Origin: Sinorhizobium sp. 8-89
Lineage (GTDB): Bacteria; Pseudomonadota; Alphaproteobacteria; Rhizobiales; Rhizobiaceae
Length of the DNA: 64,000 nt
NCBI RefSeq assembly: GCF_030124325.1
Contig: NZ_JASKLR010000006.1
Span: forward strand, 76,387-140,386
Reading direction: 5' to 3'
A model generated the notes under the pieces. That model saw only the letters and a program-made list of their open reading frames with translations, did no database searches and was not told where the DNA came from. Each line of letters starts with the position of its first letter. Position 1 is the stretch's first letter. A program made the position numbers and the translations under genes. Of the stretch, positions 1 to 64,000 are shown piece by piece.

Positions 1-163
1 GACTTGCCTCAAAACGCGCGGCGAGCTCGCGCGCAAAATTTAGCTGCGGTGGTGCGCCATCGCCTATGTCCAAGTGCACCAGTATCGTGTTGTAAATCAT
101 GGCCGCCACCTAGGTTTGGCCTATCGTTTCGGGGAACTTAACCATTGATCGACCGCCCTCGCC

Positions 164-177
164 TTGACCGGCGTCAA
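164..177. promoter_or_regulatory. FixK/Fnr-type box, distal site for groEL
   Basis: The sequence is TTGACCGGCGTCAA, a perfect TTGAC-N4-GTCAA palindrome. It lies 57 bp upstream of a second box and may bind a second activator dimer. Confidence 0.7.
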
Positions 178-220
178 AGATGATTCCGTGACGCTGGGGC
201 CTTTTGCACGCCGATGTCGT

Positions 221-234
221 TTGATGCGCGTCAA
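221..234. promoter_or_regulatory. FixK/Fnr-type box, proximal site for groEL
   Basis: TTGATGCGCGTCAA. With the usual class II spacing (box centre at -41.5) transcription would start near 269, 16 bases before the groEL ATG at 285. Confidence 0.75.
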
Positions 235-284
235 AGCGAGCCTCCCGCCCTGTGCTACAAAAGCATCGAACGGAGGATGAAGTC

Positions 285-1907
285 ATGGCTCACAAGCAGG
301 TCCTTTTCCATTCGGCTGCCCGGGAGAAGATCTTGAAGGGCGCTTCGCAATTGGCCGATGCCGTTCGGGTCACACTCGGGCCTCGCTCGAAGGCCGTTCT
401 GATCGAAAGAAAGTGGGGGTCGCCGATCGTCTGCAATGATGGGGTTACGATCGCCAAGGAATTCGACCTGAAAGATCCCGAAGAAAATCTCGGCGCGCGC
501 ATGCTGCGCCAGGCGGCGGAGAAGACGGGGGAAATTGTCGGCGACGGGACCACCACATCGACGATTCTTGCCCATACGATTTTCGCCGATGGGTTGCGCA
601 ATGTCGTTGCCGGCGCAAGCGCGATTGACATCAAGCACGGGCTCGACCGAGGCGTCAAACGAGCTGTCGCCGAACTCAAGAAGAACTCACGGCCCGTCTC
701 CGAGAAGCGTGAAAAAGAACAGGTGGCGACGATTTCGGCCCACAACGACGCACAGATCGGCTCATTGGTCGGAGACGCCATGGAAAAGGTGGGCGACGAC
801 GGAGTCATCAGCGTCGAGGAATCGAAAACGACCGAGACGGTCCTCGAAGTCGTGGAGGGCATGCAATTCGATCGCGGTTATCTTTCTCCCTATTTCGTCA
901 CCGATGCTGAACGAATGGAGGTCGTTCTCGAAAGCGCCACCATCCTCCTGTTCGATCGCAAGATCACTTCGCTCAAGGATTGCGTGGAACTCCTGGAGGC
1001 CGTTGCGAAAACCGGAACGCCACTGCTCATCATCGCGGAGGATGTGGAAACCGAGGCGCTTGCAACTCTGATCGTCAACCAGATGCGCGGAACGCTGCGC
1101 AACTGCGCCATCAAGGCGCCAGGATTCGGAGACCGACGCAAAGCCCTCTTGCAGGACATCGCCATACTCACGGGCGGGCAGCTTATCTCCGAGGAGCTGG
1201 GCATAAAGCTCGAAACGGTAACGCCCGAACAACTTGGCCGTGCCGAGCGGATCGTCATTACGAAAGATACGACCACCATCATTGGTGGGGCGGGAGGTAA
1301 AAAGGCCATCAGCGGCCGGGCGGAACAGATCCGCAAGGAAATCTCGACCACCACCAGCGACTACGACCGTGAAAAGCTCCAGGAGAGACTGGCGAAGCTT
1401 TCCGGCGGCGTCGCGGTGATCAAGGTGGGTGCAGCCACAGAAGCGGAGCTCAAAGCGAAGAAGGAAGCGCTCGATGACGCCATCAGCGCGACCAAGGCTG
1501 CCGTCGCGGAAGGCATCCTGCCGGGTGGCGGATTGGCCCTCCTGCGGTGCATAGCGGCCGTCTCAGAGGAGGAGGAAGCCTGCGAAGGCGATGAGCGCAC
1601 CGGCGTTCAGATCCTCAAGCGGGCACTGGAAATCCCGGCACGGCAGATCGCCGAAAACTCGGCAACCGACGGCGGCGTGGTGGTCGCGAAAATGCTCGAG
1701 GGAGAGGGCAGTTTCGGATATGACGCCGGCCGAAAGGTCTATGTCGACCTGGTCTCGGCCGGCATCATCGACCCTACCAAAGTGATCCGCGTCGCGCTCG
1801 AGAATGCGGTTTCGGTCGCAAGCGTGCTGTTGCTGACCGAAGCCACGATGACGGAACTTCCCGAGACGCCGAAGGAGGCGATAACCGAAGCCGCAATGCA
1901 ACCATAG
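285..1907 (+). CDS. groEL: 60-kDa chaperonin GroEL, stand-alone copy
   Basis: Group I chaperonin subunit, an ATP-driven cytoplasmic folding machine. The 540 residues cover the whole family length. The ATPase residues are visible: [15 protein letters not shown], and the aspartate before GILPGGG. The start is placed at ATG 285, preceded by CGGAGG at 271-276, because the reading frame from GTG 252 adds 11 residues that do not resemble GroEL. The C-terminus lacks the Gly-Gly-Met repeats of housekeeping GroEL and ends in an acidic, non-repetitive tail. No groES lies beside it, so it must use a GroES from elsewhere. Two FixK-like boxes precede it, which suggests low-oxygen induction. It is probably an accessory paralogue, as rhizobia carry several. 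Confidence 0.96.
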
Positions 1908-1950
1908 TTGCACCGCAGCTCGATCTCGCAGACGGTTGGAGAAAGAAATC

Positions 1951-2280
1951 ATGGAACTGACGGAGCGAGAGAAAGCGCTCGAAGAAAGGTACATCCTCGA
2001 CTTTGAGCGTTCTTTGAGAGTTCGCGAACGCCGAAACCGGCTGCTTGCCGGATGGGCGGCACGCGCGCTCGATAGATCCAACGCGACCGCTTACGCGGCG
2101 GAGATCGCTGAAGCCGGACGGGCCGAAGCTGGCGACGACGACGTCCTGCGCAAGGTGCTCCGGGATTTTGAAATCGCCGGAATCGCTGCGACCAGGGAAC
2201 AGCTAGAGGAAAAGATGCGGGCCCTGTTGTTTGTTGCCGCCGAACAACTAGACGCCCGAAGCAAAACGGAGAGGCGGTAG
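1951..2280 (+). CDS. DUF1476 family protein, F1-ATPase zeta-type inhibitor homologue
   Basis: A 109-residue, highly charged, mostly helical protein. The opening (EREKALEERY) and the block RRNRLLAGWAARAL match the DUF1476 family, whose studied alphaproteobacterial member is the zeta subunit that inhibits F1-ATPase. ATG 1951 is chosen because TTGGAG at 1936-1941 is a fair ribosome site; TTG 1936 is in frame but overlaps it. It sits 43 bp after groEL and is probably co-transcribed, so it may share the low-oxygen control. Inference: limits ATP hydrolysis when respiration falls. As a plasmid-type paralogue it may instead have another partner. Confidence 0.8.
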   Translation: MELTEREKALEERYILDFERSLRVRERRNRLLAGWAARALDRSNATAYAAEIAEAGRAEAGDDDVLRKVLRDFEIAGIAATREQLEEKMRALLFVAAEQLDARSKTERR

Positions 2281-2293
2281 GTCTGCCCGCCTC

Positions 2294-4678
2294 CTACGTC
2301 GCTCTCCCACCCTTTTCCGCCGCTGCCACGGTCCGGCTCACGGCGACAAAACTGTCCGGCGTGACCGAGATCGAGTCGATGCCACATTCGACAAGAAATG
2401 CCGCGAAGTCGGGATGATCGCTTGGCGCCTGGCCGCAAAGGCCGATCTTGGCTCCGGCCTTCCGAGCTTCCGTGATGACTTTGAAGATCATCCACTTCAC
2501 GGCTTCGTCCTGCTCGTCGAACAATGAAGCGAGTTCCTCGGAATCCCTGTCGACACCAAGGGTCAACTGAGTGAGATCGTTCGAGCCGATCGAGAATCCA
2601 TCGAAGAACCTCGCGAAATCTGCCGCGAGGATGACGTTGGACGGTATCTCGCACATCACATAGATCTGCAGCCCGTCGACGCCTCGCTGAAGACCGTTTG
2701 CGGCCATCACCTCAAGGACCTTCTCAGCCTCTTTCACCGATCGGCAGAACGGGATCATGACGACGACGTTCCTGAAGCCCATCGTCTCACGCAGCCGCTT
2801 GATCGCCCGACACTCAAGTGCAAAGCCGTCACGATATTTCGGCGAGTAGTAGCGAGATGCGCCGCGAAAGCCGATCATCGGGTTCTCTTCTTGCGGCTCG
2901 AACTCGGCGCCGCCGCATAGCCCCGCATATTCATTCGTCTTGAAATCGCTCATGCGCACGATGATCGGCCTGGGATAGGCAACTGCAGCGAGACGCGCCA
3001 GCCCGCGCGAAAGCTCGTCGACGAAATAGTCGGTCCGCTCCGCATAGCCCGATGTCAGAGCGGCGATCTTCTCTCTTGCCGATTGGTCGCGCAGCCGGTC
3101 GAAGTGCACGAGGGCCATGGGATGGATCTGTATCGCATTGCTGATCACGAATTCCATGCGCGCAAGGCCAATGCCGTCGGCCGGGAGTCTCCACCAGCGG
3201 GATGCCGATTGCGGATCGGCAAGGTTCAGCATGACCTTCGTTCGCGTTCCCGCGATGTCGGTGAGGCTGATCGTCTCCGCCTTGTATTCGGCCACCCCTT
3301 CGTAAATGCGGCCCTCGTCGCCCTCGGCGCAGGACACGGTGATGATCGCGCCCGTAGCCAAGAGCCTCGTCGCGTTCTCCGCGCCGACGATTGCGGGCAG
3401 GCCAAGCTCGCGACTGACGATCGCCGCATGCGAGGTGCGTCCCCCATGATCGGTGACGATGGCAGAGGCGCGCTTCATGAGCGGCACCCAGTCCGGGTCG
3501 GTGGTTGTGGTCACCAGAATAGAGCCGTCACTGAACTTGCCGATGTCGTTTGGATGCTCGATGAGGCACACGGGACCCGCGGCGATGGCACTGCCTATTG
3601 CAAGACCCTTTGCCAGCAGGCGCCCCTTCTTGCCGATCTGATAGGTTGGAAGTTTATCGGAGGCTGCTCTTGCCTGTACGGTTTCGGGCCGAGCCTGCAC
3701 GATGCGGAGGTGGCCGTCGCGGCCGTCTTTGGCCCATTCAATGTCCATGGGGCAGCCGTAATGCTTCTCGATCGCTATCGCCCAGCGGGCGAGCTGAAGA
3801 ATCTCCTCATCTGCGAGGACAAGCTTGGTCTGTTCTTCTCGGGAAGTGGAGACACCCCGGGTCGGCTCGAAACTGTTGCCGTAGGTGAGCTTACTGGTCT
3901 TCGTGCCGCATCTCTTCTGGATAATCGGCACAAGGGCACTGTCGCTCAGCAGCGGTTTGAACACGCGGTATTCGTCGGGATCGACAGTTCCTTTGACAAC
4001 ATATTCGCCAAGACCCCAGGCCGCATTGATCAGAACAATCTTATCAAAGCCGGTCTCGGTCTCGATCGAAAACATGACGCCTGCGCCGCCGAGATCAGAA
4101 CGGACCATTTCCTGGACGCCGACGGACAAAGCCACCTTCATGTGATCGAAGCCATTTACCTTGCGGTAGCTGATGGCTCGATCGGTAAAGAGCGAGGCAT
4201 AGCAACGGCGACAGGCGTGCATCAGTGCCCTCTCCCCGACAACGTTGAGAAAGCTCTCCTGCTGTCCGGCAAAGCTCGCCGTCGGGAGGTCCTCCGCGGT
4301 TGCACTGGAACGCACTGCAACCGAGGACGCGTCGACATCGAGCCTGCGCGACAGCGTACGATAGGCCGCGATTATTTCGGCTTCGATCTCGGCGGGCCAG
4401 CGACCCCGGAGAATATTCTCGCGTATTGCGGCGCCCGTGTCGGCGAGGGTGGCTTCACCTGCCTTCCATTTCTCAAGCAGGGCAGTGATCGGTGCCCGCA
4501 AGTCATTCGCATCGACAAAGTTCCAATAGGCCTCCGCTGTCGTCGCAAAACCGCTCGGCACCTTGATGCCATGCGCGGAAAGTCCGGAGATCATCTCGCC
4601 GAGTGACGCATTCTTGCCGCCCACACTGGCGATATCGCGCCGCGTCACATCCTCGAACCAGATAATTGAAGCGACCAT
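2294..4678 (-). CDS. ppsA: Phosphoenolpyruvate synthase (pyruvate, water dikinase)
   Basis: Makes PEP from pyruvate and ATP. The 794 residues hold the N-terminal ATP-grasp-like domain (GGKNASLGEM near residue 20), the swivelling domain with the phospho-histidine in GGRTSHAAIVSREL, and the C-terminal PEP-binding barrel with GSNDLTQLTLG and the cysteine of LCGQAPSD. ATG 4678 is chosen because GGGAGG lies just upstream; the GTG at 4684 is in frame but within the ribosome site. It is divergent from the glucokinase-like gene, with one FixK-like box between them. Its 3' end converges with the DUF1476 gene, 13 bp apart. Expected role: gluconeogenic PEP supply or energy adjustment in low oxygen. Confidence 0.93.
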   Translation of the reverse strand: MVASIIWFEDVTRRDIASVGGKNASLGEMISGLSAHGIKVPSGFATTAEAYWNFVDANDLRAPITALLEKWKAGEATLADTGAAIRENILRGRWPAEIEAEIIAAYRTLSRRLDVDASSVAVRSSATAEDLPTASFAGQQESFLNVVGERALMHACRRCYASLFTDRAISYRKVNGFDHMKVALSVGVQEMVRSDLGGAGVMFSIETETGFDKIVLINAAWGLGEYVVKGTVDPDEYRVFKPLLSDSALVPIIQKRCGTKTSKLTYGNSFEPTRGVSTSREEQTKLVLADEEILQLARWAIAIEKHYGCPMDIEWAKDGRDGHLRIVQARPETVQARAASDKLPTYQIGKKGRLLAKGLAIGSAIAAGPVCLIEHPNDIGKFSDGSILVTTTTDPDWVPLMKRASAIVTDHGGRTSHAAIVSRELGLPAIVGAENATRLLATGAIITVSCAEGDEGRIYEGVAEYKAETISLTDIAGTRTKVMLNLADPQSASRWWRLPADGIGLARMEFVISNAIQIHPMALVHFDRLRDQSAREKIAALTSGYAERTDYFVDELSRGLARLAAVAYPRPIIVRMSDFKTNEYAGLCGGAEFEPQEENPMIGFRGASRYYSPKYRDGFALECRAIKRLRETMGFRNVVVMIPFCRSVKEAEKVLEVMAANGLQRGVDGLQIYVMCEIPSNVILAADFARFFDGFSIGSNDLTQLTLGVDRDSEELASLFDEQDEAVKWMIFKVITEARKAGAKIGLCGQAPSDHPDFAAFLVECGIDSISVTPDSFVAVSRTVAAAEKGGRAT

Positions 4679-4763
4679 TTCCACCTCCCGTGTTGAGACT
4701 GTCCGCTCGCGGCCACCGCACCGACAAACAGCGACACCCTATGCTTTCACGACATCGGTGACC

Positions 4764-4777
4764 TTGACGTCCATCAA
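4764..4777. promoter_or_regulatory. FixK/Fnr-type box shared by ppsA and the glucokinase-like gene
   Basis: TTGACGTCCATCAA. The class II rule puts the starts of transcription near 4729 (minus, 51 bases before ppsA) and near 4812 (plus, 20 bases before GTG 4832). Confidence 0.75.
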
Positions 4778-4831
4778 AGTGCGAGGGGCTAGCCTGCCGC
4801 ATACTCTCCACAAAACATGTTGGAGGCCGAG

Positions 4832-5779
4832 GTGAATAAATTCACACATGACGCTGTTGTGGCCGACGTTAGCGAGACCCACATTCGCTTCGCCGTCGTC
4901 CACACTGACAGGCTGACGATCGAAGATTATGTGCAGTTCGGAAAGAACGTATTTGGATCCGTGGTCGAGGCGCTGGCCGCTTACCGGCGCTCTCTACCAA
5001 CCTGTCCGCCTGCCTTGGGGATCACAATCGCAAACAGCGAATTGTTGCCCGTCAGTGATTTGGAACGCAGGCTCGCCGAAGGACATGCAGGTGAATGGCA
5101 CCACATTCAAATCATCGGTTCCATCGACGCGCTTTCGCTCATCTTGCCCGATCTCGCTCCGCATGACGTCGTCCAATTCGGAGGGGCAGAGGCCCGTCGC
5201 GACGCGGCGAAGGCTGTCGCAAGCATTGGCGACGCACTCGGCGTAGGGGTACTCGCTCAGATCAATGGCTCTTGCCCACAGTTCCATGCTCACGCCGGAA
5301 GCATATCCTTTGCACCGCGAACGCAAGAAGAGCTTGATATCCTGGAGCGCATTCGCTGCGATACGGACCATGTTTCCGTTGAGCACGTGTTGTCAGACCG
5401 GGGACTGGCGCACCTTTACCAGATCCTGCGTGAGAGTTCGGGACAGCCAGTGCGCTCCCTTCAGGCCACTGACATTGTCATCGCCGGCTTGCAGGGGGAC
5501 GATCGCTGCGCGACGACGGCGATAAACTATTTTGCCACTTGGCTCGGCAGATTTGCAGGCGATATGGCTCTCCTCTATGACGCACGAGGCGGAGTCTATC
5601 TGTGGGGCCCGATACTGCGGAAGATGGAGAAACTCCTCCACAACGGTGCCTTCCGCCTCGCGTTCGAGGCGAAGGGAAGACGATCGGACTGGCTGACGCG
5701 AATACCAGTCTTCCTGATCCGAAGCGAGGACGCGATCCTGCGCGGCGCGGCAAAGGCCCTCAATCAACAGATGGACTAA
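4832..5779 (+). CDS. Glucokinase-family protein lacking catalytic motifs (probable pseudoenzyme)
   Basis: A 315-residue protein that follows the bacterial Glk fold from end to end. It has SFAPRTQEELDILERI, HVSVEHVLS and a C-terminal IPVFLI block. Key motifs are changed: the phosphate-binding DIGGTN loop reads DVSETH (residues 12-17), the catalytic NDF motif is replaced within IIGSIDAL (94-101), and the EGGH glucose motif reads HAGSI (154-158). GTG 4832 is preferred because GGAGG lies at 4822-4826 and the predicted transcript starts near 4812; ATG 4817 would leave almost no leader. The open frame is intact, so a non-catalytic role (regulator or sugar sensor) is likelier than decay. It is divergent from ppsA. 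Confidence 0.72.
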   Translation: MNKFTHDAVVADVSETHIRFAVVHTDRLTIEDYVQFGKNVFGSVVEALAAYRRSLPTCPPALGITIANSELLPVSDLERRLAEGHAGEWHHIQIIGSIDALSLILPDLAPHDVVQFGGAEARRDAAKAVASIGDALGVGVLAQINGSCPQFHAHAGSISFAPRTQEELDILERIRCDTDHVSVEHVLSDRGLAHLYQILRESSGQPVRSLQATDIVIAGLQGDDRCATTAINYFATWLGRFAGDMALLYDARGGVYLWGPILRKMEKLLHNGAFRLAFEAKGRRSDWLTRIPVFLIRSEDAILRGAAKALNQQMD

Positions 5780-6277
5780 CCTCTCCGCTCTCGGAGCTTG
5801 ACGGAAACGCCGCTTGACTGGTCAGTGTGGGGAAGTGTGCCGAAATCTCTGTCGTGTCTGCTCTCTGCGGCCTGTGGTGGGGCAGCCGTTGATCGGCAGC
5901 ACGCTGAAAAAGCGATGTAATTATGAGCGCTATGATGATCAGAAGCAACCTGCTCGTGACGGTTGCCAAATTAGCGTGAACAGGTTGTGCCTGGTCATTG
6001 TGGATTTCCGCTGACCTTCACCGTCGCCCACGAACGACGGCTACCGCATACAAGCACATCACACATGCAAGGAGCGCACCATGTTCTCGGTCAAAAAGGG
6101 AATTGGGGCGGGTCCGTCTTTGACGCGCATCAATGAGGCTGGTGCCACATAGGGCTCTAATAAACACATCTGGCTGGGACACGCGCGAGAACGCGGCAGG
6201 CCCAGCCGGGGGGCTTTGCGGTGCTTGCAACGAGCGCCCCGATGAGCCTGCAACCCTGCTTTGAAGGAGAACCAGCC
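5780..6277. other. 498-bp intergenic region before hsp20
   Basis: No convincing gene. It carries one FixK-like box at 6120-6133. A 23-codon frame from ATG 6081 spans that box and is probably chance. Confidence 0.5.
6120..6133. promoter_or_regulatory. FixK/Fnr-type box upstream of hsp20
   Basis: TTGACGCGCATCAA. Predicted transcription start near 6168, giving a leader of about 110 bases before the hsp20 ATG. Confidence 0.75.
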
Positions 6278-6805
6278 ATGGCTGAACCTGAGACCAAACT
6301 GCCCATCAAGTCGGAAGAGAAAGCCGTCGAGCATCGCGGCGAGTCGTGGCTCCCGTTCGAAAGCCTACGATCTGAAATCGACCGCCTGTTCGACGACTTC
6401 GCTCCGACCCTGTGGCATCGCCCCTTTGCGTCCGCATTCATGCGTCGGATGCCGCGGCAGTCGGAGTTCAAGATCGCGCCCGCCGTCGACGTCGCGGAGA
6501 CAGAGAAGAGTTACGAAATTACCTGCGAACTGCCAGGGATGGAGGAAAAGGACATAGAGGTAGCGGTCTCCAGTGGAACCTTGACGATCCGGGGTGAGAA
6601 GCAGGAGCAGAAAGAAGAGAAGAACAAGGACTACGTCGTTTCGGAGCGTCGCTACGGCTCATTCCAAAGAGCCTTCCGATTGCCTGACGGCGTTGATGCT
6701 GACAAGATCGCCGCCAATTTTTCGAAGGGCGTTCTTTCCGTGACCCTGCCAAAGACCCCCGAAGCGCAGCAGAGCGAGCGCAAAATCCAGATCAAACCAG
6801 CCTAG
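6278..6805 (+). CDS. Small heat-shock protein, Hsp20/alpha-crystallin family
   Basis: ATP-independent holdase chaperone of the cytoplasm. The 175 residues hold a short N-terminal arm, the alpha-crystallin domain (from about KIAPAVDVAETEKSYEI to LPKTPEAQ) and the C-terminal I-x-I anchor (IQI, third to sixth last residues). ATG 6278 has AAGGAGA upstream; the frame is open from 6221 but those residues are not family-like. It is preceded by a FixK-like box and followed 92 bp later by uspA, with a strong hairpin between. Confidence 0.94.
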   Translation: MAEPETKLPIKSEEKAVEHRGESWLPFESLRSEIDRLFDDFAPTLWHRPFASAFMRRMPRQSEFKIAPAVDVAETEKSYEITCELPGMEEKDIEVAVSSGTLTIRGEKQEQKEEKNKDYVVSERRYGSFQRAFRLPDGVDADKIAANFSKGVLSVTLPKTPEAQQSERKIQIKPA

Positions 6806-6820
6806 CATTCTTACCGGGAG

Positions 6821-6850
6821 AGCAAGACGTGCCGGGTGGCGCGTCTTGCT
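6821..6850 (+). terminator. Strong hairpin between hsp20 and uspA
   Basis: AGCAAGACG (6821-6829) pairs with CGTCTTGCT (6842-6850); an inner GCC/GGC extends the stem to 13 pairs (one G-T) around a GGGT loop. No T-run follows, so this may be a weak terminator or an mRNA-stability element. Confidence 0.55.
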
Positions 6851-6897
6851 GGGTTCAATCGTCGCGTCACGCTTCTACGTTCCAATGGAGCAAAACC

Positions 6898-7728
6898 ATG
6901 TCTTTCAAGACGATCCTCGCGGTCGTTGGCGTATCGCAGACCGACCGCGACCTGCAGGTGGCTACAGATATCTCTGATCAAGTCTCCGCGCACTTGAGCG
7001 CTCTCATCGTCGGCTTTGCGCCACAACCGACCGGGCGGTATGCAACGCTTGCCCCGGCGTGGCTCGAACAGCGCGAGCGAAACCTGCAAGCACTTGGTGA
7101 AGCCGCGAAGAAGGCTCGCGACAAGCTCTCGACGCGGGAGATTTCATTTGATGTCGACAGCATTTACGCGGAGGTGGCAAGTGCCACCTACGACATAGGC
7201 GAACGGGCGCTCTATGCCGATCTTATCCTGATCGGTCCCGGCGCCTTCGAGGACGACGATCTCAAGAAGCAGATTATCGGCGGTGGGCTCTTCCAACCGG
7301 AACGTCCGGTGTTGCTTATCCCGCCCGAGTGTACTCCGACGCTCAAGCCGAAGACCGTCCTGTTAGCCTGGGACTCGCGTGCTCAATCCGCACATGCGGC
7401 GCGAGAAGCACTCCAGTTGATGGCCACCGCCGAATCCGTTCACGTCACCATGGTGGACCCTACGGCGACGCTCCGCACGAGCGGAGATGAACCCGGAGCA
7501 GATGTCGCCGCCTATCTAGCGCGCCACGGCATCGATGTGACCGTCGATGCGCTGCCGAGCGAGGGCCGGAGCGTGGCGCAGGTTCTACAGCGACATGCCG
7601 TTGATATTGCGGCCGATATGATCGTCATGGGCGCCTATGGTCACTCCCGGCTGCGCGAGCTCGTATTCGGTGGCGTCACGCGATCGATGCTCGATGAAGC
7701 TCGGCTACCCGTGTTGATGGCGCGATGA
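6898..7728 (+). CDS. Universal stress protein, tandem UspA domains
   Basis: A 276-residue protein with two UspA folds (about 1-145 and 155-276). The second carries the ATP-binding signature MGAYGHSRLRELVFGGVTR. Such double-domain Usp proteins bind ATP and promote survival in growth arrest. ATG 6898 follows AATGGAG. It lies downstream of hsp20 with no FixK-like box of its own, so it probably depends on read-through from the hsp20 promoter. It is one of four Usp proteins in the window. Confidence 0.92.
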   Translation: MSFKTILAVVGVSQTDRDLQVATDISDQVSAHLSALIVGFAPQPTGRYATLAPAWLEQRERNLQALGEAAKKARDKLSTREISFDVDSIYAEVASATYDIGERALYADLILIGPGAFEDDDLKKQIIGGGLFQPERPVLLIPPECTPTLKPKTVLLAWDSRAQSAHAAREALQLMATAESVHVTMVDPTATLRTSGDEPGADVAAYLARHGIDVTVDALPSEGRSVAQVLQRHAVDIAADMIVMGAYGHSRLRELVFGGVTRSMLDEARLPVLMAR

Positions 7729-7767
7729 TGAGACAGAAGATTACGAACGCTTGCGATTGGGGCCAGC

Positions 7768-8217
7768 ATGATGTCGACGATAAGAATTCCGCATGGCAGC
7801 GTGGTGCTGGTGTGTGATGGAGCCAAAGCGCTCATCCTACGCAACCGAGGGGATGCAGAGCTCACCAATCTGATTCCGCTTGAGGTCGAATCGGAATATC
7901 AACCTCCGGCACGGGAACTCGGAACGGACCGTGGGGGCCGAGTTTATCAGTCGCAAGGCGGCGCTCGAAGCGCAGTCCAGCAAATGGACTGGCATGACCG
8001 GGCGGAGGAAGCCTTCGTCTCCCATGTTTGCGAGAAACTTGTCGCGTTCACACGCGACGTGGGCATCAATAAACTGGTTCTCGTTTTACCGCCGCACGCT
8101 CTTGGCCTTCTGCGCAAGCAATTGGATTCCTCGGCGCGCGCCTTAGTCATCGCCGAGGTGGCCAAGGATCTGGTGAAGTTTCCAATCCCGGAGATCGAGC
8201 GTTATCTTTCGCAATGA
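7768..8217 (+). CDS. Host-attachment protein family member (Host_attach type)
   Basis: A 149-residue soluble protein. Features are an early hydrophobic strand with WVLVCDG-like sequence (VVLVCDGAKALILRN), a central basic/polar loop with RGGRVYQS, and a C-terminal block (KLVLVLPPHALGLLR) typical of the family annotated as required for attachment to host cells; its fold resembles eRF1-like nucleases. It starts at ATG 7768 (ATG 7771 is alternative) with a weak ribosome site, 39 bp after uspA, so it may be translated from the same message. The molecular activity is not known. Confidence 0.75.
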   Translation: MMSTIRIPHGSVVLVCDGAKALILRNRGDAELTNLIPLEVESEYQPPARELGTDRGGRVYQSQGGARSAVQQMDWHDRAEEAFVSHVCEKLVAFTRDVGINKLVLVLPPHALGLLRKQLDSSARALVIAEVAKDLVKFPIPEIERYLSQ

Positions 8218-8267
8218 TACCCACGGGCGCGAGGTTCGCGGCGGCCAGCTGCCGACCCGAGGAGTGA

Positions 8268-8986
<719 letters not shown>

Positions 8987-8990
<4 letters not shown>

Positions 8991-11359
8991 ACATGATGAG
9001 CAGTCTCGATCGCAAGCTCATCCGTGAACTGTGGAGACTGAAGGCGCAGGTTCTTGCGATCGCGCTGGTGATCGCGTCCGGTACCGCCCTGCTTATTATG
9101 GCGCTGACGACGATCGAGGCGCTCGAGGAGACGACCGCCGCCTATTACGAGCGGACGCGTTTTGCCGATGTGTTTGCCCAGGCAAAGCGCGCGCCCGAAA
9201 ATCTCCAGCGCGAAATCGCTGATATTCCAGGCGTCCGCCTCGCCGAGACGCGCATCGTCGAAGGCGCAATTCTCGACATGCCGGGTTTTGCGGAGCCGGT
9301 CGTCGCCCAGTTGCTCTCGCTACCGGAACGTGAGCCCCAGCTTCTGAACGCGTTGGTTATCAGGTCCGGACGCCTGGCCGACCCGACGCGGCCCGACGAG
9401 GTGGTCGTCAGCGAGCCTTTTGCCGAGGCTCACGAATTGAAGCCCGGCCATAATTTCGATGCGGTCTTGAGAGGGCGCAAACGCACGTTGCAGGTCGTTG
9501 GCACCGCGCTTAGCCCCGAATTCGTCTACGCGATTGCCCCCGGCGGCCTCATGCCTGACGACGAGCGTTTCGGCATCCTATGGATGGGACATGATGCGCT
9601 GACGGCCGCCTTCGACCTCAAGGCTTCCTTCAACAACGTCACCCTCAGTCTGCTGCCGGGCGCTGACGAAAAGGACGTTATCCGCCGGCTCGACGGCCTC
9701 TTGGCTCCCTTCGGCGGCATCGGTGCCTACGGTCGCGCCGACCAGACCTCGAACTGGTTCCTGGAGAGCGAAATCGCCCAACAGACGAACATGTCGCGGA
9801 TCATGCCGACCATCTTCCTGGCAGTCGCCGCCTTTCTGACCAACATGGTTATTGCTCGGTTGATCGAGACGGAACGCCGCGAAATCGGTCTGCTGAAGGC
9901 CTTCGGCTATGACAATTGGGCTATCGGCTGGCACTACGCCAAGATGGTCCTCGTCATCGGCACGATCGGTATTCTGATCGGCTCCCTGATCGGCGCCTGG
10001 CTCGGTCATTGGAACACGGAGCTCTACACCAAGTTCTATCGCTTTCCCTTCCTGCTCTACCGCCCCGGCCCGGCCGGCTTCGTGATCGCTGGCGCCATCA
10101 GCCTCGGTGCGGCGCTCGCCGGCAGCCTCGCCGCGGTTCGCCGCGCGGTCCGGCTGCCGCCGGCGGAGGCCATGCAGCCCCCTTCCCCGCCGATCTATCG
10201 ACGCACCTGGGCTTCGCGGACCGCGCTCGCCGGCGCCTTAGACGAGCCGTCACGCATGATCTTCCGGCGCATCATCCGATGGCCTTTGCGGGCCTTCCTC
10301 GCGAGCCTCGGCCTCGCCCTTTCGATCGCTGTGCTGATCATGGCCCTGCAATGGGTCGACGCCATCGATTCCCTTGCCGAGACGGCCTTCGAGCGTGGAC
10401 AGCACCAGGACGCGACGGTCGCGTTCAACGACCTGCAGCCGATCGATACCGTCGCAGACTTCGAGAATCTGCCCGGCGTCCTGGCGGCGGAGCCCTATCG
10501 CTATGTCTCGGCACGCATCAGGCATGCGCATCTCTCCGAGCGACAAGCCATCATAGGCGCCCCTCCCGGCGCCATTCTCAGCCCCGTCTTCGACGTCGAG
10601 CGCGGGCGCATCGAGGTTGCTCCCGGCGGGCTCATGGTCTCACGCAAGCTCGCCGAGCTTCTCGATGTGAATGCCGGCGACACCGTCGACGTCGAACTCC
10701 TGGAAGGGCGCCAGACGCGACTGAGCCTGCCAATAACGCAAGTCTTCGAAACGTATCTCGGCACGCCCGCCTATATGGACATGACCGCGCTCAACCGCGT
10801 GGCCGGCGATGGCCGCGTCGTGAGCGGCCTGCACATGCGCGTCGATGCTCCGAGCCGCGCGACGTTGCTGGCAAGGCTCAAAGACATCCCTAATATCGCC
10901 GCTGTGCTTTTCCGCCAGGCCGCGATCGATACGTTCTACGAGACGATGGGAGAAACGATCTTTATCTTCATCGGCTTCTTCGTCGCCTTCTCGATGACGC
11001 TTTCAGTCGGCGTCACCTACAATTCGATCCGCATCGCGCTGTCCGAACGGGCGCGCGAATTGGCGACGCTCCGCGTCCTCGGCTTCAGCCGCTGGGAGAT
11101 CTCTTACATCCTGCTTGGCGAAGTCGGCATACTGACATGGATCGCGATCCCGCTCGGCGCAATCATCGGTTATGGCCTTGCTTGGTACATGACGAGCGCC
11201 TTCGAGACGGAACTCTACCGCGTGCCGCTCATCTTGAGGGATGCAACCTACGGCAAGGCGGCGCTGATCGCACTCGCGGCCACGGTGGTCTGCGCCGCGG
11301 TCGTGCGTCGGCGGCTCGATCGTCTGGACCTGATCGCCGTGCTGAAGACAAGGGAGTAA
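8987..11359 (+). CDS. ABC transporter permease with two FtsX domains
   Basis: A 790-residue membrane protein. One transmembrane helix lies near residue 20, then a large periplasmic domain, three helices (about 275-385, including [16 protein letters not shown]), a further helix near 435, a second periplasmic domain and the last three helices ([16 protein letters not shown] and after). The two repeated E-R-E-x-x-x-L-R/K-x-x-G motifs are the FtsX coupling helices. Start GTG 8987 overlaps the ATPase stop; ATG 8993 is an alternative. It is translationally coupled to the ATPase. Confidence 0.9.
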
Positions 11360-11363
11360 GTCC

Positions 11364-12563
11364 GTGAACGTTGTGAAACGCAGGTTGGTGATCTGGGGCG
11401 GTCTCTTGGGCTTGCTCGTAGCCGGCATCGCCTTCGCATTGCGGCCGCAGCCGATCGCGGTCGACCTCGCCACGGCGGACAAGGGCTTGCTGCGCGTCAC
11501 CCTCGACGAGGAGGGCGAAACGCGCGTGCGCGACGTCTACACGGTTCATGCACCGTTGCGTGGCCAATTGCAGCGTATCACCGCCGAGGCCGGCGATTTC
11601 GTCGAGGCGGGAAAGACACAGCTCGCACAAATCGAGCCCGCTCCGCCAGCCTTCCTGGACGTGCGGATAGAGGCGGAGCTGCAGGCGGCCGTCGAGGCGG
11701 CGCGGGCCGCTCATAACCTCGCCGCGGCCGAACTCAACAAGGCCAAAGCCGACTTGACGTTTGCCGAGGGAGAGCGTGCTCGCGCCCGACTGCTGATCGA
11801 ACGCAGGACGATCTCTCAGCGCGCCCTCGAAGATGCCGAGCGTGTCCACAACGTCGCACAAGCCAATCTCGCTACCGCCGAAGCGGCGCTGAAAGTGCGA
11901 GAGCACGAGCTTCATCAGGCGCAATCGCGCCTCCTGTCGCGACAGGAGATCCGGAGTCTCCGTGACGACTGCGAATGCATGTCGGTAACCGCCCCGGTGA
12001 GCGGTGTGGTGCTGCAGATCATGCGCCGCAGTGAAGGGGTCGTGGAAGCGGGAACGCCGCTGCTCGATATCGGCGATCCTGCGGATCTGGAGATCGTTGC
12101 CAATTTCCTCTCGGAGGATGCGGTCCGGATCAAGCCCGACCAGAAGGCGATCATCACAGGCTGGGGTGGAGAGGAGCTCAACGCAGTTGTACGGCGCATC
12201 GAGCCCTTCGGACAAACCGAGGTGTCGGCGCTCGGGATCGAGGAACAGCGGGTAGACGTCGTGCTGGATTTTGCCGATCCGCCGGAACGTTGGCGTTCGC
12301 TGGGGCATGGTTATCGCGTCTACGTGCGGGTCATCCTGTTCGAAGGCGAAGTCCTGAACCTGCCGCTTGGCGCTCTGTTCCGGCAGGGCGAAGAATGGGC
12401 GGCCTTTGTCGCTGCAGAGGGACGGGCGCAATTGCGCCGCGTTGCCGTGGGCCAGCGAAACACGCTCTCCGTGGAAATCCAAGAAGGGCTCGGTCCTGGA
12501 GACAGAGTAATTCTGTACCCGAGCGACCGGGTCAAGGACGGGGTCGCTATCGTGGAGCGCTAG
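11364..12563 (+). CDS. Periplasmic adaptor (HlyD/membrane fusion protein)
   Basis: A 399-residue protein with an N-terminal membrane anchor (about residues 8-26), a lipoyl/barrel-sandwich half, a long alanine-rich coiled-coil hairpin (about 100-195), the second lipoyl half (SVTAPVSGVVLQ) and a beta-barrel. It starts at GTG 11364, 4 bp after the permease stop, so the three genes form one operon. It should link the inner-membrane exporter to the periplasm or an outer-membrane channel; no outer-membrane partner is encoded here. Confidence 0.9.
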   Translation: MNVVKRRLVIWGGLLGLLVAGIAFALRPQPIAVDLATADKGLLRVTLDEEGETRVRDVYTVHAPLRGQLQRITAEAGDFVEAGKTQLAQIEPAPPAFLDVRIEAELQAAVEAARAAHNLAAAELNKAKADLTFAEGERARARLLIERRTISQRALEDAERVHNVAQANLATAEAALKVREHELHQAQSRLLSRQEIRSLRDDCECMSVTAPVSGVVLQIMRRSEGVVEAGTPLLDIGDPADLEIVANFLSEDAVRIKPDQKAIITGWGGEELNAVVRRIEPFGQTEVSALGIEEQRVDVVLDFADPPERWRSLGHGYRVYVRVILFEGEVLNLPLGALFRQGEEWAAFVAAEGRAQLRRVAVGQRNTLSVEIQEGLGPGDRVILYPSDRVKDGVAIVER

Positions 12564-12638
12564 CCCGTGTGCGGCGCCGCGCGTCTTACCAGACGGCAAG
12601 GGACGCTGTAGCAGAAGGAAAGATGCAATAGCTTGCGC

Positions 12639-13970
12639 TTATTCGAGTTCCAGCCGGTACGCGGTACCGGCCCGCAGGATGTCGACGGAAGCGCTCTCTT
12701 GTGTGCTTTCCAGAACACTTCGGATCTGTTCGACTGAGGTGGGTGGCTGGCCGTTGATGGCCGTCAGATAATCGCCTGTTCTCAGCCCCATCGAATAGGC
12801 GTCGCTTCCCGATGCAACGTCGACGACGACCGCCCCCGCCGGCGCGCAAGCCGGCGAGCCATTGGCGGATGGAAACTCGACGACGACCGATTCCTGGCCC
12901 GAGTCCAGGTCGCGCCGAGCGGCCGCATCAGAAAGCATGACATTCACCTGCTGCAACTTTTCCCCCCGACGAACATCAAGCGTAATTCGCGTGTTCGGCG
13001 AAAGCAGGCTGATCGCATTCCTGAAAGCTGCGTCCGTCGGGAAGGTGCGGCCATCCAGTGCGACGATAATGTCGCCGAGGCGCACGCCTTGTCGTTCCGC
13101 CGGCGAATTGCAGACGAGCTCATTCACGACAAATTTTTGCGTCTCAGCGGCACTGCCAGGCCGAATATCGGCGGCGCCCGTGACCGAGAGGCCAAGCCAC
13201 CCACGCCTGTATTCGCCGTGGGCGATCAGCTCCCGCGCGATTTGCATGGCGATATCGGACGGAATCGCAAAGCCGATGCCGGTACTCGCTTCGTCTGGCG
13301 CAGGAATCCCGCGTGCAATGCCGATCAACTCGCCAGAGGCATTGACCAGCGCACCGCCTGAATTGCCTGGGTTAATGGCCGCATCGGTCTGGATGTAGTC
13401 CTGGTATTCATCGGCACCGAGGCCGGAACGGCCCAAACCGCTGATGATGCCAAAGGTCGCCGTTTGCGTCAGGCCCAAAGGACTGCCCACCGCAATGACA
13501 AAATCACCGACCTTCAGTTCGGATGAACGTCCCCATTTGACCGAGGAAAGGCTTGGTGCCTCGACCTTGACCACCGCGAGATCGGTCGGCGCATCCTCCC
13601 CAATCCTGTCGGCCTGGAATACCCTTCCGTCAGCAAGCTTCACGGACACATCGTCAGCGTCTGCAACAAGGTGACGGCTCGTGATGATGTAGCCGTTCTC
13701 GTGATCGATAATCACCCCCGATCCCGTCGTAGTCACACCAGTTTGCACAACAACCACATCGTCGGGAAGACCCAGGATTCTCCGCACATTCGGATCATCG
13801 AGCATGTCGGCTCTGAAAATCCCGCTGCTGGCTGTGCGGATACTGACGACCGCCGGTTGTACCCGCCGTAACACCGCGGACACGCCCGCTTCGATTTCGG
13901 TCGCTCCGGCGGCCCCACCCAAGCTGTTAAGTAGCGCGGCCAGGGCTAGAACGGTTGAGATCTTGAGCAT
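12639..13970 (-). CDS. HtrA/DegP-like periplasmic serine protease
   Basis: A 443-residue trypsin-like protease with a signal peptide (MLKISTVLALAALLNS...GAAGA). The triad is visible: His in TSRHLV, Asp in TDLAVV, Ser in GNSGGAL. Two PDZ domains follow (from about RRGWLGLSV and from VVVDVASGSDA). ATG 13970 is chosen because the signal peptide begins there; the frame is open further up but would bury it. A perfect FixK-like palindrome at 14027-14040 puts the transcript start near 13992, 22 bases before this ATG. Its role is envelope protein quality control. Confidence 0.93.
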   Translation of the reverse strand: MLKISTVLALAALLNSLGGAAGATEIEAGVSAVLRRVQPAVVSIRTASSGIFRADMLDDPNVRRILGLPDDVVVVQTGVTTTGSGVIIDHENGYIITSRHLVADADDVSVKLADGRVFQADRIGEDAPTDLAVVKVEAPSLSSVKWGRSSELKVGDFVIAVGSPLGLTQTATFGIISGLGRSGLGADEYQDYIQTDAAINPGNSGGALVNASGELIGIARGIPAPDEASTGIGFAIPSDIAMQIARELIAHGEYRRGWLGLSVTGAADIRPGSAAETQKFVVNELVCNSPAERQGVRLGDIIVALDGRTFPTDAAFRNAISLLSPNTRITLDVRRGEKLQQVNVMLSDAAARRDLDSGQESVVVEFPSANGSPACAPAGAVVVDVASGSDAYSMGLRTGDYLTAINGQPPTSVEQIRSVLESTQESASVDILRAGTAYRLELE

Positions 13971-14026
13971 TTTTGCGCTCCATGCAGCAATGCCCGAAAT
14001 TTCAGCCGAATTTGCCCGTCGATGCA

Positions 14027-14040
14027 TTGATGCGCATCAA
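14027..14040. promoter_or_regulatory. FixK/Fnr-type box upstream of the HtrA gene
   Basis: TTGATGCGCATCAA, a complete 14-bp palindrome identical to the classical TTGAT-N4-ATCAA consensus. Confidence 0.8.
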
Positions 14041-14255
14041 TTCGCGCGCTCGTCCGAGGAGGGCGAGAAAGATCCGACCGACAGGACGTTGACTGTTGCC
14101 GCGGCGAGGCGACGATAGAGTCGGTGCCGGCGTACGATCGGCCACCAGCCGTAGAGGAAGATTTCCAGCGTGCGCCAGTTAACCACCAGCCGAAGACCAC
14201 GACACGCGAGTGTGCTGCCGTTCCCGCGGCATCGCTGATCAATTGGTTGGCTCAC
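14037..14255 (-). CDS. Possible small basic protein (hypothetical)
   Basis: A 72-codon frame from GTG 14255 between the MBL-fold and HtrA genes. It contains LEIFLYGWWPIVRRH and RLYRRLAAA, which look like a short amphipathic Trp/Arg-rich segment rather than random translation. A GGGG stretch lies about 7 bases before the GTG. No family is recognised. It is weakly supported and its end overlaps the HtrA box. Confidence 0.3.
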   Translation of the reverse strand: MSQPIDQRCRGNGSTLACRGLRLVVNWRTLEIFLYGWWPIVRRHRLYRRLAAATVNVLSVGSFSPSSDERAN

Positions 14256-14302
14256 GTGGGTTTCCCCTCTGATCTTGCGTCACAACCCGAAGCACGCGCA
14301 TC

Positions 14303-15898
14303 TCATGCTTTTTCCTGCAGGGCACGTCGCAGCCGGCGGATTACGACTCGACGCGCCTTGTCGTCCGCGGCCTTGGCCAATTCATCCTGCAAATCGAGGA
14401 CGAGCGACTGGAAATCGTTGTGCCAATCGGTCCTTCCCGCGAGGATCGGATCGATCCGCGGCGGAGTCGTCGCTTCGGAAATCTCGACCGCTCCTTGCAG
14501 GCTCAGACGAAAAGCGCTGTCCAGGTTCGGTCTGATCAGGCGATCCTCGGATAGGACGGCCAGGAGGCGTTCCCTGAGCCCCTCAAGGGCCTCGTCCTCT
14601 CCGTGGACGAGAAAGACGCCAGCGCTGATCGGCTGCCGGGCCTGCACCCAGTCGGCAAGCTCACCGCCATCGGCATGACCGCTATAGATGTCCAACTTCC
14701 TGATCCGAGCGCGGACGCGGATATCGTCGCCCTGGATGCGCACCGTCGAGGCGCCGTCTTCGAGAAAGCGCCCGAGCGTGCCGTTCGCCTGATACCCGAC
14801 CAACAACACCGTCGCCTCGTCTCGCCAGAGCCAGTTCTTCAACCGGTGCCGAATGCGCCCCGCCTCGCACATTCCGCTCGCCGCGATGACGATGTGGAAA
14901 CCCCTGACCAAATCAATCGCCTTGGACTGCTCCGCCGTCTCGGTGAAGCGCACGTTCTTCGCCTCGATTGCCCTGACAAGAACATCGCCGTTCTCAAGCT
15001 CGCGCGCATGCCGGTGGAAGATCTCGCTCGCGCGTGTCGCCAAGGGAGAGTCGATGATGATAGGGCACTTGGGGACACCACCCGTTTCCATCAGATATAC
15101 CAGGTCTGTGAGCAGTTCCTGCGTGCGTTCCACCGCGAAAGAGGGGATGAGAAGAGCGCCGTTTGGATGCGCTGCGGTCAGCACCTCGGAGCGCAGGATG
15201 TGACGTCGAGCGGCATCGTCCGCTTCCTCGCGCTCGACATTGCCGTAGGTGCTCTCGCAAATGACATAGTTCCAGCCGCTCGGCGCTTTCGCATCGAATT
15301 GCAGGAGCTTGTAACGCGGACCGATATCGCCGGAAAACAACAGGCGCAACGGCGACGGTGCGGCATCGATCTCCATCTCGACGGAGGCCGATCCGAGCAG
15401 ATGTCCGGCATTCCAGAAACGGAAGCGAATTCCTTCGCCCGCCTTCTCCCAGGAGCCGAGGCGCACTTGCCGAAACAGGGTGATGGCGGCGGCGGCGTCG
15501 CGTGCGTTGTAAATCGGCGTCACGGTCTGACGGCCCCGGCGCAGGTTGCGGCGATTGAGCTGGTCGACTTCGCTCTCCTGAATGTGCGCAGAGTCCGGCA
15601 GCATGACGGAGCAGAGGTCTGTGGTCGCAGGCGTAGCGAAAATCGGGCCATCATAGCCAAGCCTGACAAGCTTCGGCAGCAGGCCCGAATGGTCGATATG
15701 CGCATGTGTGAGTATGACGGCGTCGATCTTCCTGGGGTCGAAGGGAAAGGGGCGGTAATTCAGTTCCTTCTCGGTCTTGGATCCTTGGAAAAGACCGCAG
15801 TCGACGAGGATCTTCGTGGCACCAAATTCGACGAGTTGGCAGGAGCCGGTAACGGTTCCCGCGGCACCATGAAAACGGATGATCGGTTCAATCGCCAC
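14303..15898 (-). CDS. MBL-fold exoribonuclease-type protein (beta-CASP/RMMBL)
   Basis: A 531-residue metallo-beta-lactamase-fold hydrolase of the CPSF73-like branch. The zinc motif reads LTHAHIDHSG, a beta-CASP insert follows, and the late motif YSGHADGGEL supplies the RMMBL histidine. Family members process or degrade RNA. Start GTG 15898 is preferred. It has GAGG 9 bases upstream, begins right before the conserved IRFHGAAGTVTGS block, and lies 27 bases after the transcript start predicted from the box at 15960-15973. The longer frame to 16015 would contain that box. The role under low oxygen is inferred from the promoter only. Confidence 0.88.
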   Translation of the reverse strand: MAIEPIIRFHGAAGTVTGSCQLVEFGATKILVDCGLFQGSKTEKELNYRPFPFDPRKIDAVILTHAHIDHSGLLPKLVRLGYDGPIFATPATTDLCSVMLPDSAHIQESEVDQLNRRNLRRGRQTVTPIYNARDAAAAITLFRQVRLGSWEKAGEGIRFRFWNAGHLLGSASVEMEIDAAPSPLRLLFSGDIGPRYKLLQFDAKAPSGWNYVICESTYGNVEREEADDAARRHILRSEVLTAAHPNGALLIPSFAVERTQELLTDLVYLMETGGVPKCPIIIDSPLATRASEIFHRHARELENGDVLVRAIEAKNVRFTETAEQSKAIDLVRGFHIVIAASGMCEAGRIRHRLKNWLWRDEATVLLVGYQANGTLGRFLEDGASTVRIQGDDIRVRARIRKLDIYSGHADGGELADWVQARQPISAGVFLVHGEDEALEGLRERLLAVLSEDRLIRPNLDSAFRLSLQGAVEISEATTPPRIDPILAGRTDWHNDFQSLVLDLQDELAKAADDKARRVVIRRLRRALQEKA

Positions 15899-15959
15899 AG
15901 CACGGACCTCATCGAAAGACGACAATATCGAAGCATGCACGCTTGCATCGGCGGGCGAC

Positions 15960-15973
15960 TTGATGCGGATCAA
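15960..15973. promoter_or_regulatory. FixK/Fnr-type box upstream of the MBL-fold gene
   Basis: TTGATGCGGATCAA. It lies in the gap between the OTC-like gene end (16045) and the preferred start at 15898. Confidence 0.75.
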
Positions 15974-16044
15974 AGATGCATACCGCCATGCGTCGGCATC
16001 AGGCCTGGGCGGCAAATGGAACGAAGTCCACTCAGTCCGGACGC

Positions 16045-17091
16045 CTACCGCATGTCAAAGGGCCACAGCGTCCTTTGCGCGTCTGACGAAGCGGTTTGCG
16101 GGTCCCCAATGGTCGCGACAAAAATCGCCTTGATGGCGTGCATGCGGTTTGCCGCCTGGTCGAAGACGACGGAAGCTTTCGACCCAAAGATTGAGTCGGT
16201 GACCTCCATGCAGTCGAGCCCGAACTGCTTCGCAATGCGCGCTCCAGCCTTTGTGCTCCGGTCGTGGAATGCGGGCAAGCAATGCATGAACTTGCAATGC
16301 GGGTTATCGGTTGCCTCCATGACGTTCGCCCTGACGGCGAATGGCGACAGCAGCCTGATGCGCTCAGCCCACCCGGCCTCGTGCTCTCCGAGCCAGGAAG
16401 CCGTGTAGACGAAATCTGCGCCCAATACCGCGGCGCCCACATGTTCCAGCACCGTGAACTTCCCACCATTCTTGCGCGCTTGCAGCGTCACGTGATCGAT
16501 GAAGGACGAAGCCGGCCAGAATATCGGCGGTGATGCGATGCGGAAGTCCATGCCGAGCTTGGCCGCCCCTAGGGCAAGCGATGCGGCGATGGGGCTGCGG
16601 CCGTTACCGAGGAAGGCGATGGCGATCTCGGACGGCGCCTTGTCGGCAAACTCTTGCATCGTCAGGAAATCCGCCAACGCCTGGATTGGATGAGATTCGT
16701 CGGTGCAGCCATTGTAAACCGGCACGTGCGCGTGTGCTGCGAGCTCCTCGACAGCGCTTTGGGCATGGCCGCAATATTCGATGGCATCGTAGATCCTTCC
16801 GAGCACTTGAGCCGTGTCCTCGATCGACCCCCATTGCCCCGCATGGCTCACCGGAAGCGTCAGTCTGACGATGCGCGCGCCTTGATCATAAGCCGCAACT
16901 TCGGATCCTAAGACGCTGACCGAGTCAGCTTCGACGCAGAGCGCAATATTCTTGCCCCTAAGACGGGGAGTTTCGTTGCCGTTTCGCCTCGCCACTTTCA
17001 GCTCGGCGGCGAGCTGCAACAGATGCCGGATTTCCTCCGGCGTGAACTCATCGAGCGTCAGCACGCTACGGCCGCGGAGACTGATGGACAC
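16045..17091 (-). CDS. Ornithine carbamoyltransferase-like protein lacking substrate motifs
   Basis: A 348-residue protein aligned over its whole length with ornithine carbamoyltransferase (EVAAYDQGA, HPIQALADFLTM, FMHCLPAFHD, FDQAANRMHA). The carbamoyl-phosphate STRTR motif is DSVSV (56-60). The next phosphate-binding arginine (YRG in E. coli) is Cys (IEYCG, 105-109). The ornithine-binding D-x-x-x-S-M-G loop is ASWLGE (231-236). The HPxQ and HCLP motifs remain. It is unlikely to make citrulline. The ATG 17091 has a weak G-rich ribosome site. A box at 17206-17219 serves it. The frame is intact, so a binding or regulatory role is likely. Confidence 0.8.
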   Translation of the reverse strand: MSISLRGRSVLTLDEFTPEEIRHLLQLAAELKVARRNGNETPRLRGKNIALCVEADSVSVLGSEVAAYDQGARIVRLTLPVSHAGQWGSIEDTAQVLGRIYDAIEYCGHAQSAVEELAAHAHVPVYNGCTDESHPIQALADFLTMQEFADKAPSEIAIAFLGNGRSPIAASLALGAAKLGMDFRIASPPIFWPASSFIDHVTLQARKNGGKFTVLEHVGAAVLGADFVYTASWLGEHEAGWAERIRLLSPFAVRANVMEATDNPHCKFMHCLPAFHDRSTKAGARIAKQFGLDCMEVTDSIFGSKASVVFDQAANRMHAIKAIFVATIGDPQTASSDAQRTLWPFDMR

Positions 17092-17205
17092 GACATGCCC
17101 CCATCGCTTTTTCTTCAGTGAACTGGAACGCGCCGAAATCGCAGCCGCACGGTAACGCTGCGTAATTCCTCGCGCTCACTGAACAACAGATCGGACTTGG
17201 CGGCT

Positions 17206-17219
17206 TTGACTCTCATCAA
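17206..17219. promoter_or_regulatory. FixK/Fnr-type box facing the OTC-like gene
   Basis: TTGACTCTCATCAA; predicted minus-strand transcript start near 17171, 80 bases before the ATG at 17091. Confidence 0.7.
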
Positions 17220-17240
17220 ATTCGTGCAGCCTCCGGCTCT

Positions 17241-17254
17241 TTGATGGACATCAA
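17241..17254. promoter_or_regulatory. FixK/Fnr-type box facing the GNAT-like gene
   Basis: TTGATGGACATCAA; predicted plus-strand start near 17289, which leaves a leader of about 175 bases. Confidence 0.7.
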
Positions 17255-17464
17255 TGACCGCGGCGGCCACTTCCTGGAAATTCGTCTGCAACGTCGGAAT
17301 GCGGCGAAAATGTATCGCCTCGCAGCATTGAATGACGTCTTGGCCAGGGCAAATTGCACACGGGCCTACGCCCTCGCCGATGCCACGCCTGAAGGCGCGC
17401 TTTGGTCAAACGCCGGACAGGGCTCAGAGGCGCCGGCGAGAAGCGTTTCAATTGGGGGAGCAAC

Positions 17465-17908
17465 ATGGCTGTCGCCTACTCCGTCGGTCCGATCAAACGC
17501 GAACAGGTCGACAAGTCCTATCGGTTGGTTGAGGCTGTCGGCTACCATCTCGATTTGCCGTCTTGGCGCGAGTATTGCGCAATTTCCTTCGCACGGAACT
17601 GGCCGGCGCCCTATGCCGAAGAAGTAATAACCGTAGAGAATCCACTCGGTTACATTGTCGGCCTCTGCATCATACGCCCAGCGCACGACAAGATCTACGG
17701 CCGAGTGCTCGACGTGCCGGTCTTCATCGTCATAAGCGCCGCGGATACGCGTGGCGCATCGAGTTCGCTCCTCGGCTACTTGACAGCGACCGCTCGCAAC
17801 AAACATTACGGCTTCATTCGGGTGTGGGGCCTCGAACCGGACGATTGGCCTGGATCGCCAGATGTATCGCGCGGAGAGGGCCGCGGAATTCTGATCCCCG
17901 TTCAATGA
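17465..17908 (+). CDS. Hypothetical protein, possible GNAT-like fold
   Basis: A 147-residue protein with no firm family assignment. The run RVLDVPVFIVISAADTRG followed by a helix (SSLLGYLTATARNKHYG) and IRVWGLEPDDW resembles the beta4-alpha3-beta5 core of GNAT acyltransferases, but the canonical acetyl-CoA loop (Q/RxxGxG/A) is not clear. ATG 17465 has TTGGGGGAG upstream. A FixK-like box lies 210 bp above. Acyltransferase function is an inference. Confidence 0.6.
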   Translation: MAVAYSVGPIKREQVDKSYRLVEAVGYHLDLPSWREYCAISFARNWPAPYAEEVITVENPLGYIVGLCIIRPAHDKIYGRVLDVPVFIVISAADTRGASSSLLGYLTATARNKHYGFIRVWGLEPDDWPGSPDVSRGEGRGILIPVQ

Positions 17909-17962
17909 GAAAAAGCTCGGCCCAAGGGTACGTTCAGCGTTGCGCACGGCAAATCGACGAAG

Positions 17963-18703
17963 CTAAGCTTCGTGCCGCGTGGTCCTTGCGCTGAAAACAT
18001 AGCCGACTCCTCTGACCGACTTAATAAGGGCCGGCTGGTTGGGATCACGCTCGATCTTTCTTCGCAAACGGGCGATCTGTGCGTCGATCGTTCGGTCGAA
18101 AGGTTCGAGATTACGGCCTCGTGTCAGATCCATAAGCAATTCGCGCTGCAAGACACGGCCAGCGTGCTTCACCAGTACGCAAAGCATGTCGAACTCGCCG
18201 GTCGTCAGCGGTATCTCTCGTCCGTCATCTGACAGCAATTGGCGACGACCGACATCGAGACGCAGCCCCTCGAAACGGTAGATTTCTGACTGAGGATCGC
18301 CGACGCTCGACAATGACCGAGGTTGCCGGCGACGAAGAACACCCCTGACGCGCGCCAGGACTTCCCGAAGATGGAAGGGTTTCGCGATGTAGTCGTCGGC
18401 ACCCACCTCCAGCCCGACAATCCGATCGACGACGTCGTTGCGACCAGTCAACATGATGATCGGTACGTCCGAGCGCGCGCGTATATCTCGCGCAAGCGTC
18501 AATCCGTCCTCGCCGGGCAGCACGAGGTCGAGCAGAATGATGTCGGCCGATTGTTTGTCGAGGCACTCACGCATCTCGCCCCCATCGCCGGCAAGACTGA
18601 CGCGGTACCCCTCTTCTTCGAAGTACCGCGACAGCATCTGCCGGATCCGCGAGTCGTCATCGACGACGAGAATGTGCTCGGGCAAGGTCGGTGCATGCGC
18701 CAT
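17963..18703 (-). CDS. OmpR-family two-component response regulator
   Basis: A 246-residue regulator. The receiver domain shows the acidic pair (VVDDD near 14-18), the phospho-acceptor Asp in ILLDLVLPGEDG, the Thr of MLTGR and the Lys of AKPFH. A winged-helix DNA-binding domain follows, ending with SVRGVGYVFS. It is divergent from the FixK-like regulator across about 140 bp. The hybrid kinase at 19616-21184 is the nearest candidate partner, though orphan pairing elsewhere is possible. Confidence 0.92.
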   Translation of the reverse strand: MAHAPTLPEHILVVDDDSRIRQMLSRYFEEEGYRVSLAGDGGEMRECLDKQSADIILLDLVLPGEDGLTLARDIRARSDVPIIMLTGRNDVVDRIVGLEVGADDYIAKPFHLREVLARVRGVLRRRQPRSLSSVGDPQSEIYRFEGLRLDVGRRQLLSDDGREIPLTTGEFDMLCVLVKHAGRVLQRELLMDLTRGRNLEPFDRTIDAQIARLRRKIERDPNQPALIKSVRGVGYVFSARTTRHEA

Positions 18704-18843
18704 GAATCAATCCCAGACGGTGCTGTTCCCTCCAAGCGCCGTTACACTCTGTTACAATATCATACCAATTTTCGCACGCGTGTCGTCGTGTGATTACGCC
18801 CTGGCGTTCAACTCTTACCATCAACGAAGGTGGAGGGAAGGTC

Positions 18844-19590
18844 ATGAGTGCACAGGTTGTAACCATGCAGGATGCTCGTACAGGAGCGTGGTCGCAGGCT
18901 TTGCCTGCGGCGGATCTTTCCTCCCTCTTTGCGCGGCAACCAGTCGAAAAATTCGCGCCAGGTCAAAGCGTTTTCTGGGAGGGTGACGAGGCCATGCATA
19001 TTTTCGAGGTCGCCGATGGCATGCTGCGTGCGTTGCGGCTGCTTAGCGACGGCAGGCGGATTATCGTGGGTTTCTTGCAAGCTGGAGACCTTCTCGGCGT
19101 GTCGCTCAAGGAACGTTATCTCTACACCGTCGAGGCGGTCTCCCCTGTTGAGCTTCGCCGGTTTCCTCGCCGACGTTTCGAGGATGAAGTGGCGCGGCAT
19201 TCAAACTTGCAGCAGCAACTCTTCTCGAGGCTGCGTGACGAAATGACTGCCGCGCAGGATCAGGCCGTGCTTCTTTCCCGCCGGAGCGCCGAGGCAAAGC
19301 TGGCGAATTTCTTCCTGATGATGAGGCGGAACGAGAACTGCAAGCGGACTTCGGTCGTCGATCTTCCGATGACGCGGCTGGACATCGCCGATTATCTCGG
19401 CATGACAATCGAGACGGTATCGCGCACTATAACCAAGCTCGCAAATAACGGTGTCATCGCGATACCGGAACGGCGCTCGGTCACGGTCCTGAAAATGGAA
19501 ACGCTTCGATCGCTGGCGGACGGTGACGATAGCGAGCACTGGTTGCCCTCGCCAATGGCGCGGGCGCAGCATGCATCCGCCAGCGCATAA
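18844..19590 (+). CDS. fixK: Crp/Fnr-family regulator, FixK type
   Basis: A 248-residue activator with a cyclic-nucleotide-binding-like beta-roll (about 25-150) and a C-terminal helix-turn-helix. The recognition helix reads [17 protein letters not shown]: the E..SR arrangement is the one that contacts TTGA half-sites in Fnr/FixK proteins, which fits the TTGA boxes across the window. No N-terminal cysteine cluster for an iron-sulphur centre is present, so it does not sense oxygen like Fnr. ATG 18844 follows GGTGGAGGG. No FixK-like box is seen in its own promoter. The hybrid kinase follows 25 bp later. Confidence 0.9.
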
Positions 19591-19615
19591 GGGCGGCGGG
19601 GCAGAAAGGAACGAC

Positions 19616-21184
19616 GTGGTCGAGCAGGCCAGCAGCGACATCACGAATCTTAAACGCGCGCAGGCTGATCTGGCGGCGCGCGAGGCACATCTTCGCTCGA
19701 TTCTCGATACCGTTCCAGAAGCAATGGTGGTGATCAACGAGAGCGGCGCGATTTCCTCTTTCAGCGCAGCCGCGGAACGCCTGTTCGGTTATGCCGAAAG
19801 CGATGTCGTTGGATCCAACGTCAAAATCTTGATGCCCTCGCCTCATCGCGAGGCACATGACCATTACTTGAATAATTATCTGCGCACCGGGGAGCGACGC
19901 ATCATCGGAATTGGACGGGTCGTTGCAGGACTACGAAAGGATGGCACAGTGTTTCCGATGGAGCTTTCAGTGGGAGAAGCGATGTCCGACGGACGCCGTA
20001 TATTCACTGGCTTCATTCGGGATCTGACCAGCCGCCAGCGCATTGAGGAAGAGCTCAGACAAGCGCAGAAAATGGAAGCCGTCGGGCAGCTCACCGGCGG
20101 CTTGGCGCATGATTTTAACAATCTGCTGACGGTGATTACCGGGAACCTGGAAATGATCGAGGCTCGGCTGCAAGACGAAAGGCTGAAAGGCTTCTTGCGA
20201 GAAGCGCAGGCGGCCGCCGACGATGGGGCAAAGCTGACGGCACAGCTGCTTGCATTCGGCCGGCGGCAGCCACTCAACCCCAAGCTTGTGGACGTTGGCG
20301 AACTCGTCACGAACTTTTCGAAACTGCTCACCAGAACCCTGGGGGAGACCATAGACCTATCGACGATCGTAAACGGCAGCAGCAACCTCGCCCTCATCGA
20401 TGTCTCCCAGCTCCAGAACTCGCTTTTGAATCTGGGTCTGAATGCGCGCGACGCGATGCAGGACGGCGGCCGCCTGACAATCGAGATTTCGACGACAATC
20501 CTCGGCCGCGATTACGCTCTGATGTACCCCGAAATTCGAATGGGACACTATGTTCTCGTTGCCGTCACCGACACTGGCGTCGGGATGACCGAGGACGTCA
20601 GACGTCACGCATTTGAGCCGTTCTATACAACCAAGGGAACCGGTGCGGGAACAGGCCTCGGCCTCAGCATGGTCTACGGCTTCGTCAAACAATCCGGGGG
20701 GCATATTCAGCTCTATAGTGAACTTGATCGGGGAACGAGCGTTCGCATCTTCCTGCCTGCGGCGCGGGGAGAAAGTCAGCTCGCGCAGATTGGCGCAGAT
20801 GAAAATGCCGCCCCAGAACCTATTCCGACCGGCCATGAGACGATCCTCGTCGTGGAGGACGATGCGCGGGTGCGCCGCGTCGTCGTTTCGCGACTGCGCG
20901 ACGCCGGATATTCTGTCATCGAGGCGGAAGCCGGCGCGCAGGCACTTCAACTGCTTGCGGAGCATCCCGAAGTCTCCCTCGTCTTCACGGACATGATAAT
21001 GCCGGGCGGAATGAATGGCGGCGAATTGGCCCAGCACGTGCGCTCGCTAAGACCAAATGTGAAGACGCTGCTCACGTCAGGCTACGCCGAGCCGAACGCG
21101 GCCGGCGGGGCGGCAGGAAGCTGGCTGCAAAAGCCCTACACCGCCAGAGAGTTGGCAGTGCGGCTCCGAGAACTGCTCGATTGA
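19616..21184 (+). CDS. FixL-like haem PAS hybrid histidine kinase with receiver
   Basis: A 522-residue oxygen-sensing candidate. The PAS domain (about 25-140) follows FixL closely: the haem-ligand His is H81 (REAHDHYL), the distal arginine R101 lies in RIIGIGR, and FxGFIRDLT closes the domain. The kinase core has H165 in [11 protein letters not shown], an N-box [17 protein letters not shown] and GTGLGLS. A C-terminal receiver has D459 (FTDMIMP) and K506. No transmembrane segment is present. GTG 19616 is chosen (AAAGGA 6 bases upstream); the frame opens earlier inside the regulator gene. Unlike classical FixL the H-box is of the HDFNN type and a receiver is fused. It is likely co-transcribed with the FixK-like gene. 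Confidence 0.9.
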
Positions 21185-21225
21185 CGCGCGAGGTAGCGAA
21201 ACCCATCAAGTGGAGCTTGGGGCTT

Positions 21226-23826
21226 TCAGAGTTCTTCCTCTAACACGAGCTCAGGATAATACGACCTGCTACGCACCCGGCTGTCCCACCGATTGAACCA
21301 GTGCTTAGTCGCCTCGGAAGCCATCAGGTACGCCGCCGTGATCAGCAGCACTCCCAGCATGATCGGCCATGGCAACGGCACGAAGCCGAACCAGTCCGCG
21401 AAAGGCGCATAGGGAAGGATGACGGCCGTGACCGCCGTCGCCAGGGTCAAGAGTGACAAAAGCCAACCTGGTCTGCTCCGCCAGAACAAGGACCGCGTCC
21501 GCACGATCAGCACGATTGCCAATTCGGTGAGCAGTGACTCGACGAACCAGGCGGTCTGAAATGTCGCTGGCGTTGCCCTTGCCACCAGAACAAGACCTGC
21601 AAAGGTAAGGAAGTCGAAGAAAGAACTCACCAGACCGAAGCTCACCATGAAGCCACGCACGTAACCGATGTCCCAACGGCGGGGGCGTCGTGTTTCCTCG
21701 CGATCGACCTTGTCGCCTGCGATGGCGAGCGCCGGCACATCAGACAAGAGGTTGTTGAGAAGGATCTGTTTGGCGAGCAGTGGCAGGAACGGCAGAAACA
21801 AAGAGGCGAAAGCCATGCTGATCATGTTGCCGAAGTTCGCGCTCGTCGTGATCGATATGTATTTCATCGTATTGGCAAAGGACCTGCGCCCCTCCTCGAT
21901 GCCGCGAAGAAGAACATTAAGATCACGTCTCAACAGCACGATGTCCGCCGCTTCTCGCGCAACATCGACGGCGCCGTCGACAGTGATGCCGACGTCGGCC
22001 TGATGCAAGGCAGGCGCATCGTTGATGCCATCCCCGAGATAGCCGACCACGTGACCGGCGCGGCGCAGCGCCTCGATTACGCGCTCTTTCTGGTTCGGGT
22101 CGATCTCAACGAAGAGATCGATATCGGGCGCTCGTGCGAACAACGAGTCCCTTGTAATCTTCGACAAGTCTTCGCCCGTAAGTATCTGCGACGAGCGCAA
22201 GCCAATGGTGTTCGCCAGATGAACGGCGACATGACGATTGTCGCCCGTGATCATCTTCAAGTCGATGCCGCGCTTCGCAAGAGCCTTCAGGCTCTCGCCG
22301 ATGCCGGCTTTTGGTGGATCGAGAAAAAGCAGGAAACCGGCGAAGCACAGCCCTTCTTCCTGTTGCCTTCCGTATGCCAGAAGTGGCGCCATTTTGCGAA
22401 CGGCCAGACCGAGCACTCGGTAGCCCTCACCACTCCAGAAGCGAAATTTCTCGTCGATCGCCTGCCTCTGTGTGTCTGTGAAGGGCGCCGCCGCATCTCC
22501 GTTCAATACGGAGGAACAGACTGCCAGCACGTTCTCGATCGCTCCCTTGCAGATCAACAGATCGCGATCGGAATCGCCGTCCTTCCGGACGACAACTGAT
22601 AGCCGCTTTCTCACGAAATCATATGGAATCTCGTCGACCTTTGAATAAAGAGACGAGGAAGGCGGTGCGTCTATCGCGACAATCGCCTCGTCGAGCGGGT
22701 TCTGCAGCCCTGTTTGCATGGACGCATTCAACCGCGCCCACATATAGACCGTCGGGGAAGGCGCTCCGCTGACGTCGAGGCAAGCGTCCAGATGCACCAC
22801 CCCTTCGGTAAGCGTTCCCGTCTTGTCGGTACACAGCAGGTTCATGCTGCCGAGATTCTCGATTGCCTCGAGGCGCCGGACGAGGACTCCACTTTGCGCC
22901 ATCGTTGTCGCTCCACGCGCGAGAGTAATGCTGATGATGGCCGGCAGGAGTTCGGGACTGAGCCCGACGGCCAATGCAATGGAGAACAGGAGCGAATCGA
23001 TCGGCTCGCGTTGAAGAAGCAGATTGGCAAAGAACACGAGGATCACGATCACGAGCATGATCTCGCTCATAAGATAGCCGAACCGGCGAATTCCGCGAGC
23101 GAACTCGGTCTCGGGGCTACGCCGTTCGATCGCCGAGGCAATCGCGGCAAATTCAGTAGTGTCGCCTGTCCTGATCGCGATAACGCTTGCGGTACCGCTG
23201 CGGACCGAGGTTCCCGTAAAAACGGCGTTCGATCTCCGCGCTAGCGGGGCGCCAGGCTCGACCGTTCCTGGAGACTTCGCGACAGGAAACGCTTCGCCTG
23301 TAAGGGCTGCTTCGCTGACGTTGAAGTCCCGCGCTTCAAGTATGATCCCGTCCGCCGGCACCAAGTTGCCTGCGGAAAGCTGAATGATATCGCCGGGCAC
23401 GACCTCCAACGCCGGAATCACTTTCGGCGCTCCGTCTCTGAGCACTGTCGACTTTTGAGCGATGCGCTTGCGAAGCGCCTCCACTGCTCGCGACGCCCGG
23501 TACTCCTGCATGAAGCTCAGGGCACAACTTATAAGAACGATGAGAATGATGATAATTGCATCGTGTCGCTCGCCCACAAGGACCGACATACCGGCCGCGA
23601 ATACGAGGATGAGAACGAGCGGGCTACGGAACTGCCGGAGCAGAACCGAAAGAGCAAGAAACCTGTCTCTGCGTGCGACGGAATTGCGGCCATAGCGCGC
23701 CAGGCGCTCGTGCGCTTCCCTGCTGCTCAATCCTGTCGCACGGGAACCATACTCGGCCATCAGGTCAGCGGCCGGGGTGGCCCAATATGTGCCCCCTTCT
23801 CGCGCATCGAGTGCTAAAGATCTCAT
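21226..23826 (-). CDS. mgtA: Magnesium-translocating-type P-type ATPase (MgtA/MgtB family)
   Basis: An 866-residue P-type ATPase. The actuator TGE lies in ALTGEAFPV, the phosphorylation motif is CTDKTGTLTEG, and the hinge is GDGINDAPALHQADVG. The fourth helix reads LSPELLPAIISIT and the C-terminal helices are long (SLLTELAIVLIVRT), both typical of Mg2+ importers. ATG 23826 follows AGGAACGTCCC. It is divergent from the acyl-CoA synthetase with one shared box at 23932-23945. Confidence 0.9.
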   Translation of the reverse strand: MRSLALDAREGGTYWATPAADLMAEYGSRATGLSSREAHERLARYGRNSVARRDRFLALSVLLRQFRSPLVLILVFAAGMSVLVGERHDAIIIILIVLISCALSFMQEYRASRAVEALRKRIAQKSTVLRDGAPKVIPALEVVPGDIIQLSAGNLVPADGIILEARDFNVSEAALTGEAFPVAKSPGTVEPGAPLARRSNAVFTGTSVRSGTASVIAIRTGDTTEFAAIASAIERRSPETEFARGIRRFGYLMSEIMLVIVILVFFANLLLQREPIDSLLFSIALAVGLSPELLPAIISITLARGATTMAQSGVLVRRLEAIENLGSMNLLCTDKTGTLTEGVVHLDACLDVSGAPSPTVYMWARLNASMQTGLQNPLDEAIVAIDAPPSSSLYSKVDEIPYDFVRKRLSVVVRKDGDSDRDLLICKGAIENVLAVCSSVLNGDAAAPFTDTQRQAIDEKFRFWSGEGYRVLGLAVRKMAPLLAYGRQQEEGLCFAGFLLFLDPPKAGIGESLKALAKRGIDLKMITGDNRHVAVHLANTIGLRSSQILTGEDLSKITRDSLFARAPDIDLFVEIDPNQKERVIEALRRAGHVVGYLGDGINDAPALHQADVGITVDGAVDVAREAADIVLLRRDLNVLLRGIEEGRRSFANTMKYISITTSANFGNMISMAFASLFLPFLPLLAKQILLNNLLSDVPALAIAGDKVDREETRRPRRWDIGYVRGFMVSFGLVSSFFDFLTFAGLVLVARATPATFQTAWFVESLLTELAIVLIVRTRSLFWRSRPGWLLSLLTLATAVTAVILPYAPFADWFGFVPLPWPIMLGVLLITAAYLMASEATKHWFNRWDSRVRSRSYYPELVLEEEL

Positions 23827-23931
23827 GGGACGTTCCTGTCGGGCAATCAGAGTGTCTAAGGGTTAGGATGGCACTGCCGCGAGCGCGAATGCATTGAGGA
23901 GAGTCAATTTCCAGGCAGGGATTGCCTCGCT

Positions 23932-23945
23932 TTGAGCGCGATCAA
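23932..23945. promoter_or_regulatory. FixK/Fnr-type box between mgtA and the acyl-CoA synthetase
   Basis: TTGAGCGCGATCAA (one half TTGAG). Predicted starts are near 23980 (plus, 19 bases before ATG 23999) and 23897 (minus). Confidence 0.65.
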
Positions 23946-23998
23946 CGCGCCACCGGCACACCGCGATATCCTCGTCAAGGAAGACTGGAGATGGCGCC

Positions 23999-26698
23999 AT
24001 GAGCATTCGCAACCTTCATCACGCCATCAATCCGCAGTCGGTTGCACTTGTCGGCGCCTCAAATCGAGCCGGGTCGCTTGGCCGGGTAGTCATCGAGAAC
24101 GTGCTCGCGGCCGGGTTCAAGGGAGAAATCTGGCCGGTAAACCCAAAACATGATCAGGTGGCAGGCCTTCGCTGCTATCGCCGAGTCGCGGACGTTCCAG
24201 GCGTCCCCGATCTCGCGGTCATTGTCACGCCGCCGACAACGGTTCCCGCGCTCATCCATGAGCTGGGCGTAAAGGGAACGCGAGCGGCGGTGGTCATCAC
24301 GGCGGGTCTCAATGCCGATCAAGGATTAAGACAAGGGATGCTCGATGCAGCAAAACCATTTCTCCTTCGCATCATCGGTCCCAACACGGTAGGCCTCATC
24401 GTTCCGTCCGCGAAGTTGAATGCAAGCTTCGCGCATTTGCAGGCACAGCCAGGCGGAATTGCGCTACTTTCGCAATCCGGAGCGATCGCGACGTCGCTGA
24501 TCGACTGGGCGGCGGACAACAATGTCGGCTTTTCAAAAGTCATTTCCCTCGGCGATATGGCTGATGCCGACGCCGGCGACTTTCTCGACCTTCTGGCTGG
24601 AGATCGCGAGACGCGTGCGATCGTCATGTATCTCGAGACCGTTCCCAACCCCCGGAAATTCCTGTCAGCCGCTCGCGCCGCCGCTCGGGTGAAGCCGGTC
24701 GTCGCAATCAAGGCGGGCCGACACGTCGAGGCAGCGAAAGCGGCCGCCACGCATACTGGAGCGCTTTCAGGTGCCGATCAGGTCGTCGACGCGGCCCTGC
24801 GACGCGCCGGTATCTTGAGGATCGAAGGCCTTGCCGAATTGTTCGACGCGACCGAAACCATCGCGCGTTTTCCTCCTCTTCAGCGCAGCCGTGTCGCAAT
24901 CGTCACCAATGGTGGCGGAGCCGGGGTTCTCGCTGTGGATCGACTGGTCGACTTCGGGTGCGAGCTCGCGGAGCTTTCGCCAGAGACTATTCGCGCACTC
25001 GACCGGATCTTGCCCGGCAATTGGTCGCGCGCCAATCCCGTCGACATTGTCGGCGATGCGGCGCCCGAGCGCTACAGGGGCGCGATCGAGCTCGTCGCTC
25101 ACGACCCAGGAGCGGATATCCTGATCGTGATGAATTGCCCGACCGGCCTTGCCTCGCCCGTCGATGCAGCAAGCGCTGTCGCCTCGCTGGCGCAGTCGGG
25201 CACCATCTCAGGCAAGCCTGTCTTGACGTGCTGGTTGGGCGGCCAAACCGCCCGTAACGGTCGTCAAGTACTACAAGAGGCCGGATTGGCGAGCTACGAC
25301 ACCCCTTCCGACGTCGCCTTGGCCGCTTCCTACCTTGCTCGATGGTCGAAGACGCAGGAGGGCCTGCTGCGGGTGCCCTCGAGGAAGAGCCACGAAACGC
25401 CCTTTGATCGCGGCTCGGTGCAATCCATTTTCCGACGGGTTGCGGCCGAAGATCGCTGGATGCTGAATGAAGCGGAAGCCAAGGCGGTGATCGCAGCTTA
25501 CGGCATTCCCATTCCTCAGACCTTCATTGCAAAGTCACCGGCAGAGACGGAACGAGCCGCCGCTACGCTTCTTCAAAAAGGTTCGAAAGTGGTCGTCAAA
25601 CTGGTATCGAAGTCGGTCACGCACAAATCCGATGTGGACGGCGTCGTCCTTGACATCCCGGCCCCCCTCGCCGCTCGCGAAGCTGCCGAGAGAATTGCTG
25701 CGCGGCTCAAGGCGCACGACCCGGCTGCCGTAGTCGACGGATTTACGGTCCAGCCGATGATTGAACGCAAACATGCGTGGGAACTGATCCTGGGCATCAC
25801 CCGAGATCCGATCTTCGGTCCGGTCATTCTATTCGGATCTGGAGGTGTTTCCGTTGAAGTGGTCGCAGACAGCGCGGTCGCGCTTCCCCCGCTCGATGCC
25901 GTGCTTGCGGGCGACCTCATTGACCAGACACGCGTCGGGAAGCTCCTTGCCGGCTTCCGCAACCAGCCGGCCGCAGATAGGAAAGCGATCTGCAGAGCAC
26001 TTACGGCGCTATCACAAGTCATCGTCGATTTCCCCTGTGTGTTGTCGATGGATATTAATCCGTTGGTCGCCAGCGCCGAGGGCGTCATCGCGCTTGACGC
26101 GCGCATCGAAATAGACCCGCAGGCAATCGCGCGCCCCAGTCCCAATCGCGATCTCGCGATCCGCCCATATCCGAGCGATTGGGAAAAGCAGATCGGGCTC
26201 GCGGGGCGTGTTTATGAGCTGCGGCCGATCAGACCGCTAGACGCTGCTCTCTATCCTGCCTTCCTGGCAAAAACGTCCGCGGCTGACATCCGATTTCGTT
26301 TCCTGGCATCCCGCGGTCACTTCAACGACCAGATGCTCGTGAGGCTGACGCAGATCGATTACGAGCGCGAGATGGCTTTCGTCGCGCTCGATAATGAAAG
26401 CGGCGAGCTTGCGGGAATCGCTAGAATTTACGCAGATCCCGATCACGAGTCCGCGGAATATGGCTTGCTAATCAGGACCGACTTGCAGGGGCATGGTCTT
26501 GGCTGGGCTCTCCTCGCTCTCCTCAAGGACTATGCTGCGGCCGATGGCCTGCAACGCCTCGAAGGTCTCGTTCTAAGTGACAATGCGAAGATGCTCAGAA
26601 TGTGCCGCGAGTTTGGATTTGCGATTTCGTCGCACCCCGCCGATTCAACCCTGAGGATTGCGACACTGGCGCTGCAGCCTCAGGCGGGAACTTCTTGA
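23999..26698 (+). CDS. ADP-forming acyl-CoA synthetase fused to GNAT (Pat/PatZ-like)
   Basis: An 899-residue multidomain protein. In order: CoA-binding Rossmann domain (1-130), two CoA-ligase domains (to about 460) with THTGALSG around the usual catalytic His, an ATP-grasp domain (about 480-700) and a C-terminal GNAT domain (about 730-890) with the acetyl-CoA loop in DLQGHGLGWALL. This is the architecture of the protein lysine acetyltransferases Pat/PatZ, many of which keep a non-catalytic synthetase part. It may acetylate enzymes in response to acetyl-CoA, or still interconvert acyl-CoA and ATP. ATG 23999 follows CTGGAG. The GNAT domain resembles the one fused to the alcohol dehydrogenase at 45847-47475. 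Confidence 0.88.
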   Translation: MSIRNLHHAINPQSVALVGASNRAGSLGRVVIENVLAAGFKGEIWPVNPKHDQVAGLRCYRRVADVPGVPDLAVIVTPPTTVPALIHELGVKGTRAAVVITAGLNADQGLRQGMLDAAKPFLLRIIGPNTVGLIVPSAKLNASFAHLQAQPGGIALLSQSGAIATSLIDWAADNNVGFSKVISLGDMADADAGDFLDLLAGDRETRAIVMYLETVPNPRKFLSAARAAARVKPVVAIKAGRHVEAAKAAATHTGALSGADQVVDAALRRAGILRIEGLAELFDATETIARFPPLQRSRVAIVTNGGGAGVLAVDRLVDFGCELAELSPETIRALDRILPGNWSRANPVDIVGDAAPERYRGAIELVAHDPGADILIVMNCPTGLASPVDAASAVASLAQSGTISGKPVLTCWLGGQTARNGRQVLQEAGLASYDTPSDVALAASYLARWSKTQEGLLRVPSRKSHETPFDRGSVQSIFRRVAAEDRWMLNEAEAKAVIAAYGIPIPQTFIAKSPAETERAAATLLQKGSKVVVKLVSKSVTHKSDVDGVVLDIPAPLAAREAAERIAARLKAHDPAAVVDGFTVQPMIERKHAWELILGITRDPIFGPVILFGSGGVSVEVVADSAVALPPLDAVLAGDLIDQTRVGKLLAGFRNQPAADRKAICRALTALSQVIVDFPCVLSMDINPLVASAEGVIALDARIEIDPQAIARPSPNRDLAIRPYPSDWEKQIGLAGRVYELRPIRPLDAALYPAFLAKTSAADIRFRFLASRGHFNDQMLVRLTQIDYEREMAFVALDNESGELAGIARIYADPDHESAEYGLLIRTDLQGHGLGWALLALLKDYAAADGLQRLEGLVLSDNAKMLRMCREFGFAISSHPADSTLRIATLALQPQAGTS

Positions 26699-26708
26699 CC
26701 GGGATCAA
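26695..26708. promoter_or_regulatory. FixK/Fnr-type box overlapping the synthetase stop codon
   Basis: TTGACCGGGATCAA; its TGA is the stop codon of the preceding gene (26696-26698). Predicted start near 26743, 31 bases before the uspA ATG. Confidence 0.75.
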
Positions 26709-26773
26709 TGTGTCGGCCCACATCTGGCGTAGATTGGCTTTCAGAATTCCACACGGTCTGGGAAACCAGAGCA

Positions 26774-27601
26774 ATGACTTACAAGTCAGTTCTTCAAGTG
26801 CTCGATGCAAACCAGTTTGAGACGGACCTCACAGAGGCGGCAGATCTCTGCGCCGCCGCCAACGCTCATCTCTCGGTACTCCTGGTGAAGGTCGCGGCTC
26901 CACTTCAGTTCGGGGACCATGCGGGCCTCTCGGTCGCGTGCTTGGACATGCGGATGGACGAGTTCGAACAGCTCGACAAGGCCGTTGTGGCGGCGCGAAC
27001 GAAGCTCAAGGACGTCGGAATATCGTTCGATGTCGCCGGCGAGTACATCGAGACTGCATGGGACAATAACCTCATTGGAGAGCGGGCACGCTACGCAGAC
27101 GTTACATTGATCGGAACCGGAATGGATCCCGCATTGCGGACGCGCTTCATCGAGGGCGTGCTTTTCTGTTCGGCGCGCCCCGTCCTGCTTGCTGCCCATC
27201 GCCAACCGGTTACGTTGCTTCCGAAGAAGATTTTGCTGGCGTGGAACTCAAGTTTTGAATCCACAAGGGCGGCCCGCGAAGCGCTCGACATGATGAGAAA
27301 CGCCGAAAGCGTACAAGTCGTGTTGGTTGACCCGACGGCGGCGTCTCGCCGCAACGGCGAGGAACCTGGCGCGGATGTTGCGACTTATCTTGCCCGCCAC
27401 GGCATCAAAGTGACCGTCGATCGGCTTCCTAGCGCAGGACGCCGGGTCGAGGAGGTTCTCAACCAGCATGCAGTTGAGACCTCCGCCGATTTGATCGTCA
27501 TGGGCGCATACGGACACACACGTCTTCGCGAGAAGATATTCGGCGGTGTCACCAAAGCAATGATCGAGGCACCGATTGTGCCGATGTTGATGGTCCGCTG
27601 A
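26774..27601 (+). CDS. Universal stress protein, tandem UspA domains (copy A of pair)
   Basis: A 275-residue protein with two UspA domains; the second has the ATP-binding motif MGAYGHTRLREKIFGGVTK. ATG 26774 is chosen (weak ribosome site) because MTYKSVLQVLDA is the family start; the frame opens 22 codons earlier through the promoter. It is closely similar to the next uspA (MTYKTILLVLDA), and the DNA between shows they arose by tandem duplication. Confidence 0.92.
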   Translation: MTYKSVLQVLDANQFETDLTEAADLCAAANAHLSVLLVKVAAPLQFGDHAGLSVACLDMRMDEFEQLDKAVVAARTKLKDVGISFDVAGEYIETAWDNNLIGERARYADVTLIGTGMDPALRTRFIEGVLFCSARPVLLAAHRQPVTLLPKKILLAWNSSFESTRAAREALDMMRNAESVQVVLVDPTAASRRNGEEPGADVATYLARHGIKVTVDRLPSAGRRVEEVLNQHAVETSADLIVMGAYGHTRLREKIFGGVTKAMIEAPIVPMLMVR

Positions 27602-27663
27602 CATTCCCCACAATGAAACACAGGCACTGCTACTAATGCCGGCTGCTGACAAGCAAACTCGCC

Positions 27664-27733
27664 GCACTCGACCGATTCAAGACTGCAGCACTGGCGCTGC
27701 AGTGCCACGCGGGAGCTTCTTGACCGTGATCAA
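27664..27733 (+). repeat. Relic of the synthetase 3' end plus promoter, from tandem duplication
   Basis: The segment around 27671-27733 (CGATTCAAG...CTGGCGCTGCAG...GGGAGCTTCTTGACC) repeats the segment 26641-26708 that encodes the last codons of the acyl-CoA synthetase/GNAT gene and the overlapping box. The copied coding end is out of context, so the duplicated unit was gene-end, promoter and uspA. Confidence 0.75.
27720..27733. promoter_or_regulatory. FixK/Fnr-type box upstream of the second uspA
   Basis: TTGACCGTGATCAA; predicted start near 27768, 33 bases before ATG 27801. It is the duplicated partner of the box at 26695-26708. Confidence 0.75.
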
Positions 27734-27800
27734 AGCAGCCGTCCTCACCCCGGCGTAGATTATCTCCGAAAGTTACAATTGGCTTCGGAGGAGCAATGCA

Positions 27801-28634
27801 ATGACATACAAGACAATTCTCCTGGTACTCGACGCTGAACGCCATGAGAACGATCTGACAGCGGCGGCAGATCTCTGCACGGCCGCCGATGCGCATCTCT
27901 CGGTTCTCCTGGTCAAGCTCGCCGCCCCACCTCCCGTTGGAGAGTTTGCGGCAATGTCGGTCGCCTGGCTCGACGAGCGGGCCCGCGACAAGGAGCAATT
28001 GGACAAGGCGGTGGAGGAAGCACGAGCCACTCTGGAGGGCCTCGGAATCTCCTTCGACGCCAACGGCATGTACTCGGAGATGGCATGGGCCGACGACTAC
28101 ATCGGGGAGCGGGCACGCTACGCTGACGTTACACTGATTGGTGCCAGTCTGAAGATGGATTCGCCGTTGCGATTGCGTGCCATAGACGGCGCGCTCTTCT
28201 ATTCGGCGCGACCAGTTCTGCTCGCAACCAATCGTCAATCCGTCACCCTGCGTCCGAAAAGGGTTCTTCTCGCATGGAACTCGACTATTGAAGCCGCGAG
28301 GGCGGCCCGCGAAGCTTTGGAAATGATGGAAAGCGCGGAGGAAGTGAATGTCGTGCTGGTCGATCCGGCCGCGGCGTCAGCCAAAAACGGCGAAGAACCG
28401 GGTGCGGATGTTGCCACCTACCTTGCTCGCCGCGGCATTAAGGTAACGGTCAACCGGCTTCCGAGCGCGGGACGCCGGGTCGACGAGGTTCTCAACCAGC
28501 ACGCACTCGACACCTCCGCCGATCTGATCGTGGTTGGTGCATACGGACATACACGTCTTCGCGAAAGAATATTCGGCGGCGTTACCAGGGCGATGATCGA
28601 GGCGCCCATTGTACCGGTGCTGATGGTGCACTGA
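27801..28634 (+). CDS. Universal stress protein, tandem UspA domains (copy B of pair)
   Basis: A 277-residue double-UspA protein, with the ATP-binding motif VGAYGHTRLRERIFGGVTR. ATG 27801 follows GGAGGAG. Similarity to copy A covers the whole length, and both have the same promoter layout. A bidirectional terminator follows at 28655-28683. Confidence 0.92.
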   Translation: MTYKTILLVLDAERHENDLTAAADLCTAADAHLSVLLVKLAAPPPVGEFAAMSVAWLDERARDKEQLDKAVEEARATLEGLGISFDANGMYSEMAWADDYIGERARYADVTLIGASLKMDSPLRLRAIDGALFYSARPVLLATNRQSVTLRPKRVLLAWNSTIEAARAAREALEMMESAEEVNVVLVDPAAASAKNGEEPGADVATYLARRGIKVTVNRLPSAGRRVDEVLNQHALDTSADLIVVGAYGHTRLRERIFGGVTRAMIEAPIVPVLMVH

Positions 28635-28654
28635 ACATTCTCAGTCACATCGAA

Positions 28655-28683
28655 ATAAGGCGCCGTATAGAACGGCGCCTTAT
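28655..28683. terminator. Bidirectional terminator hairpin
   Basis: ATAAGGCGCCGT (28655-28666) and ACGGCGCCTTAT (28672-28683) form a perfect 12-bp stem with a 5-base loop between the convergent uspA and PPOx-like genes. Confidence 0.85.
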
Positions 28684-28692
28684 CATTTGCCG

Positions 28693-29148
28693 TCATGTCT
28701 CACGTTCGTATGCGGCACGGCCGGTCATTTCGTCGATATCGACGCAGAAGAAGACATGCTGCGAAGCGGCGGCTATCTCCGGTTTGCCCGGCTTCAGCCC
28801 GCCCGGCTCCCACCAATTTGGCCGCGCCTCGAGTAGCGACCAGGCATGTATGCACTCTTGGTGCCACTGCCCCTTAGACGGCAGCTCCTGGTAACGGCCG
28901 AACACAAGGACGCTTTTCCACTGTCGCTCACCTGAAAACTCTTCGATTTCAAGGCACACATGCGGGTTCTCGCGCATCCACTCGATCTTTTGGCCAGGCA
29001 TGGAAAAGCCGTAGAGGCATTTCCCGGCGAAGGCATAGGTGATGGGCACGATATACGGCCTGTCTTCCTTGCAGCAGGCAAGACGAGCCACGTGACCTGT
29101 CTGAACCACGCTGTTGCATTCGTGACGGGACATTTCCTTGATAAACAT
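28693..29148 (-). CDS. Pyridoxamine 5'-phosphate oxidase-like flavin-binding protein
   Basis: A 151-residue split-barrel protein of the PPOx/FMN-binding superfamily. Visible features are HVARLACCKEDRPYIVPITYA near the N-terminus, typical of the NimA/PPOx-like subgroup, and IEWMRENPHVCLEIEEF. Members bind FMN, F420 or haem and often act in redox stress. ATG 29148 follows AAAGGACAGACC; the frame opens at 29253 but includes the promoter. A box at 29203-29216 would start transcription near 29168. Confidence 0.85.
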   Translation of the reverse strand: MFIKEMSRHECNSVVQTGHVARLACCKEDRPYIVPITYAFAGKCLYGFSMPGQKIEWMRENPHVCLEIEEFSGERQWKSVLVFGRYQELPSKGQWHQECIHAWSLLEARPNWWEPGGLKPGKPEIAAASQHVFFCVDIDEMTGRAAYERET

Positions 29149-29202
29149 CGGTCTGTCCTTTCTGCCAGGTGACCAAGCTAACCTTCGATCCGGTGATCCG
29201 CT

Positions 29203-29216
29203 TTGATGTGCCTCAA
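29203..29216. promoter_or_regulatory. FixK/Fnr-type box between the PPOx-like and BON genes
   Basis: TTGATGTGCCTCAA (one half degenerate, CTCAA). Class II spacing fits both directions: near 29168 and near 29251. Confidence 0.65.
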
Positions 29217-29284
29217 TGACCGCGAGCCGCGTCTGGGCGATACTCTGCTCCACAGTTTACAACGCTCTCGGGTGGAGGAGAATC

Positions 29285-29962
29285 ATGAACAAGGACGTTC
29301 GACTGCGCCAGGACATTCTGGACGAACTTGAATATGAGCCGAGTATCGATGCTGCCAATATCGGCGTTGCCGTCGAGGACGGAATCGTCACACTTACCGG
29401 GCACGTCCGCAGCTATGCGGAAAAACACGCCGCGGAACGCATCGCCGAACATATGAAGGGCGTTCGAGCAATCGCGGAGGAGATCGAGGTGCGCCTACCG
29501 GAGCACAAGAAAACCGCCGATGACGAAATTGCCGGCCGCGTTCTGAAAATCCTCGCTTGGGGAGCTGCGATTTCCGCCCCTGAGGACATCCACGTGAAGG
29601 TCGAAAAAGGTTTCGTCACGCTTGAGGGCACCGTCGATTGGCATTTCCAGCGCTCTGCGGCCGAGAACTCGGTTCGAGTGCTGACGGGCGTCACTGGCAT
29701 CGACAACCAGCTCAGGATCCGCCCAAGGATGAATGTGGTGGATGTCAGGCATGGCATCAAGGAAGCCTTGAAACGCAACGCGCAGACCGAAGCCGAAAAC
29801 ATCGATGTGGAGGTCTCGGGCAGTCACGTCATATTGCGCGGAACGGTGCAGAGCCTGCGAGCACGCGTCATGGCGGAACGCGCTGCCTGGTCAGCTCCGG
29901 GCGTGACTGCCGTCGAAGACCACTTGAGGATCGAGGATGCTCGAGTGCGCTTGGGTGCCTGA
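29285..29962 (+). CDS. BON-domain protein with three BON repeats
   Basis: A 225-residue protein made of three consecutive BON domains (about 5-72, 78-147 and 155-220), each with a G-x-V-T/I-L-x-G-x-V strand (GIVTLTGHV, GFVTLEGTV, SHVILRGTV). BON domains are thought to bind phospholipid surfaces. No signal peptide is seen, unlike OsmY, so it is probably cytoplasmic. ATG 29285 follows GGTGGAGGAG. Confidence 0.88.
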   Translation: MNKDVRLRQDILDELEYEPSIDAANIGVAVEDGIVTLTGHVRSYAEKHAAERIAEHMKGVRAIAEEIEVRLPEHKKTADDEIAGRVLKILAWGAAISAPEDIHVKVEKGFVTLEGTVDWHFQRSAAENSVRVLTGVTGIDNQLRIRPRMNVVDVRHGIKEALKRNAQTEAENIDVEVSGSHVILRGTVQSLRARVMAERAAWSAPGVTAVEDHLRIEDARVRLGA

Positions 29963-30078
29963 ACGCGAGCGACCGTGGGCGCAACAGCTAAATGCGCCGG
30001 AAATAGGCATGCTCCGGATCGGCTAGTATACAGACCACCAGGTTCGCAGCCATCAAGCAACGACATGAGGGAGCTATA

Positions 30079-30474
30079 ATGCACGGGACTAATTCGCATC
30101 CCACACCTGCCTTTGGGCTTGGTTGGACATCAATACCGGCCCCGTTCGAGGGTCCGAACGTCCTTTTCTCGCTCGGTCGTCTTCAGGCCGACGCGTTCAG
30201 CGCAATGCTTCGATATCAGATCGAAGCGTTATCGTTCCTAAAGAGCCGCTGTGAGCAGGATCTACAGTATCTGCAGGAAATCTGGTCACCTGCTCACGTG
30301 AAGGACTCTTTCGATTTGTGGTGCAGCTTATGGCAAAATGCCTGCCTCGACTATTCGAAGGAAGCAGGCCGAATGGCAGATATCGGCGCCAGCACTGCAG
30401 CCAATGCGGCAAAGCGCGCGCATGGAGGAGAAAAGCTGTTCGCGGACAATCTCGCGGTCCAAACGGTCGTTTAG
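30079..30474 (+). CDS. Phasin-like protein
   Basis: A 131-residue, largely helical protein. The central part (AMLRYQIEALSFLKSRCEQDLQYLQEIWS) and the following amphipathic helix with alternating Ala/Lys resemble phasins, which coat polyhydroxyalkanoate granules. ATG 30079 follows GAGGGAG. It has no FixK-like box nearby. It sits between the BON protein and a Ca-type ATPase. Assignment rests on sequence character only. Confidence 0.6.
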   Translation: MHGTNSHPTPAFGLGWTSIPAPFEGPNVLFSLGRLQADAFSAMLRYQIEALSFLKSRCEQDLQYLQEIWSPAHVKDSFDLWCSLWQNACLDYSKEAGRMADIGASTAANAAKRAHGGEKLFADNLAVQTVV

Positions 30475-30549
30475 CCGGGTGGCGCCACGGGGCGTCTGAA
30501 GCAACAACGTTCGAGAAAGAGCCAGGCTCGCGTAACCGGGGCGCATTTC

Positions 30550-33252
30550 ATGAACTCAGCAACGTTCGTTGACACTGCACCTCACGTTCAAGACGCTGCG
30601 ATGGATGACGACCTTTCTACTGGGCTTGGTCAGAAGGAGGCGGAGGTCCGGCTCAAGCAATTTGGGCCGAACATGCTTCCCGAGCCACAGGCGTCCTCCC
30701 TTTTCGCAACGTTCTTGCGCCAGTTTCGCAGTCCGCTGATTTACATCCTGCTGGCAGCGACGCTTGTGTCGCTCGCGCTGGGCGACGTGCGCGACGCTCT
30801 GTTCATCGGAATCGTCCTCGTCGCGAACGGTGTCATAGGCTGCATGCAGGAGCACTCGGCCGGCAAGGCGGCCCTCGCGCTGCGCAAACTGGAGCAGCCA
30901 AAGGCGACCGTGGTCCGCGACGGACACGTGCAGGAGATCGACGCCCGGCTCCTGGTGCCGGGTGATCTGGTCCTGATCGAAGCCGGCGGCCGCGTGCCGG
31001 CGGACCTCCGGATTCTGTCGGCGACCGATCTTGTCTGCGACGAATCCCTGCTGACGGGAGAATCGGCACCGGTCCATAAAACCGCGGTGGATATTGACGC
31101 CACTGCCGCGGTGAATGCCGGGCACCTGGCGTTCGCGGGAACGCTCGTCACGCGCGGCCGCGGACGAGGGACAATAGCAGAGACGGGTGCGGCTACTGAG
31201 ATTGGAAAAATCGCGGCCGAGATCGGCAAGGCGTCCGTCTCCAAGCCCCCCTTGATGATCAGAATGGAACGCTTTTCGCAGTTCATCGCCTGGGTCGTCG
31301 CTGCTGCTGTAGTGCTTCTCATTCTCGTCGGGATCGCTCGGTCGATGTCGCCGAGTGATCTCTTCATGATGTCCGTTGGCCTGGCGGTGAGCGCGATTCC
31401 GGAAGGGCTGCCGATAGCGATCTCGGTCGCGCTGGCAATCAGCATGCGGCGTATGGCGAAAGCACATGTCATCGTGAGGTGGATGCCGGCCGTGGAAGCG
31501 CTTGGCTCCTGCACGATGATCGCCACCGACAAGACAGGCACCCTGACGCTCAACGAGTTGACCGTAACGGATATCCGGCTGCCGGATGGCACTGGTATCG
31601 TCTGCGATACTGGTGCTGATCTGGACGCCTGCACGATCCGGAGCGATGGAACTCCTCCCGCGGAGGCGCGAGAACGCGCCATTGCCCTGTTAAAGGCGGC
31701 TTCGCTGCCGAATGAAGGATCGCTCACCCGACAAGACAACGGCTGGACCGCCGTCGGCGATACGGTCGACATTGCATTGCTGGCAGCGGCGTACAAGGCA
31801 GGGCTGCCGCGCGAGGCAATCGAGGATGACTACCCTCTCGTCGCCCGGATTCCCTATGAGCCGGACCTGAAATATGCCGCTTCATTTCACCGACACGGCG
31901 ACAGCATCCGCATCTTCGTCAAAGGCGCCGCAGAAACCCTGATCGACATGGCCGATCGGATGGATGTGGCTGGCCGCGCCGAGCCGATCGATCGGGAAGT
32001 CCTTCTCCGGCAAAAAGAAGAGATGGCCGCGCGCGGCCTTCGAGTGCTTGCCTTTGCGGAAGGCGAGACGGCAATCGAGGCAGATGGAGGCTTAGGTCGT
32101 CACCTCCTCGTCGATCTCGTCTTCCTGGGGCTCGCCGGAATGCAGGATCCTGTGCGTCCGGAGGTACCGCAGGCAATTCGCGATTGCCACTCAGCAGGGC
32201 TGGACGTCGCGATGGTGACTGGCGACGACCCCAAGACCGCAGCGGCGATCGCCTCGGGGGCCGGACTGATCTTCACCGAAGATCAGGTAGTCACCGGCGA
32301 AGCTGTGCGCCGGGCTGAGGAGAACGGACAGGAAAGTCTCGATACCCTGACCCGCCACGGCCGCATCTACGCACGTGTGGCTCCTTCGCAAAAACTCGCT
32401 CTCGTCCTCTCGCTCGCGCGCAACGGCCACTTCGTCGCCGTCACGGGCGACGGCGTCAACGACGCACCCGCGCTGAAGCACGCGCATATTGGTGTGGCGA
32501 TGGGGCGAAAGGGCACGGAGGTGGCCAAGGAGAGCGCGGACATCATCATCACCGATGACAACTTCGCTTCGATCGTCAGCGGAATCCGCGAGGGCCGGGT
32601 CGCCTATGCGAATATCCGCAAGGTCATTTTCATGCTGATGTCGACAGGCGCCGCAGAATTGCTGCTCTTTCTGCTGGCAATACCTCTCGGCTTGCCGATG
32701 CCCCTTCTTCCCGTGCAATTGCTCTGGCTCAACCTTGTAACCAACGGCGTTCAAGACATTGCTCTTGCCGGTGAAAGTCCAGAAGGTGACGAACTTGGCC
32801 GCGCGCCACGCAGGCCGTCCGAACCGATCTTCGATCGGCTGATGATTCGGCGCATATGGCAGTCCACGCTCGTCATGGGAGCCGGCGGTTTCGCGATGTT
32901 CTATGTTCTGCTCGAGCAGGGCTACGGCGAGAGCGAAGCCCGCAATCTGCTGCTGTTGTTGTTTGTGCTTTTCGAGAACTTCCAGACGCTCGCGAGCCGC
33001 TCCGAGCGCAAGTCCGTCTTCCAGCTTGGCTTGCTTGCCAACCCGCTTCTCCTTCTCTCAATCGCAGCGGCCCAGGGCCTTCATATCGCTGCGATGTACA
33101 CTCCGATCCTCAGAGAGACCCTGCAAGTTTCACCGATCTCGTTCTCAGAGTGGGCGCTCCTGCTTGGTGCAGCATCGTCTGCCCTCCTAGTCGTGGAAAT
33201 TGACAAGTGGCGGGCTCGCCGCAGGCCTCGCGGACGATCTCGCGGGCAATGA
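30550..33252 (+). CDS. Cation-transporting P-type ATPase, calcium (SERCA/PMR1) type
   Basis: A 900-residue P2-type ATPase. Actuator motif LLTGESAPV, fourth helix AIPEGLPIAISVAL (the PEGL of Ca2+/Na+ pumps), phosphorylation motif ATDKTGTLTLN and hinge GDGVNDAPALKHAHIG are all present, with a four-helix C-terminal bundle. It probably extrudes a divalent cation. ATG 30550 has only a weak ribosome site. It is the second of four P-type ATPases here, each from a different subfamily. Confidence 0.9.
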   Translation: MNSATFVDTAPHVQDAAMDDDLSTGLGQKEAEVRLKQFGPNMLPEPQASSLFATFLRQFRSPLIYILLAATLVSLALGDVRDALFIGIVLVANGVIGCMQEHSAGKAALALRKLEQPKATVVRDGHVQEIDARLLVPGDLVLIEAGGRVPADLRILSATDLVCDESLLTGESAPVHKTAVDIDATAAVNAGHLAFAGTLVTRGRGRGTIAETGAATEIGKIAAEIGKASVSKPPLMIRMERFSQFIAWVVAAAVVLLILVGIARSMSPSDLFMMSVGLAVSAIPEGLPIAISVALAISMRRMAKAHVIVRWMPAVEALGSCTMIATDKTGTLTLNELTVTDIRLPDGTGIVCDTGADLDACTIRSDGTPPAEARERAIALLKAASLPNEGSLTRQDNGWTAVGDTVDIALLAAAYKAGLPREAIEDDYPLVARIPYEPDLKYAASFHRHGDSIRIFVKGAAETLIDMADRMDVAGRAEPIDREVLLRQKEEMAARGLRVLAFAEGETAIEADGGLGRHLLVDLVFLGLAGMQDPVRPEVPQAIRDCHSAGLDVAMVTGDDPKTAAAIASGAGLIFTEDQVVTGEAVRRAEENGQESLDTLTRHGRIYARVAPSQKLALVLSLARNGHFVAVTGDGVNDAPALKHAHIGVAMGRKGTEVAKESADIIITDDNFASIVSGIREGRVAYANIRKVIFMLMSTGAAELLLFLLAIPLGLPMPLLPVQLLWLNLVTNGVQDIALAGESPEGDELGRAPRRPSEPIFDRLMIRRIWQSTLVMGAGGFAMFYVLLEQGYGESEARNLLLLLFVLFENFQTLASRSERKSVFQLGLLANPLLLLSIAAAQGLHIAAMYTPILRETLQVSPISFSEWALLLGAASSALLVVEIDKWRARRRPRGRSRGQ

Positions 33253-33316
33253 AGATATGGCCTGCGACTCCAGTTCCCTCGGGGCTTTACAACTCAGTCC
33301 TGCGCCGATGGAAGCA

Positions 33317-34389
33317 TCATGGAGTAATCGCGACCTTTAGCACCCCGTCACGCTGGTTTGCAAAAAGGTCGTATGCCTCCTCGATTTGGTCCAGCTTGAA
33401 GCGGTGGGTCACCAGAGGACGCGTGTCGACACGGCCGGATGCGATCACCTCCATCAGACGACGCATGCGTTCCTTACCTCCCGGGCAGAGGATGGTCCGG
33501 ATAGTATGGTCTCCTAAACCTGCGAGAAAGCCGTCGAGTGGAATTCTGAGATCACTTGAATAGACGCAAGAGACGACAGCGTACCTCCGGGCCTAAGGAC
33601 GCGAAGCGCACCTTCGAAGGTGTCCTGTCGACCGAGCGCCTCAATAGCTACATCTACGCCACGCCCGTCGGTCAGACGCATGATTTCCTCAACGGGGTCA
33701 CAAGCTTTGAAATCCACAACATGGTCCGCTCCCATGCGGCGGGCCATCTCCATGCGGGCCGGAACGCTGTCAACCGCGATAACCGTCGTTGCGCCGATTA
33801 AACGCGCACCCGCTGCAGCACACCATCCAATAGGCCCCTGCGCGAATACCGCCACCGCGTCGCCAACGCGGACGGCACCGCTTTCCGCCCCGGAGAAGCC
33901 CGTCGACATAATATCGGGGCACATCAGCACCTGCTCGTCGGCCAGGCCGTCCGGCACCGGAGCCAGGTTGGCCATGGCGTCAGGTACGAGGACGTTCGGC
34001 CTGCGAACCGTCGATGGTGTTGCCAAACTTCCAGCCGCCCGTGCCTTTCCAGCCGTGTCTCGTGCCGGGGCCATCCTGGCCATGGCAGCCGCACAGGGCC
34101 GCATTACTGTGGCCTGAGGTGCAGATCGCCCCGGAGATCACACGCTGACCCTCCCTGTATCCCTGCACGGCGGACCCGAGCTTCTCGATCACGCCCACCG
34201 GCTCGTGGGGCCTATCGTGAGGCCGGGTGCGACCGGGTACTCACCCCTCAGGATGTGGACGTCGGTACCGCAGATTGTGGTGGTCGTGATCCGCACGAGC
34301 GCGTCGAGCGGACCGACGTCGGGGATCGGCTTCTCGTCAAGTACAATGCGACCAGGCGCGACGAAGATTGCGGCTTTCATCTTAGGCAT
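33317..34389 (-). pseudogene. Zinc-dependent alcohol dehydrogenase broken by three frameshifts
   Basis: Translated in three frames, the region gives an almost complete medium-chain alcohol dehydrogenase. The order is ATG 34389 (MPKMKAAIFVAPG, TICGTDVHILRG), a shift near 34210 (inserted C after GLTIG), EPVGVIEKLGSAVQ to GWKFGNTIDG, a shift near 34000, VLVPDAMANLAPVPDGL to LRPGGTLSSL, a shift near 33580, then DLRIPLDGFLAGLGDH to KVAITP and stop at 33317. Zinc and NAD motifs are otherwise kept. A good ribosome site (AGGAGG) precedes the ATG. It is either recent decay or clustered sequencing errors. Confidence 0.85.
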
Positions 34390-34498
34390 GACGACCTCCT
34401 TCTGCGTGCGCTGTCAGCCTCAGCGGGACCAACAGGATCGGCACCGGCATGAGAACCCAAATGCGCTCAGACCCTGAACTGCAGGTCGGTCTTTGCAA

Positions 34499-35341
34499 TC
34501 AGTATGCCATGAACAGCGGCACGGGGCTCTGTTTCAGCAGAGATTGAGTGACGCCACCGAATACCAGCTCGCGCAGCCGCGAGTGGACGTAGCCGCCCAT
34601 CACAATCAAATCGGCATGGATCAGCGTTGCATGTTTGCGCAGCGTCTCGGCAACGTCGCCTTTTACGACCGGCAGAGTTTGCGCCTCCACGTTCACGCCA
34701 TGGCGGCTGAGGTGTAGGGCGGCGTCAGCACAGGTGGGGGTGGCAGGGAGGCCCTTCTCTCCCGTCACGGCGACCACCTTTACGGCCTCTGCGGCCCGCA
34801 GGAACGGCAGAGCGTCGGCTGCCCCTCGGGCAGCCCGGCCGCTGCCATCCCAAGCTACGATAATTCGCTTGGCGCAGAATACATCCTGCGTGGCCGGGAC
34901 CACGAGCAATGGGCGCCCGGTTTCCATCAGCAGGGCTTCGATCAGCCCCCGGTCGACAGCGAGAGATTCGGATTCTGCATCGACGATCGTGAGGTCATGC
35001 AGGCGGGCTTGCGTCCTGAAGGCTGCGAGCAGCTCGGGATAGCTGAGATGCGGGCTCTCGATGGAGCAGGCAACACCCGCCGAGACAGCATGGGCCTCTG
35101 CGGTGCGCGCGGCAGCCTGGGCAAGGGAATGAAGCCGCTGGTTCTCTTCCCGGACGAGACCGGCGATAACCTTGCTGACCCCGGCGCTCGACAGAGTGAG
35201 CTTAATCGAAGCAGCCTGGATAGTGGCATGCGCACCCGCCTGCTGCGCAAGAGAAATACCGTAAGCCAGCGCGGACGAGGTTTCGTCAGGGCCGAATTCC
35301 TTCGTCAGGCCAATCAGTATGCTTTTGATGTTCTGGACCAT
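34499..35341 (-). CDS. Universal stress protein, tandem UspA domains
   Basis: A 280-residue double-domain Usp with second-domain motif MGGYVHSRLRELVFGGVTQ, where the usual glycine-histidine pair is VH. It is more divergent than the other three and has a different N-terminal half. ATG 35341 follows GGAGGAATCGAC. A weak FixK-like sequence (TTGATCTAACGCAA, 35414-35427) lies upstream. Confidence 0.88.
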   Translation of the reverse strand: MVQNIKSILIGLTKEFGPDETSSALAYGISLAQQAGAHATIQAASIKLTLSSAGVSKVIAGLVREENQRLHSLAQAAARTAEAHAVSAGVACSIESPHLSYPELLAAFRTQARLHDLTIVDAESESLAVDRGLIEALLMETGRPLLVVPATQDVFCAKRIIVAWDGSGRAARGAADALPFLRAAEAVKVVAVTGEKGLPATPTCADAALHLSRHGVNVEAQTLPVVKGDVAETLRKHATLIHADLIVMGGYVHSRLRELVFGGVTQSLLKQSPVPLFMAY

Positions 35342-35413
35342 GTCGATTCCTCCGACCTGGGATCCAAACCGAGACCTCCCGAAAGAAATTAGGCCGAAAT
35401 ACAAGGACAGCAA

Positions 35414-35427
35414 TTGATCTAACGCAA
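35414..35427. promoter_or_regulatory. Weak FixK/Fnr-like site upstream of uspA
   Basis: TTGATCTAACGCAA keeps one full half-site and only CAA of the other. The distance to the start (about 80 bp) suits an activator site, but the match is poor. Confidence 0.3.
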
Positions 35428-35522
35428 CATCTCATATGAGAGGGGTTGCTTCGCGGGCTAACGCGTGCGGAATCCGACCCGCTTCCCCGATCTTGTTCGA
35501 TAACGGCGGGTCCTCCACGGAA

Positions 35523-36773
35523 TTAGCGGGCAATGACGAAATAAACCGCGACTCCGGTTCCTCCGGCGAGAAGCGATATAGCAGCGAGCGATATCCAATA
35601 CCGTATTGTTCCGGACGCCATCGCCACCAACACCCTTCCGCCTGCGTTTGCGAGTACCGCAACGAGCACTGCGGCTCCGACGATCTGCAGCGGTACCGCT
35701 CCGCCTCCAGCGCGAAGCGCTGTCAGTATCGCCACATCGACGTCGAATACCCCAGACGCGGCCGAGATGCCGATCAAGCTATTGTCGCCCATACCGGTCA
35801 TCAAGGCTGCGCCGGTCGTCGCAGTCAGGGCAAACAGACCTGCAAAGATAAGAAGCGGAAAGAGTTCAAACGGATTGCGTGCGGTGATTGGTTCGTCGGC
35901 GGGAGGTGCACTCTTAACCATCAGGGCGGCACCACCCGCAGCAAAAATCAACGCCGCTGCAATTATTGGCAGGACAACTTCAGGAAAGACCGGCGGAGAG
36001 ATGACAAGAATTACCGTCAACACTCGCAGTAGCGAGACGACGGCGGCGATGCTTGCGGCCCCAGCCAACGGCCCCGGCTCCTCGCCAGAGCGTGCCTTCT
36101 GCCCAAAACTGGCTGTCACGGCAGTCGATGAAACGATTGCCCCCACCAGCCCGCCCACCACCAGTCCTCTTGACGGGCCAAGTAGGCGAACCGCGACGTA
36201 GCCAACAAATGAAATGGTGGCGCTCAGGACCGTGAAGAACCAAATTTCACGTGGATTGAAACCACCCCATGGGTCAATGGCATGGTTTGGAAGAAGAGGC
36301 AGCCCAATGGCGGTCATCGCCGCCAGCACGAGAGCCGAACGCAGTTCGATCCATGACAGCTTCTTGAGAAGATTGTGCATTAGCTCGCGGCTGGCGAGCA
36401 CGCCAGCGAGTGCAGCCGCGCCCGCCGCCGCCACCCTGTAGTCGCCAGTCACCGCCAATCCGCCGAGCGCAAAAACCGCCAATCCGGCAATGACGCCGGT
36501 GACGCTGAAATCCTCATCGTGCCGCGCTTCGCGCAGTTTGAACCAGGTGAAACTCAGCGCGAAGCTCATGAACCCTGCGGCAAAGATAAGGTGGCTTCGC
36601 TGCGCATCGGACAGTGCCGCCAGGATCCCGCCAAACAGACCCGAAATGCCGTAGGTGCGGATGCCTGCCGTGCGGCTGCCTGCCGGCGCTTCCCTTTCCC
36701 GCCATCCACGCTCGAGCCCCACGAGTAGACCTATTGCCAGAGCAAGCCCCAGACGGAGAATAAGAGGTTCCAT
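35523..36773 (-). CDS. MgtC/DUF4010 family membrane protein
   Basis: A 416-residue integral membrane protein. The N-terminal part (LALAIGLLVGLERGWRERE, then GIRTYGISGLFGG) is the MgtC/SapB domain, and the rest is the DUF4010 region with about eight further hydrophobic segments. MgtC proteins are linked to Mg2+ limitation and ATP homeostasis. ATG 36773 has a poor ribosome site (GGGGCAG). No box is seen. Confidence 0.85.
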   Translation of the reverse strand: MEPLILRLGLALAIGLLVGLERGWREREAPAGSRTAGIRTYGISGLFGGILAALSDAQRSHLIFAAGFMSFALSFTWFKLREARHDEDFSVTGVIAGLAVFALGGLAVTGDYRVAAAGAAALAGVLASRELMHNLLKKLSWIELRSALVLAAMTAIGLPLLPNHAIDPWGGFNPREIWFFTVLSATISFVGYVAVRLLGPSRGLVVGGLVGAIVSSTAVTASFGQKARSGEEPGPLAGAASIAAVVSLLRVLTVILVISPPVFPEVVLPIIAAALIFAAGGAALMVKSAPPADEPITARNPFELFPLLIFAGLFALTATTGAALMTGMGDNSLIGISAASGVFDVDVAILTALRAGGGAVPLQIVGAAVLVAVLANAGGRVLVAMASGTIRYWISLAAISLLAGGTGVAVYFVIAR

Positions 36774-36933
36774 TCACTGCCCCCGTGCAATGTTTTGATG
36801 TCGGCTTTCCTGAAAGCGCGCAAGTGTTGCGCCATCTACTCCGGGTCAGGTTGAAAGCACATCCGATTTGGAGCAGACGGGCAGCGAGCGGCTTTGCAAA
36901 TGGGTTATGGGCAAGATTCCACGCGGATAACCA

Positions 36934-37611
36934 CTAACGGTGCTGAATGAACCTACTTTGCCAGCGACGGGGTATTTGGATCGCGACTGCTGCCAATAAC
37001 AGGGCTGCAGCCGACGGCACCCATAGGCCCAGGCTTCCTATTTCTTGCACGAGGGCTGCCCCTGAAATGGCTCCTGCCATCATGCCGAGCCACGGCACTA
37101 TTTGGATGACCCAATGCGTGTTGCGGATGCCCATCGCCCAGCGTCCCAACCCTCGTCCGAAGCGCGACAGTGCCCCGGTAACATATGTTAAGCCAACCGG
37201 CAGCCCTTCGATCTGCTCGACAGAGGCGTTGATCGCTCCCATCGCCAGAACAAGCATAAGGAACCGGAGCTCTCTCTGATCGGCTAACAGGGCTGCGCAT
37301 GCGAGCAGAACGGATACGAACAGCAAAACAGCATGCGGCCTGAACCTGATCGAGACCATCACTCCCACGGCGTTCCCTATCACGAAGGTGATCAGGCCCC
37401 CGATGAGAAGTACTCCCCGCGCGACGTCGGCCTGGATCAGGGCGACGGAGGCGCGAGTCGTGTTGCCACTCATGAACGACACAAAATCCCCGAGCGACAT
37501 AAGCCCCATGGCATCGGTCATGCCTGCGAGGAACGATATTGCAGCGACAAGCGCCAAACCAACAGAACTTCTCTGACGCTTAATGATGCGCCGCCGCCGC
37601 TGCACCGTCAT
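36934..37611 (-). CDS. DUF1275 (YoaK) family membrane protein
   Basis: A 225-residue membrane protein with six hydrophobic segments. FLAGMTDAMGLMSLGDFVSFMSGNTTR is the family N-terminal signature (split: AGMTDAMGL, FVSFMSGNTT). The function is unknown. ATG 37611 is chosen because the family begins near here; the frame continues to 37752 into the neighbouring ATPase gene, which is unlikely. The ribosome site is weak. Confidence 0.82.
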   Translation of the reverse strand: MTVQRRRRIIKRQRSSVGLALVAAISFLAGMTDAMGLMSLGDFVSFMSGNTTRASVALIQADVARGVLLIGGLITFVIGNAVGVMVSIRFRPHAVLLFVSVLLACAALLADQRELRFLMLVLAMGAINASVEQIEGLPVGLTYVTGALSRFGRGLGRWAMGIRNTHWVIQIVPWLGMMAGAISGAALVQEIGSLGLWVPSAAALLLAAVAIQIPRRWQSRFIQHR

Positions 37612-37711
37612 TTGAGATGATCCAAGTGAACCCCCGCCAAGTAAAAGCAAACCCGGTCCGGAGTTGCAAGCTTTCGATGCGCTGCGAACGGCGGCGCCCA
37701 TTCCCGTTGTC

Positions 37712-40141
37712 ATGCGCTTTCTTTCCTCGCCGGTGGCGTTCTTGCGGGACATTGCGCGGAATCATGACAACGGTCCTGGGATCCAATATCCTTCACGAGA
37801 TCTGTTGGAGAGTACCTTGACGAGGAGCGGAGATTTCGAACCGGTTTGGCAAGGGGGAGAGCTGGGCAAGCGCCTTCTCCTTGCCCTCATCGCTGTAGCC
37901 TTGCTCGCTGGCACAGTCACCTGGCTCGCGGGCCGGCCCGACCTCAGCGCCGCGTCCTGGGCTGCCGGCACCGCGATGATCCTGGCGAGCCTCCTTACCG
38001 ACATCGCGATCAGTCTCGGGAGGAAGGAATTCGGGCTGGACCTCATCGCGGCTCTCGCAATGGGCGGCGCCCTCATTCTCGGCGAATACCTGACCGGCAG
38101 CATCGTCGCACTGATGTACAGTGGTGGCGAGGCGCTCGAGGACTTCGCTCAAAGGCGCGCACGCCGAGAACTGACAGCGCTGCTCAACCGGGTACCGCAC
38201 ACCGCCGTGCGTTACGCGGATGGGCAGTTGCAGGAGGTTTCCATCGAAGAACTTAATCCTGGCGACCGAATTCTGGTACGCCGTGGCGAGGTGGTGCCGG
38301 TCGACGGAAATATGCTGGATGGCATCGCCGTGCTGGACGAGTCGGCCTTGACGGGCGAGGCAATGCCGATCCGGCGCCGATCCGCCGAGCCAGTGACGAG
38401 CGGCACGACAAACGCCGGCGATGCCTTCGAAATGGTCGCCTCAAGCGCGGCGAGGGACAGCACCTATGCGGCAATCGTCAGGCTAGTGGAGGCGGCAAAA
38501 GCCGCGAAGGCGCCCATCGTTCGGCTTGCCGACCGATATGCGCTGGGCTTTCTTGCGGTCACGCTGCTCCTCGCCGGCGGCGCCTGGGCCGTGAGTGGCG
38601 AAGCGATCCGGGCGCTCGCCGTCCTCGTCATTGCGACACCGTGCCCCCTCATTCTCGCGGTCCCGGTGGCGATTATCTCCGGTGTCTCCCGCTGCGCCGC
38701 CAAAGGCGTGCTCGTGAAGGGCGGAGGCGCCCTTGAAACGCTTGCCCGCATCAAGACGGTGATCCTCGACAAAACCGGGACGATTACCGACGGCCGGGCC
38801 CGTCTTATCGAGGTTAAGTCCCGCACCGATCTCGACCCTTTGGAAGTGCTGCGTCTGGCCGCATCGCTGGATCAGGGCTCACACCACGTCATCGCCCGCG
38901 CACTGGTCGCAGCCGCACGGGAGCGGGGGTTGCGGCTGGCCGCACCATCTGGATCCCGTGAAGAGGCGGGCTCCGGCGTGACCGGCCGCATCGACGGCCA
39001 CGAGATTGCGGTAGGCGGCTGGGATTTCGTCAGCGCCAGGATCGAGGAGACCGCCTTCTCGCAAGACATCCGGCAGTGGATCCGGAGGGATGGCACCGTC
39101 TCCGTGCTCACCGCCATGGACGGAGTTCTAGCGGGCGCGTTTCTGCTTGCGGACGAAGTCAGGCCGGAGGCCGGCAGCGTGCTGAGGCGATTGCGCGATG
39201 CCGGCGTCGACCGGATCGTACTTGCGACCGGGGATCGCACAGAGCTCGCGGAAAGCCTTCAGTCCTTCCTGGGGCTGGACAGCGTTGTGGCCGAATTGAA
39301 ACCGGAGGACAAAACTCGGATTGTGGAAGCGGAAGGATCGGCAGGACCGGTGATGATGGTGGGCGATGGCGTCAACGACGCGCCGGCTCTCGCGGCCGCC
39401 GACGTAGGAGTAGCCATGGGCGCGCGCGGGGCGGCTGCCTCCTCGGAAGCGGCGGACGTCGTGATCCTGGTGGACAGGCTCGATCGCCTCGTCAGCGCTA
39501 TCCACATCGCGCATAGGTCACGCAGCATAGCCCTCCAGAGCGTCTATATGGGGATGGGCCTGTCCGTCGCCGGCATGCTTGCGGCCGCCTTCGGCTACCT
39601 GACACCGGTTCAGGGCGCGCTGCTGCAAGAAGCAATCGACGTCGTCGCCATCTTGAATGCGCTGCGGGCGCTCGCAGACCCTCTGCGTGACTGGCGGAAA
39701 ACAACACACTTGTCGCATTTGGAACTCCTGGAACTCGAAGCCGAACATCGGGCCCTGCTGGATGTGGTGGATGAGATCCGCCATACGACCGACCGTATCC
39801 AACGTGCTTCTGAATCTGAAGTTCGCAACGAGCTTGCAGACCTGGACTCCTTGCTGCGACGATATCTTCTTCCGCATGAGCGGCGGGACGACGAGGAACT
39901 CTATCCACGACTGCGCAGGCAAGCAGGCACGCCGGATGCCTTCGCCGGCATGAGCAGGACTCACATAGAGATCCTGCGTCAGGTCCACAGCTTGACTTCC
40001 CTTCGAAAGGCCCTCGGCGACCATGGCCCAAGCGCGACGCAGCGCTACGAGATCGAGCGGCTGCTTCACGGGCTCGAAGCCATCACACGGCTACATTTTG
40101 CTCAGGAACAGGAAATCTATCGGTTGCTGGAGGGCGAGTAG
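37712..40141 (+). CDS. nia: P1B-5 metal ATPase with C-terminal hemerythrin domain (Nia-like)
   Basis: A protein of about 809 residues. A P1B ATPase core with metal-site motif ATPCPLILAVP (TPC near residue 309), phosphorylation motif LDKTGTITDG and hinge GDGVNDAPALAAADVG is fused to a hemerythrin-like domain (last 130 residues). The iron-ligand pattern is visible (EAEHRALLD, LLPHERRDDEELYP, SRTHIEIL, LHFAQEQEIY). TPC and a hemerythrin tail define the P1B-5 group, whose studied member Nia of S. meliloti is linked to Ni/Fe export in nodules. The start is uncertain: ATG 37712 is used; TTG 37664 is in frame and neither has a strong ribosome site. Confidence 0.88.
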   Translation: MRFLSSPVAFLRDIARNHDNGPGIQYPSRDLLESTLTRSGDFEPVWQGGELGKRLLLALIAVALLAGTVTWLAGRPDLSAASWAAGTAMILASLLTDIAISLGRKEFGLDLIAALAMGGALILGEYLTGSIVALMYSGGEALEDFAQRRARRELTALLNRVPHTAVRYADGQLQEVSIEELNPGDRILVRRGEVVPVDGNMLDGIAVLDESALTGEAMPIRRRSAEPVTSGTTNAGDAFEMVASSAARDSTYAAIVRLVEAAKAAKAPIVRLADRYALGFLAVTLLLAGGAWAVSGEAIRALAVLVIATPCPLILAVPVAIISGVSRCAAKGVLVKGGGALETLARIKTVILDKTGTITDGRARLIEVKSRTDLDPLEVLRLAASLDQGSHHVIARALVAAARERGLRLAAPSGSREEAGSGVTGRIDGHEIAVGGWDFVSARIEETAFSQDIRQWIRRDGTVSVLTAMDGVLAGAFLLADEVRPEAGSVLRRLRDAGVDRIVLATGDRTELAESLQSFLGLDSVVAELKPEDKTRIVEAEGSAGPVMMVGDGVNDAPALAAADVGVAMGARGAAASSEAADVVILVDRLDRLVSAIHIAHRSRSIALQSVYMGMGLSVAGMLAAAFGYLTPVQGALLQEAIDVVAILNALRALADPLRDWRKTTHLSHLELLELEAEHRALLDVVDEIRHTTDRIQRASESEVRNELADLDSLLRRYLLPHERRDDEELYPRLRRQAGTPDAFAGMSRTHIEILRQVHSLTSLRKALGDHGPSATQRYEIERLLHGLEAITRLHFAQEQEIYRLLEGE

Positions 40142-40176
40142 TCGACCCATTACTGCGCTCGCGATCACCGTGCCGA

Positions 40177-40190
40177 TTGCGCGACATCAA
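40177..40190. promoter_or_regulatory. FixK/Fnr-type box, variant, upstream of the quinone reductase
   Basis: TTGCGCGACATCAA (left half TTGCG). Predicted start near 40225, about 130 bases before the gene. Confidence 0.5.
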
Positions 40191-40356
40191 AGTTCTCTGC
40201 GCCCGATCTGCCCAAGATATGTGAAAGTTGAAGTTGCAGATGGCCGTCATGGGCCGCAGAGAGATCGTCAGCGATTTCGTTGCCAACACAGACGTCACCA
40301 GCCGCTTCTCCGGGCGCGAACAAATCGCAGTCTTCTGGCAGATAGGAGGAGTTCCA

Positions 40357-40938
40357 GTGATTAAGCGCATCGCAGTGATTCAGGGCCATCCAGACCCCGC
40401 CGGGCATCACCTCCTGCACGCAATGGCTGACGCCTATGTCGAGGGTGCTGCCGCGGCAGGACACGAGGTCCGCCGCATCGAGGTAGCAACGCTCGAGTTT
40501 CCGCTGCTGCGAACCCAACAGGATTTCGAGACGGGAGCATTGCCGTCCACGTTGGAGCAATCGCGAGAGGATATGCGCTGGGCAGAACACTGGGTCTTTC
40601 TATTCCCGCTTTGGCATGGAACGATGCCGGCCCTGCTCAAGGGCTTCCTTGAGCACATCTTTAGGCCCGGCTTTGCGATGGAATACAAGAAAGGCGGTTT
40701 CCCCAAGAAGCTGCTTGCCGGGCGCTCGGCCCGCATAGTCGTTACCATGGGAATGCCGGTGCTTCTGTACCGGTGGTATTTCGGCGCATATGGCGTGCGC
40801 AGTTTCGAACGCAGCATGTTGGGCTTCGCCGGCATCAAACCCATTCGCGAGAGTTTCTACGGTCTCTCGTTTGCCGATGAGAAGAAGCGCTCTCGCTGGA
40901 TCGGAGACATGCGCGACTGTGGCAGACGCGCCGGCTGA
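40357..40938 (+). CDS. NAD(P)H:quinone oxidoreductase, flavodoxin-like fold
   Basis: A 193-residue flavoprotein of the NQO1/MdaB/KefF group. It begins IKRIAVIQGHPDP, the FMN/FAD phosphate loop, and has FLFPLWHGTMPALLKGFLEH, the family core, then YGVRSFERSMLGFAGI. It would transfer two electrons to quinones or related electrophiles. GTG 40357 is preferred over the earlier frame start since AGGAGG lies 7 bases upstream and the protein then starts at the first strand. Confidence 0.87.
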   Translation: MIKRIAVIQGHPDPAGHHLLHAMADAYVEGAAAAGHEVRRIEVATLEFPLLRTQQDFETGALPSTLEQSREDMRWAEHWVFLFPLWHGTMPALLKGFLEHIFRPGFAMEYKKGGFPKKLLAGRSARIVVTMGMPVLLYRWYFGAYGVRSFERSMLGFAGIKPIRESFYGLSFADEKKRSRWIGDMRDCGRRAG

Positions 40939-41247
40939 TTACTCCAACTCAAAGCGCGCAAGCTTCTTCCGACTGGTATGGTCGCTGGCAGCGCCGATGA
41001 GCCGGTCTCGTTCTCTTGCAGCTTCAGAAAACCGATTGGGAGCCTGCAGGCGCGCACTCAGCCAGCATGTTCTCCCCTGTGGCAACGAGGTCGCTCGAAT
41101 GCTGCACCGGGCCGGATCGTTCGAGATAACTCCACCAGAGGCTCGCACTGGCACATTCGAGTTTGAGCTTGATCAAGGAGTCTTCCCCATCGGTGTAGCA
41201 TAATGTTGCGTATCGGAGCCCAGATCCGCATGCCAGGAGGATCACAA
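40939..41247. other. 309-bp intergenic region
   Basis: No gene is recognised. The TTGATCAA at 41169-41176 lacks the 4-base spacer of a FixK-like box. Frames on both strands look like chance. Confidence 0.4.
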
Positions 41248-41538
41248 ATGCCCCTGAAATTGATTAGTGGAATGATGAAGGCGTCTGGTGACGACGGGCT
41301 TCTGATCATGGAAAGAGACGTCGGAGGCGACGAAATCGTTCTTGTCACGAAGGAAGCACTGCTCGACATCGCCGATCCGCCGCTTTGTAACGAGTGCCGC
41401 CTGCAGGAGTACATCGCAGTCTTCAGCGATATCGCTTCCAAGAAGTTCGACTGTCAGGAGTTCACGCCCGATAGGCGCGTCGCAATATCCGGAACTGATG
41501 TGTCTGACTGGAAGGCTCATCATCCGGACGCGGCTTGA
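41248..41538 (+). CDS. Small hypothetical protein, possibly DUF1488-like
   Basis: A 96-residue soluble protein. The ribosome site CCAGGAGG (41233-41240) before ATG 41248 is strong. A strand pair followed by LVTKEALLDIADPP and EYIAVFSDIASKKFD loosely recalls DUF1488, in which an early beta strand precedes a helix. The family call is tentative. It may be transcribed with the cytochrome c gene 69 bp downstream. Confidence 0.6.
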   Translation: MPLKLISGMMKASGDDGLLIMERDVGGDEIVLVTKEALLDIADPPLCNECRLQEYIAVFSDIASKKFDCQEFTPDRRVAISGTDVSDWKAHHPDAA

Positions 41539-41607
41539 GCATCGATGTAAACCATAGCCAGCGACGCGAACGCGCGGTTGTTGGTGAACCAAAAGGACGC
41601 GGCTGCA

Positions 41608-41931
41608 ATGTATCGAACGCGTGGTCCCCAATGCGCCATCGCCGTTGCTCTCGTTTTGACGGTCATCGGCGAGAGCGCCGCGGCCGATCGAGCCCGCGGG
41701 CGTAGCATAGCCCAGCGCTGGTGCAGCGAGTGTCACGTCGTTTCACCCGGGCAACTTCACGCCTCTGATACCGTTCCGACATTCGCTCAGATCGGTCAGG
41801 CGGAACAATTTAACGAGACCCGCCTTTCCGCTTTCTTGGCCGCACCCCATCACTCCCGTATGCCCGATCTCTCGTTGACACGCTCCGAGATTGCCGATCT
41901 CGTCGCGTACATCAAGGCGCAACGACCTTAG
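41608..41931 (+). CDS. Small class I cytochrome c, periplasmic
   Basis: A 107-residue monohaem cytochrome c. A signal peptide (AIAVALVLTVIGESAAA) is followed by the haem-binding CSECH, and the axial methionine lies in HSRMPDLSLTRSEIADLVAYI. It would carry electrons in the periplasm, perhaps to the cbb3 oxidase encoded at 51.8-58.5 kb. ATG 41608 has AAAAGGA upstream; TTG 41578 is in frame but less likely. Confidence 0.88.
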   Translation: MYRTRGPQCAIAVALVLTVIGESAAADRARGRSIAQRWCSECHVVSPGQLHASDTVPTFAQIGQAEQFNETRLSAFLAAPHHSRMPDLSLTRSEIADLVAYIKAQRP

Positions 41932-42032
41932 CCGATCGGGCCAAGGGTGCAGTGAACATTTGGAGGCAGGAGGTTGCCGTTGGCCGCCCCAGTTGCGGCC
42001 AAATCGTAGCGACTTCTTGATGCTCGCCCCGA

Positions 42033-42046
42033 TTGACGCGGAACAA
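42033..42046. promoter_or_regulatory. FixK/Fnr-type box, degenerate, upstream of the pentapeptide gene
   Basis: TTGACGCGGAACAA (right half AACAA). Predicted start near 42081, 78 bases before ATG 42159. Confidence 0.5.
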
Positions 42047-42158
42047 GATGCCAAGGGACAAAATCGGGCACTCTACTCTAGAGACATGGTCGGCGGTGGC
42101 TTTCACAAGTGCCGACAGCAGTCCTGAAAAGCGGTCAAAAAATCACAGGTAGAACGCA

Positions 42159-42956
42159 ATGAAAATCCATGCCGAGGCTCTCAAGCATTTTGCCGATGTT
42201 CATGCCGCGAGCGTCGGTCGCTCTGTCGATCGGACGCATGCCGCCGGCAAGCGCAGGGCCTCGATCCCGGTACTCCTCACCTTGATGCTTGGCCCAGCCG
42301 TGCTTGCCCTGGTTTGGGCGAGTCCCGCGGCGGCCGTGCATTGCAGGAATTCACCCGCGCCCGGGCTCGACTGGACCGACTGCAATAAGAGCCATCTCAT
42401 CCTCAGGGGCGCTAACCTTGAAGGCGCTACCCTCCTTGGCGCCGACTTTACTCTCACCGACCTCCGCGACGCCAATCTCAAATCGGCAAATCTCGAAAAA
42501 GCAAAACTAGTGCGCACGTCGCTCGCTGGAGCAAAAGCCGAAAAGGCAAACTTCGATCGGGTCGAAGCTCACCGAAGCATTTTCGTTGGAATGTCTGCGG
42601 AAGGCGCTTCCTTCGCGAACGCCGCCCTGCAACGCGCCGACTTCAGCCGAGCGCATCTCACCGGAGTCAATTTCGAGAAAGCCGAACTCGGGCGCGCCAA
42701 GTTCGTCGGTGCGAAATTGAAGGGCATCCGGTTTTCGCGTGCCAATCTTTCCCGCGCTGATCTCAGTGGGGCAATCATCGAGGGACCGATCGCATTCGAC
42801 CATTCTGTCCTCTCTTTGACGAGGATCGAGGGAGTGGACCTCTCGGCAGCAACCGGCCTCCAGCAAGCACAGATCAATTTGGCATGTGGTGACACTGCGA
42901 CGAAACTGCCGCCTGAACTTACCGTCCCAGCAACGTGGCCCTGCGACTTCGACTGA
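42159..42956 (+). CDS. Exported pentapeptide-repeat protein
   Basis: A 265-residue protein. A hydrophobic stretch (residues 38-60, ending SPAAAVHC) suggests export or membrane anchoring, after an unusually long N-terminal region of about 35 residues. The rest is a run of A(D/N)LXX-type repeats (for example ANLEGATLLGADF, SRADLSGA), which fold as a right-handed quadrilateral helix. Two cysteines follow the signal region and one ends the protein, so a disulphide is possible. The function is unknown. Confidence 0.85.
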   Translation: MKIHAEALKHFADVHAASVGRSVDRTHAAGKRRASIPVLLTLMLGPAVLALVWASPAAAVHCRNSPAPGLDWTDCNKSHLILRGANLEGATLLGADFTLTDLRDANLKSANLEKAKLVRTSLAGAKAEKANFDRVEAHRSIFVGMSAEGASFANAALQRADFSRAHLTGVNFEKAELGRAKFVGAKLKGIRFSRANLSRADLSGAIIEGPIAFDHSVLSLTRIEGVDLSAATGLQQAQINLACGDTATKLPPELTVPATWPCDFD

Positions 42957-43137
42957 AAGTCCTTTGTCACCTCGGTATCCCGGCGGCGGAGGCCCCGCTT
43001 GCGAGCCGCAGGATGTTGGCAATCGGCTCCTAAGTCTAGAAACGTCCCGTGCATCAGAATATTGTTTTGAACCATCAATTAGAGAGGTGCTAGATTCCGA
43101 TTATCAGAGCCAGAGCAAGACAAGCGATGGTCGAAGC

Positions 43138-43445
43138 GTGATTACCGCTGCTCAATTGCGGGCCGCCAGGGCCCTTCTCGGGATCGACCAGCGTCAGCTC
43201 GCTGAACTGGCCGGGATCTCGGTCCCGACCATCCAGCGCATGGAGGCAAGCCCTAATGTGGTCCGCGGTAACGTGGATACGCTCTGATGCGGCTGCTGGC
43301 TGCTCTCGATACCGCCGGCCTCGAACTGATCAACGAAGGAACCGTGAGCGAGAACGGTGGGCGCGGCGTGCGGCTGAAGGCCGTCGGCAGCGCCAAACCC
43401 CCAAGCCCGGCGGAAGCGGACGCGGCGCGGGGGGACCGCCCATGA
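43138..43445 (+). pseudogene. XRE-family regulator disrupted by a 2-bp insertion
   Basis: GTG 43138 begins ITAAQLRAARALLGIDQRQL, a helix-turn-helix of the short XRE type (QRQLAELAGISVPTIQRME). The frame stops at 43285-43287, but the missing C-terminal half (MRLLAALDTAGLELINEG..., GGRGVRLK) is encoded in another frame to 43445. The junction reads CTCTGATG where CTGATG is expected, so a CT duplication explains the break. The stop overlaps the start of the next remnant (ATGA). Confidence 0.75.
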
Positions 43446-44161
43446 CGTCGGTCCTTGCCTTGCTGCTATGTGTGCTGGCTTTTCTGGCGACGGCGGTTCT
43501 GGCGGTCTTCATTGCACGAGCAAGCCAGTCAGCCTCGATCATTTACGGCATCAGCCTCATCGTCTCGGCGATCGCCTACGCGACCGCGGTTACTGAGCTT
43601 TTCGCGACGGTCTCGCCTGCCAGTCCCGCAGCACTCGTCCTCCCCCTCGGCCTGCCGTGGCTCGGCGCCCATTTCCAGGTCGACGCACTTGCGGCATTCT
43701 TCCTCGCGGTCGTCGATCTCGGCGGCCGGTCTATACGCGCTCGGCCACGGCTGCCACGAGCACGTGCCTGAGCGCGTGCTGCCGTTTTTCCCGGCCTTTC
43801 TCGCCGGCATGAATCTAGTGGTGCTGGCAGCCGCCGCCTTCACCTTTCTGCTCTCCCGGGAGTTCATGTCGCTGGCCTCGCGGGCGCTGGTGATGTCGCA
43901 CCATCGCGACGCCGACAACCGAAGCGCAGGCTATCTCTATATCGTCATGGCAAGCTTCGGCGCGCTGAGCCTGCTGCTCGCCTTCGGCCTCCTCGCGGGT
44001 CCCCCCGAAGCTACGATTTCGCCGCCATACGCGCCGTCGAACATACGCCGGCCGTAGCGGCGATCACGATCGTCCTGCTGCCACTCGGCGCCGGCTCCGC
44101 GGTGATGGGCATCCTGTACGCGCTGATGGATGCGGGCGAGGTGCAGAAGCGGTCAAGCTGA
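43442..44161 (+). pseudogene. Remnant of hydrogenase-4 subunit B (hyfB-like, NuoL family)
   Basis: Three frame segments together give the start of a proton-translocating HyfB/NuoL protein. ATG 43442 opens MTSVLALLLCVLAFLA... to LAAFFLAVVDLGG; a shift near 43720 leads to HVPERVLPFFPAFLAGMN and EFMSLASRALVMSHH; a second shift near 44000 returns to the first frame (SYDFAAIRAVE... to GEVQKRSS, stop 44161). The family is about 650 residues, so most of the gene is missing; the end (GSAVMGILYALM) looks joined to a later part by deletion. It is non-functional. Confidence 0.75.
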
Positions 44162-45539
44162 ATTGGGCTTCGCTCGATGGTTTTCCTCAAGATCCTTCAC
44201 CGCATCGCGAACAGTTCCTGGTGGAAGCTCGGTTACAGGCAGTCCCTGCGCGGCAAAATCCGCTTCGCCGAAGCCTGCCGGTCCACAGAACCAGATGCTG
44301 GCCTCGCGCCATTCGGGCACGGCGGCGCGGATACGATCGCAGTCAGCAGTCCGTCACGGGAGTCGACCAGGACGTGCAGATGGAGATCCGCGGCCTCCGC
44401 ATCCGCCCTCAATTTGGCGAGGGCCACTTCGTCATACTCGGCGGTGGAATGAAACAGGTCGATTAACGGGAATCCTTCTTGACCCGGATATGCCCGCCGC
44501 TCCAAAGCGATATGCTTCATGCCGGCGATGAAGGGCGTGATTCCAATGCCACCCCCGATCCAGATCTGCCGCGGCTTGCCGTTGTTGAAGGTGAAGCAAC
44601 CATATGGCCCTTCAATCCTCACATCCTGCCCGACATGCAGCTTGTCGCGCAGCCGACTGGTATGGTCGCCCAGTTCTTTGGTGACGAAGGTAATCCGCCG
44701 ATCCTTGTCGTTCCATGCGGACGCGATTGTGTACGGGTGCGCACCTTCCGCCGTATCGGAGGTCGCAAGGGCGAACTGGCCGGGCTTGTGGCCGGGCCAG
44801 CCATTCGGCACCTCGATCTCGGTTTCAAGCGCGCGCACGCCCGGATAGTACTGGAGCGACGAGATCTTACCCTGAACCTGCCGATCCGCACCTACGCGAC
44901 GCAGCAGCACAATTATCGCCGCGTAAGTGCCGGCGAATATGAGCAGCCCGACCACGATGCCGACGGGCGACGTCCAGTAGCTAAACTTCGTCAACACCAC
45001 CGAGTGAAATACAAGCACCAGATATACCACGGCAAGCAAGCGATGTGTCTTGTAGAAGGGCCGGTAGGGGAAGCGCTTGATCAGCGCCAGTGTAATCAAC
45101 AACACGGCCGCGTAGAATGCCCATTCCCCCACCGCTTCCGCGGAACCGCGCAGGCCCATGAAGAGCTGTTCAGCCGGGTTCTCAAGAGCCGGCCTTGCTC
45201 CGCGGGCCGGTCGCATAAGCCAACCAAGCTCGTCGCCCATTTGACCCCCTCGCTCCACAGCCAATGAACTACGGAGACGACGAGGGCGGTTATGCCAAGC
45301 CACTTGTGCAGGCGGTACATCTTATCCAGCCCGCCGAACCAGGCCTCCGGCCAGCGCGGTCGTAGCGCCAGGATCATTGCGATGCTCATCGCACCCGTGG
45401 CGATAACGCCGCTGTATTGAAGCATCGTTTCGCGAAACGCTTGGAAATTGGCCGGCTGGAAAAGGGAAGGCTCAGCCGCCAGCCACAGGGCGCTCAGCAG
45501 TGCCAGTATGCCCGACAAGGCACGTTTGATGTTCTGCAT
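44153..45539 (-). pseudogene. Ferric reductase-like/ferredoxin reductase gene with frameshifts
   Basis: ATG 45539 (GAAGGACGATC upstream) opens an N-terminal membrane part (NIKRALSGILALLSALWLAA, then KMYRLHKWLGITALVVSVVHWLW), characteristic of the ferric reductase-like transmembrane family. A shift near 45235 continues it (ALENPAEQLFMGLRGSAE, THRLLAVVYLVLVFHSV) into a ferredoxin-NADP reductase domain (PGQFAL, GGIGITPFIAGM). A second shift near 44335 restores EWREASIWFCGPAGFGEADF to the stop at 44153. Its tail overlaps the hyfB remnant. A box at 45601-45614 precedes it. Confidence 0.8.
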
Positions 45540-45600
45540 GATCGTCCTTCTCGAGAAGACACCAGCTGGGCATGCATACGGTAGTTCTCCCGCGCGTGTA

Positions 45601-45614
45601 TTGATATGCGTCAA
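45601..45614. promoter_or_regulatory. FixK/Fnr-type box upstream of the ferric reductase-like gene
   Basis: TTGATATGCGTCAA; predicted minus-strand start near 45566, 27 bases before ATG 45539. The promoter is intact although the gene is broken. Confidence 0.7.
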
Positions 45615-45758
45615 CGGCCCTTTCACGAGGACAGCGCCAAGCCAACTGCACATGGGCGTAAACGCCACGGAGTGAAAGAGTGCACCCGCTCGGCCCGTAT
45701 GCTTGGCGGGCGTAAAACGCCGCCGAGAGGCAGAGTTTTCCTGAAGCGGCGCCCTGCG

Positions 45759-45772
45759 TTGACCGACGTCAA
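45759..45772. promoter_or_regulatory. FixK/Fnr-type box upstream of the ADH-GNAT fusion
   Basis: TTGACCGACGTCAA; predicted plus-strand start near 45807, 40 bases before ATG 45847. Confidence 0.75.
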
Positions 45773-45846
45773 AGCTCAACCGCAGCGGCGCGTGCACAAT
45801 CAGTAAAGTCCACAACCGATCGCAAATAGTGCGAAGGAGAAACTTG

Positions 45847-47475
45847 ATGAAGGCTCTCGTCTACGAAGGACCGGGACGGAAATTCCTTGCGGAACGGCCG
45901 ATGCCCACGATCGCCACGGCGACCGACGCCATCGTAAAGATGACGAGGACCACGATCTGCGGCACCGACCTGCACATCCTCAAGGGTGACGTGCCGTCCT
46001 GCGCGCCAGGCCGCATCCTCGGCCATGAAGGCGTGGGGATCGTCGAGGAGACGGGCGCCGGAGTGACGCAGTTCACCAAGGGAGCCCGCGTCCTGATCTC
46101 CTGCATCTCCTCCTGCGGCAAGTGCGACTATTGCCGACGCGGTATGTATTCCCACTGCACCACCGGCGGCTGGATTCTCGGCAACACGATCGACGGGACC
46201 CAGGCCGAATATGTCCGCATCCCGCATGCCGACACCAGCCTTTATCCGATCCCGCAGGGCGCCGACGAGGAAGCGCTTGTCATGCTAAGCGATATTCTCC
46301 CCACAGGCTTCGAATGTGGCGTGCTGAACGGCAAGGTCCAGCCGGGCGGCACGGTCGCCATCGTCGGCTCCGGGCCGATTGGGCTGGCGGCGCTGCTAAC
46401 GGCACAGTTTTTTTCTCCGGCCGAGATCATCATGGTCGATCTCGACGAGAACCGTCTCGAGGTGGCGAAACGCTTCGGCGCCACGCAGACGCTCAGGGCG
46501 AGCGGCGATGACGCCGTGCAGCAGGTTCTGGCGCTGGCTGGAGGTAAGGGCGTCGACACCGCGATCGAGGCGGTCGGCATTCCTGTCACTTTCGATCTTT
46601 GCCAGGAGATCGTCGCGCCAGGCGGCGTCATCGCCAATATCGGTGTCCACGGCGCAAAGGCCGATCTGCATCTCGAAAAGCTGTGGTCGCAGAACATCGC
46701 GATCACCACGCGGCTGGTGGATACGGCCACGACGCCGATGCTCCTGAAGACCGTGCAGGCGGGCAAGATCGACCCGAAAAAGCTGATCACGCATCGCTTC
46801 AGCCTCGATCGGGTTCTCGATGCCTACGAGACTTTTTCCCATGCCGCAAGCACGCAGGCATTGAAGGTCATCGTCGAGATCGCCGTGGATGCGCTTCCGG
46901 CGCGGACGACCGAAGAGCTGGGCATGGTCGGCTTGTCCGCATCGGGGGCTGCCGACGTCTGGAGTTGCGATCTCCTGACCCGAACCGGGCTCGTGCTCCA
47001 TGTTCAACAGGTCCGCCCCGAGGACGAGACGCTCTTGGCGGAATTCTTCGCCCATGTGACGCCTGAAGACCTGCGCTTCCGTTTTCTGGGCGGTGTTCGC
47101 GAGGTGAGCCACGAGCGTGTCGTAGCCATGACGAGGGTCGATCACAATTTGACGGAGAACTTCCTTGCCTTTGCCGACGGTCACAAAGCGATCGCTGCAA
47201 CGGCGATGGTTGTCTGCGATCCGTCTATGGAAAAGGCAGAGGTGGCGATCTCCGTTCGAGCCGAGGACAAGCACAAGGGCATCGCCTGGGAATTGCTGCG
47301 GCATGTCGCCCGCTATGCGCAGGCACTCGGCGTCAAGACACTGGAATCGATCGAAAGCCGGGAAAACCGCGAAGCTATCGAACTCGAACGGGAACAGGGC
47401 TTTGTCGCGGTCCCCTACCCAGACGACCCGACCCTCATACTCATACGCAAGGAACTTCATCGCCTAAAGTCCTGA
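45847..47475 (+). CDS. Zinc alcohol dehydrogenase fused to a C-terminal GNAT domain
   Basis: A 542-residue fusion. Residues 1-345 are a medium-chain dehydrogenase with the catalytic-zinc Cys (TICGTDLHIL) and His-Glu (GHEGVG), four structural-zinc cysteines (CGKCDYCRRGMYSHC) and the NAD loop GSGPIGLAALL. Residues about 370-540 form a GNAT-like domain (VRPEDETLLAEFF, LRFRFLGG, KHKGIAWELL, LESIESREN). That domain is of the same type as the tail of the acyl-CoA synthetase at 23999-26698. ATG 45847 follows GAAGGAG. A FixK-like box lies 75 bp above. The acyltransferase may modify the dehydrogenase, use it for substrate channelling, or be a silent regulator. Confidence 0.9.
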   Translation: MKALVYEGPGRKFLAERPMPTIATATDAIVKMTRTTICGTDLHILKGDVPSCAPGRILGHEGVGIVEETGAGVTQFTKGARVLISCISSCGKCDYCRRGMYSHCTTGGWILGNTIDGTQAEYVRIPHADTSLYPIPQGADEEALVMLSDILPTGFECGVLNGKVQPGGTVAIVGSGPIGLAALLTAQFFSPAEIIMVDLDENRLEVAKRFGATQTLRASGDDAVQQVLALAGGKGVDTAIEAVGIPVTFDLCQEIVAPGGVIANIGVHGAKADLHLEKLWSQNIAITTRLVDTATTPMLLKTVQAGKIDPKKLITHRFSLDRVLDAYETFSHAASTQALKVIVEIAVDALPARTTEELGMVGLSASGAADVWSCDLLTRTGLVLHVQQVRPEDETLLAEFFAHVTPEDLRFRFLGGVREVSHERVVAMTRVDHNLTENFLAFADGHKAIAATAMVVCDPSMEKAEVAISVRAEDKHKGIAWELLRHVARYAQALGVKTLESIESRENREAIELEREQGFVAVPYPDDPTLILIRKELHRLKS

Positions 47476-47972
47476 TCGAAGACCGGCTGGGAGGTCGACC
47501 TCACTCTGTGTGGGGGCTCACTCGCCGTCGGGGATGATGCCGTCATGGGCGCGTCTTCGAACGAATACGTGCGCCAGGGAACGGCCGTCAAATGGGCCGC
47601 CCGGCGGCAGTGCTGACGCACTCCTCGAGTTCGCTGAAGGTGTGATGGAGGTGAGGTAGCCTCGATGCTCCCCCTCTTCACCGGTCACTGGTCCGCAGCA
47701 GCGGCAGCAAAGGAAAATTGAAGTGGTCTGAACAGCCGATCGTCATGATGCGATCGGAGCCTAGCAATCAACGCCTTTGGCGAGTCAAGCGGCCGGGCGA
47801 TTCCATCTGCGGTCGTTCCGATCGTGATCGATTCATCCACCAACATGGGGCCGCAAGCCGGGCGCGCGCGCTGTCTCGTCTACCAGAGCGCGCCGGTAAA
47901 CGGTTCCGGGCTAATTCGTAGAGGGGCGGTGGGTAAGGAGACCGCGACAATATCTCCGCCGCGACAGTCCGC
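47476..47972. other. 497-bp intergenic region without recognisable gene
   Basis: No family match in either strand. A 67-codon frame from TTG 47718 has AAAGGAAAA upstream but no recognisable composition. The palindrome GAGGTCGACCTC near 47500 is too short to assign. Confidence 0.4.
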
Positions 47973-48182
47973 CTAGGCTTCAGGCACGTTCTCTTCCTGA
48001 CGCGAGCGTCTATGCGCCGCGTTGTCGCGGCCATAATGAACCATGCGCAGGAGCGGACAAGCGAGTACGAGCAGATAAGGAAGATAGCCGAGTACCTGCA
48101 GCCGATATTCTGAAAGGAGTAGAAATCCTGAACCAAAAAGTGCCCCGACGGTCAGCTCGATAACTGTCTTCGAACGCCACAT
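47973..48182 (-). CDS. Small DUF2933-family membrane protein
   Basis: A 69-residue protein with one or two helices (ELTVGALFGSGFLLL and LGYLPYLLVLACPLLR), the second carrying the P-Y-L-L-V-L-A-C-P pattern of DUF2933. ATG 48182 follows GAGGGAATCGCC. The boxes at 48425 and 48566 lie about 250 bp away; control by them is possible but unproven. The function is unknown. Confidence 0.72.
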   Translation of the reverse strand: MWRSKTVIELTVGALFGSGFLLLSEYRLQVLGYLPYLLVLACPLLRMVHYGRDNAAHRRSRQEENVPEA

Positions 48183-48424
48183 TGGCGATTCCCTCGCGGT
48201 GGCGCCGACTTGGCGCGAGCTCGGTTGTGTTTTGCAGGTCAACAATGTGAACTCCCGTCCGTCCCGCTCAGTTCGGCTTCGGGATGATACGCCTCTTCTG
48301 CAGGGCTTGGTGCCGCGCGCAAACGTGGCGCGCTTGCCAGCCGGATGGTTTGTGGTGTCGACATTTCGCCTCTTCTCTGGCCAGTAACGACCTACGAGGA
48401 TATGGCTGCCGAGATATTTACATC

Positions 48425-48438
48425 TTGACGCGGATCAA
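48425..48438. promoter_or_regulatory. FixK/Fnr-type box, target unclear
   Basis: TTGACGCGGATCAA. Minus-strand start would be near 48390 (toward DUF2933), plus-strand near 48473. Confidence 0.65.
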
Positions 48439-48565
48439 AGTGGACCGCCCCAGTCGCGCCGTCCGGCACTTCAGCCGCAATCGCTGATCAGTATCCATCG
48501 AATCCGACTTCTCTAGAGCGACACACTCGATAGCCGCCCCAGTGGACTACAATCACTGCGTGTCT

Positions 48566-48579
48566 TTGACACCCGTCAA
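48566..48579. promoter_or_regulatory. FixK/Fnr-type box upstream of a small ORF
   Basis: TTGACACCCGTCAA; predicted start near 48614, 34 bases before ATG 48648. Confidence 0.7.
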
Positions 48580-48647
48580 AGCCTCCTGTCCGGATCCCGG
48601 CCAATGTCTTGTCGAAGACGACTTCAAACTTCGGGAGGAGATATATC

Positions 48648-48806
48648 ATGGCCGCCACCGACCTTTCGACGCCCCCCGCGCCTACCTTATACGACACATC
48701 GCGCTCCTTTCGACCAGAGACAATGATGTTTTTCCCAAACACCATCTCGGCCCAAACTTGCCAGCTTAAATACGTCGGGCTACTGCGGCGGCTGCAGCCC
48801 GCTTGA
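48648..48806 (+). CDS. Small hypothetical protein, 52 residues
   Basis: The strong ribosome site GGGAGGAG (48633-48640) before ATG 48648 and the FixK-like box 70 bp above give this short frame good support as a translated gene. The product is rich in Ser/Thr/Pro at its start (MAATDLSTPPAPTLYDTS) and has a single cysteine. No family is recognised. It may be a truncated gene rather than a native small protein. Confidence 0.5.
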   Translation: MAATDLSTPPAPTLYDTSRSFRPETMMFFPNTISAQTCQLKYVGLLRRLQPA

Positions 48807-48953
48807 AATCAAATCGTGCCGTTGAGCGTTCGTTCCGCAATGTATCATCCGCCAAAGTCCGGCGAGTTAAGGCCACGACCGTATGATATTTGCGGTCGGC
48901 GCAGGTGATGAACATCGGCTAGTAGCCATCCGCGGGTTTAGCGGAGGGTCGCA

Positions 48954-49417
48954 ACGTTCGAACATCGCGAGAAAATCGCAATTTTCATCGACGGCGCCAT
49001 CTCTATGCTACGTCAAAGAGGCTTGGCTTCGAAGGTCGATTTCCGCAAACCTATAGCGGCCTTTCAAAAGCGCGGCTACCTGGCTGGGGCCTACTATCAC
49101 ACAGTCCTGATCGGAGATCAGGAAGCTCGTCCTATCCACCCGCTGATCGACTGGCTCGACTATGATGGATATCACGTCGTCACCAAGCCCGCCAAGGAAT
49201 TCACCGACTCGTTCGGCCAGCGCAGGCTCAAGGGCAACGTGAACGTGGAGCTCGCGATCGGCGCGATTGAAACATGCGAACTCGTCGTTCATCTCTTGAT
49301 GTTCTCGGGAGACGGCCACTTCACGAGGCTTGTCACGGCGCTGCAGCGGTCTCGAGCATATCCACCAAGCGGCCGATGATTGCAGACGAGCTACGGCGTG
49401 AGGCCGATATTTCATAG
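48954..49417 (+). pseudogene. NYN/LabA-type nuclease remnant, start codon lost
   Basis: Frame 48954 onward gives FEHREKIAIFIDGA, then the ordered NYN core (RGYLAGAYYHTVLI, PLIDWLDYDGYHVVTKP, KGNVNVELAI, MFSGDGHFTRLV). The conserved Asp in FIDG remains, but the next Asn is Ile, and GDGDF is GDGHF. The usual start position holds ACG (48954-48956), six bases after GGAGGG. After LVTALQR a frame change is needed to recover the PMIADELRREADI tail, then TAG at 49415. ATG 49005 would remove the first catalytic strand. The gene is probably dead. Confidence 0.7.
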
Positions 49418-49805
49418 GCGAAATACGCCGCGAGCACCCAGAGCCCGTGGCAAGCGGCAATGAAAAACTGCGGGCCGTTGACGCATAAGGATCCTAAAGA
49501 GGCGACTGATACAAGCCACAGCACCCGCCCACCGCTATGCACCGGCACTCTCGCGAATCGGTCAACACCGGACCTGCGGCGCGACTTCGGCGATGCTCGG
49601 CCGAAGGAGAAGGTGAAGCGCTCCTCAAGAGGAGTGCAAAGCTTAGAGGCCGCCGCAGTCGCCTATATTCGCGAGCGCCAGAGATTCTCCAGCATCATTT
49701 GAGGGCGGCACCAATCACGCCAGGAACGTACCGATCACCAGCACGGCGACTTGTCTCCTGAGTTGAAGTGGAGACAAGCCAAGATCGGAACTTTTCTCAA
49801 AATTA
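49418..49805. other. 388-bp intergenic region with a hairpin
   Basis: No gene is recognised. CTTGTCTCC (49750-49758) and GGAGACAAG (49770-49778) form a 9-bp stem with an 11-base loop downstream of the minus-strand kinase gene. No T-run follows. Confidence 0.45.
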
Positions 49806-50859
49806 TCAACATGGCCGTTGCCTGAAACTAATCGTTGCGCATGTGCCTTGACCCGGAGTGCAACTCACCTTGAGATCGGCTTTAGAGTTTTCGTGCAGCG
49901 ATTGCACGATCAACTCGCCAAGTTTGCCGGGCTTGGGCCAAGTCTCCCCGTCCGGGAAACCTATTCCGTCGTCCGCAACGATCACGCGATAAGCACCGTC
50001 TTCAAAAGTGCTTCGCAGAGTGATCACCCCTCCTTCTCGCCCCGCAAAAGCGTGCTTGAGCGCGTTGGTGAGCAGTTCGTTGACGACAAGCCCGGTTGGC
50101 ATCGCCACGTCAATCGTAACAGGATAGGGGTCGATTTTCATGTCGAGGCTAACCCCATCGCAAGCGTTCGATGCCATGACAGCGGATGCGATCTGACCGA
50201 TATAGATGCCAAGATCGACGTTCTGGCTGCTCCCTCCCTTTGCGAGGGTCTGATACAGCGTGGTCAGTGCTTCAATACGGCCGGCCAACCTTTCGAAGGA
50301 CTGCGTGTCCGGGGCCGGATTGCTGCGTGCTTCGAGCCGGATTAGTGCCGTTATCATCTGAAGGTTGTTCTTCACCCGATGTTGCAGCTCGCTAATTAGG
50401 AGATCCTGCTCTTTGATACGTTTTTCGAGCTCCTCGCGTTCGGCCTGCTTGTGCTCGGTCACATCCACAAGTGCGACGAGGCGAAAACACGGCTGCCCCT
50501 CGTCGTCTTCAACAACGTTTGAATAAACGTCGATTATGATGGTCGTGTCACCGGCACTTCTTTTGAAGGTTCCGACGCGATCGGTCTGGATAACGACGGC
50601 CTGACCGAGCGATGACAGGCTCTGCTTCAAGCACGCCCCACTCTCTGTTCGCAACCTCCGCCGCGGTCAGTCCTGAAAGGCTCTCGAACTCAGGGTTGGC
50701 GTAGATAATCCGCTCGCCCCGAGCACCGATCTTAGAGATGACGAGAGCGATCGGCACTTGGTCGAGAAATCGCTTGAACTGTTCGTTCTCGAGAGCTTCC
50801 GCAAGATCGGCATTGTCGAGAAGTCGGTCGACTTGTTCCGGCAAATTGTCGGAGGTCAT
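49806..50859 (-). pseudogene. PAS sensor histidine kinase (HisKA_2 type), frameshifted
   Basis: ATG 50859 opens MTSDNLPEQVDRLLDNADLA and a PAS domain (FLDQVPIALVISKIG, ANPEFESLSGLTAAEV). The frame is lost near 50640. The rest continues in another frame: the PAS end (GTFKRSAGD, LVALVDVTEHKQAE), the HisKA_2 box ELQHRVKNNLQMITALIRLEARS and the ATPase domain (VVNELLTNALKHAF, VADDGIGFP). Apart from this one shift it is full length, so a sequencing error is possible. It belongs to the light/stress-sensor kinase class, soluble. Confidence 0.78.
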
Positions 50860-51184
50860 TTCGAGTCCCCAGTTAGGAATAGAAGTGTAACAGAAACATC
50901 GAAGCGGTGGACCAAAATGCCTCAGGAGCAATATCGGCCTGCGCGCGGGTATCATGACGCCGTCTGTGCACGCCGCCCCCGGTAAGCCCAACACGGGCCA
51001 GCGCGCAATCGCGAGCCTCTCCCAGCCATTCTCGGCATCGGGAATGGCGGTGCTGGATCTCAGAGCTCGGGTGGCAGTACCGGCGGCGTCGCCGCTCGGA
51101 GTACGACGACCCTTGCAGCGTATGCAGGGTGGCGGCACCGCTCAAGGGCCTGGGCCGGCGACGAGATAAGGCCTCATCACGACG
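50860..51184. other. 325-bp region between the kinase and cco operon ends
   Basis: No gene is recognised. A long minus-strand frame extends the kinase upstream to 51138 but has no family character. Confidence 0.4.
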
Positions 51185-51526
51185 TCAACTGAGCGTGGTC
51201 AGGTTTGCCCTCGAGGTTGAATCGGCCGTTCGTTTCGGCGCACTGACGCCGCGCAACACGCCGATGGCGGCCCCTATCGTTCCGCCCGTGACCACCCCTG
51301 CCGATCCACCGGCAAGGGTGGCAATAAGGCAATTGAGGACTGAGGCACCCGTCCCTGAACCGGATGAAAAGAAGAACCCGGCGGCGAGGCCAGCCAAGGC
51401 TCCGATAGTCCCGAGCGCTATCGCGAACAGGGTAACGGACTCCGAAGGATCGATCTGCCGGTCTGGCTGCTCGTGCTGCTCCGGAGAGCGGTCATCGTCC
51501 ACGCGTTCATCTATGTCCTGTTGCAT
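51185..51526 (-). CDS. Small membrane protein, glycine-zipper type (hypothetical)
   Basis: A 113-residue protein with an acidic, disordered N-terminus (about 1-28) and two glycine-rich hydrophobic segments (FAIALGTIGALAGLAAGFFF and AGGSAGVVTGGTIGAAIGVL). ATG 51526 follows GGAGGCGAA and overlaps the end of ccoS by 16 bp, so it is probably the last gene of the oxidase operon. No family is recognised. Confidence 0.65.
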   Translation of the reverse strand: MQQDIDERVDDDRSPEQHEQPDRQIDPSESVTLFAIALGTIGALAGLAAGFFFSSGSGTGASVLNCLIATLAGGSAGVVTGGTIGAAIGVLRGVSAPKRTADSTSRANLTTLS

Positions 51527-51771
51527 TTCGCCTCCGAGGGGAGCTTTTTAGGATCCTGTCGTCTTTCATCGGAAACGCCACCGCACTCGGCCAGTTCCTT
51601 CCGAAGCGATCCTGTCGGCGCCGTCACCTCGTCCTCATCCGCCAACAGGACCCGTTCCGCGGCTCCGTCGAGATCCTCATATTGCCCGGATTTCAACGAC
51701 CAGAAAAACGCGCCCAGCCCCACTACGCCCATCGCCAATGCTACCGGTATGAGGACAGCAAGATAACTCAT
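51511..51771 (-). CDS. ccoS: Cytochrome oxidase maturation protein CcoS/FixS
   Basis: An 86-residue protein with one N-terminal helix (LAVLIPVALAMGVVGLGAFF) and the family signature FWSLKSGQYEDLDG just after it. It is needed to assemble cofactors into cbb3 oxidase. The tail is longer than in many CcoS proteins. ATG 51771 overlaps the FixI stop by 4 bp, so translation is coupled. Confidence 0.9.
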   Translation of the reverse strand: MSYLAVLIPVALAMGVVGLGAFFWSLKSGQYEDLDGAAERVLLADEDEVTAPTGSLRKELAECGGVSDERRQDPKKLPSEAKCNRT

Positions 51772-54038
51772 GTCTTTACCGACGCTGCCTCTGTCGTCTG
51801 GATGATGTCGCGACGCATGCGGGTTCGCGCGCCGAGGCGGAGCGCATTCCCGACGACCGCGATCGAGGATAGAGACATGGAGATCGCAGCAGCGACCGGT
51901 GTGACCTGCCCGGCAATGGCAAAGGGCACGCTGACGATATTATAGGCCACCGCCATCGCGAAATTCTGGCGTATCAGAGCATCGGCTCGCGCTGCAGTCT
52001 CCTTGATTTCCCGGATCGCCAGCAGGCTGCGTGAGAGGAAAACAAAGTCGGATGCGTTCCGCCCGACGTCCGCGGCGGACGAGGGGGCAATCGACACATG
52101 CGCCGCCGCCAACGCCGGAGCATCGTTGAGCCCGTCGCCGATCATCAGCACCTTGCGGTTCTCGCTCGCCAATGTCCGGATGAGGTCGACCTTTTCACCT
52201 GGAAGCAATTCGGCCGCGAAGTCGTTCACTGCCAGTTGGTGGGCAACGGACGAGACGGCGGCATAGCGATCTCCTGACGCGATGCGCACGGAAAGGCCGG
52301 CGGCACGCAGGGCGCCAACGAGTTCCCGAGCGCCCGGGCGCAGCGGGTCCTCGAATTCGAAGACTGCAAGCTCATGGCCGTTCTTCGACAATACCGATGT
52401 TGTTGAGTTTCCCTCGTCGGCACTCGGCGAGAACGCTGAAGAGGCCCAGGTCGGCCGCCCGAGGCGATAGACGACCTCCCCTGTCCTCGCCTCTATACCG
52501 TGCCCATGCACCTCCTTCAGGCTGTCGAATGACGCACGAGCGACTTGCCTGCCAGCCGCGGCAACTATCGCGACAGAGGCGGGATGTTTCGACGACCTGG
52601 CCATAGCGGCCGCCAGGGACAGTACCTCCGGCGGAATGCTGCCAACGTTGACGAGACGCATTTCGCCCAACGTGAGCGTTCCGGTCTTGTCGAACAGCAC
52701 CGTATCGATGTCGGTCAGTCTTTCTAATGCGGATCCCTCGCGAACCATGACCCCCTGCTCGAAGAGCCGGCGTACGGCGACGACCTGGACCATCGGGACC
52801 GCGAGCCCGAGTGCGCACGGACAGGTGATGATCAGCACGGCGATGCCGATGGTGATCGCCTTGTGGAGATCGCCGGTCGCATAGAGCCAGACGCACAACG
52901 ACACCAAGGCCAGCCCGTGAACGACGGGGGCATAGAGCGTAGCGGCGCGATCGGCCAGCCGGCGGTAGGTCGAGCGCCCGCTTTCTGCCGCCTCCATCAT
53001 GCGCGCCATCTCGCCAAGGAAGGAATCGTCTGCCGAGCTGGTCGCCCGCAAGGTGAGCGGGTTGGACAGGTTCATCACGCCGGCCCGTATCTCGATGCCC
53101 TGTACTGCGTGTCTCCAGCAGCTCTCGCCGGAGACGAGCGAATAATCGAGCTCGGACGCCCCCGCTACGACGACACTGTCGACCGGCACTCGGTCGCCCG
53201 CAGCTACGAGAAGATGCATTCCTGGTCGAATTTCGGGAAGCGGGAGGTAGCTGACGGCGCCATCTGCTGTCACGACGTTGGCACCCTGGGGAGAGAGCCT
53301 TGCCAGTGCGCCGACGGCCGAACGCGCCCTGCCCCGCATCATCTGATCCAGTGTCCGGCCCGCCAGCAGAACAAACAGCAAGGAGACGCTCGCGTCAAAA
53401 TAGGCGTATGGTGCATTCTGAAGCATATCATAGACGCTTAGCGCGAAGGCAAGGACAACGCCGACGCTGATCGGAACGTCCATGTTGGTTCGGCCGCGCC
53501 TCAATGCAGCCCAGGCCGAGCGATAGAATACTCTGCCGGAATAGACCATCGCCGGCAGAGCGAGCGCCGCCGAGATCATGTGGAATGCATGTCGCGTCGC
53601 GGGATCCGTTCCAAACCAGACCGAAACAGACAGGATCATGATGTTCATCGCCGAAAACCCGGCGACTGCGAGCGCTTTCAAGAGAGACGAAAGCACCGGG
53701 TCTTGCGCGCCTTCCTCCGAAGAAGCCAAGTGCGCGCAATAGCCGACCTTTTCGAGCTCGGCCGAAAAATCCGGGCTCTCATCAGCCTTGCCGCGCCAGT
53801 TGATGGTAACTCGCTTCGTTGACAGGTTGACCCGGGCGAGTTCGACGCCGCGGACTCTCCTCAGGACGCTTTCGACGGCCGCAATACAGGCGGCGCAGTG
53901 GACGTCGGGCAGCGCCAAGACGGTTTGGCGGAGGCCGCCGCCGAGATCCCGGCTCGCCAAGCCGATTTCTTTCGCGCCAGAAGTGCTCCGGGCAGTGTCC
54001 TCGGCGAGTGGAACAGCGATGCCAGTGCAGCAGGACAT
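51768..54038 (-). CDS. fixI: Copper-type P1B ATPase FixI/CcoI
   Basis: A 756-residue ATPase that supplies copper for cbb3 oxidase assembly. An N-terminal metal-binding domain has CAAC (HCAACIAAVESVL), an actuator motif SGES, the sixth-helix copper motif ITCPCALGL, phosphorylation motif FDKTGTLTLG and hinge GDGLNDAPAL. Motif order and length fit FixI. It is preceded 2 bp upstream by the DUF2189 gene and followed by ccoS. It is the fourth P-type ATPase in the window. Confidence 0.93.
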   Translation of the reverse strand: MSCCTGIAVPLAEDTARSTSGAKEIGLASRDLGGGLRQTVLALPDVHCAACIAAVESVLRRVRGVELARVNLSTKRVTINWRGKADESPDFSAELEKVGYCAHLASSEEGAQDPVLSSLLKALAVAGFSAMNIMILSVSVWFGTDPATRHAFHMISAALALPAMVYSGRVFYRSAWAALRRGRTNMDVPISVGVVLAFALSVYDMLQNAPYAYFDASVSLLFVLLAGRTLDQMMRGRARSAVGALARLSPQGANVVTADGAVSYLPLPEIRPGMHLLVAAGDRVPVDSVVVAGASELDYSLVSGESCWRHAVQGIEIRAGVMNLSNPLTLRATSSADDSFLGEMARMMEAAESGRSTYRRLADRAATLYAPVVHGLALVSLCVWLYATGDLHKAITIGIAVLIITCPCALGLAVPMVQVVAVRRLFEQGVMVREGSALERLTDIDTVLFDKTGTLTLGEMRLVNVGSIPPEVLSLAAAMARSSKHPASVAIVAAAGRQVARASFDSLKEVHGHGIEARTGEVVYRLGRPTWASSAFSPSADEGNSTTSVLSKNGHELAVFEFEDPLRPGARELVGALRAAGLSVRIASGDRYAAVSSVAHQLAVNDFAAELLPGEKVDLIRTLASENRKVLMIGDGLNDAPALAAAHVSIAPSSAADVGRNASDFVFLSRSLLAIREIKETAARADALIRQNFAMAVAYNIVSVPFAIAGQVTPVAAAISMSLSSIAVVGNALRLGARTRMRRDIIQTTEAASVKT

Positions 54039-54040
54039 GA

Positions 54041-54841
54041 CTATCGCATCGCTTTATAGGCGTGCCAGGTTGCGTGACCGAGCAGCGGGAAGATCACGAT
54101 GAGGCCGATGAGTGCCGTCGCGACGCTGACCAGGAACAAGGCCAAAACGATCGCGCCCCAGACGAGCATCGGACGGAGATTGTTCCACACTAGCGCAACA
54201 CTCACGCCCATTGCCGTGAATGCGTCGATGCGTTGGTCGAGCAGCATCGGAACCGAGAACACGCTGATCGCGAACGAAAACCCGGCAAACAGCGCTCCTA
54301 CAAAGATGCCGACTAGGAGCATCGCCCAACCGGCGGGCGTCGTCAGCAGCAATTGCGTGACATGCCCTAGCCCCGGAAAAGGCCGCACGCCGAAAAACAA
54401 GGCATAGATGAGCACCGCCGCGCGCATCCAAAGCAGCATCAGCATGCACAGAAGCATTCCAGTAAAAAGCACCTGAGCCCCAGCAGCCGGCCTCACACGC
54501 AGCATGCTTCCGAGGCTTACGGGCTGCGCTTGTTCAAGGCGCGAGCTCTTCAGGTAGAGGCCCGCGCCCAGCAGAGGTGCGACGATCATGAAACCTGCCA
54601 TCGCCGGAAACAGGAAATAGTCGCGTCCGGTGGCAAACAGGAACCAGACGATCAGAAAGGAAACGGCGAAGACCCCTGCCCCATAGGCAAGGCTGGGGAT
54701 CGGGTAGGTGATCAGGTCGCGCCAGCCTTTGGCGAGCCACTCGAAAGGCGCCTTCGCAGGAAGATGCCGTTGCCATTTCGGATTCCAGGTCTCCTCTATG
54801 CCTGAGACCTCGCCGATGAAACTCCGTGACTTCTCTGCCAT
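54041..54841 (-). CDS. DUF2189 integral membrane protein in the cbb3 operon
   Basis: A 266-residue protein with about six hydrophobic segments and the N-terminal W-L-A-K-G-W-R-D-L pattern (EWLAKGWRDL) of DUF2189. It stands where fixG and fixH would be expected between fixP and fixI; neither is present. ATG 54841 follows GGAGGGGCAC; the ORF start at 54862 is not needed. Its function is unknown, but coexpression with the oxidase suggests an assembly or membrane-environment role. Confidence 0.8.
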   Translation of the reverse strand: MAEKSRSFIGEVSGIEETWNPKWQRHLPAKAPFEWLAKGWRDLITYPIPSLAYGAGVFAVSFLIVWFLFATGRDYFLFPAMAGFMIVAPLLGAGLYLKSSRLEQAQPVSLGSMLRVRPAAGAQVLFTGMLLCMLMLLWMRAAVLIYALFFGVRPFPGLGHVTQLLLTTPAGWAMLLVGIFVGALFAGFSFAISVFSVPMLLDQRIDAFTAMGVSVALVWNNLRPMLVWGAIVLALFLVSVATALIGLIVIFPLLGHATWHAYKAMR

Positions 54842-54858
54842 GTGCCCCTCCACGACGG

Positions 54859-55050
54859 TCAACAGGACGATTTTGCCGCTCGGTACTGTCCCGCCGCCGA
54901 CCCCGGCTCCTTAAGATGCGGGATACAGCCGGGATCGCTTTGAACTGCGACGTAAAGCAAGTGGGCGTTGGCTCCGACGAAGATGGCCGCCGCCAGCACT
55001 ATCCAGAAGAGCAGCCCTCTTCTCACCGGTCCTGCGACTGCCTTCGTCAT
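54859..55050 (-). CDS. Small single-pass membrane protein in the cbb3 operon
   Basis: A 63-residue protein with one helix (LLFWIVLAAAIFVGANAHLLYVA) and a short tail with QSDPGCIPHL. ATG 55050 overlaps the ccoP stop (ATGA), so it is translationally coupled. No family is firmly recognised. It may be an accessory subunit or assembly factor. Confidence 0.72.
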   Translation of the reverse strand: MTKAVAGPVRRGLLFWIVLAAAIFVGANAHLLYVAVQSDPGCIPHLKEPGSAAGQYRAAKSSC

Positions 55051-55931
55051 CACGGTTTCTCCACGCCCAGGGAGTTGACGTAAAGAGCAAGGATCCTGAT
55101 CTCCGTCGGAGTGAGCCTCTCGTCCCATGTCGGCATATGGCCCTGGCGTCCGCCATGGACCGACTCGATGATGTTCCGCATCGTGCCGCCGTAGATCCAA
55201 TAGGCGTCGGTCAGGTTCGGAGCGCCCACCTCCAGACTGCCCCTCGCGTCCTCGCCGTGGCAGGCAGCACAGGTCGTCAGGAACACCTCACGGCCCGCCT
55301 CGATGCGCCCGACGTTGTCCGGTGTGGAGTACGACGGATTGCTGAGCGAATAGACATAGGCGGCGACGTCGCGAACCTGATTGCGGTCGAGCATCTCGTC
55401 GCGCCCGAACGAGGGCATCTGCCCTACCCGGCTTTCGGGGTGTCGGGTGTTGATCCCGACCCTCAGGGTCTGGGCGATGTTCTCCGGTCCGCCGCCCCAA
55501 AGCCAGTCGTCGTCGGTCAGATCCGGATAATTGCTTCTGCCTTTGCCGTCGACGCCGTGGCAGACGGCGCAGTTGTCTCCGAAGACTTGGTAGCCGGTGG
55601 AGCGCACCGTCGCCATCAAACTTTCGTCCGCCCTTATCTGGTTGTATGAGAGGGTGTCTATCCTCTTCTCCCAGACGGCTCTGGCTGCCGTAGCCGCCGC
55701 GAGCTTTTCTTCGACGACGTTACGCTCGTCGATCCCGAGCAGGCCTTTCGTATAGGTGCTGCCGAGCGGCCAAGTCGGGAGCAGCACCCACCAGATGAGA
55801 GCAAAGACATGGGTCACAACCAAGAAAAGCAGCACTCCGCGAGGAACGGGTGTATCGAGCTCCTTGATGCCGTTCCACTCATGCCCCGTGGTTTTTCGGC
55901 CGCTGATCGGATCGACTTCCTCTACGTCCAT
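55050..55931 (-). CDS. ccoP: cbb3 oxidase dihaem subunit CcoP/FixP
   Basis: A 293-residue membrane-anchored dihaem cytochrome c. An N-terminal helix (VLLFLVVTHVFALIWWVLLP) precedes two haem sites, CAVCH and CAACH, each with its axial methionine (VGQMPSFG, QGHMPTWD). It takes electrons into the oxidase. It overlaps ccoQ by 10 bp. Confidence 0.95.
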   Translation of the reverse strand: MDVEEVDPISGRKTTGHEWNGIKELDTPVPRGVLLFLVVTHVFALIWWVLLPTWPLGSTYTKGLLGIDERNVVEEKLAAATAARAVWEKRIDTLSYNQIRADESLMATVRSTGYQVFGDNCAVCHGVDGKGRSNYPDLTDDDWLWGGGPENIAQTLRVGINTRHPESRVGQMPSFGRDEMLDRNQVRDVAAYVYSLSNPSYSTPDNVGRIEAGREVFLTTCAACHGEDARGSLEVGAPNLTDAYWIYGGTMRNIIESVHGGRQGHMPTWDERLTPTEIRILALYVNSLGVEKP

Positions 55932-56101
55932 GGCCGGTCGTCCTTGTCGAGAATGTCCCTCTTGGCGCGATCGAAGCGTTCACGGTTCGCCGGCCAGAAG
56001 GTGTAGACCAGCACGCAGATCGAGAACCCGATGAGATAGAAGAGCCCCCAGGTCTTCGCTGTCTCCACCAATGTCTCGTGCGTCACATCCATGGCCGCCA
56101 T
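55922..56101 (-). CDS. ccoQ: cbb3 oxidase small subunit CcoQ/FixQ
   Basis: A 59-residue single-pass protein (TWGLFYLIGFSICVLVYTFW, then ANRERFDRAKRDIL), the CcoQ pattern. ATG 56101 (MAAMDV) or 56092 may be the start. It stabilises the complex. Confidence 0.88.
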   Translation of the reverse strand: MAAMDVTHETLVETAKTWGLFYLIGFSICVLVYTFWPANRERFDRAKRDILDKDDRPWT

Positions 56102-56114
56102 TGCTCTTTTCGTT

Positions 56115-56867
56115 TCAATCGTTCGGGTTAGGTGGTTGTTCCGGCGCTGCGGTGTTTTGGTATGCCGCCTTCGTGAGCCGCCCGAGCACCTGCAGATAGG
56201 CGACCAGCGCATCCATCTCGGTGACCCGGGTCGTCACCCCGTCGAAAGCACTGACCTGTGTTTCCTCTCCATAGCGTTCCGTCACGCCGGAGGCCTGTTC
56301 ACTGTCCGGTACGGCCTGGCCGAAGGCGTCGCGCGCCGCGTTTTCGATCATTTCGTCGGTATAAGGCACGCCGACGCTGCGCTGCGCCTGTAGGTGCGAG
56401 CCGAGATCGTCGAGGCGCAGCGGCGTTCGCGCCAGCCAGGCATAAGCCGGCATGTTCGACTCCGGCACGACGTCGCGCGGATTGGTGAGATGGGCGACAT
56501 GCCAGAAGTCGGAGTATTTCCCGCCCACTCGCGCAAGGTCGGGACCGGTCCGTTTCGAGCCCCAGAGCATCGGGTGGTCGTATTTGGATTCGACCGCAAG
56601 CGAGAACGGTCCGTAGCGCTCCACCTCGTCGCGCAGAGTGCGGATCATCTGGCTGTGGCAGGCGTAGCAGCCCTCGCGGATGTAGATGTTGCGGCCGGCG
56701 AGTTCCAGCGGGGTGTAGAGCCGCATGTCCTCGGCCTCCTCCACCGTCTCGTCGATGGTGAAGAGCGGAGCGATCTCGACGATTCCACCGACGCTGGCCG
56801 CCACTATGATCGCCAGCACAAATCCGATTGCCGTTCGCTCGAGCTTTCGATGAAGGAGTTCGCGCAT
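56115..56867 (-). CDS. ccoO: cbb3 oxidase monohaem subunit CcoO/FixO
   Basis: A 250-residue membrane-anchored cytochrome c. An N-terminal helix (AIGFVLAIIVAASVGGIVEI) precedes the haem motif CYACH with the family block HSQMIRTLRDEVERYG and the axial Met in ESNMPAY. ATG 56867 follows CGGAG. It lies 4 bp after ccoN. Confidence 0.95.
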   Translation of the reverse strand: MRELLHRKLERTAIGFVLAIIVAASVGGIVEIAPLFTIDETVEEAEDMRLYTPLELAGRNIYIREGCYACHSQMIRTLRDEVERYGPFSLAVESKYDHPMLWGSKRTGPDLARVGGKYSDFWHVAHLTNPRDVVPESNMPAYAWLARTPLRLDDLGSHLQAQRSVGVPYTDEMIENAARDAFGQAVPDSEQASGVTERYGEETQVSAFDGVTTRVTEMDALVAYLQVLGRLTKAAYQNTAAPEQPPNPND

Positions 56868-56871
56868 GCCG

Positions 56872-58530
56872 CTACTCCGCCGGGCTGGTCGCAGCGCCTT
56901 CGGGCACCGGAGCGGCCAGCGGAAGATCGTCATGCCGCTCGCCGCTGACGACGGGGGCGCCCCGGACGGTCATCCAGATGTTATAGGTGGCGACAACGGC
57001 CCCGATCAGGAACAGCAGGCCCCCGAAGGCGCGCGCTATGTAGTACGGGTACATCGCCACGAGCGAGTCCACGAAGGAGTAGGAAAGCGTCCCCTCCTCC
57101 GTATAGGTCCTCCACATCAGGCCCTGGATGACGCCCGAGTTCCACATGGCAAAGACGTAGATGAGGGTGCCGGCGAACGCGAGCCAGAAGTGCACTTCGA
57201 CAAGCGCCGCGGAGTACATCCGCTCGCGCTTCCAGATCGCCGGCACAAGCGTATAGAGCGAACCATAGGTAATCAACGCGACCCAGCCCAAGGCGCCCGC
57301 GTGGACGTGGCCCACGGTCCAATCGGTATAGTGGGACAGCGAGTTGACCGGGCGAACAGCAAGGAAAGAACCCTCGAAGGTCGAGAGGCCGTAGAAGAAG
57401 GCGGCCATCATGATGAAGCGTAGCGTGGCGTCGTCGCGCACCTTGTGCCAGGCGCCGTTCAGCGTCAGCAGGGCATTGCCGGCCGACGCCCAGGACGGGA
57501 CCAGGAGCATCACGGAGAACGTCATCCCCAGGTTCTGCACCCAGTGCGGCAGGGCCGTATAGTGAAGATGGTGGGAACCGGCCCACATGTAGAAGAAGGT
57601 AATGCCCCAGAAGCTGAGGATCGACAGCCGGTAGGAAAAGATCGGCCGCTCGGCCCGCTTCGGCAGATAGTAGTAGAGCATCGCCAGGAAGCCCGCCGTC
57701 AGGAAGAAGGCGACCGCGTTGTGCCCATACCACCACTGCACCATCGAGTCCTGCACGCCCGCCCATATCGTGTAGCTCTTGGCGTGGCCGAGGGAAACCG
57801 GAACGGTCAGGTTGTTGACGATGTGCAATATCGCCACGACCACAATGAAGGCCATGTAGTACCAGTTCGCAACGTAGATGTGGGGTTCCCTGCGGCGTGC
57901 CAGTGTGCGGATGTAGAGGACGAAATAGGTGACCCAGACGATGACCAGCCAGAGATCGGCGTACCATTCCGCCTCCGCGTACTCCTTCGACTGCGTCACG
58001 CCCATGAAGTAGCCGGTCACGGCCAGAATGCAGAAGAGGTTGTAGCCGAACAGCACGAACCATGGGCTGACCTGATCCGCCAGCCGCGCCCGCGAGGTCC
58101 GTTGGACGACATGGAACGACGTGGCTATCAAGGCGTTGCCCCCGAACCCGAAAATCACCCCGGTCGTGTGTGCCGGCCTGATCCGCCCGAAGCTCGCCCA
58201 CGCCGTGTCGAAGTTCAGGCTCGGCCAGGCAAGCTGGGCGGCGGCCCAGACGCCAATGAACATGCCGAAGATCGCCCAGAACAATGTGAACCAGACGCCG
58301 ACCTTGATCGGATCATCATAGTAGCGCGAGATACGCGAAGGATCCGGAGCCGGACCGAAGGATGTCGACATGATCAGGTACATGAGAGCCATGCTGTAGA
58401 GCAGGACGATCGCGCCATGAACTCCGAGCGGATCTGCCCGGCCGGCCACCGCCATGGCAATTCCAATGATTGCCAGGACGATCAAAATCGCCGCCGCCAC
58501 ATCCCGCTCCCTGGTGGTCAACTGTCCCAT
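56872..58530 (-). CDS. ccoN: cbb3 oxidase catalytic subunit CcoN/FixN
   Basis: A 552-residue haem-copper oxidase subunit with at least 12 hydrophobic segments. The haem and copper ligands are visible: RPAHTTG, WWYGHNAVAF, AGSHHLHY and GHVHAGALGW. It reduces oxygen at high affinity and pumps protons. ATG 58530 follows GAGGGAG. No FixK-like box is seen in the 170 bp upstream, unlike most other genes here. Confidence 0.96.
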   Translation of the reverse strand: MGQLTTRERDVAAAILIVLAIIGIAMAVAGRADPLGVHGAIVLLYSMALMYLIMSTSFGPAPDPSRISRYYDDPIKVGVWFTLFWAIFGMFIGVWAAAQLAWPSLNFDTAWASFGRIRPAHTTGVIFGFGGNALIATSFHVVQRTSRARLADQVSPWFVLFGYNLFCILAVTGYFMGVTQSKEYAEAEWYADLWLVIVWVTYFVLYIRTLARRREPHIYVANWYYMAFIVVVAILHIVNNLTVPVSLGHAKSYTIWAGVQDSMVQWWYGHNAVAFFLTAGFLAMLYYYLPKRAERPIFSYRLSILSFWGITFFYMWAGSHHLHYTALPHWVQNLGMTFSVMLLVPSWASAGNALLTLNGAWHKVRDDATLRFIMMAAFFYGLSTFEGSFLAVRPVNSLSHYTDWTVGHVHAGALGWVALITYGSLYTLVPAIWKRERMYSAALVEVHFWLAFAGTLIYVFAMWNSGVIQGLMWRTYTEEGTLSYSFVDSLVAMYPYYIARAFGGLLFLIGAVVATYNIWMTVRGAPVVSGERHDDLPLAAPVPEGAATSPAE

Positions 58531-58701
58531 GAAGTCGCTCCCTCGTCATGCACAGTCCTAGTCCGAGCATCTATCTCCCGGATGCGACAATTCAAGGCTT
58601 CCGAGCGCATCTTGCGGCCGGAAGTAGCCGTTGTCGGCCACACACCACCTAGCAGTCATTTGCGTGCGGGGCGAAAATCCTCTCACCGCCTCGTCCGGCC
58701 G

Positions 58702-59110
58702 CTAATGCGCGCTTACGACGCCGTGGTGAAATAGACTCCGGGCTGTATCGATGATGGTTTCCTCCTGAGCCCGAGGACGCCATCCCAGCATTCGCCTCGC
58801 CTTCTTGCTGGTGCTCCTGCGAATGGGCGCGCTCGTCGCCTCTTCTATCGGCAGTGCTTGCACCTTCGCAGCGAGCTCGCCGAGATTCTCCCTGAGTACC
58901 TTGGCGATATCGAACAGCGTGACGACATCGCCGCTCACTCCAATGAAGCGCTGTCCCTTTGCCGCATCCGCCGTCATCGCGAGGATGTGGAGATCGGCCA
59001 GATCGCGGACATCAACCATGCCGAAGCTCAAGCCAGGTGGGGGCGGAGCGCCTTCGAGAAGCTGCTTGATGAAGGCGATCGAAGCAGAATTATCCGGCAG
59101 TGGACCGGTA
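58702..59110 (-). pseudogene. NAD-dependent epimerase fragment, N-terminus missing
   Basis: The C-terminal part of a dihydroflavonol-reductase-like epimerase is readable (SFGMVDVRDLADLHILAMT, KGQRFIGVSGDVVTL, KKARRMLGWRPRAQEETI). The NAD-binding half is absent; upstream sequence in the frame has no family character. The missing loop before KARRMLGW hints at an internal deletion too. It abuts a second truncated gene on the other strand. Confidence 0.7.
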
Positions 59111-59415
59111 GAGAAAACCCGATCATCGCCTCGTTTGCCGCCGCTGATTGGACGTTCGAACTCTTTGGTCACGCTGTGCCGGTGTCCGAGCAGCACGGCT
59201 GGAAGCATTTTCAGGTGGAGCATAGGCTTCTTACTATCGGCGGAAGTCGCTTCCGCGCGGCCGTAATGCGGCTTCGAGACGATGGCATGAAAACCGAGCC
59301 CGCATTTGCGGCTACGCTCGCCCTCGAGGCTAGCAATCCTTATCAAGCGCTGCTCGAGATGGCGGGTTGGTCTGACGAAGCCTTGGCCGCTCTGTTGCGG
59401 GAGCGTGGATTTTAG
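59104..59415 (+). pseudogene. DUF4269-like fragment, N-terminus missing
   Basis: The last 100 or so residues (DWTFELFGHAVPVSEQHGWK, HRLLTIGG, KTEPAFAATLAL, NPYQALLEM) match the DUF4269 C-terminus. No start or first half can be found. It ends at TAG 59413-59415. The break is within a few bases of the end of the epimerase fragment, which suggests a deletion or inversion junction near 59110. Confidence 0.65.
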
Positions 59416-59792
59416 GCGGTACGGACGGATAGCCGTACCACCTCCATCAATTTGGACGAGGACCGACGATCAAACCCGCCTGGAGCGCCCTTTGTATCCG
59501 CTTTCCAGACTACGCATTCGAAGCCTTCCACTTGGACAAAGGCCAGCCAAAACCCAGCCCCACTTCGATCCTGCTGGTCCCAATTGAGTCCGCTACTGAA
59601 GGCCAGGGCAGATAACGGCAGCTAAAGACCGGACAGCGGAAATGATTTCCGCTTCGCGCCCCCATCGCGGTCGCCCATGGCCGCCTCATCAACTCTCGTA
59701 AGCGGACGTTCGTTCGGCCGCCGAGCATCACACAGACGATGCAAGGTGCCGATTACGCCGCTGCTGAGCTGCCGATCGCCTGCCTGAGCTGA
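59416..59792. other. 377-bp intergenic region without recognisable gene
   Basis: Nothing is recognised. It separates two gene fragments and is probably decayed DNA. Confidence 0.4.
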
Positions 59793-60044
59793 CGTACGTC
59801 GCGCACCGGTGGTGCGCGACGGAACGAGGAAATCGAAGAATGGGCGGCTGGACTGCTCGATGAGGATCTGGACGGAATGGTTGTTTGGTATCATGGGGGA
59901 GGTTCAACACGGGTAGAGAAGCCGAAGGCTCTCTACATTATTCAACTCTTTAATCACCAGACCCACCACCAGGGTCAGGTCCACGCCATGCTACCCGAGG
60001 CGGGTGCAGAACCCGAGCCAACCGACCTCGAGATGCTGCCATGA
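59793..60044 (+). pseudogene. DinB-family protein fragment, N-terminus missing
   Basis: The C-terminus of a DinB-like four-helix protein is readable (LDGMVVWYHGGG, then LFNHQTHHQGQVHAMLPEAG). The histidines of NHQTHH are typical. A stop at 59790 closes the frame upstream and no start is found. The first two thirds are missing. Confidence 0.65.
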
Positions 60045-60288
60045 CTTGCACAATTTTGCATAGCCGCACGAAATTTGCATTTTTGCTTTCCGACTTCGAC
60101 AGATGCTCCTATGCCGTCAACAGCATCATCCTTTGGGAGTTGGTCAGCCAGCGCTACAGCCGCGCGATTGATCCGTCGGCGTTTTCACCTCTTTCGTTAT
60201 CCTTCAAGAAACCGCTTGCATTATCGAAGCATCACACCTAATCTGCAACCAGTTGCAAATCACAATCACTTGCGAAGGAGTCAGATTG

Positions 60289-60870
60289 ATGAAGCTTTAC
60301 TCGGCGCCCGGTTTCACCAGTTTGGCCGACCATATCGCTATGCTGGAGGCTGGAATTCAATTCGACTTGGTCAAGGTCGACCTCGAGACGAAACAGATCG
60401 AGGGGGGCGGCCATTACCCGGAGATCAACCCGACAGGATATGTGCCCGCCCTTATGTTCGACGATGGCGAAGTGCTGACCGAGAATGTCGCGATCCTGAC
60501 TTGGATTGCCGATCGCACACCTGAGCTCGCACCGCACGGTCATCTGGGGCGCTACCGCCTGCTCGAGATGCTGAGCTTCATCGCGACCGAGATTCACAAG
60601 CGGTTTCCCACCTACCTGTCACTTCCGGAGGATGTCAGGGACCCCACGGGCCAGCAACTGTTGCACTGGTTCGGCTTCCTCGCGGTCCGATTGGATCGGG
60701 GCTATCTTTTCGGAGAGACCTTTACGGTCGCGGATGCCTATCTCTTCCAACTTGCGTGGGGCGCGGCGCAACTCGGCTTCCCCCTGCCCGAGCCGCTTGG
60801 CGATTACATCGCCAGGATCGAGAAGCGACCTGCGGTACAAGCGGCGCTGCTCCGCGAGGGCCTCGCATGA
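60289..60870 (+). CDS. Glutathione S-transferase family protein
   Basis: A 193-residue protein of beta-class GST type: MKLYSAPGFTSLADHI begins the thioredoxin-like domain, and DGEVLTENVAIL and FTVADAYLFQLAWG mark the helical domain. The catalytic Cys of beta-class GSTs (position 10, GACSL) is Thr here (GFTSL), and Tyr5 is Ser. So conjugation chemistry may differ. ATG 60289 follows GAAGGAG. It overlaps the hydrolase gene by 4 bp. Confidence 0.88.
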   Translation: MKLYSAPGFTSLADHIAMLEAGIQFDLVKVDLETKQIEGGGHYPEINPTGYVPALMFDDGEVLTENVAILTWIADRTPELAPHGHLGRYRLLEMLSFIATEIHKRFPTYLSLPEDVRDPTGQQLLHWFGFLAVRLDRGYLFGETFTVADAYLFQLAWGAAQLGFPLPEPLGDYIARIEKRPAVQAALLREGLA

Positions 60871-61724
60871 GTACGTTGGTGATCCGCACCGATGGGGTCG
60901 AGCTCGCAACGCAGACCTTCGGCAATTCAACCCAGCCGCCGCTAATTCTGATCATGGGCGGAATGGCCTCGATGCTGTGGTGGCCGGAGGAATTCTGTCA
61001 GGGGCTCGCCAAACGGGGTCGCTTCGTCATCCGCTATGACCAGCGCGACACCGGTCTTTCGACGAAGTATCCCCCCGGTCAGCCGGGCTACACCTTCGAC
61101 GACGCGGTCGATGACGTCTTCCGCGTGCTCGACGGCTACGGGATTTCGGAAGCCCATATTGTCGGCTTTTCTCTCGGCGGCATGGTCGGCCAGGTGGCTG
61201 CGCTGAAGAATCCGGAGCGTGTGCTTTCCCTGACGGCGATCAGCACCTCGCCGGTCGGAGTGCACACATCCGGCCTTCCGGCCAGCGGCGAGGATTGGAT
61301 GGAACATATGTCCGTCGAGGCGGACTGGTCAGACCGAGCAGACGCGGTCGCCTACCTGGTCGAAGATGCGCGCCTGACAGCAAGCAAGGCGCATTCGTTC
61401 GACGAAGCCGGTACCCGAGCTTTCCTTGAACGGGACTTCGACCGGTCCGGAGGCTATCTCAACACTACCAATCACATCGTCCTCTTTGACGTCGGCGAGC
61501 CATGGCAGGGTCGGCTGAACGAAATGAAGGTGCCGCTTCTCGTCATTCATGGCACGACCGATCCGGTTTTCGCAGTTGAGCACGGCGAGGTACTCGCGCG
61601 CGCCGTAACAAATGCGAAGTTCGTGAAGATCGAAGGCGGCGGTCACGAAATTCATGCCGGCGATTGGGAACAAATCATTGCTGCTATCGACGAACATGCC
61701 GGAGGACGAGCATCCGCCAAGTGA
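60867..61724 (+). CDS. Alpha/beta-hydrolase fold protein
   Basis: A 285-residue serine hydrolase. The nucleophile elbow is GFSLGGMVG, the acid is likely in HGTTDPVF and the histidine in GGGHEIH. The oxyanion-hole region reads LIMGGMASML. The substrate is not evident. ATG 60867 overlaps the GST stop (ATGA), so the two form an operon. Confidence 0.9.
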   Translation: MSTLVIRTDGVELATQTFGNSTQPPLILIMGGMASMLWWPEEFCQGLAKRGRFVIRYDQRDTGLSTKYPPGQPGYTFDDAVDDVFRVLDGYGISEAHIVGFSLGGMVGQVAALKNPERVLSLTAISTSPVGVHTSGLPASGEDWMEHMSVEADWSDRADAVAYLVEDARLTASKAHSFDEAGTRAFLERDFDRSGGYLNTTNHIVLFDVGEPWQGRLNEMKVPLLVIHGTTDPVFAVEHGEVLARAVTNAKFVKIEGGGHEIHAGDWEQIIAAIDEHAGGRASAK

Positions 61725-61753
61725 CCGCGATCTGCCAAGGGAAGGTGGACATC

Positions 61754-61875
61754 ATGGATCGTGCCGACTTTTGTGACGCGGAATTGAAGTTGCACAATGA
61801 GCATCTGCGCGCCGCCGCCGACGTCAGAGTGCGCGACCGCGGGCTCGATATCGGTTGCGGTGCAGGACATCGAGG
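61754..61875 (+). pseudogene. SAM-dependent methyltransferase fragment, 5' end only
   Basis: ATG 61754 with AAGGTGG upstream begins MDRADFCDAELKLHNEHLRA and reaches the SAM-binding LDIGCGAG. The next residues depart from the family at once (HRGKRAAAP), so the gene was cut at about 61865. It follows the hydrolase by 29 bp and may once have been in its operon. Confidence 0.6.
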
Positions 61876-62581
61876 CAAGCGCGCAGCTGCACCGTTCCAG
61901 TCGATACATTATGCGATCTTTTTAGCCCAGAACGTGAACGTCCTCGTACAAGCCATGCACGGGGTTCGTGTAGGACGGCTCCCTTCGACCCCATTGCTGT
62001 CATTGGTGTCCGGCAATACGAACGGCTCGATTGAGCCCAATTTGCGGACGCCGTGGCGCGAGCAAGCGCTGTGCGGACATTCCGGACCTCGCGGGGCGGG
62101 TCTATTCTTTTGTAACCTCGGCCGAGGATGCATCTCCCGCGCGGTGTCCACAACGAAGTTAGCTGTATGTCCGCTGGCTCCCCTCGACACGTTGGGCACT
62201 CCGAGGGAGGTGAAAGATCGACCGATAGGCCCATCGGTGACAGACAACGGGAACGACCGATCTGGGGCTCTAGAAGGAATCTCGACGCGCGAAGCAAATT
62301 GAATCCAAGTTGAATCTGTAGTTATTTGACTCCGCCGGATGCCTGACAGAGCTTGGAATTCGCACGCGCAACCGGTCTGGGAAAGATGCGGCATCAACGC
62401 CCGCTGAACCACCGCCTCCAGTTCGCAAGAAGATTGGTCTCGAGTTCAGCTGAGGCTGCGGGTCTGGAGTACATGTCGCAAGCTAGCATGTCACGAAGGC
62501 GGAGCCCGCCGGACTGAAAAACAGATCCATGCAGGCGGATGGAGTCCGTCCGCGGCTTTCAACCACGAGGAGGAGAAGACT
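61876..62581. other. About 700 bp without a recognisable gene
   Basis: No family is recognised in any frame. A 167-codon minus-strand frame (61909-62412) has no convincing start, ribosome site or family character. No FixK-like box occurs here. This is probably degraded DNA. Confidence 0.4.
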
Positions 62582-63175
62582 ATGCCAGGCAAGAAGATTC
62601 TCATGCTGACCGGCGATTTCACCGAAGAATACGAAATCTTCGTCTTCCAGCAGGCCATGGAGGCCGTCGGTCATACGGTCCATGTCGTCTGTCCGGACAA
62701 GAAAGCCGGCGACATCCTGCGGACCTCCCTGCACGACTTCGAAGGCGACCAGACCTACACCGAGAAACTCGGCCACAATGTCGTCATCAACAAGACGTTC
62801 GTGGAAGCAGAAACTCAACTCGATGAGTATCACGCCGTTTACTGCGCCGGCGGCCGTGGTCCGGAATACATCCGCACCGACAAACGCGTGCAGGCAATGG
62901 TGCGGCACTTCCACGAAAAGCAGAAGCCAATCTTCACGATCTGCCACGGCGTACAAATTCTGATCGCCGTCGACGGTGTCGTGCGCGGCAAGAAGGTCGG
63001 CGCTCTCGGCGCCTGCGAGCCGGAAGTCACGCTGGCTGGCGGCACCTATATCGACCTCTCCCCCACCGAGGCCTATGTCGACGGGACGATGGTATCGGCA
63101 AAGGGCTGGACGGCTCTTGCCGGTTTCATGCGGGAGTGCCTTAAGGTTCTCGGCACCGAGATCTACCACAACTGA
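62582..63175 (+). CDS. DJ-1/PfpI family protein
   Basis: A 197-residue glutamine-amidotransferase-like protein. It has an early GDFTEEYEI and the nucleophile Cys in FTICHGVQIL, with a following AVYCAGGRGPEYI that resembles the glycine-rich acid site. Members act as proteases, glyoxalases or chaperones. ATG 62582 follows AGGAGGAG. It ends before a bidirectional terminator. Confidence 0.9.
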   Translation: MPGKKILMLTGDFTEEYEIFVFQQAMEAVGHTVHVVCPDKKAGDILRTSLHDFEGDQTYTEKLGHNVVINKTFVEAETQLDEYHAVYCAGGRGPEYIRTDKRVQAMVRHFHEKQKPIFTICHGVQILIAVDGVVRGKKVGALGACEPEVTLAGGTYIDLSPTEAYVDGTMVSAKGWTALAGFMRECLKVLGTEIYHN

Positions 63176-63183
63176 TAGACTAC

Positions 63184-63213
63184 GAGCCCGGCACACGATC
63201 GTGCGCCGGGCTC
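63184..63213. terminator. Bidirectional terminator hairpin
   Basis: GAGCCCGGC (63184-63192) and GCCGGGCTC (63205-63213) form a 9-bp stem, with an inner GC-rich CACGATCGTG palindrome. It separates the convergent DJ-1 and peptidase genes. Confidence 0.8.
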
Positions 63214-63239
63214 CATTTCTCCAGTGGTCTCGCCGCCCG

Positions 63240-64000
63240 CTATACCGCCCCTGGATTCCAGCCGCGCCCTCTGTTGCCGAACATCTCGTATCCGTCCCTC
63301 GTGACGGCGAGCGTGTCCTCGAGCTTGATGAACCCGCGCCTCGGGTGAAGCATCGTCGTCTCGACGGAAATGACCATGCCTGCCTCCAGGGGCCGATCCG
63401 TGTCCACGCCTTCATAGGCAACGGGGTGGTTGGTCATCAGGAACGGTGCCTCGTGGCTGATGAGACCCATGCCGTGGCAGAAGAAGTCGGTAAAGGCGGC
63501 CGAAGGCGAGCTTTCCAGCATCTTTTCCGCCGCCGCAATCATCTCACTGGCTTGAGCCCCGGCCTTGATCTTCGCGAAGGCCGCCTGCTGGATCGACTCG
63601 ACTTCAGCTAGCAGATCCTCGAGCTCCGTATCGGGTTCGCCGAGCACGCCCATGCGGCAAAGGTCCCCAATGTAGCCGTGATAGTTGCCCCCGGAATCAA
63701 TCGAAAGCACCTCGCCCTTCGCCCACGCCTGCGGCGAGGCCGCACGGTTGTGACTAGAGCCGAGGGTCAGCAGGCAATACTCGAAATGCAGGCCGCGATT
63801 GGTCTCCTCTCGCCGGAGCCGTTCAATGATCTCGATCTTAGTGGACCCCTCCCGTGCTGCCGCGATCGTGGCAAGCATGGAATCAGTGATCAGTTCGGAC
63901 GCAAGCTTGAGCTTATGCAATTCCTGCGGCGTCTTGATCGCCCGCAGTCGCTCGAGCGTGTGCGTCGCATCCACAAAACGCGCACTTTCGAGACGAGAAG
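63240..64000 (-). CDS. M24 family Xaa-Pro peptidase, partial at window edge
   Basis: The C-terminal 250 or so residues of a creatinase/prolidase-type enzyme. Metal-ligand positions are visible: the Asp in SIDSGGNYHGYIGDL, the histidine of FFCHGMGLISHEAPF, the glutamate in VISVETTML and the last in FIKLEDTLAV. The frame continues in the same direction past 64000 (residues LESARF before VDATHTLERLRAI), so the N-terminus lies outside the window. GTG 63974 is not a true start. Confidence 0.85.
   Translation of the reverse strand, partial: SRLESARFVDATHTLERLRAIKTPQELHKLKLASELITDSMLATIAAAREGSTKIEIIERLRREETNRGLHFEYCLLTLGSSHNRAASPQAWAKGEVLSIDSGGNYHGYIGDLCRMGVLGEPDTELEDLLAEVESIQQAAFAKIKAGAQASEMIAAAEKMLESSPSAAFTDFFCHGMGLISHEAPFLMTNHPVAYEGVDTDRPLEAGMVISVETTMLHPRRGFIKLEDTLAVTRDGYEMFGNRGRGWNPGAV

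What the first reader, a model, noticed from the sequence alone, without database searches (positions are those of the whole stretch)
164..48579. A dense FixK/Fnr regulon packed into one island
Eighteen TTGAY-N4-RTCAA-type sites occur from 164 to 48579, nearly all in intergenic DNA, besides one weak site. Most sit 15 to 40 bases above the predicted leader of a gene with class II geometry, and several positions decide the gene start (groEL, glucokinase-like, MBL-fold, HtrA). The island also encodes a FixK-type regulator whose recognition helix (E..SR) suits TTGA half-sites, and a haem-PAS kinase. That the regulator, its sensor and a set of targets are clustered is unusual; classical FixK targets are scattered.
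Basis: partly seen in the sequence, partly recalled or inferred. Interest (0 to 1): 0.82.

Follow-up and report, generated by a model that had tools for sequence, protein, structure and literature searches.

The report
Self-wired low-oxygen regulon in rhizobia
A stretch of a soil rhizobium's genome carries what looks like its own oxygen sensor, relay protein and gene activator next to dozens of stress and energy genes marked with that activator's DNA tag; the general arrangement is known from related rhizobia, but related plasmids suggest the whole package may be passed between species.

Summary
All 18 TTGA-N6-TCAA sites lie as stated (14 strict TTGAY-N4-RTCAA); shuffles give 0.69. The island is larger than the window shows: 29 sites in 86 kb, starting about 32 kb upstream. 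All 18 window sites are intergenic; 15 lie 35-160 nt above a gene start. A -10-like TAnnnT recurs 21-24 nt past the box, as in class II promoters. Boxes are conserved above the same genes (21 of 21 orthologues on S. fredii pSF45436d).

The trio is the known hFixL-FxkR-FixK cascade. Likely mechanism: hFixL to FxkR to fixK, then class II activation of chaperones, proteases, Usp proteins and energy enzymes at low oxygen; not tested experimentally.

"Unusual clustering" is only partly right: S. meliloti pSymA has a published FixK-motif-dense 120-kb region (PMC5596199), and Rhizobium plasmids show 8-13 boxes in 41 kb. What I did not find described is a 201-kb, predicted conjugative plasmid with 46 boxes, with signs of transfer between species. 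New member of a known kind.

The parts
164..177 (.). FixK/FNR-type box TTGACCGGCGTCAA; likely serves the leftward Usp gene (C49:75662-76486, start at about window 100)
221..234 (.). box TTGATGCGCGTCAA, 50 nt above groEL
285..1907 (+). GroEL (Cpn60) target gene
   Evidence: Pfam; start
2294..4678 (-). PEP synthase, box 85 nt upstream
4764..4777 (.). box TTGACGTCCATCAA between PEP synthase and glucokinase
4817..5779 (+). glucokinase family, box 39 nt upstream
6120..6133 (.). box TTGACGCGCATCAA, 144 nt above Hsp20
6278..6805 (+). Hsp20
12639..13970 (-). HtrA-like protease (Trypsin_2 + PDZ), box 56 nt upstream
14027..14040 (.). box TTGATGCGCATCAA
14303..15898 (-). MBL-fold beta-CASP/RMMBL protein, box 61 nt upstream
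15960..15973 (.). box TTGATGCGGATCAA
16045..17091 (-). ornithine carbamoyltransferase, box 114 nt upstream
17206..17219 (.). box TTGACTCTCATCAA (first of a pair)
17241..17254 (.). box TTGATGGACATCAA (second of the pair; a pair at similar spacing recurs in several relatives)
17963..18703 (-). FxkR-like OmpR-type response regulator (REC + Trans_reg_C)
   Evidence: 70% identical to the regulator in the cascade region of a R. leguminosarum plasmid
18741..18756 (+). K-box GTTACACTCTGTTACA between fxkR and fixK; the only exact K-box in the genome
18844..19590 (+). FixK-type Crp/Fnr activator, no N-terminal Cys cluster, E..SR recognition helix
19571..21184 (+). hFixL: FixL-type haem-PAS + HisKA/HATPase + receiver domain
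21226..23826 (-). P-type cation ATPase, box 67 nt upstream
23894..23907 (.). box TTGAGGAGAGTCAA (loose)
23932..23945 (.). box TTGAGCGCGATCAA (loose)
23999..26698 (+). ADP-forming acyl-CoA synthetase-like protein fused to GNAT, box 53 nt upstream
26695..26708 (.). box TTGACCGGGATCAA, overlaps the end of the upstream gene by 4 nt
26774..27601 (+). universal stress protein, box 65 nt upstream
27720..27733 (.). box TTGACCGTGATCAA
27801..28634 (+). universal stress protein, box 67 nt upstream
28693..29148 (-). orthologue of genes annotated pyridoxamine 5'-phosphate oxidase family, box 54 nt upstream
   Evidence: name only from annotation of relatives
29203..29216 (.). box TTGATGTGCCTCAA (loose), between divergent genes
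29285..29962 (+). BON-domain protein, box 68 nt upstream
41163..41176 (.). box TTGAGCTTGATCAA (loose), 71 nt above a 96-aa gene (41248-41538)
45601..45614 (.). box TTGATATGCGTCAA, target unclear
45759..45772 (.). box TTGACCGACGTCAA, 74 nt above the ADH-GNAT fusion
45847..47475 (+). zinc alcohol dehydrogenase-GNAT fusion
48425..48438 (.). box TTGACGCGGATCAA, target unclear
48566..48579 (.). box TTGACACCCGTCAA, target unclear

Best explanation
The island is a locally wired low-oxygen regulon of the hFixL-FxkR-FixK type. Inferred mechanism: when oxygen falls, the haem-PAS hybrid kinase hFixL (19571-21184) phosphorylates the OmpR-type regulator FxkR (17963-18703). FxkR binds the single K-box (18741-18756) and turns on fixK (18844-19590). 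FixK, which has no iron-sulphur cluster of its own, binds the TTGA-N6-TCAA boxes as a dimer and activates the downstream genes as a class II activator, with the box centre near -41. The boxed products (GroEL, Hsp20, HtrA-like and FtsH-like proteases, four Usp proteins, BON and CBS proteins, a cation ATPase, glucokinase, PEP synthase, an ADP-forming acyl-CoA synthetase-like enzyme, ornithine carbamoyltransferase; PfkB in an apparent operon behind the CBS-BON gene) suggest a protein-quality and energy-sparing survival programme. Shown by sequence: the parts, their domains, the K-box, box enrichment, box-to--10 spacing and box conservation. Inferred: oxygen sensing, phosphotransfer, FixK binding and induction.
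For: 18 boxes in the window against 0.69 in shuffles; 29 of 139 genome sites in 1.2% of the genome. Only gap 6 and only half-site TTGA stand out. TAnnnT 21-24 nt after the box: 14 hits in 4 offsets against 15 in 66 offsets on the island; 23 against 31 on pSF45436d; 7 against 2 on the pSmeSM11a stretch; 4 against 3 on the pSymA stretch; 43 against 43 in L009-L022. Box conservation: orthologues of boxed genes are boxed in 21 of 21 on pSF45436d, 11 of 11 on pSmeSM11a and 10 of 12 on pSymA, against 1 of 28, 1 of 19 and 0 of 15 for unboxed genes. Exact K-box once in the genome, and there exactly between fxkR and fixK; also beside fixK in 11 of 14 named relatives' loci, on pSymA and pSmeSM11a, S. 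medicae T10 and R. leguminosarum pSK01. Sensor PAS matches FixL haem PAS. FixK lacks the Cys cluster. Of 33 genus genomes, the 15 with this FixK at E <= 1e-60 have median 55 strict boxes and the 18 without have 38.5, p 2e-5. K-box and cascade function are published for R. etli and R. leguminosarum (PMC7888657, PMC4999443, passages).
Against: No expression or binding data for this organism. Two other FixK-like genes without an N-terminal Cys cluster (one near a FixL homologue, contig C7; one on C60) and a Cys-bearing FnrN-like gene (C21, with its own box) have the same TIETVSR helix and could read the same boxes. The adjacent cbb3 oxidase genes (55050-58530), a classical FixK target, have no such box. 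FixK and hFixL score below the curated cut-offs of the named NCBIfam FixK and FixL equivalogs (148 of 300; 263 of 850). An exact 12-base K-box somewhere in 7 Mb is not rare in itself (my estimate about 0.3 by chance; with one mismatch 2 were seen against 6 per strand in the reversed control); it is its place and conservation that count. In 3 of 14 named loci (L016, L017, L020) and on pSF45436d the K-box beside fixK is degenerate, 10 or 11 of 12; the S. medicae pSymA stretch has none even with one mismatch. Box conservation is weaker in some loci (L019 3 of 6, L020 7 of 10), and the two Usp genes partly share hits. 3 of 18 window boxes have no clear target. The -10 offsets were chosen after seeing the C49 profile, and the replicates are homologous promoters, not independent ones. 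The 15-v-18 genome comparison is partly circular, because the island carries both regulator and boxes, and 2 of the 18 genomes are under 90% complete.
Confidence: 0.74

Rival explanations
1. The boxes are genuine class II FNR-type sites, but the main reader in the cell is another regulator: the FixK near the FixL homologue on contig C7, the FixK-like protein on C60, or the FnrN-like protein with cysteines on C21. The island FixK is then auxiliary or redundant.
For: Three other Crp/Fnr proteins of the genome share the TIETVSR helix, and the C21 protein has N-terminal cysteines and a box above its gene. In R. [quoted passage not shown] Strict boxes elsewhere in the genome have nearly the same core and -10 spacing (9 hits at 21-24 against 16 in 66 offsets, 29 of 38 sites examined).
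Against: Box density follows the island FixK across the genus (partly circular), and the trio is kept with the boxed genes on several replicons.
Confidence: 0.2
2. The boxes answer mainly to a cue other than oxygen, such as nitric oxide (NnrR-type regulator) or carbon/nitrogen status, as proposed for the S. meliloti pSymA region.
For: In S. meliloti, motif-linked genes of the 120-kb region fall in PHB-cycle mutants under nitrogen limitation, and the NnrR consensus TTG-N8-CAAA may overlap the FixK one (PMC5596199, sections 15-18 read).
Against: The genes beside fixK are a FixL-type haem-PAS kinase and a response regulator, with a K-box between.
Confidence: 0.05
3. The sites are chance or structural palindromes without a regulatory role.
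For: Little: one of the 29 island sites (C49:44857) is coding and four window sites deviate from the strict form.
Against: Shuffles, gap and half-site controls, intergenic bias, -10 spacing and orthologous conservation.
Confidence: 0.01

Closest known systems
S. meliloti 1021 pSymA 120-kb region (SMa1077-SMa1297; PMC5596199, sections 15-18 read)
   Same: Overlaps the highest density of a FixK-like motif in that genome, Crp/Fnr genes inside it (SMa1141 and others), motifs mostly just upstream of genes. Orthologues of the trio and boxes lie in the 50-kb pSymA stretch that I fetched.
   Different: The published region also holds FixLJ, FixK1 and denitrification genes. The paper's text has no FxkR, hFixL or K-box (counts 0). 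In strain 1021 FxkR reads in two overlapping frames and in 2011 only residues 68-246 match in one piece, so it looks broken.
hFixL-FxkR-FixK(f) cascade of R. etli CFN42 and R. leguminosarum 3841 (PMC7888657 and PMC4999443, passages)
   Same: Hybrid FixL, OmpR-type FxkR, K-box above fixK, FixK without Cys cluster, anaerobox targets; genes clustered, one K-box shared by divergent fxkR and fixK. A R. leguminosarum plasmid (another strain) has the trio at 45-70% identity with a K-box and 13 boxes in 41 kb.
   Different: Here the boxed genes are mostly stress and energy genes rather than fixNOQP/fixGHIS, and the neighbouring fixNOQP lacks a box. Regulon sizes were not compared.
[quoted passage not shown] original paper not held)
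   Same: A localized, low-oxygen-induced gene set with six Usp genes, an alpha-crystallin and a phosphofructokinase; involved in anoxic persistence.
   Different: Another class of proteobacteria (recalled). A potential regulator named there, BCAM0049 (Anr/FixK-like), seems by its number to lie outside the locus (inference). Homology gene by gene was not tested.
DosR dormancy regulon of M. tuberculosis (PMC5309233 passages; PMC6127331 passages; PMC4082495 abstract in listing)
   Same: Haem sensor kinase and response regulator controlling Usp proteins, alpha-crystallin, PfkB, a metalloprotease and a ribosome-associated factor; counterpart families are in this island or annotated on pSF45436d (site-2 protease, HPF/RaiA).
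   Different: A different DNA-binding regulator and box (recalled), and nine separate blocks in the genome. A likeness in parts list only, not a tested homology.

Membership tests
hFixL-FxkR-FixK cascade | Hybrid FixL: haem-PAS, histidine kinase and receiver domain | tested here: met
   Pfam PAS, HisKA, HATPase_c, Response_reg; PAS aligns to FixL haem-PAS structures at E 1e-45 with the HD.Y and IIGI.R motifs; haem-ligand role of that His recalled
hFixL-FxkR-FixK cascade | OmpR-type response regulator FxkR next to it | tested here: met
   Response_reg + Trans_reg_C; best NCBIfam OmpR, 258.6 bits, below its cut-off 331; 70% identical to the regulator in R. leguminosarum pSK01. The characterized FxkR proteins themselves were not compared
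hFixL-FxkR-FixK cascade | K-box GTTACA-N4-GTTACA above fixK | tested here: met
   Exact, once in the genome; consensus from PMC7888657 and PMC4999443
hFixL-FxkR-FixK cascade | Oxygen binding, phosphotransfer, FxkR binding | not testable with these tools
   Needs biochemistry
FixK subgroup of Crp/Fnr | cNMP-like domain, Crp HTH with E..SR, no N-terminal Cys cluster | tested here: met
   a single Cys in the protein, not N-terminal
FixK (NCBIfam NF050806, equivalog) | Score above curated cut-off 300 | tested here: not met
   148.1 bits, though the best of 11 families; FixK-like by features, not this equivalog
FNR/FnrN (direct oxygen sensor) | N-terminal cysteines for a 4Fe-4S cluster | tested here: not met
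   Absent in the island FixK, present in the C21 homologue
Canonical FixL (NCBIfam NF041777) | Score above cut-off 850 | tested here: not met
   263 bits; a receiver domain follows the kinase
Class II FNR-type promoters | -10 element at fixed spacing that puts the box centre near -41 | tested here: met
   TAnnnT at 21-24 nt; transcript starts not measured
lxa locus | Orthologous genes induced by low oxygen | not tested
   Only passages of papers compared

The most novel reading that the evidence does not exclude
The whole regulon, meaning haem sensor, relay, activator and tens of ready class II promoters, is a transferable unit. It is kept linked because it moves between replicons and species on large conjugative plasmids and gives a new host a complete low-oxygen survival programme of the lxa/DosR kind, instead of being stitched gene by gene into the host's FixK network.
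Probability: 0.4. Interest if true: 0.65.

Novelty: new member of a known kind. Interest (0 to 1): 0.45.

Why it matters
It gives a concrete, testable wiring for a box-dense region whose S. meliloti counterpart was described without deciding which Crp/Fnr protein controls it (PMC5596199, sections 15-18). It also points to accessory rhizobial plasmids as carriers of a self-contained low-oxygen programme: pSF45436d has 46 boxes in 201 kb. If the unit moves whole, it is a clean system for asking how a regulon can be acquired in one step. The FxkR that looks broken in the laboratory strains 1021 and 2011 may be why this branch has drawn little attention there (inference).

Tried and rejected
Chance: rejected. 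Direct FNR-type oxygen sensing by the island FixK: rejected for lack of N-terminal cysteines. Canonical FixLJ-FixK: the trio has an OmpR-type regulator and a hybrid kinase, not FixJ. Autoregulation of fixK by a box: no box within 250 nt above fixK, fxkR or hfixL. Control of the neighbouring fixNOQP by a box: none found, only sites with 1-2 mismatches scattered through 54-60 kb. A distinct core sequence for island boxes: position 6 leans to G (0.59, against 0.28 at 29 other strict sites), too little to separate regulators. Replicon of C49: no RepC match on it, left open. Presence of nif: the strongest NifH-family matches are on C17 and C56, but that family also rings in controls, so nif is likely, not shown. 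One FxkR-like hit on a Magnetospirillum plasmid (52% identity) has 1 box in 41 kb and no FixK annotated nearby, so the dense arrangement does not simply follow this regulator type. Sass 2013 (PMC3721108) is not held. Zamorano-Sanchez 2012, Bobik 2006 and Stiens 2006 were not seen. Structure prediction and fold searches were not used.

Dropped rows: genes under 90 aa and hits with identity under 45% or starting after residue 40 were left out, where the box was allowed within 250 nt in the island and 300 nt in relatives. My gene caller missed the response regulator, which I put in by hand, and two spurious ORFs over it were removed. 9 of 38 strict sites outside C49 were not fetched. Only the first 50 sites were listed. 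One search listed 60 of 282 records, of which I opened 3.
Full report
Setting. The window is contig C49:76387-140386 of an unnamed 7.06-Mb genome. The 14 named relatives of the regulator found in genome contigs are all Ensifer/Sinorhizobium, 54-90% identical. C49 has no RepC match, so I do not say whether it is plasmid, chromid or chromosome.

Shuffled windows give 0.69 on average. The genome has 139 loose sites against 24 for the reversed pattern, and 63 strict against 2. On C49 the sites crowd between 44391 and 124952: 29 loose and 24 strict in 86 kb, 2 loose in the 40 kb before and 3 in the 180 kb after. Among 256 tetramer half-sites TTGA stands first (29 against 1.09 expected), and of gaps 0-15 only gap 6 is enriched.

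Where the sites sit. With my own gene calls all 18 window sites are centred in intergenic DNA, which is 16% of that stretch, and 15 of 18 lie 35-160 nt above a start codon (zone 8.7%). Over the island, 28 of 29 are intergenic and 20 of 29 are in the zone. 26 of 71 genes of at least 90 aa have a box within 250 nt, 16 of them at 50-75 nt.

Class II geometry. Looking both ways from each box, a TAnnnT hexamer is concentrated 21-24 nt past the box end: 14 hits in those four offsets against 15 in the other 66 (0.91 expected). That would place the box centre near -41. The offset range was chosen after the first profile, so its p value is not clean. The same offsets then stood out on pSF45436d (23 against 31), in the pSmeSM11a stretch (7 against 2), the pSymA stretch (4 against 3) and 14 relatives' loci (43 against 43), and among 29 of the 38 strict sites outside C49 (9 against 16). 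Many of these promoters are homologous, so they are not independent tests.

Conservation. Boxed genes keep a box in relatives: 21 of 21 orthologues on S. fredii pSF45436d, 11 of 11 in the S. meliloti pSmeSM11a stretch, 10 of 12 in the S. meliloti pSymA stretch. Orthologues of unboxed genes have one in 1 of 28, 1 of 19 and 0 of 15. In the 14 shorter loci the boxed figures run from 3 of 6 (L019) to all (7 of the 14 loci), the unboxed ones from 0 to 2 per locus. Usp paralogues partly share hits.

The regulators. 18844-19590 is a Crp/Fnr protein nearest, among solved structures, to the FixK2 of 4i2o, with TIETVSR in the recognition helix and no N-terminal cysteines. 19571-21184 is a hybrid kinase whose PAS domain matches FixL haem-domain structures (E 1e-45), followed by a kinase core and a receiver. 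17963-18703, divergent from fixK, is an OmpR-type response regulator. Between them lies GTTACACTCTGTTACA, the only exact K-box in 7.06 Mb. By my estimate about 0.3 such sites would be expected by chance in the whole genome; the point is that the one site lies in this intergenic stretch of about 140 nt and recurs in relatives. PMC7888657 and PMC4999443 (passages read) give GTTACA-N4-GTTACA as the FxkR site and describe hFixL-FxkR-FixK. In R. leguminosarum 3841 one K-box is shared by divergent fxkR and fixK, as here. The exact K-box stands beside fixK in 11 of 14 named loci and in the pSymA and pSmeSM11a stretches. It is degenerate in L016, L017, L020 and pSF45436d, has one mismatch in S. meliloti LMB1 pB, and is not found even with one mismatch in the S. 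medicae pSymA stretch. The R. leguminosarum plasmid pSK01 has hFixL, FxkR and FixK at 62, 70 and 45% identity, an exact K-box before fixK and 13 boxes in 41 kb; a R. phaseoli plasmid has FxkR at 70%, the end of hFixL and 8 boxes in 41 kb, no K-box in that stretch, which does not reach its fixK.

How it works, most likely. Low oxygen activates hFixL, which phosphorylates FxkR; FxkR at the K-box raises fixK; FixK binds the boxes and recruits polymerase in class II fashion. No box stands above the trio itself, which fits one-way control. The steps from oxygen to fixK rest on the published cascade; nothing here measures them. Other readers of the boxes are possible: two more FixK-like proteins (C7, C60) and a Cys-bearing FnrN-like protein with its own box (C21) share the helix. 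Box count does go with this FixK: 15 genus genomes with it have a median of 55 strict boxes, 18 without have 38.5, though the island itself supplies part of that difference and some genomes with it have few (37 and 38).

What the genes do. Boxed genes encode chaperones and proteases (GroEL, Hsp20, HtrA-like, FtsH-like), four Usp proteins, BON and CBS proteins, a cation ATPase, and enzymes of energy metabolism. A similar mix (Usp proteins, alpha-crystallin, phosphofructokinase) is noted for the lxa locus of B. cenocepacia and likened there to the DosR regulon (PMC6127331, passages). pSF45436d also has annotated site-2 protease, HPF/RaiA and hemerythrin-domain genes. This is a likeness of parts, not a homology test.

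Prior work. PMC5596199 (sections 15-18 read) found that a 120-kb part of S. meliloti pSymA overlaps the genome's highest density of a FixK-like motif, with Crp/Fnr genes inside, including SMa1141. It did not settle which regulator acts and discussed cyclic nucleotides. PMC3164228 (passages) reports microaerophilic, FixK-linked genes clustered in parts of pSymA. PMC4999443 (passages) counts S. meliloti among the species with hFixL-FxkR-FixKf orthologues. So the clustering and the cascade are of a known kind.

What may be new. The 201-kb S. fredii plasmid pSF45436d, predicted conjugative by PLSDB's typing, carries 46 boxes where other gaps average 1.9. PMC5991415 (passages) names this plasmid; its main text has no 'fixK' or 'microaerobic'. 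The accessory-plasmid copies of S. meliloti (pSmeSM11a) and S. medicae (T10) are 97.9% identical over 31 kb, while the pSymA copies of the two species are 89.1% identical over 21 kb; the S. meliloti pSymA copy is 94.6% identical to both accessory copies. The S. meliloti LMB1 copy is closer to S. saheli (89.1% over 19 kb) than to the two other S. meliloti copies (85.4%). This suggests transfer between species, but I measured no chromosomal baseline and built no trees. Searches for papers on such a plasmid-borne regulon showed none in their listings; most subscription papers are not held.

Noticed in passing
C49:61134-65533 (window -15252 to -10853): A second hFixL/response regulator/FixK set lies upstream in the same island; its FixK copy (59% identical) is interrupted by a TAA stop.
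   Followed up: partly
window 55050-58530: A cbb3 oxidase operon (fixNOQP-like) adjoins the island but has no TTGA-N6-TCAA box upstream.
   Followed up: partly
L029 (S. meliloti 1021 pSymA), about 25368-26104: The FxkR orthologue of strain 1021 reads in two overlapping frames, and in 2011 only residues 68-246 match in one piece, so it looks broken there.
   Followed up: no
window 37805-40141: A heavy-metal P-type ATPase with a C-terminal hemerythrin domain.
   Followed up: no
window 45847-47475 and 23999-26698: Two boxed enzymes, an alcohol dehydrogenase and an ADP-forming acyl-CoA synthetase-like protein, each carry a fused GNAT acetyltransferase domain.
   Followed up: no
pSF45436d about 101367 (L049:11367): The plasmid's exact K-box sits by a different Crp/Fnr gene pair, while the K-box at its FixK (152490) is degenerate, 10 of 12.
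   Followed up: partly
C49:40227-46370: Two adenylate/guanylate cyclase genes at the island's edge, one preceded by a boxed 156-aa gene.
   Followed up: no
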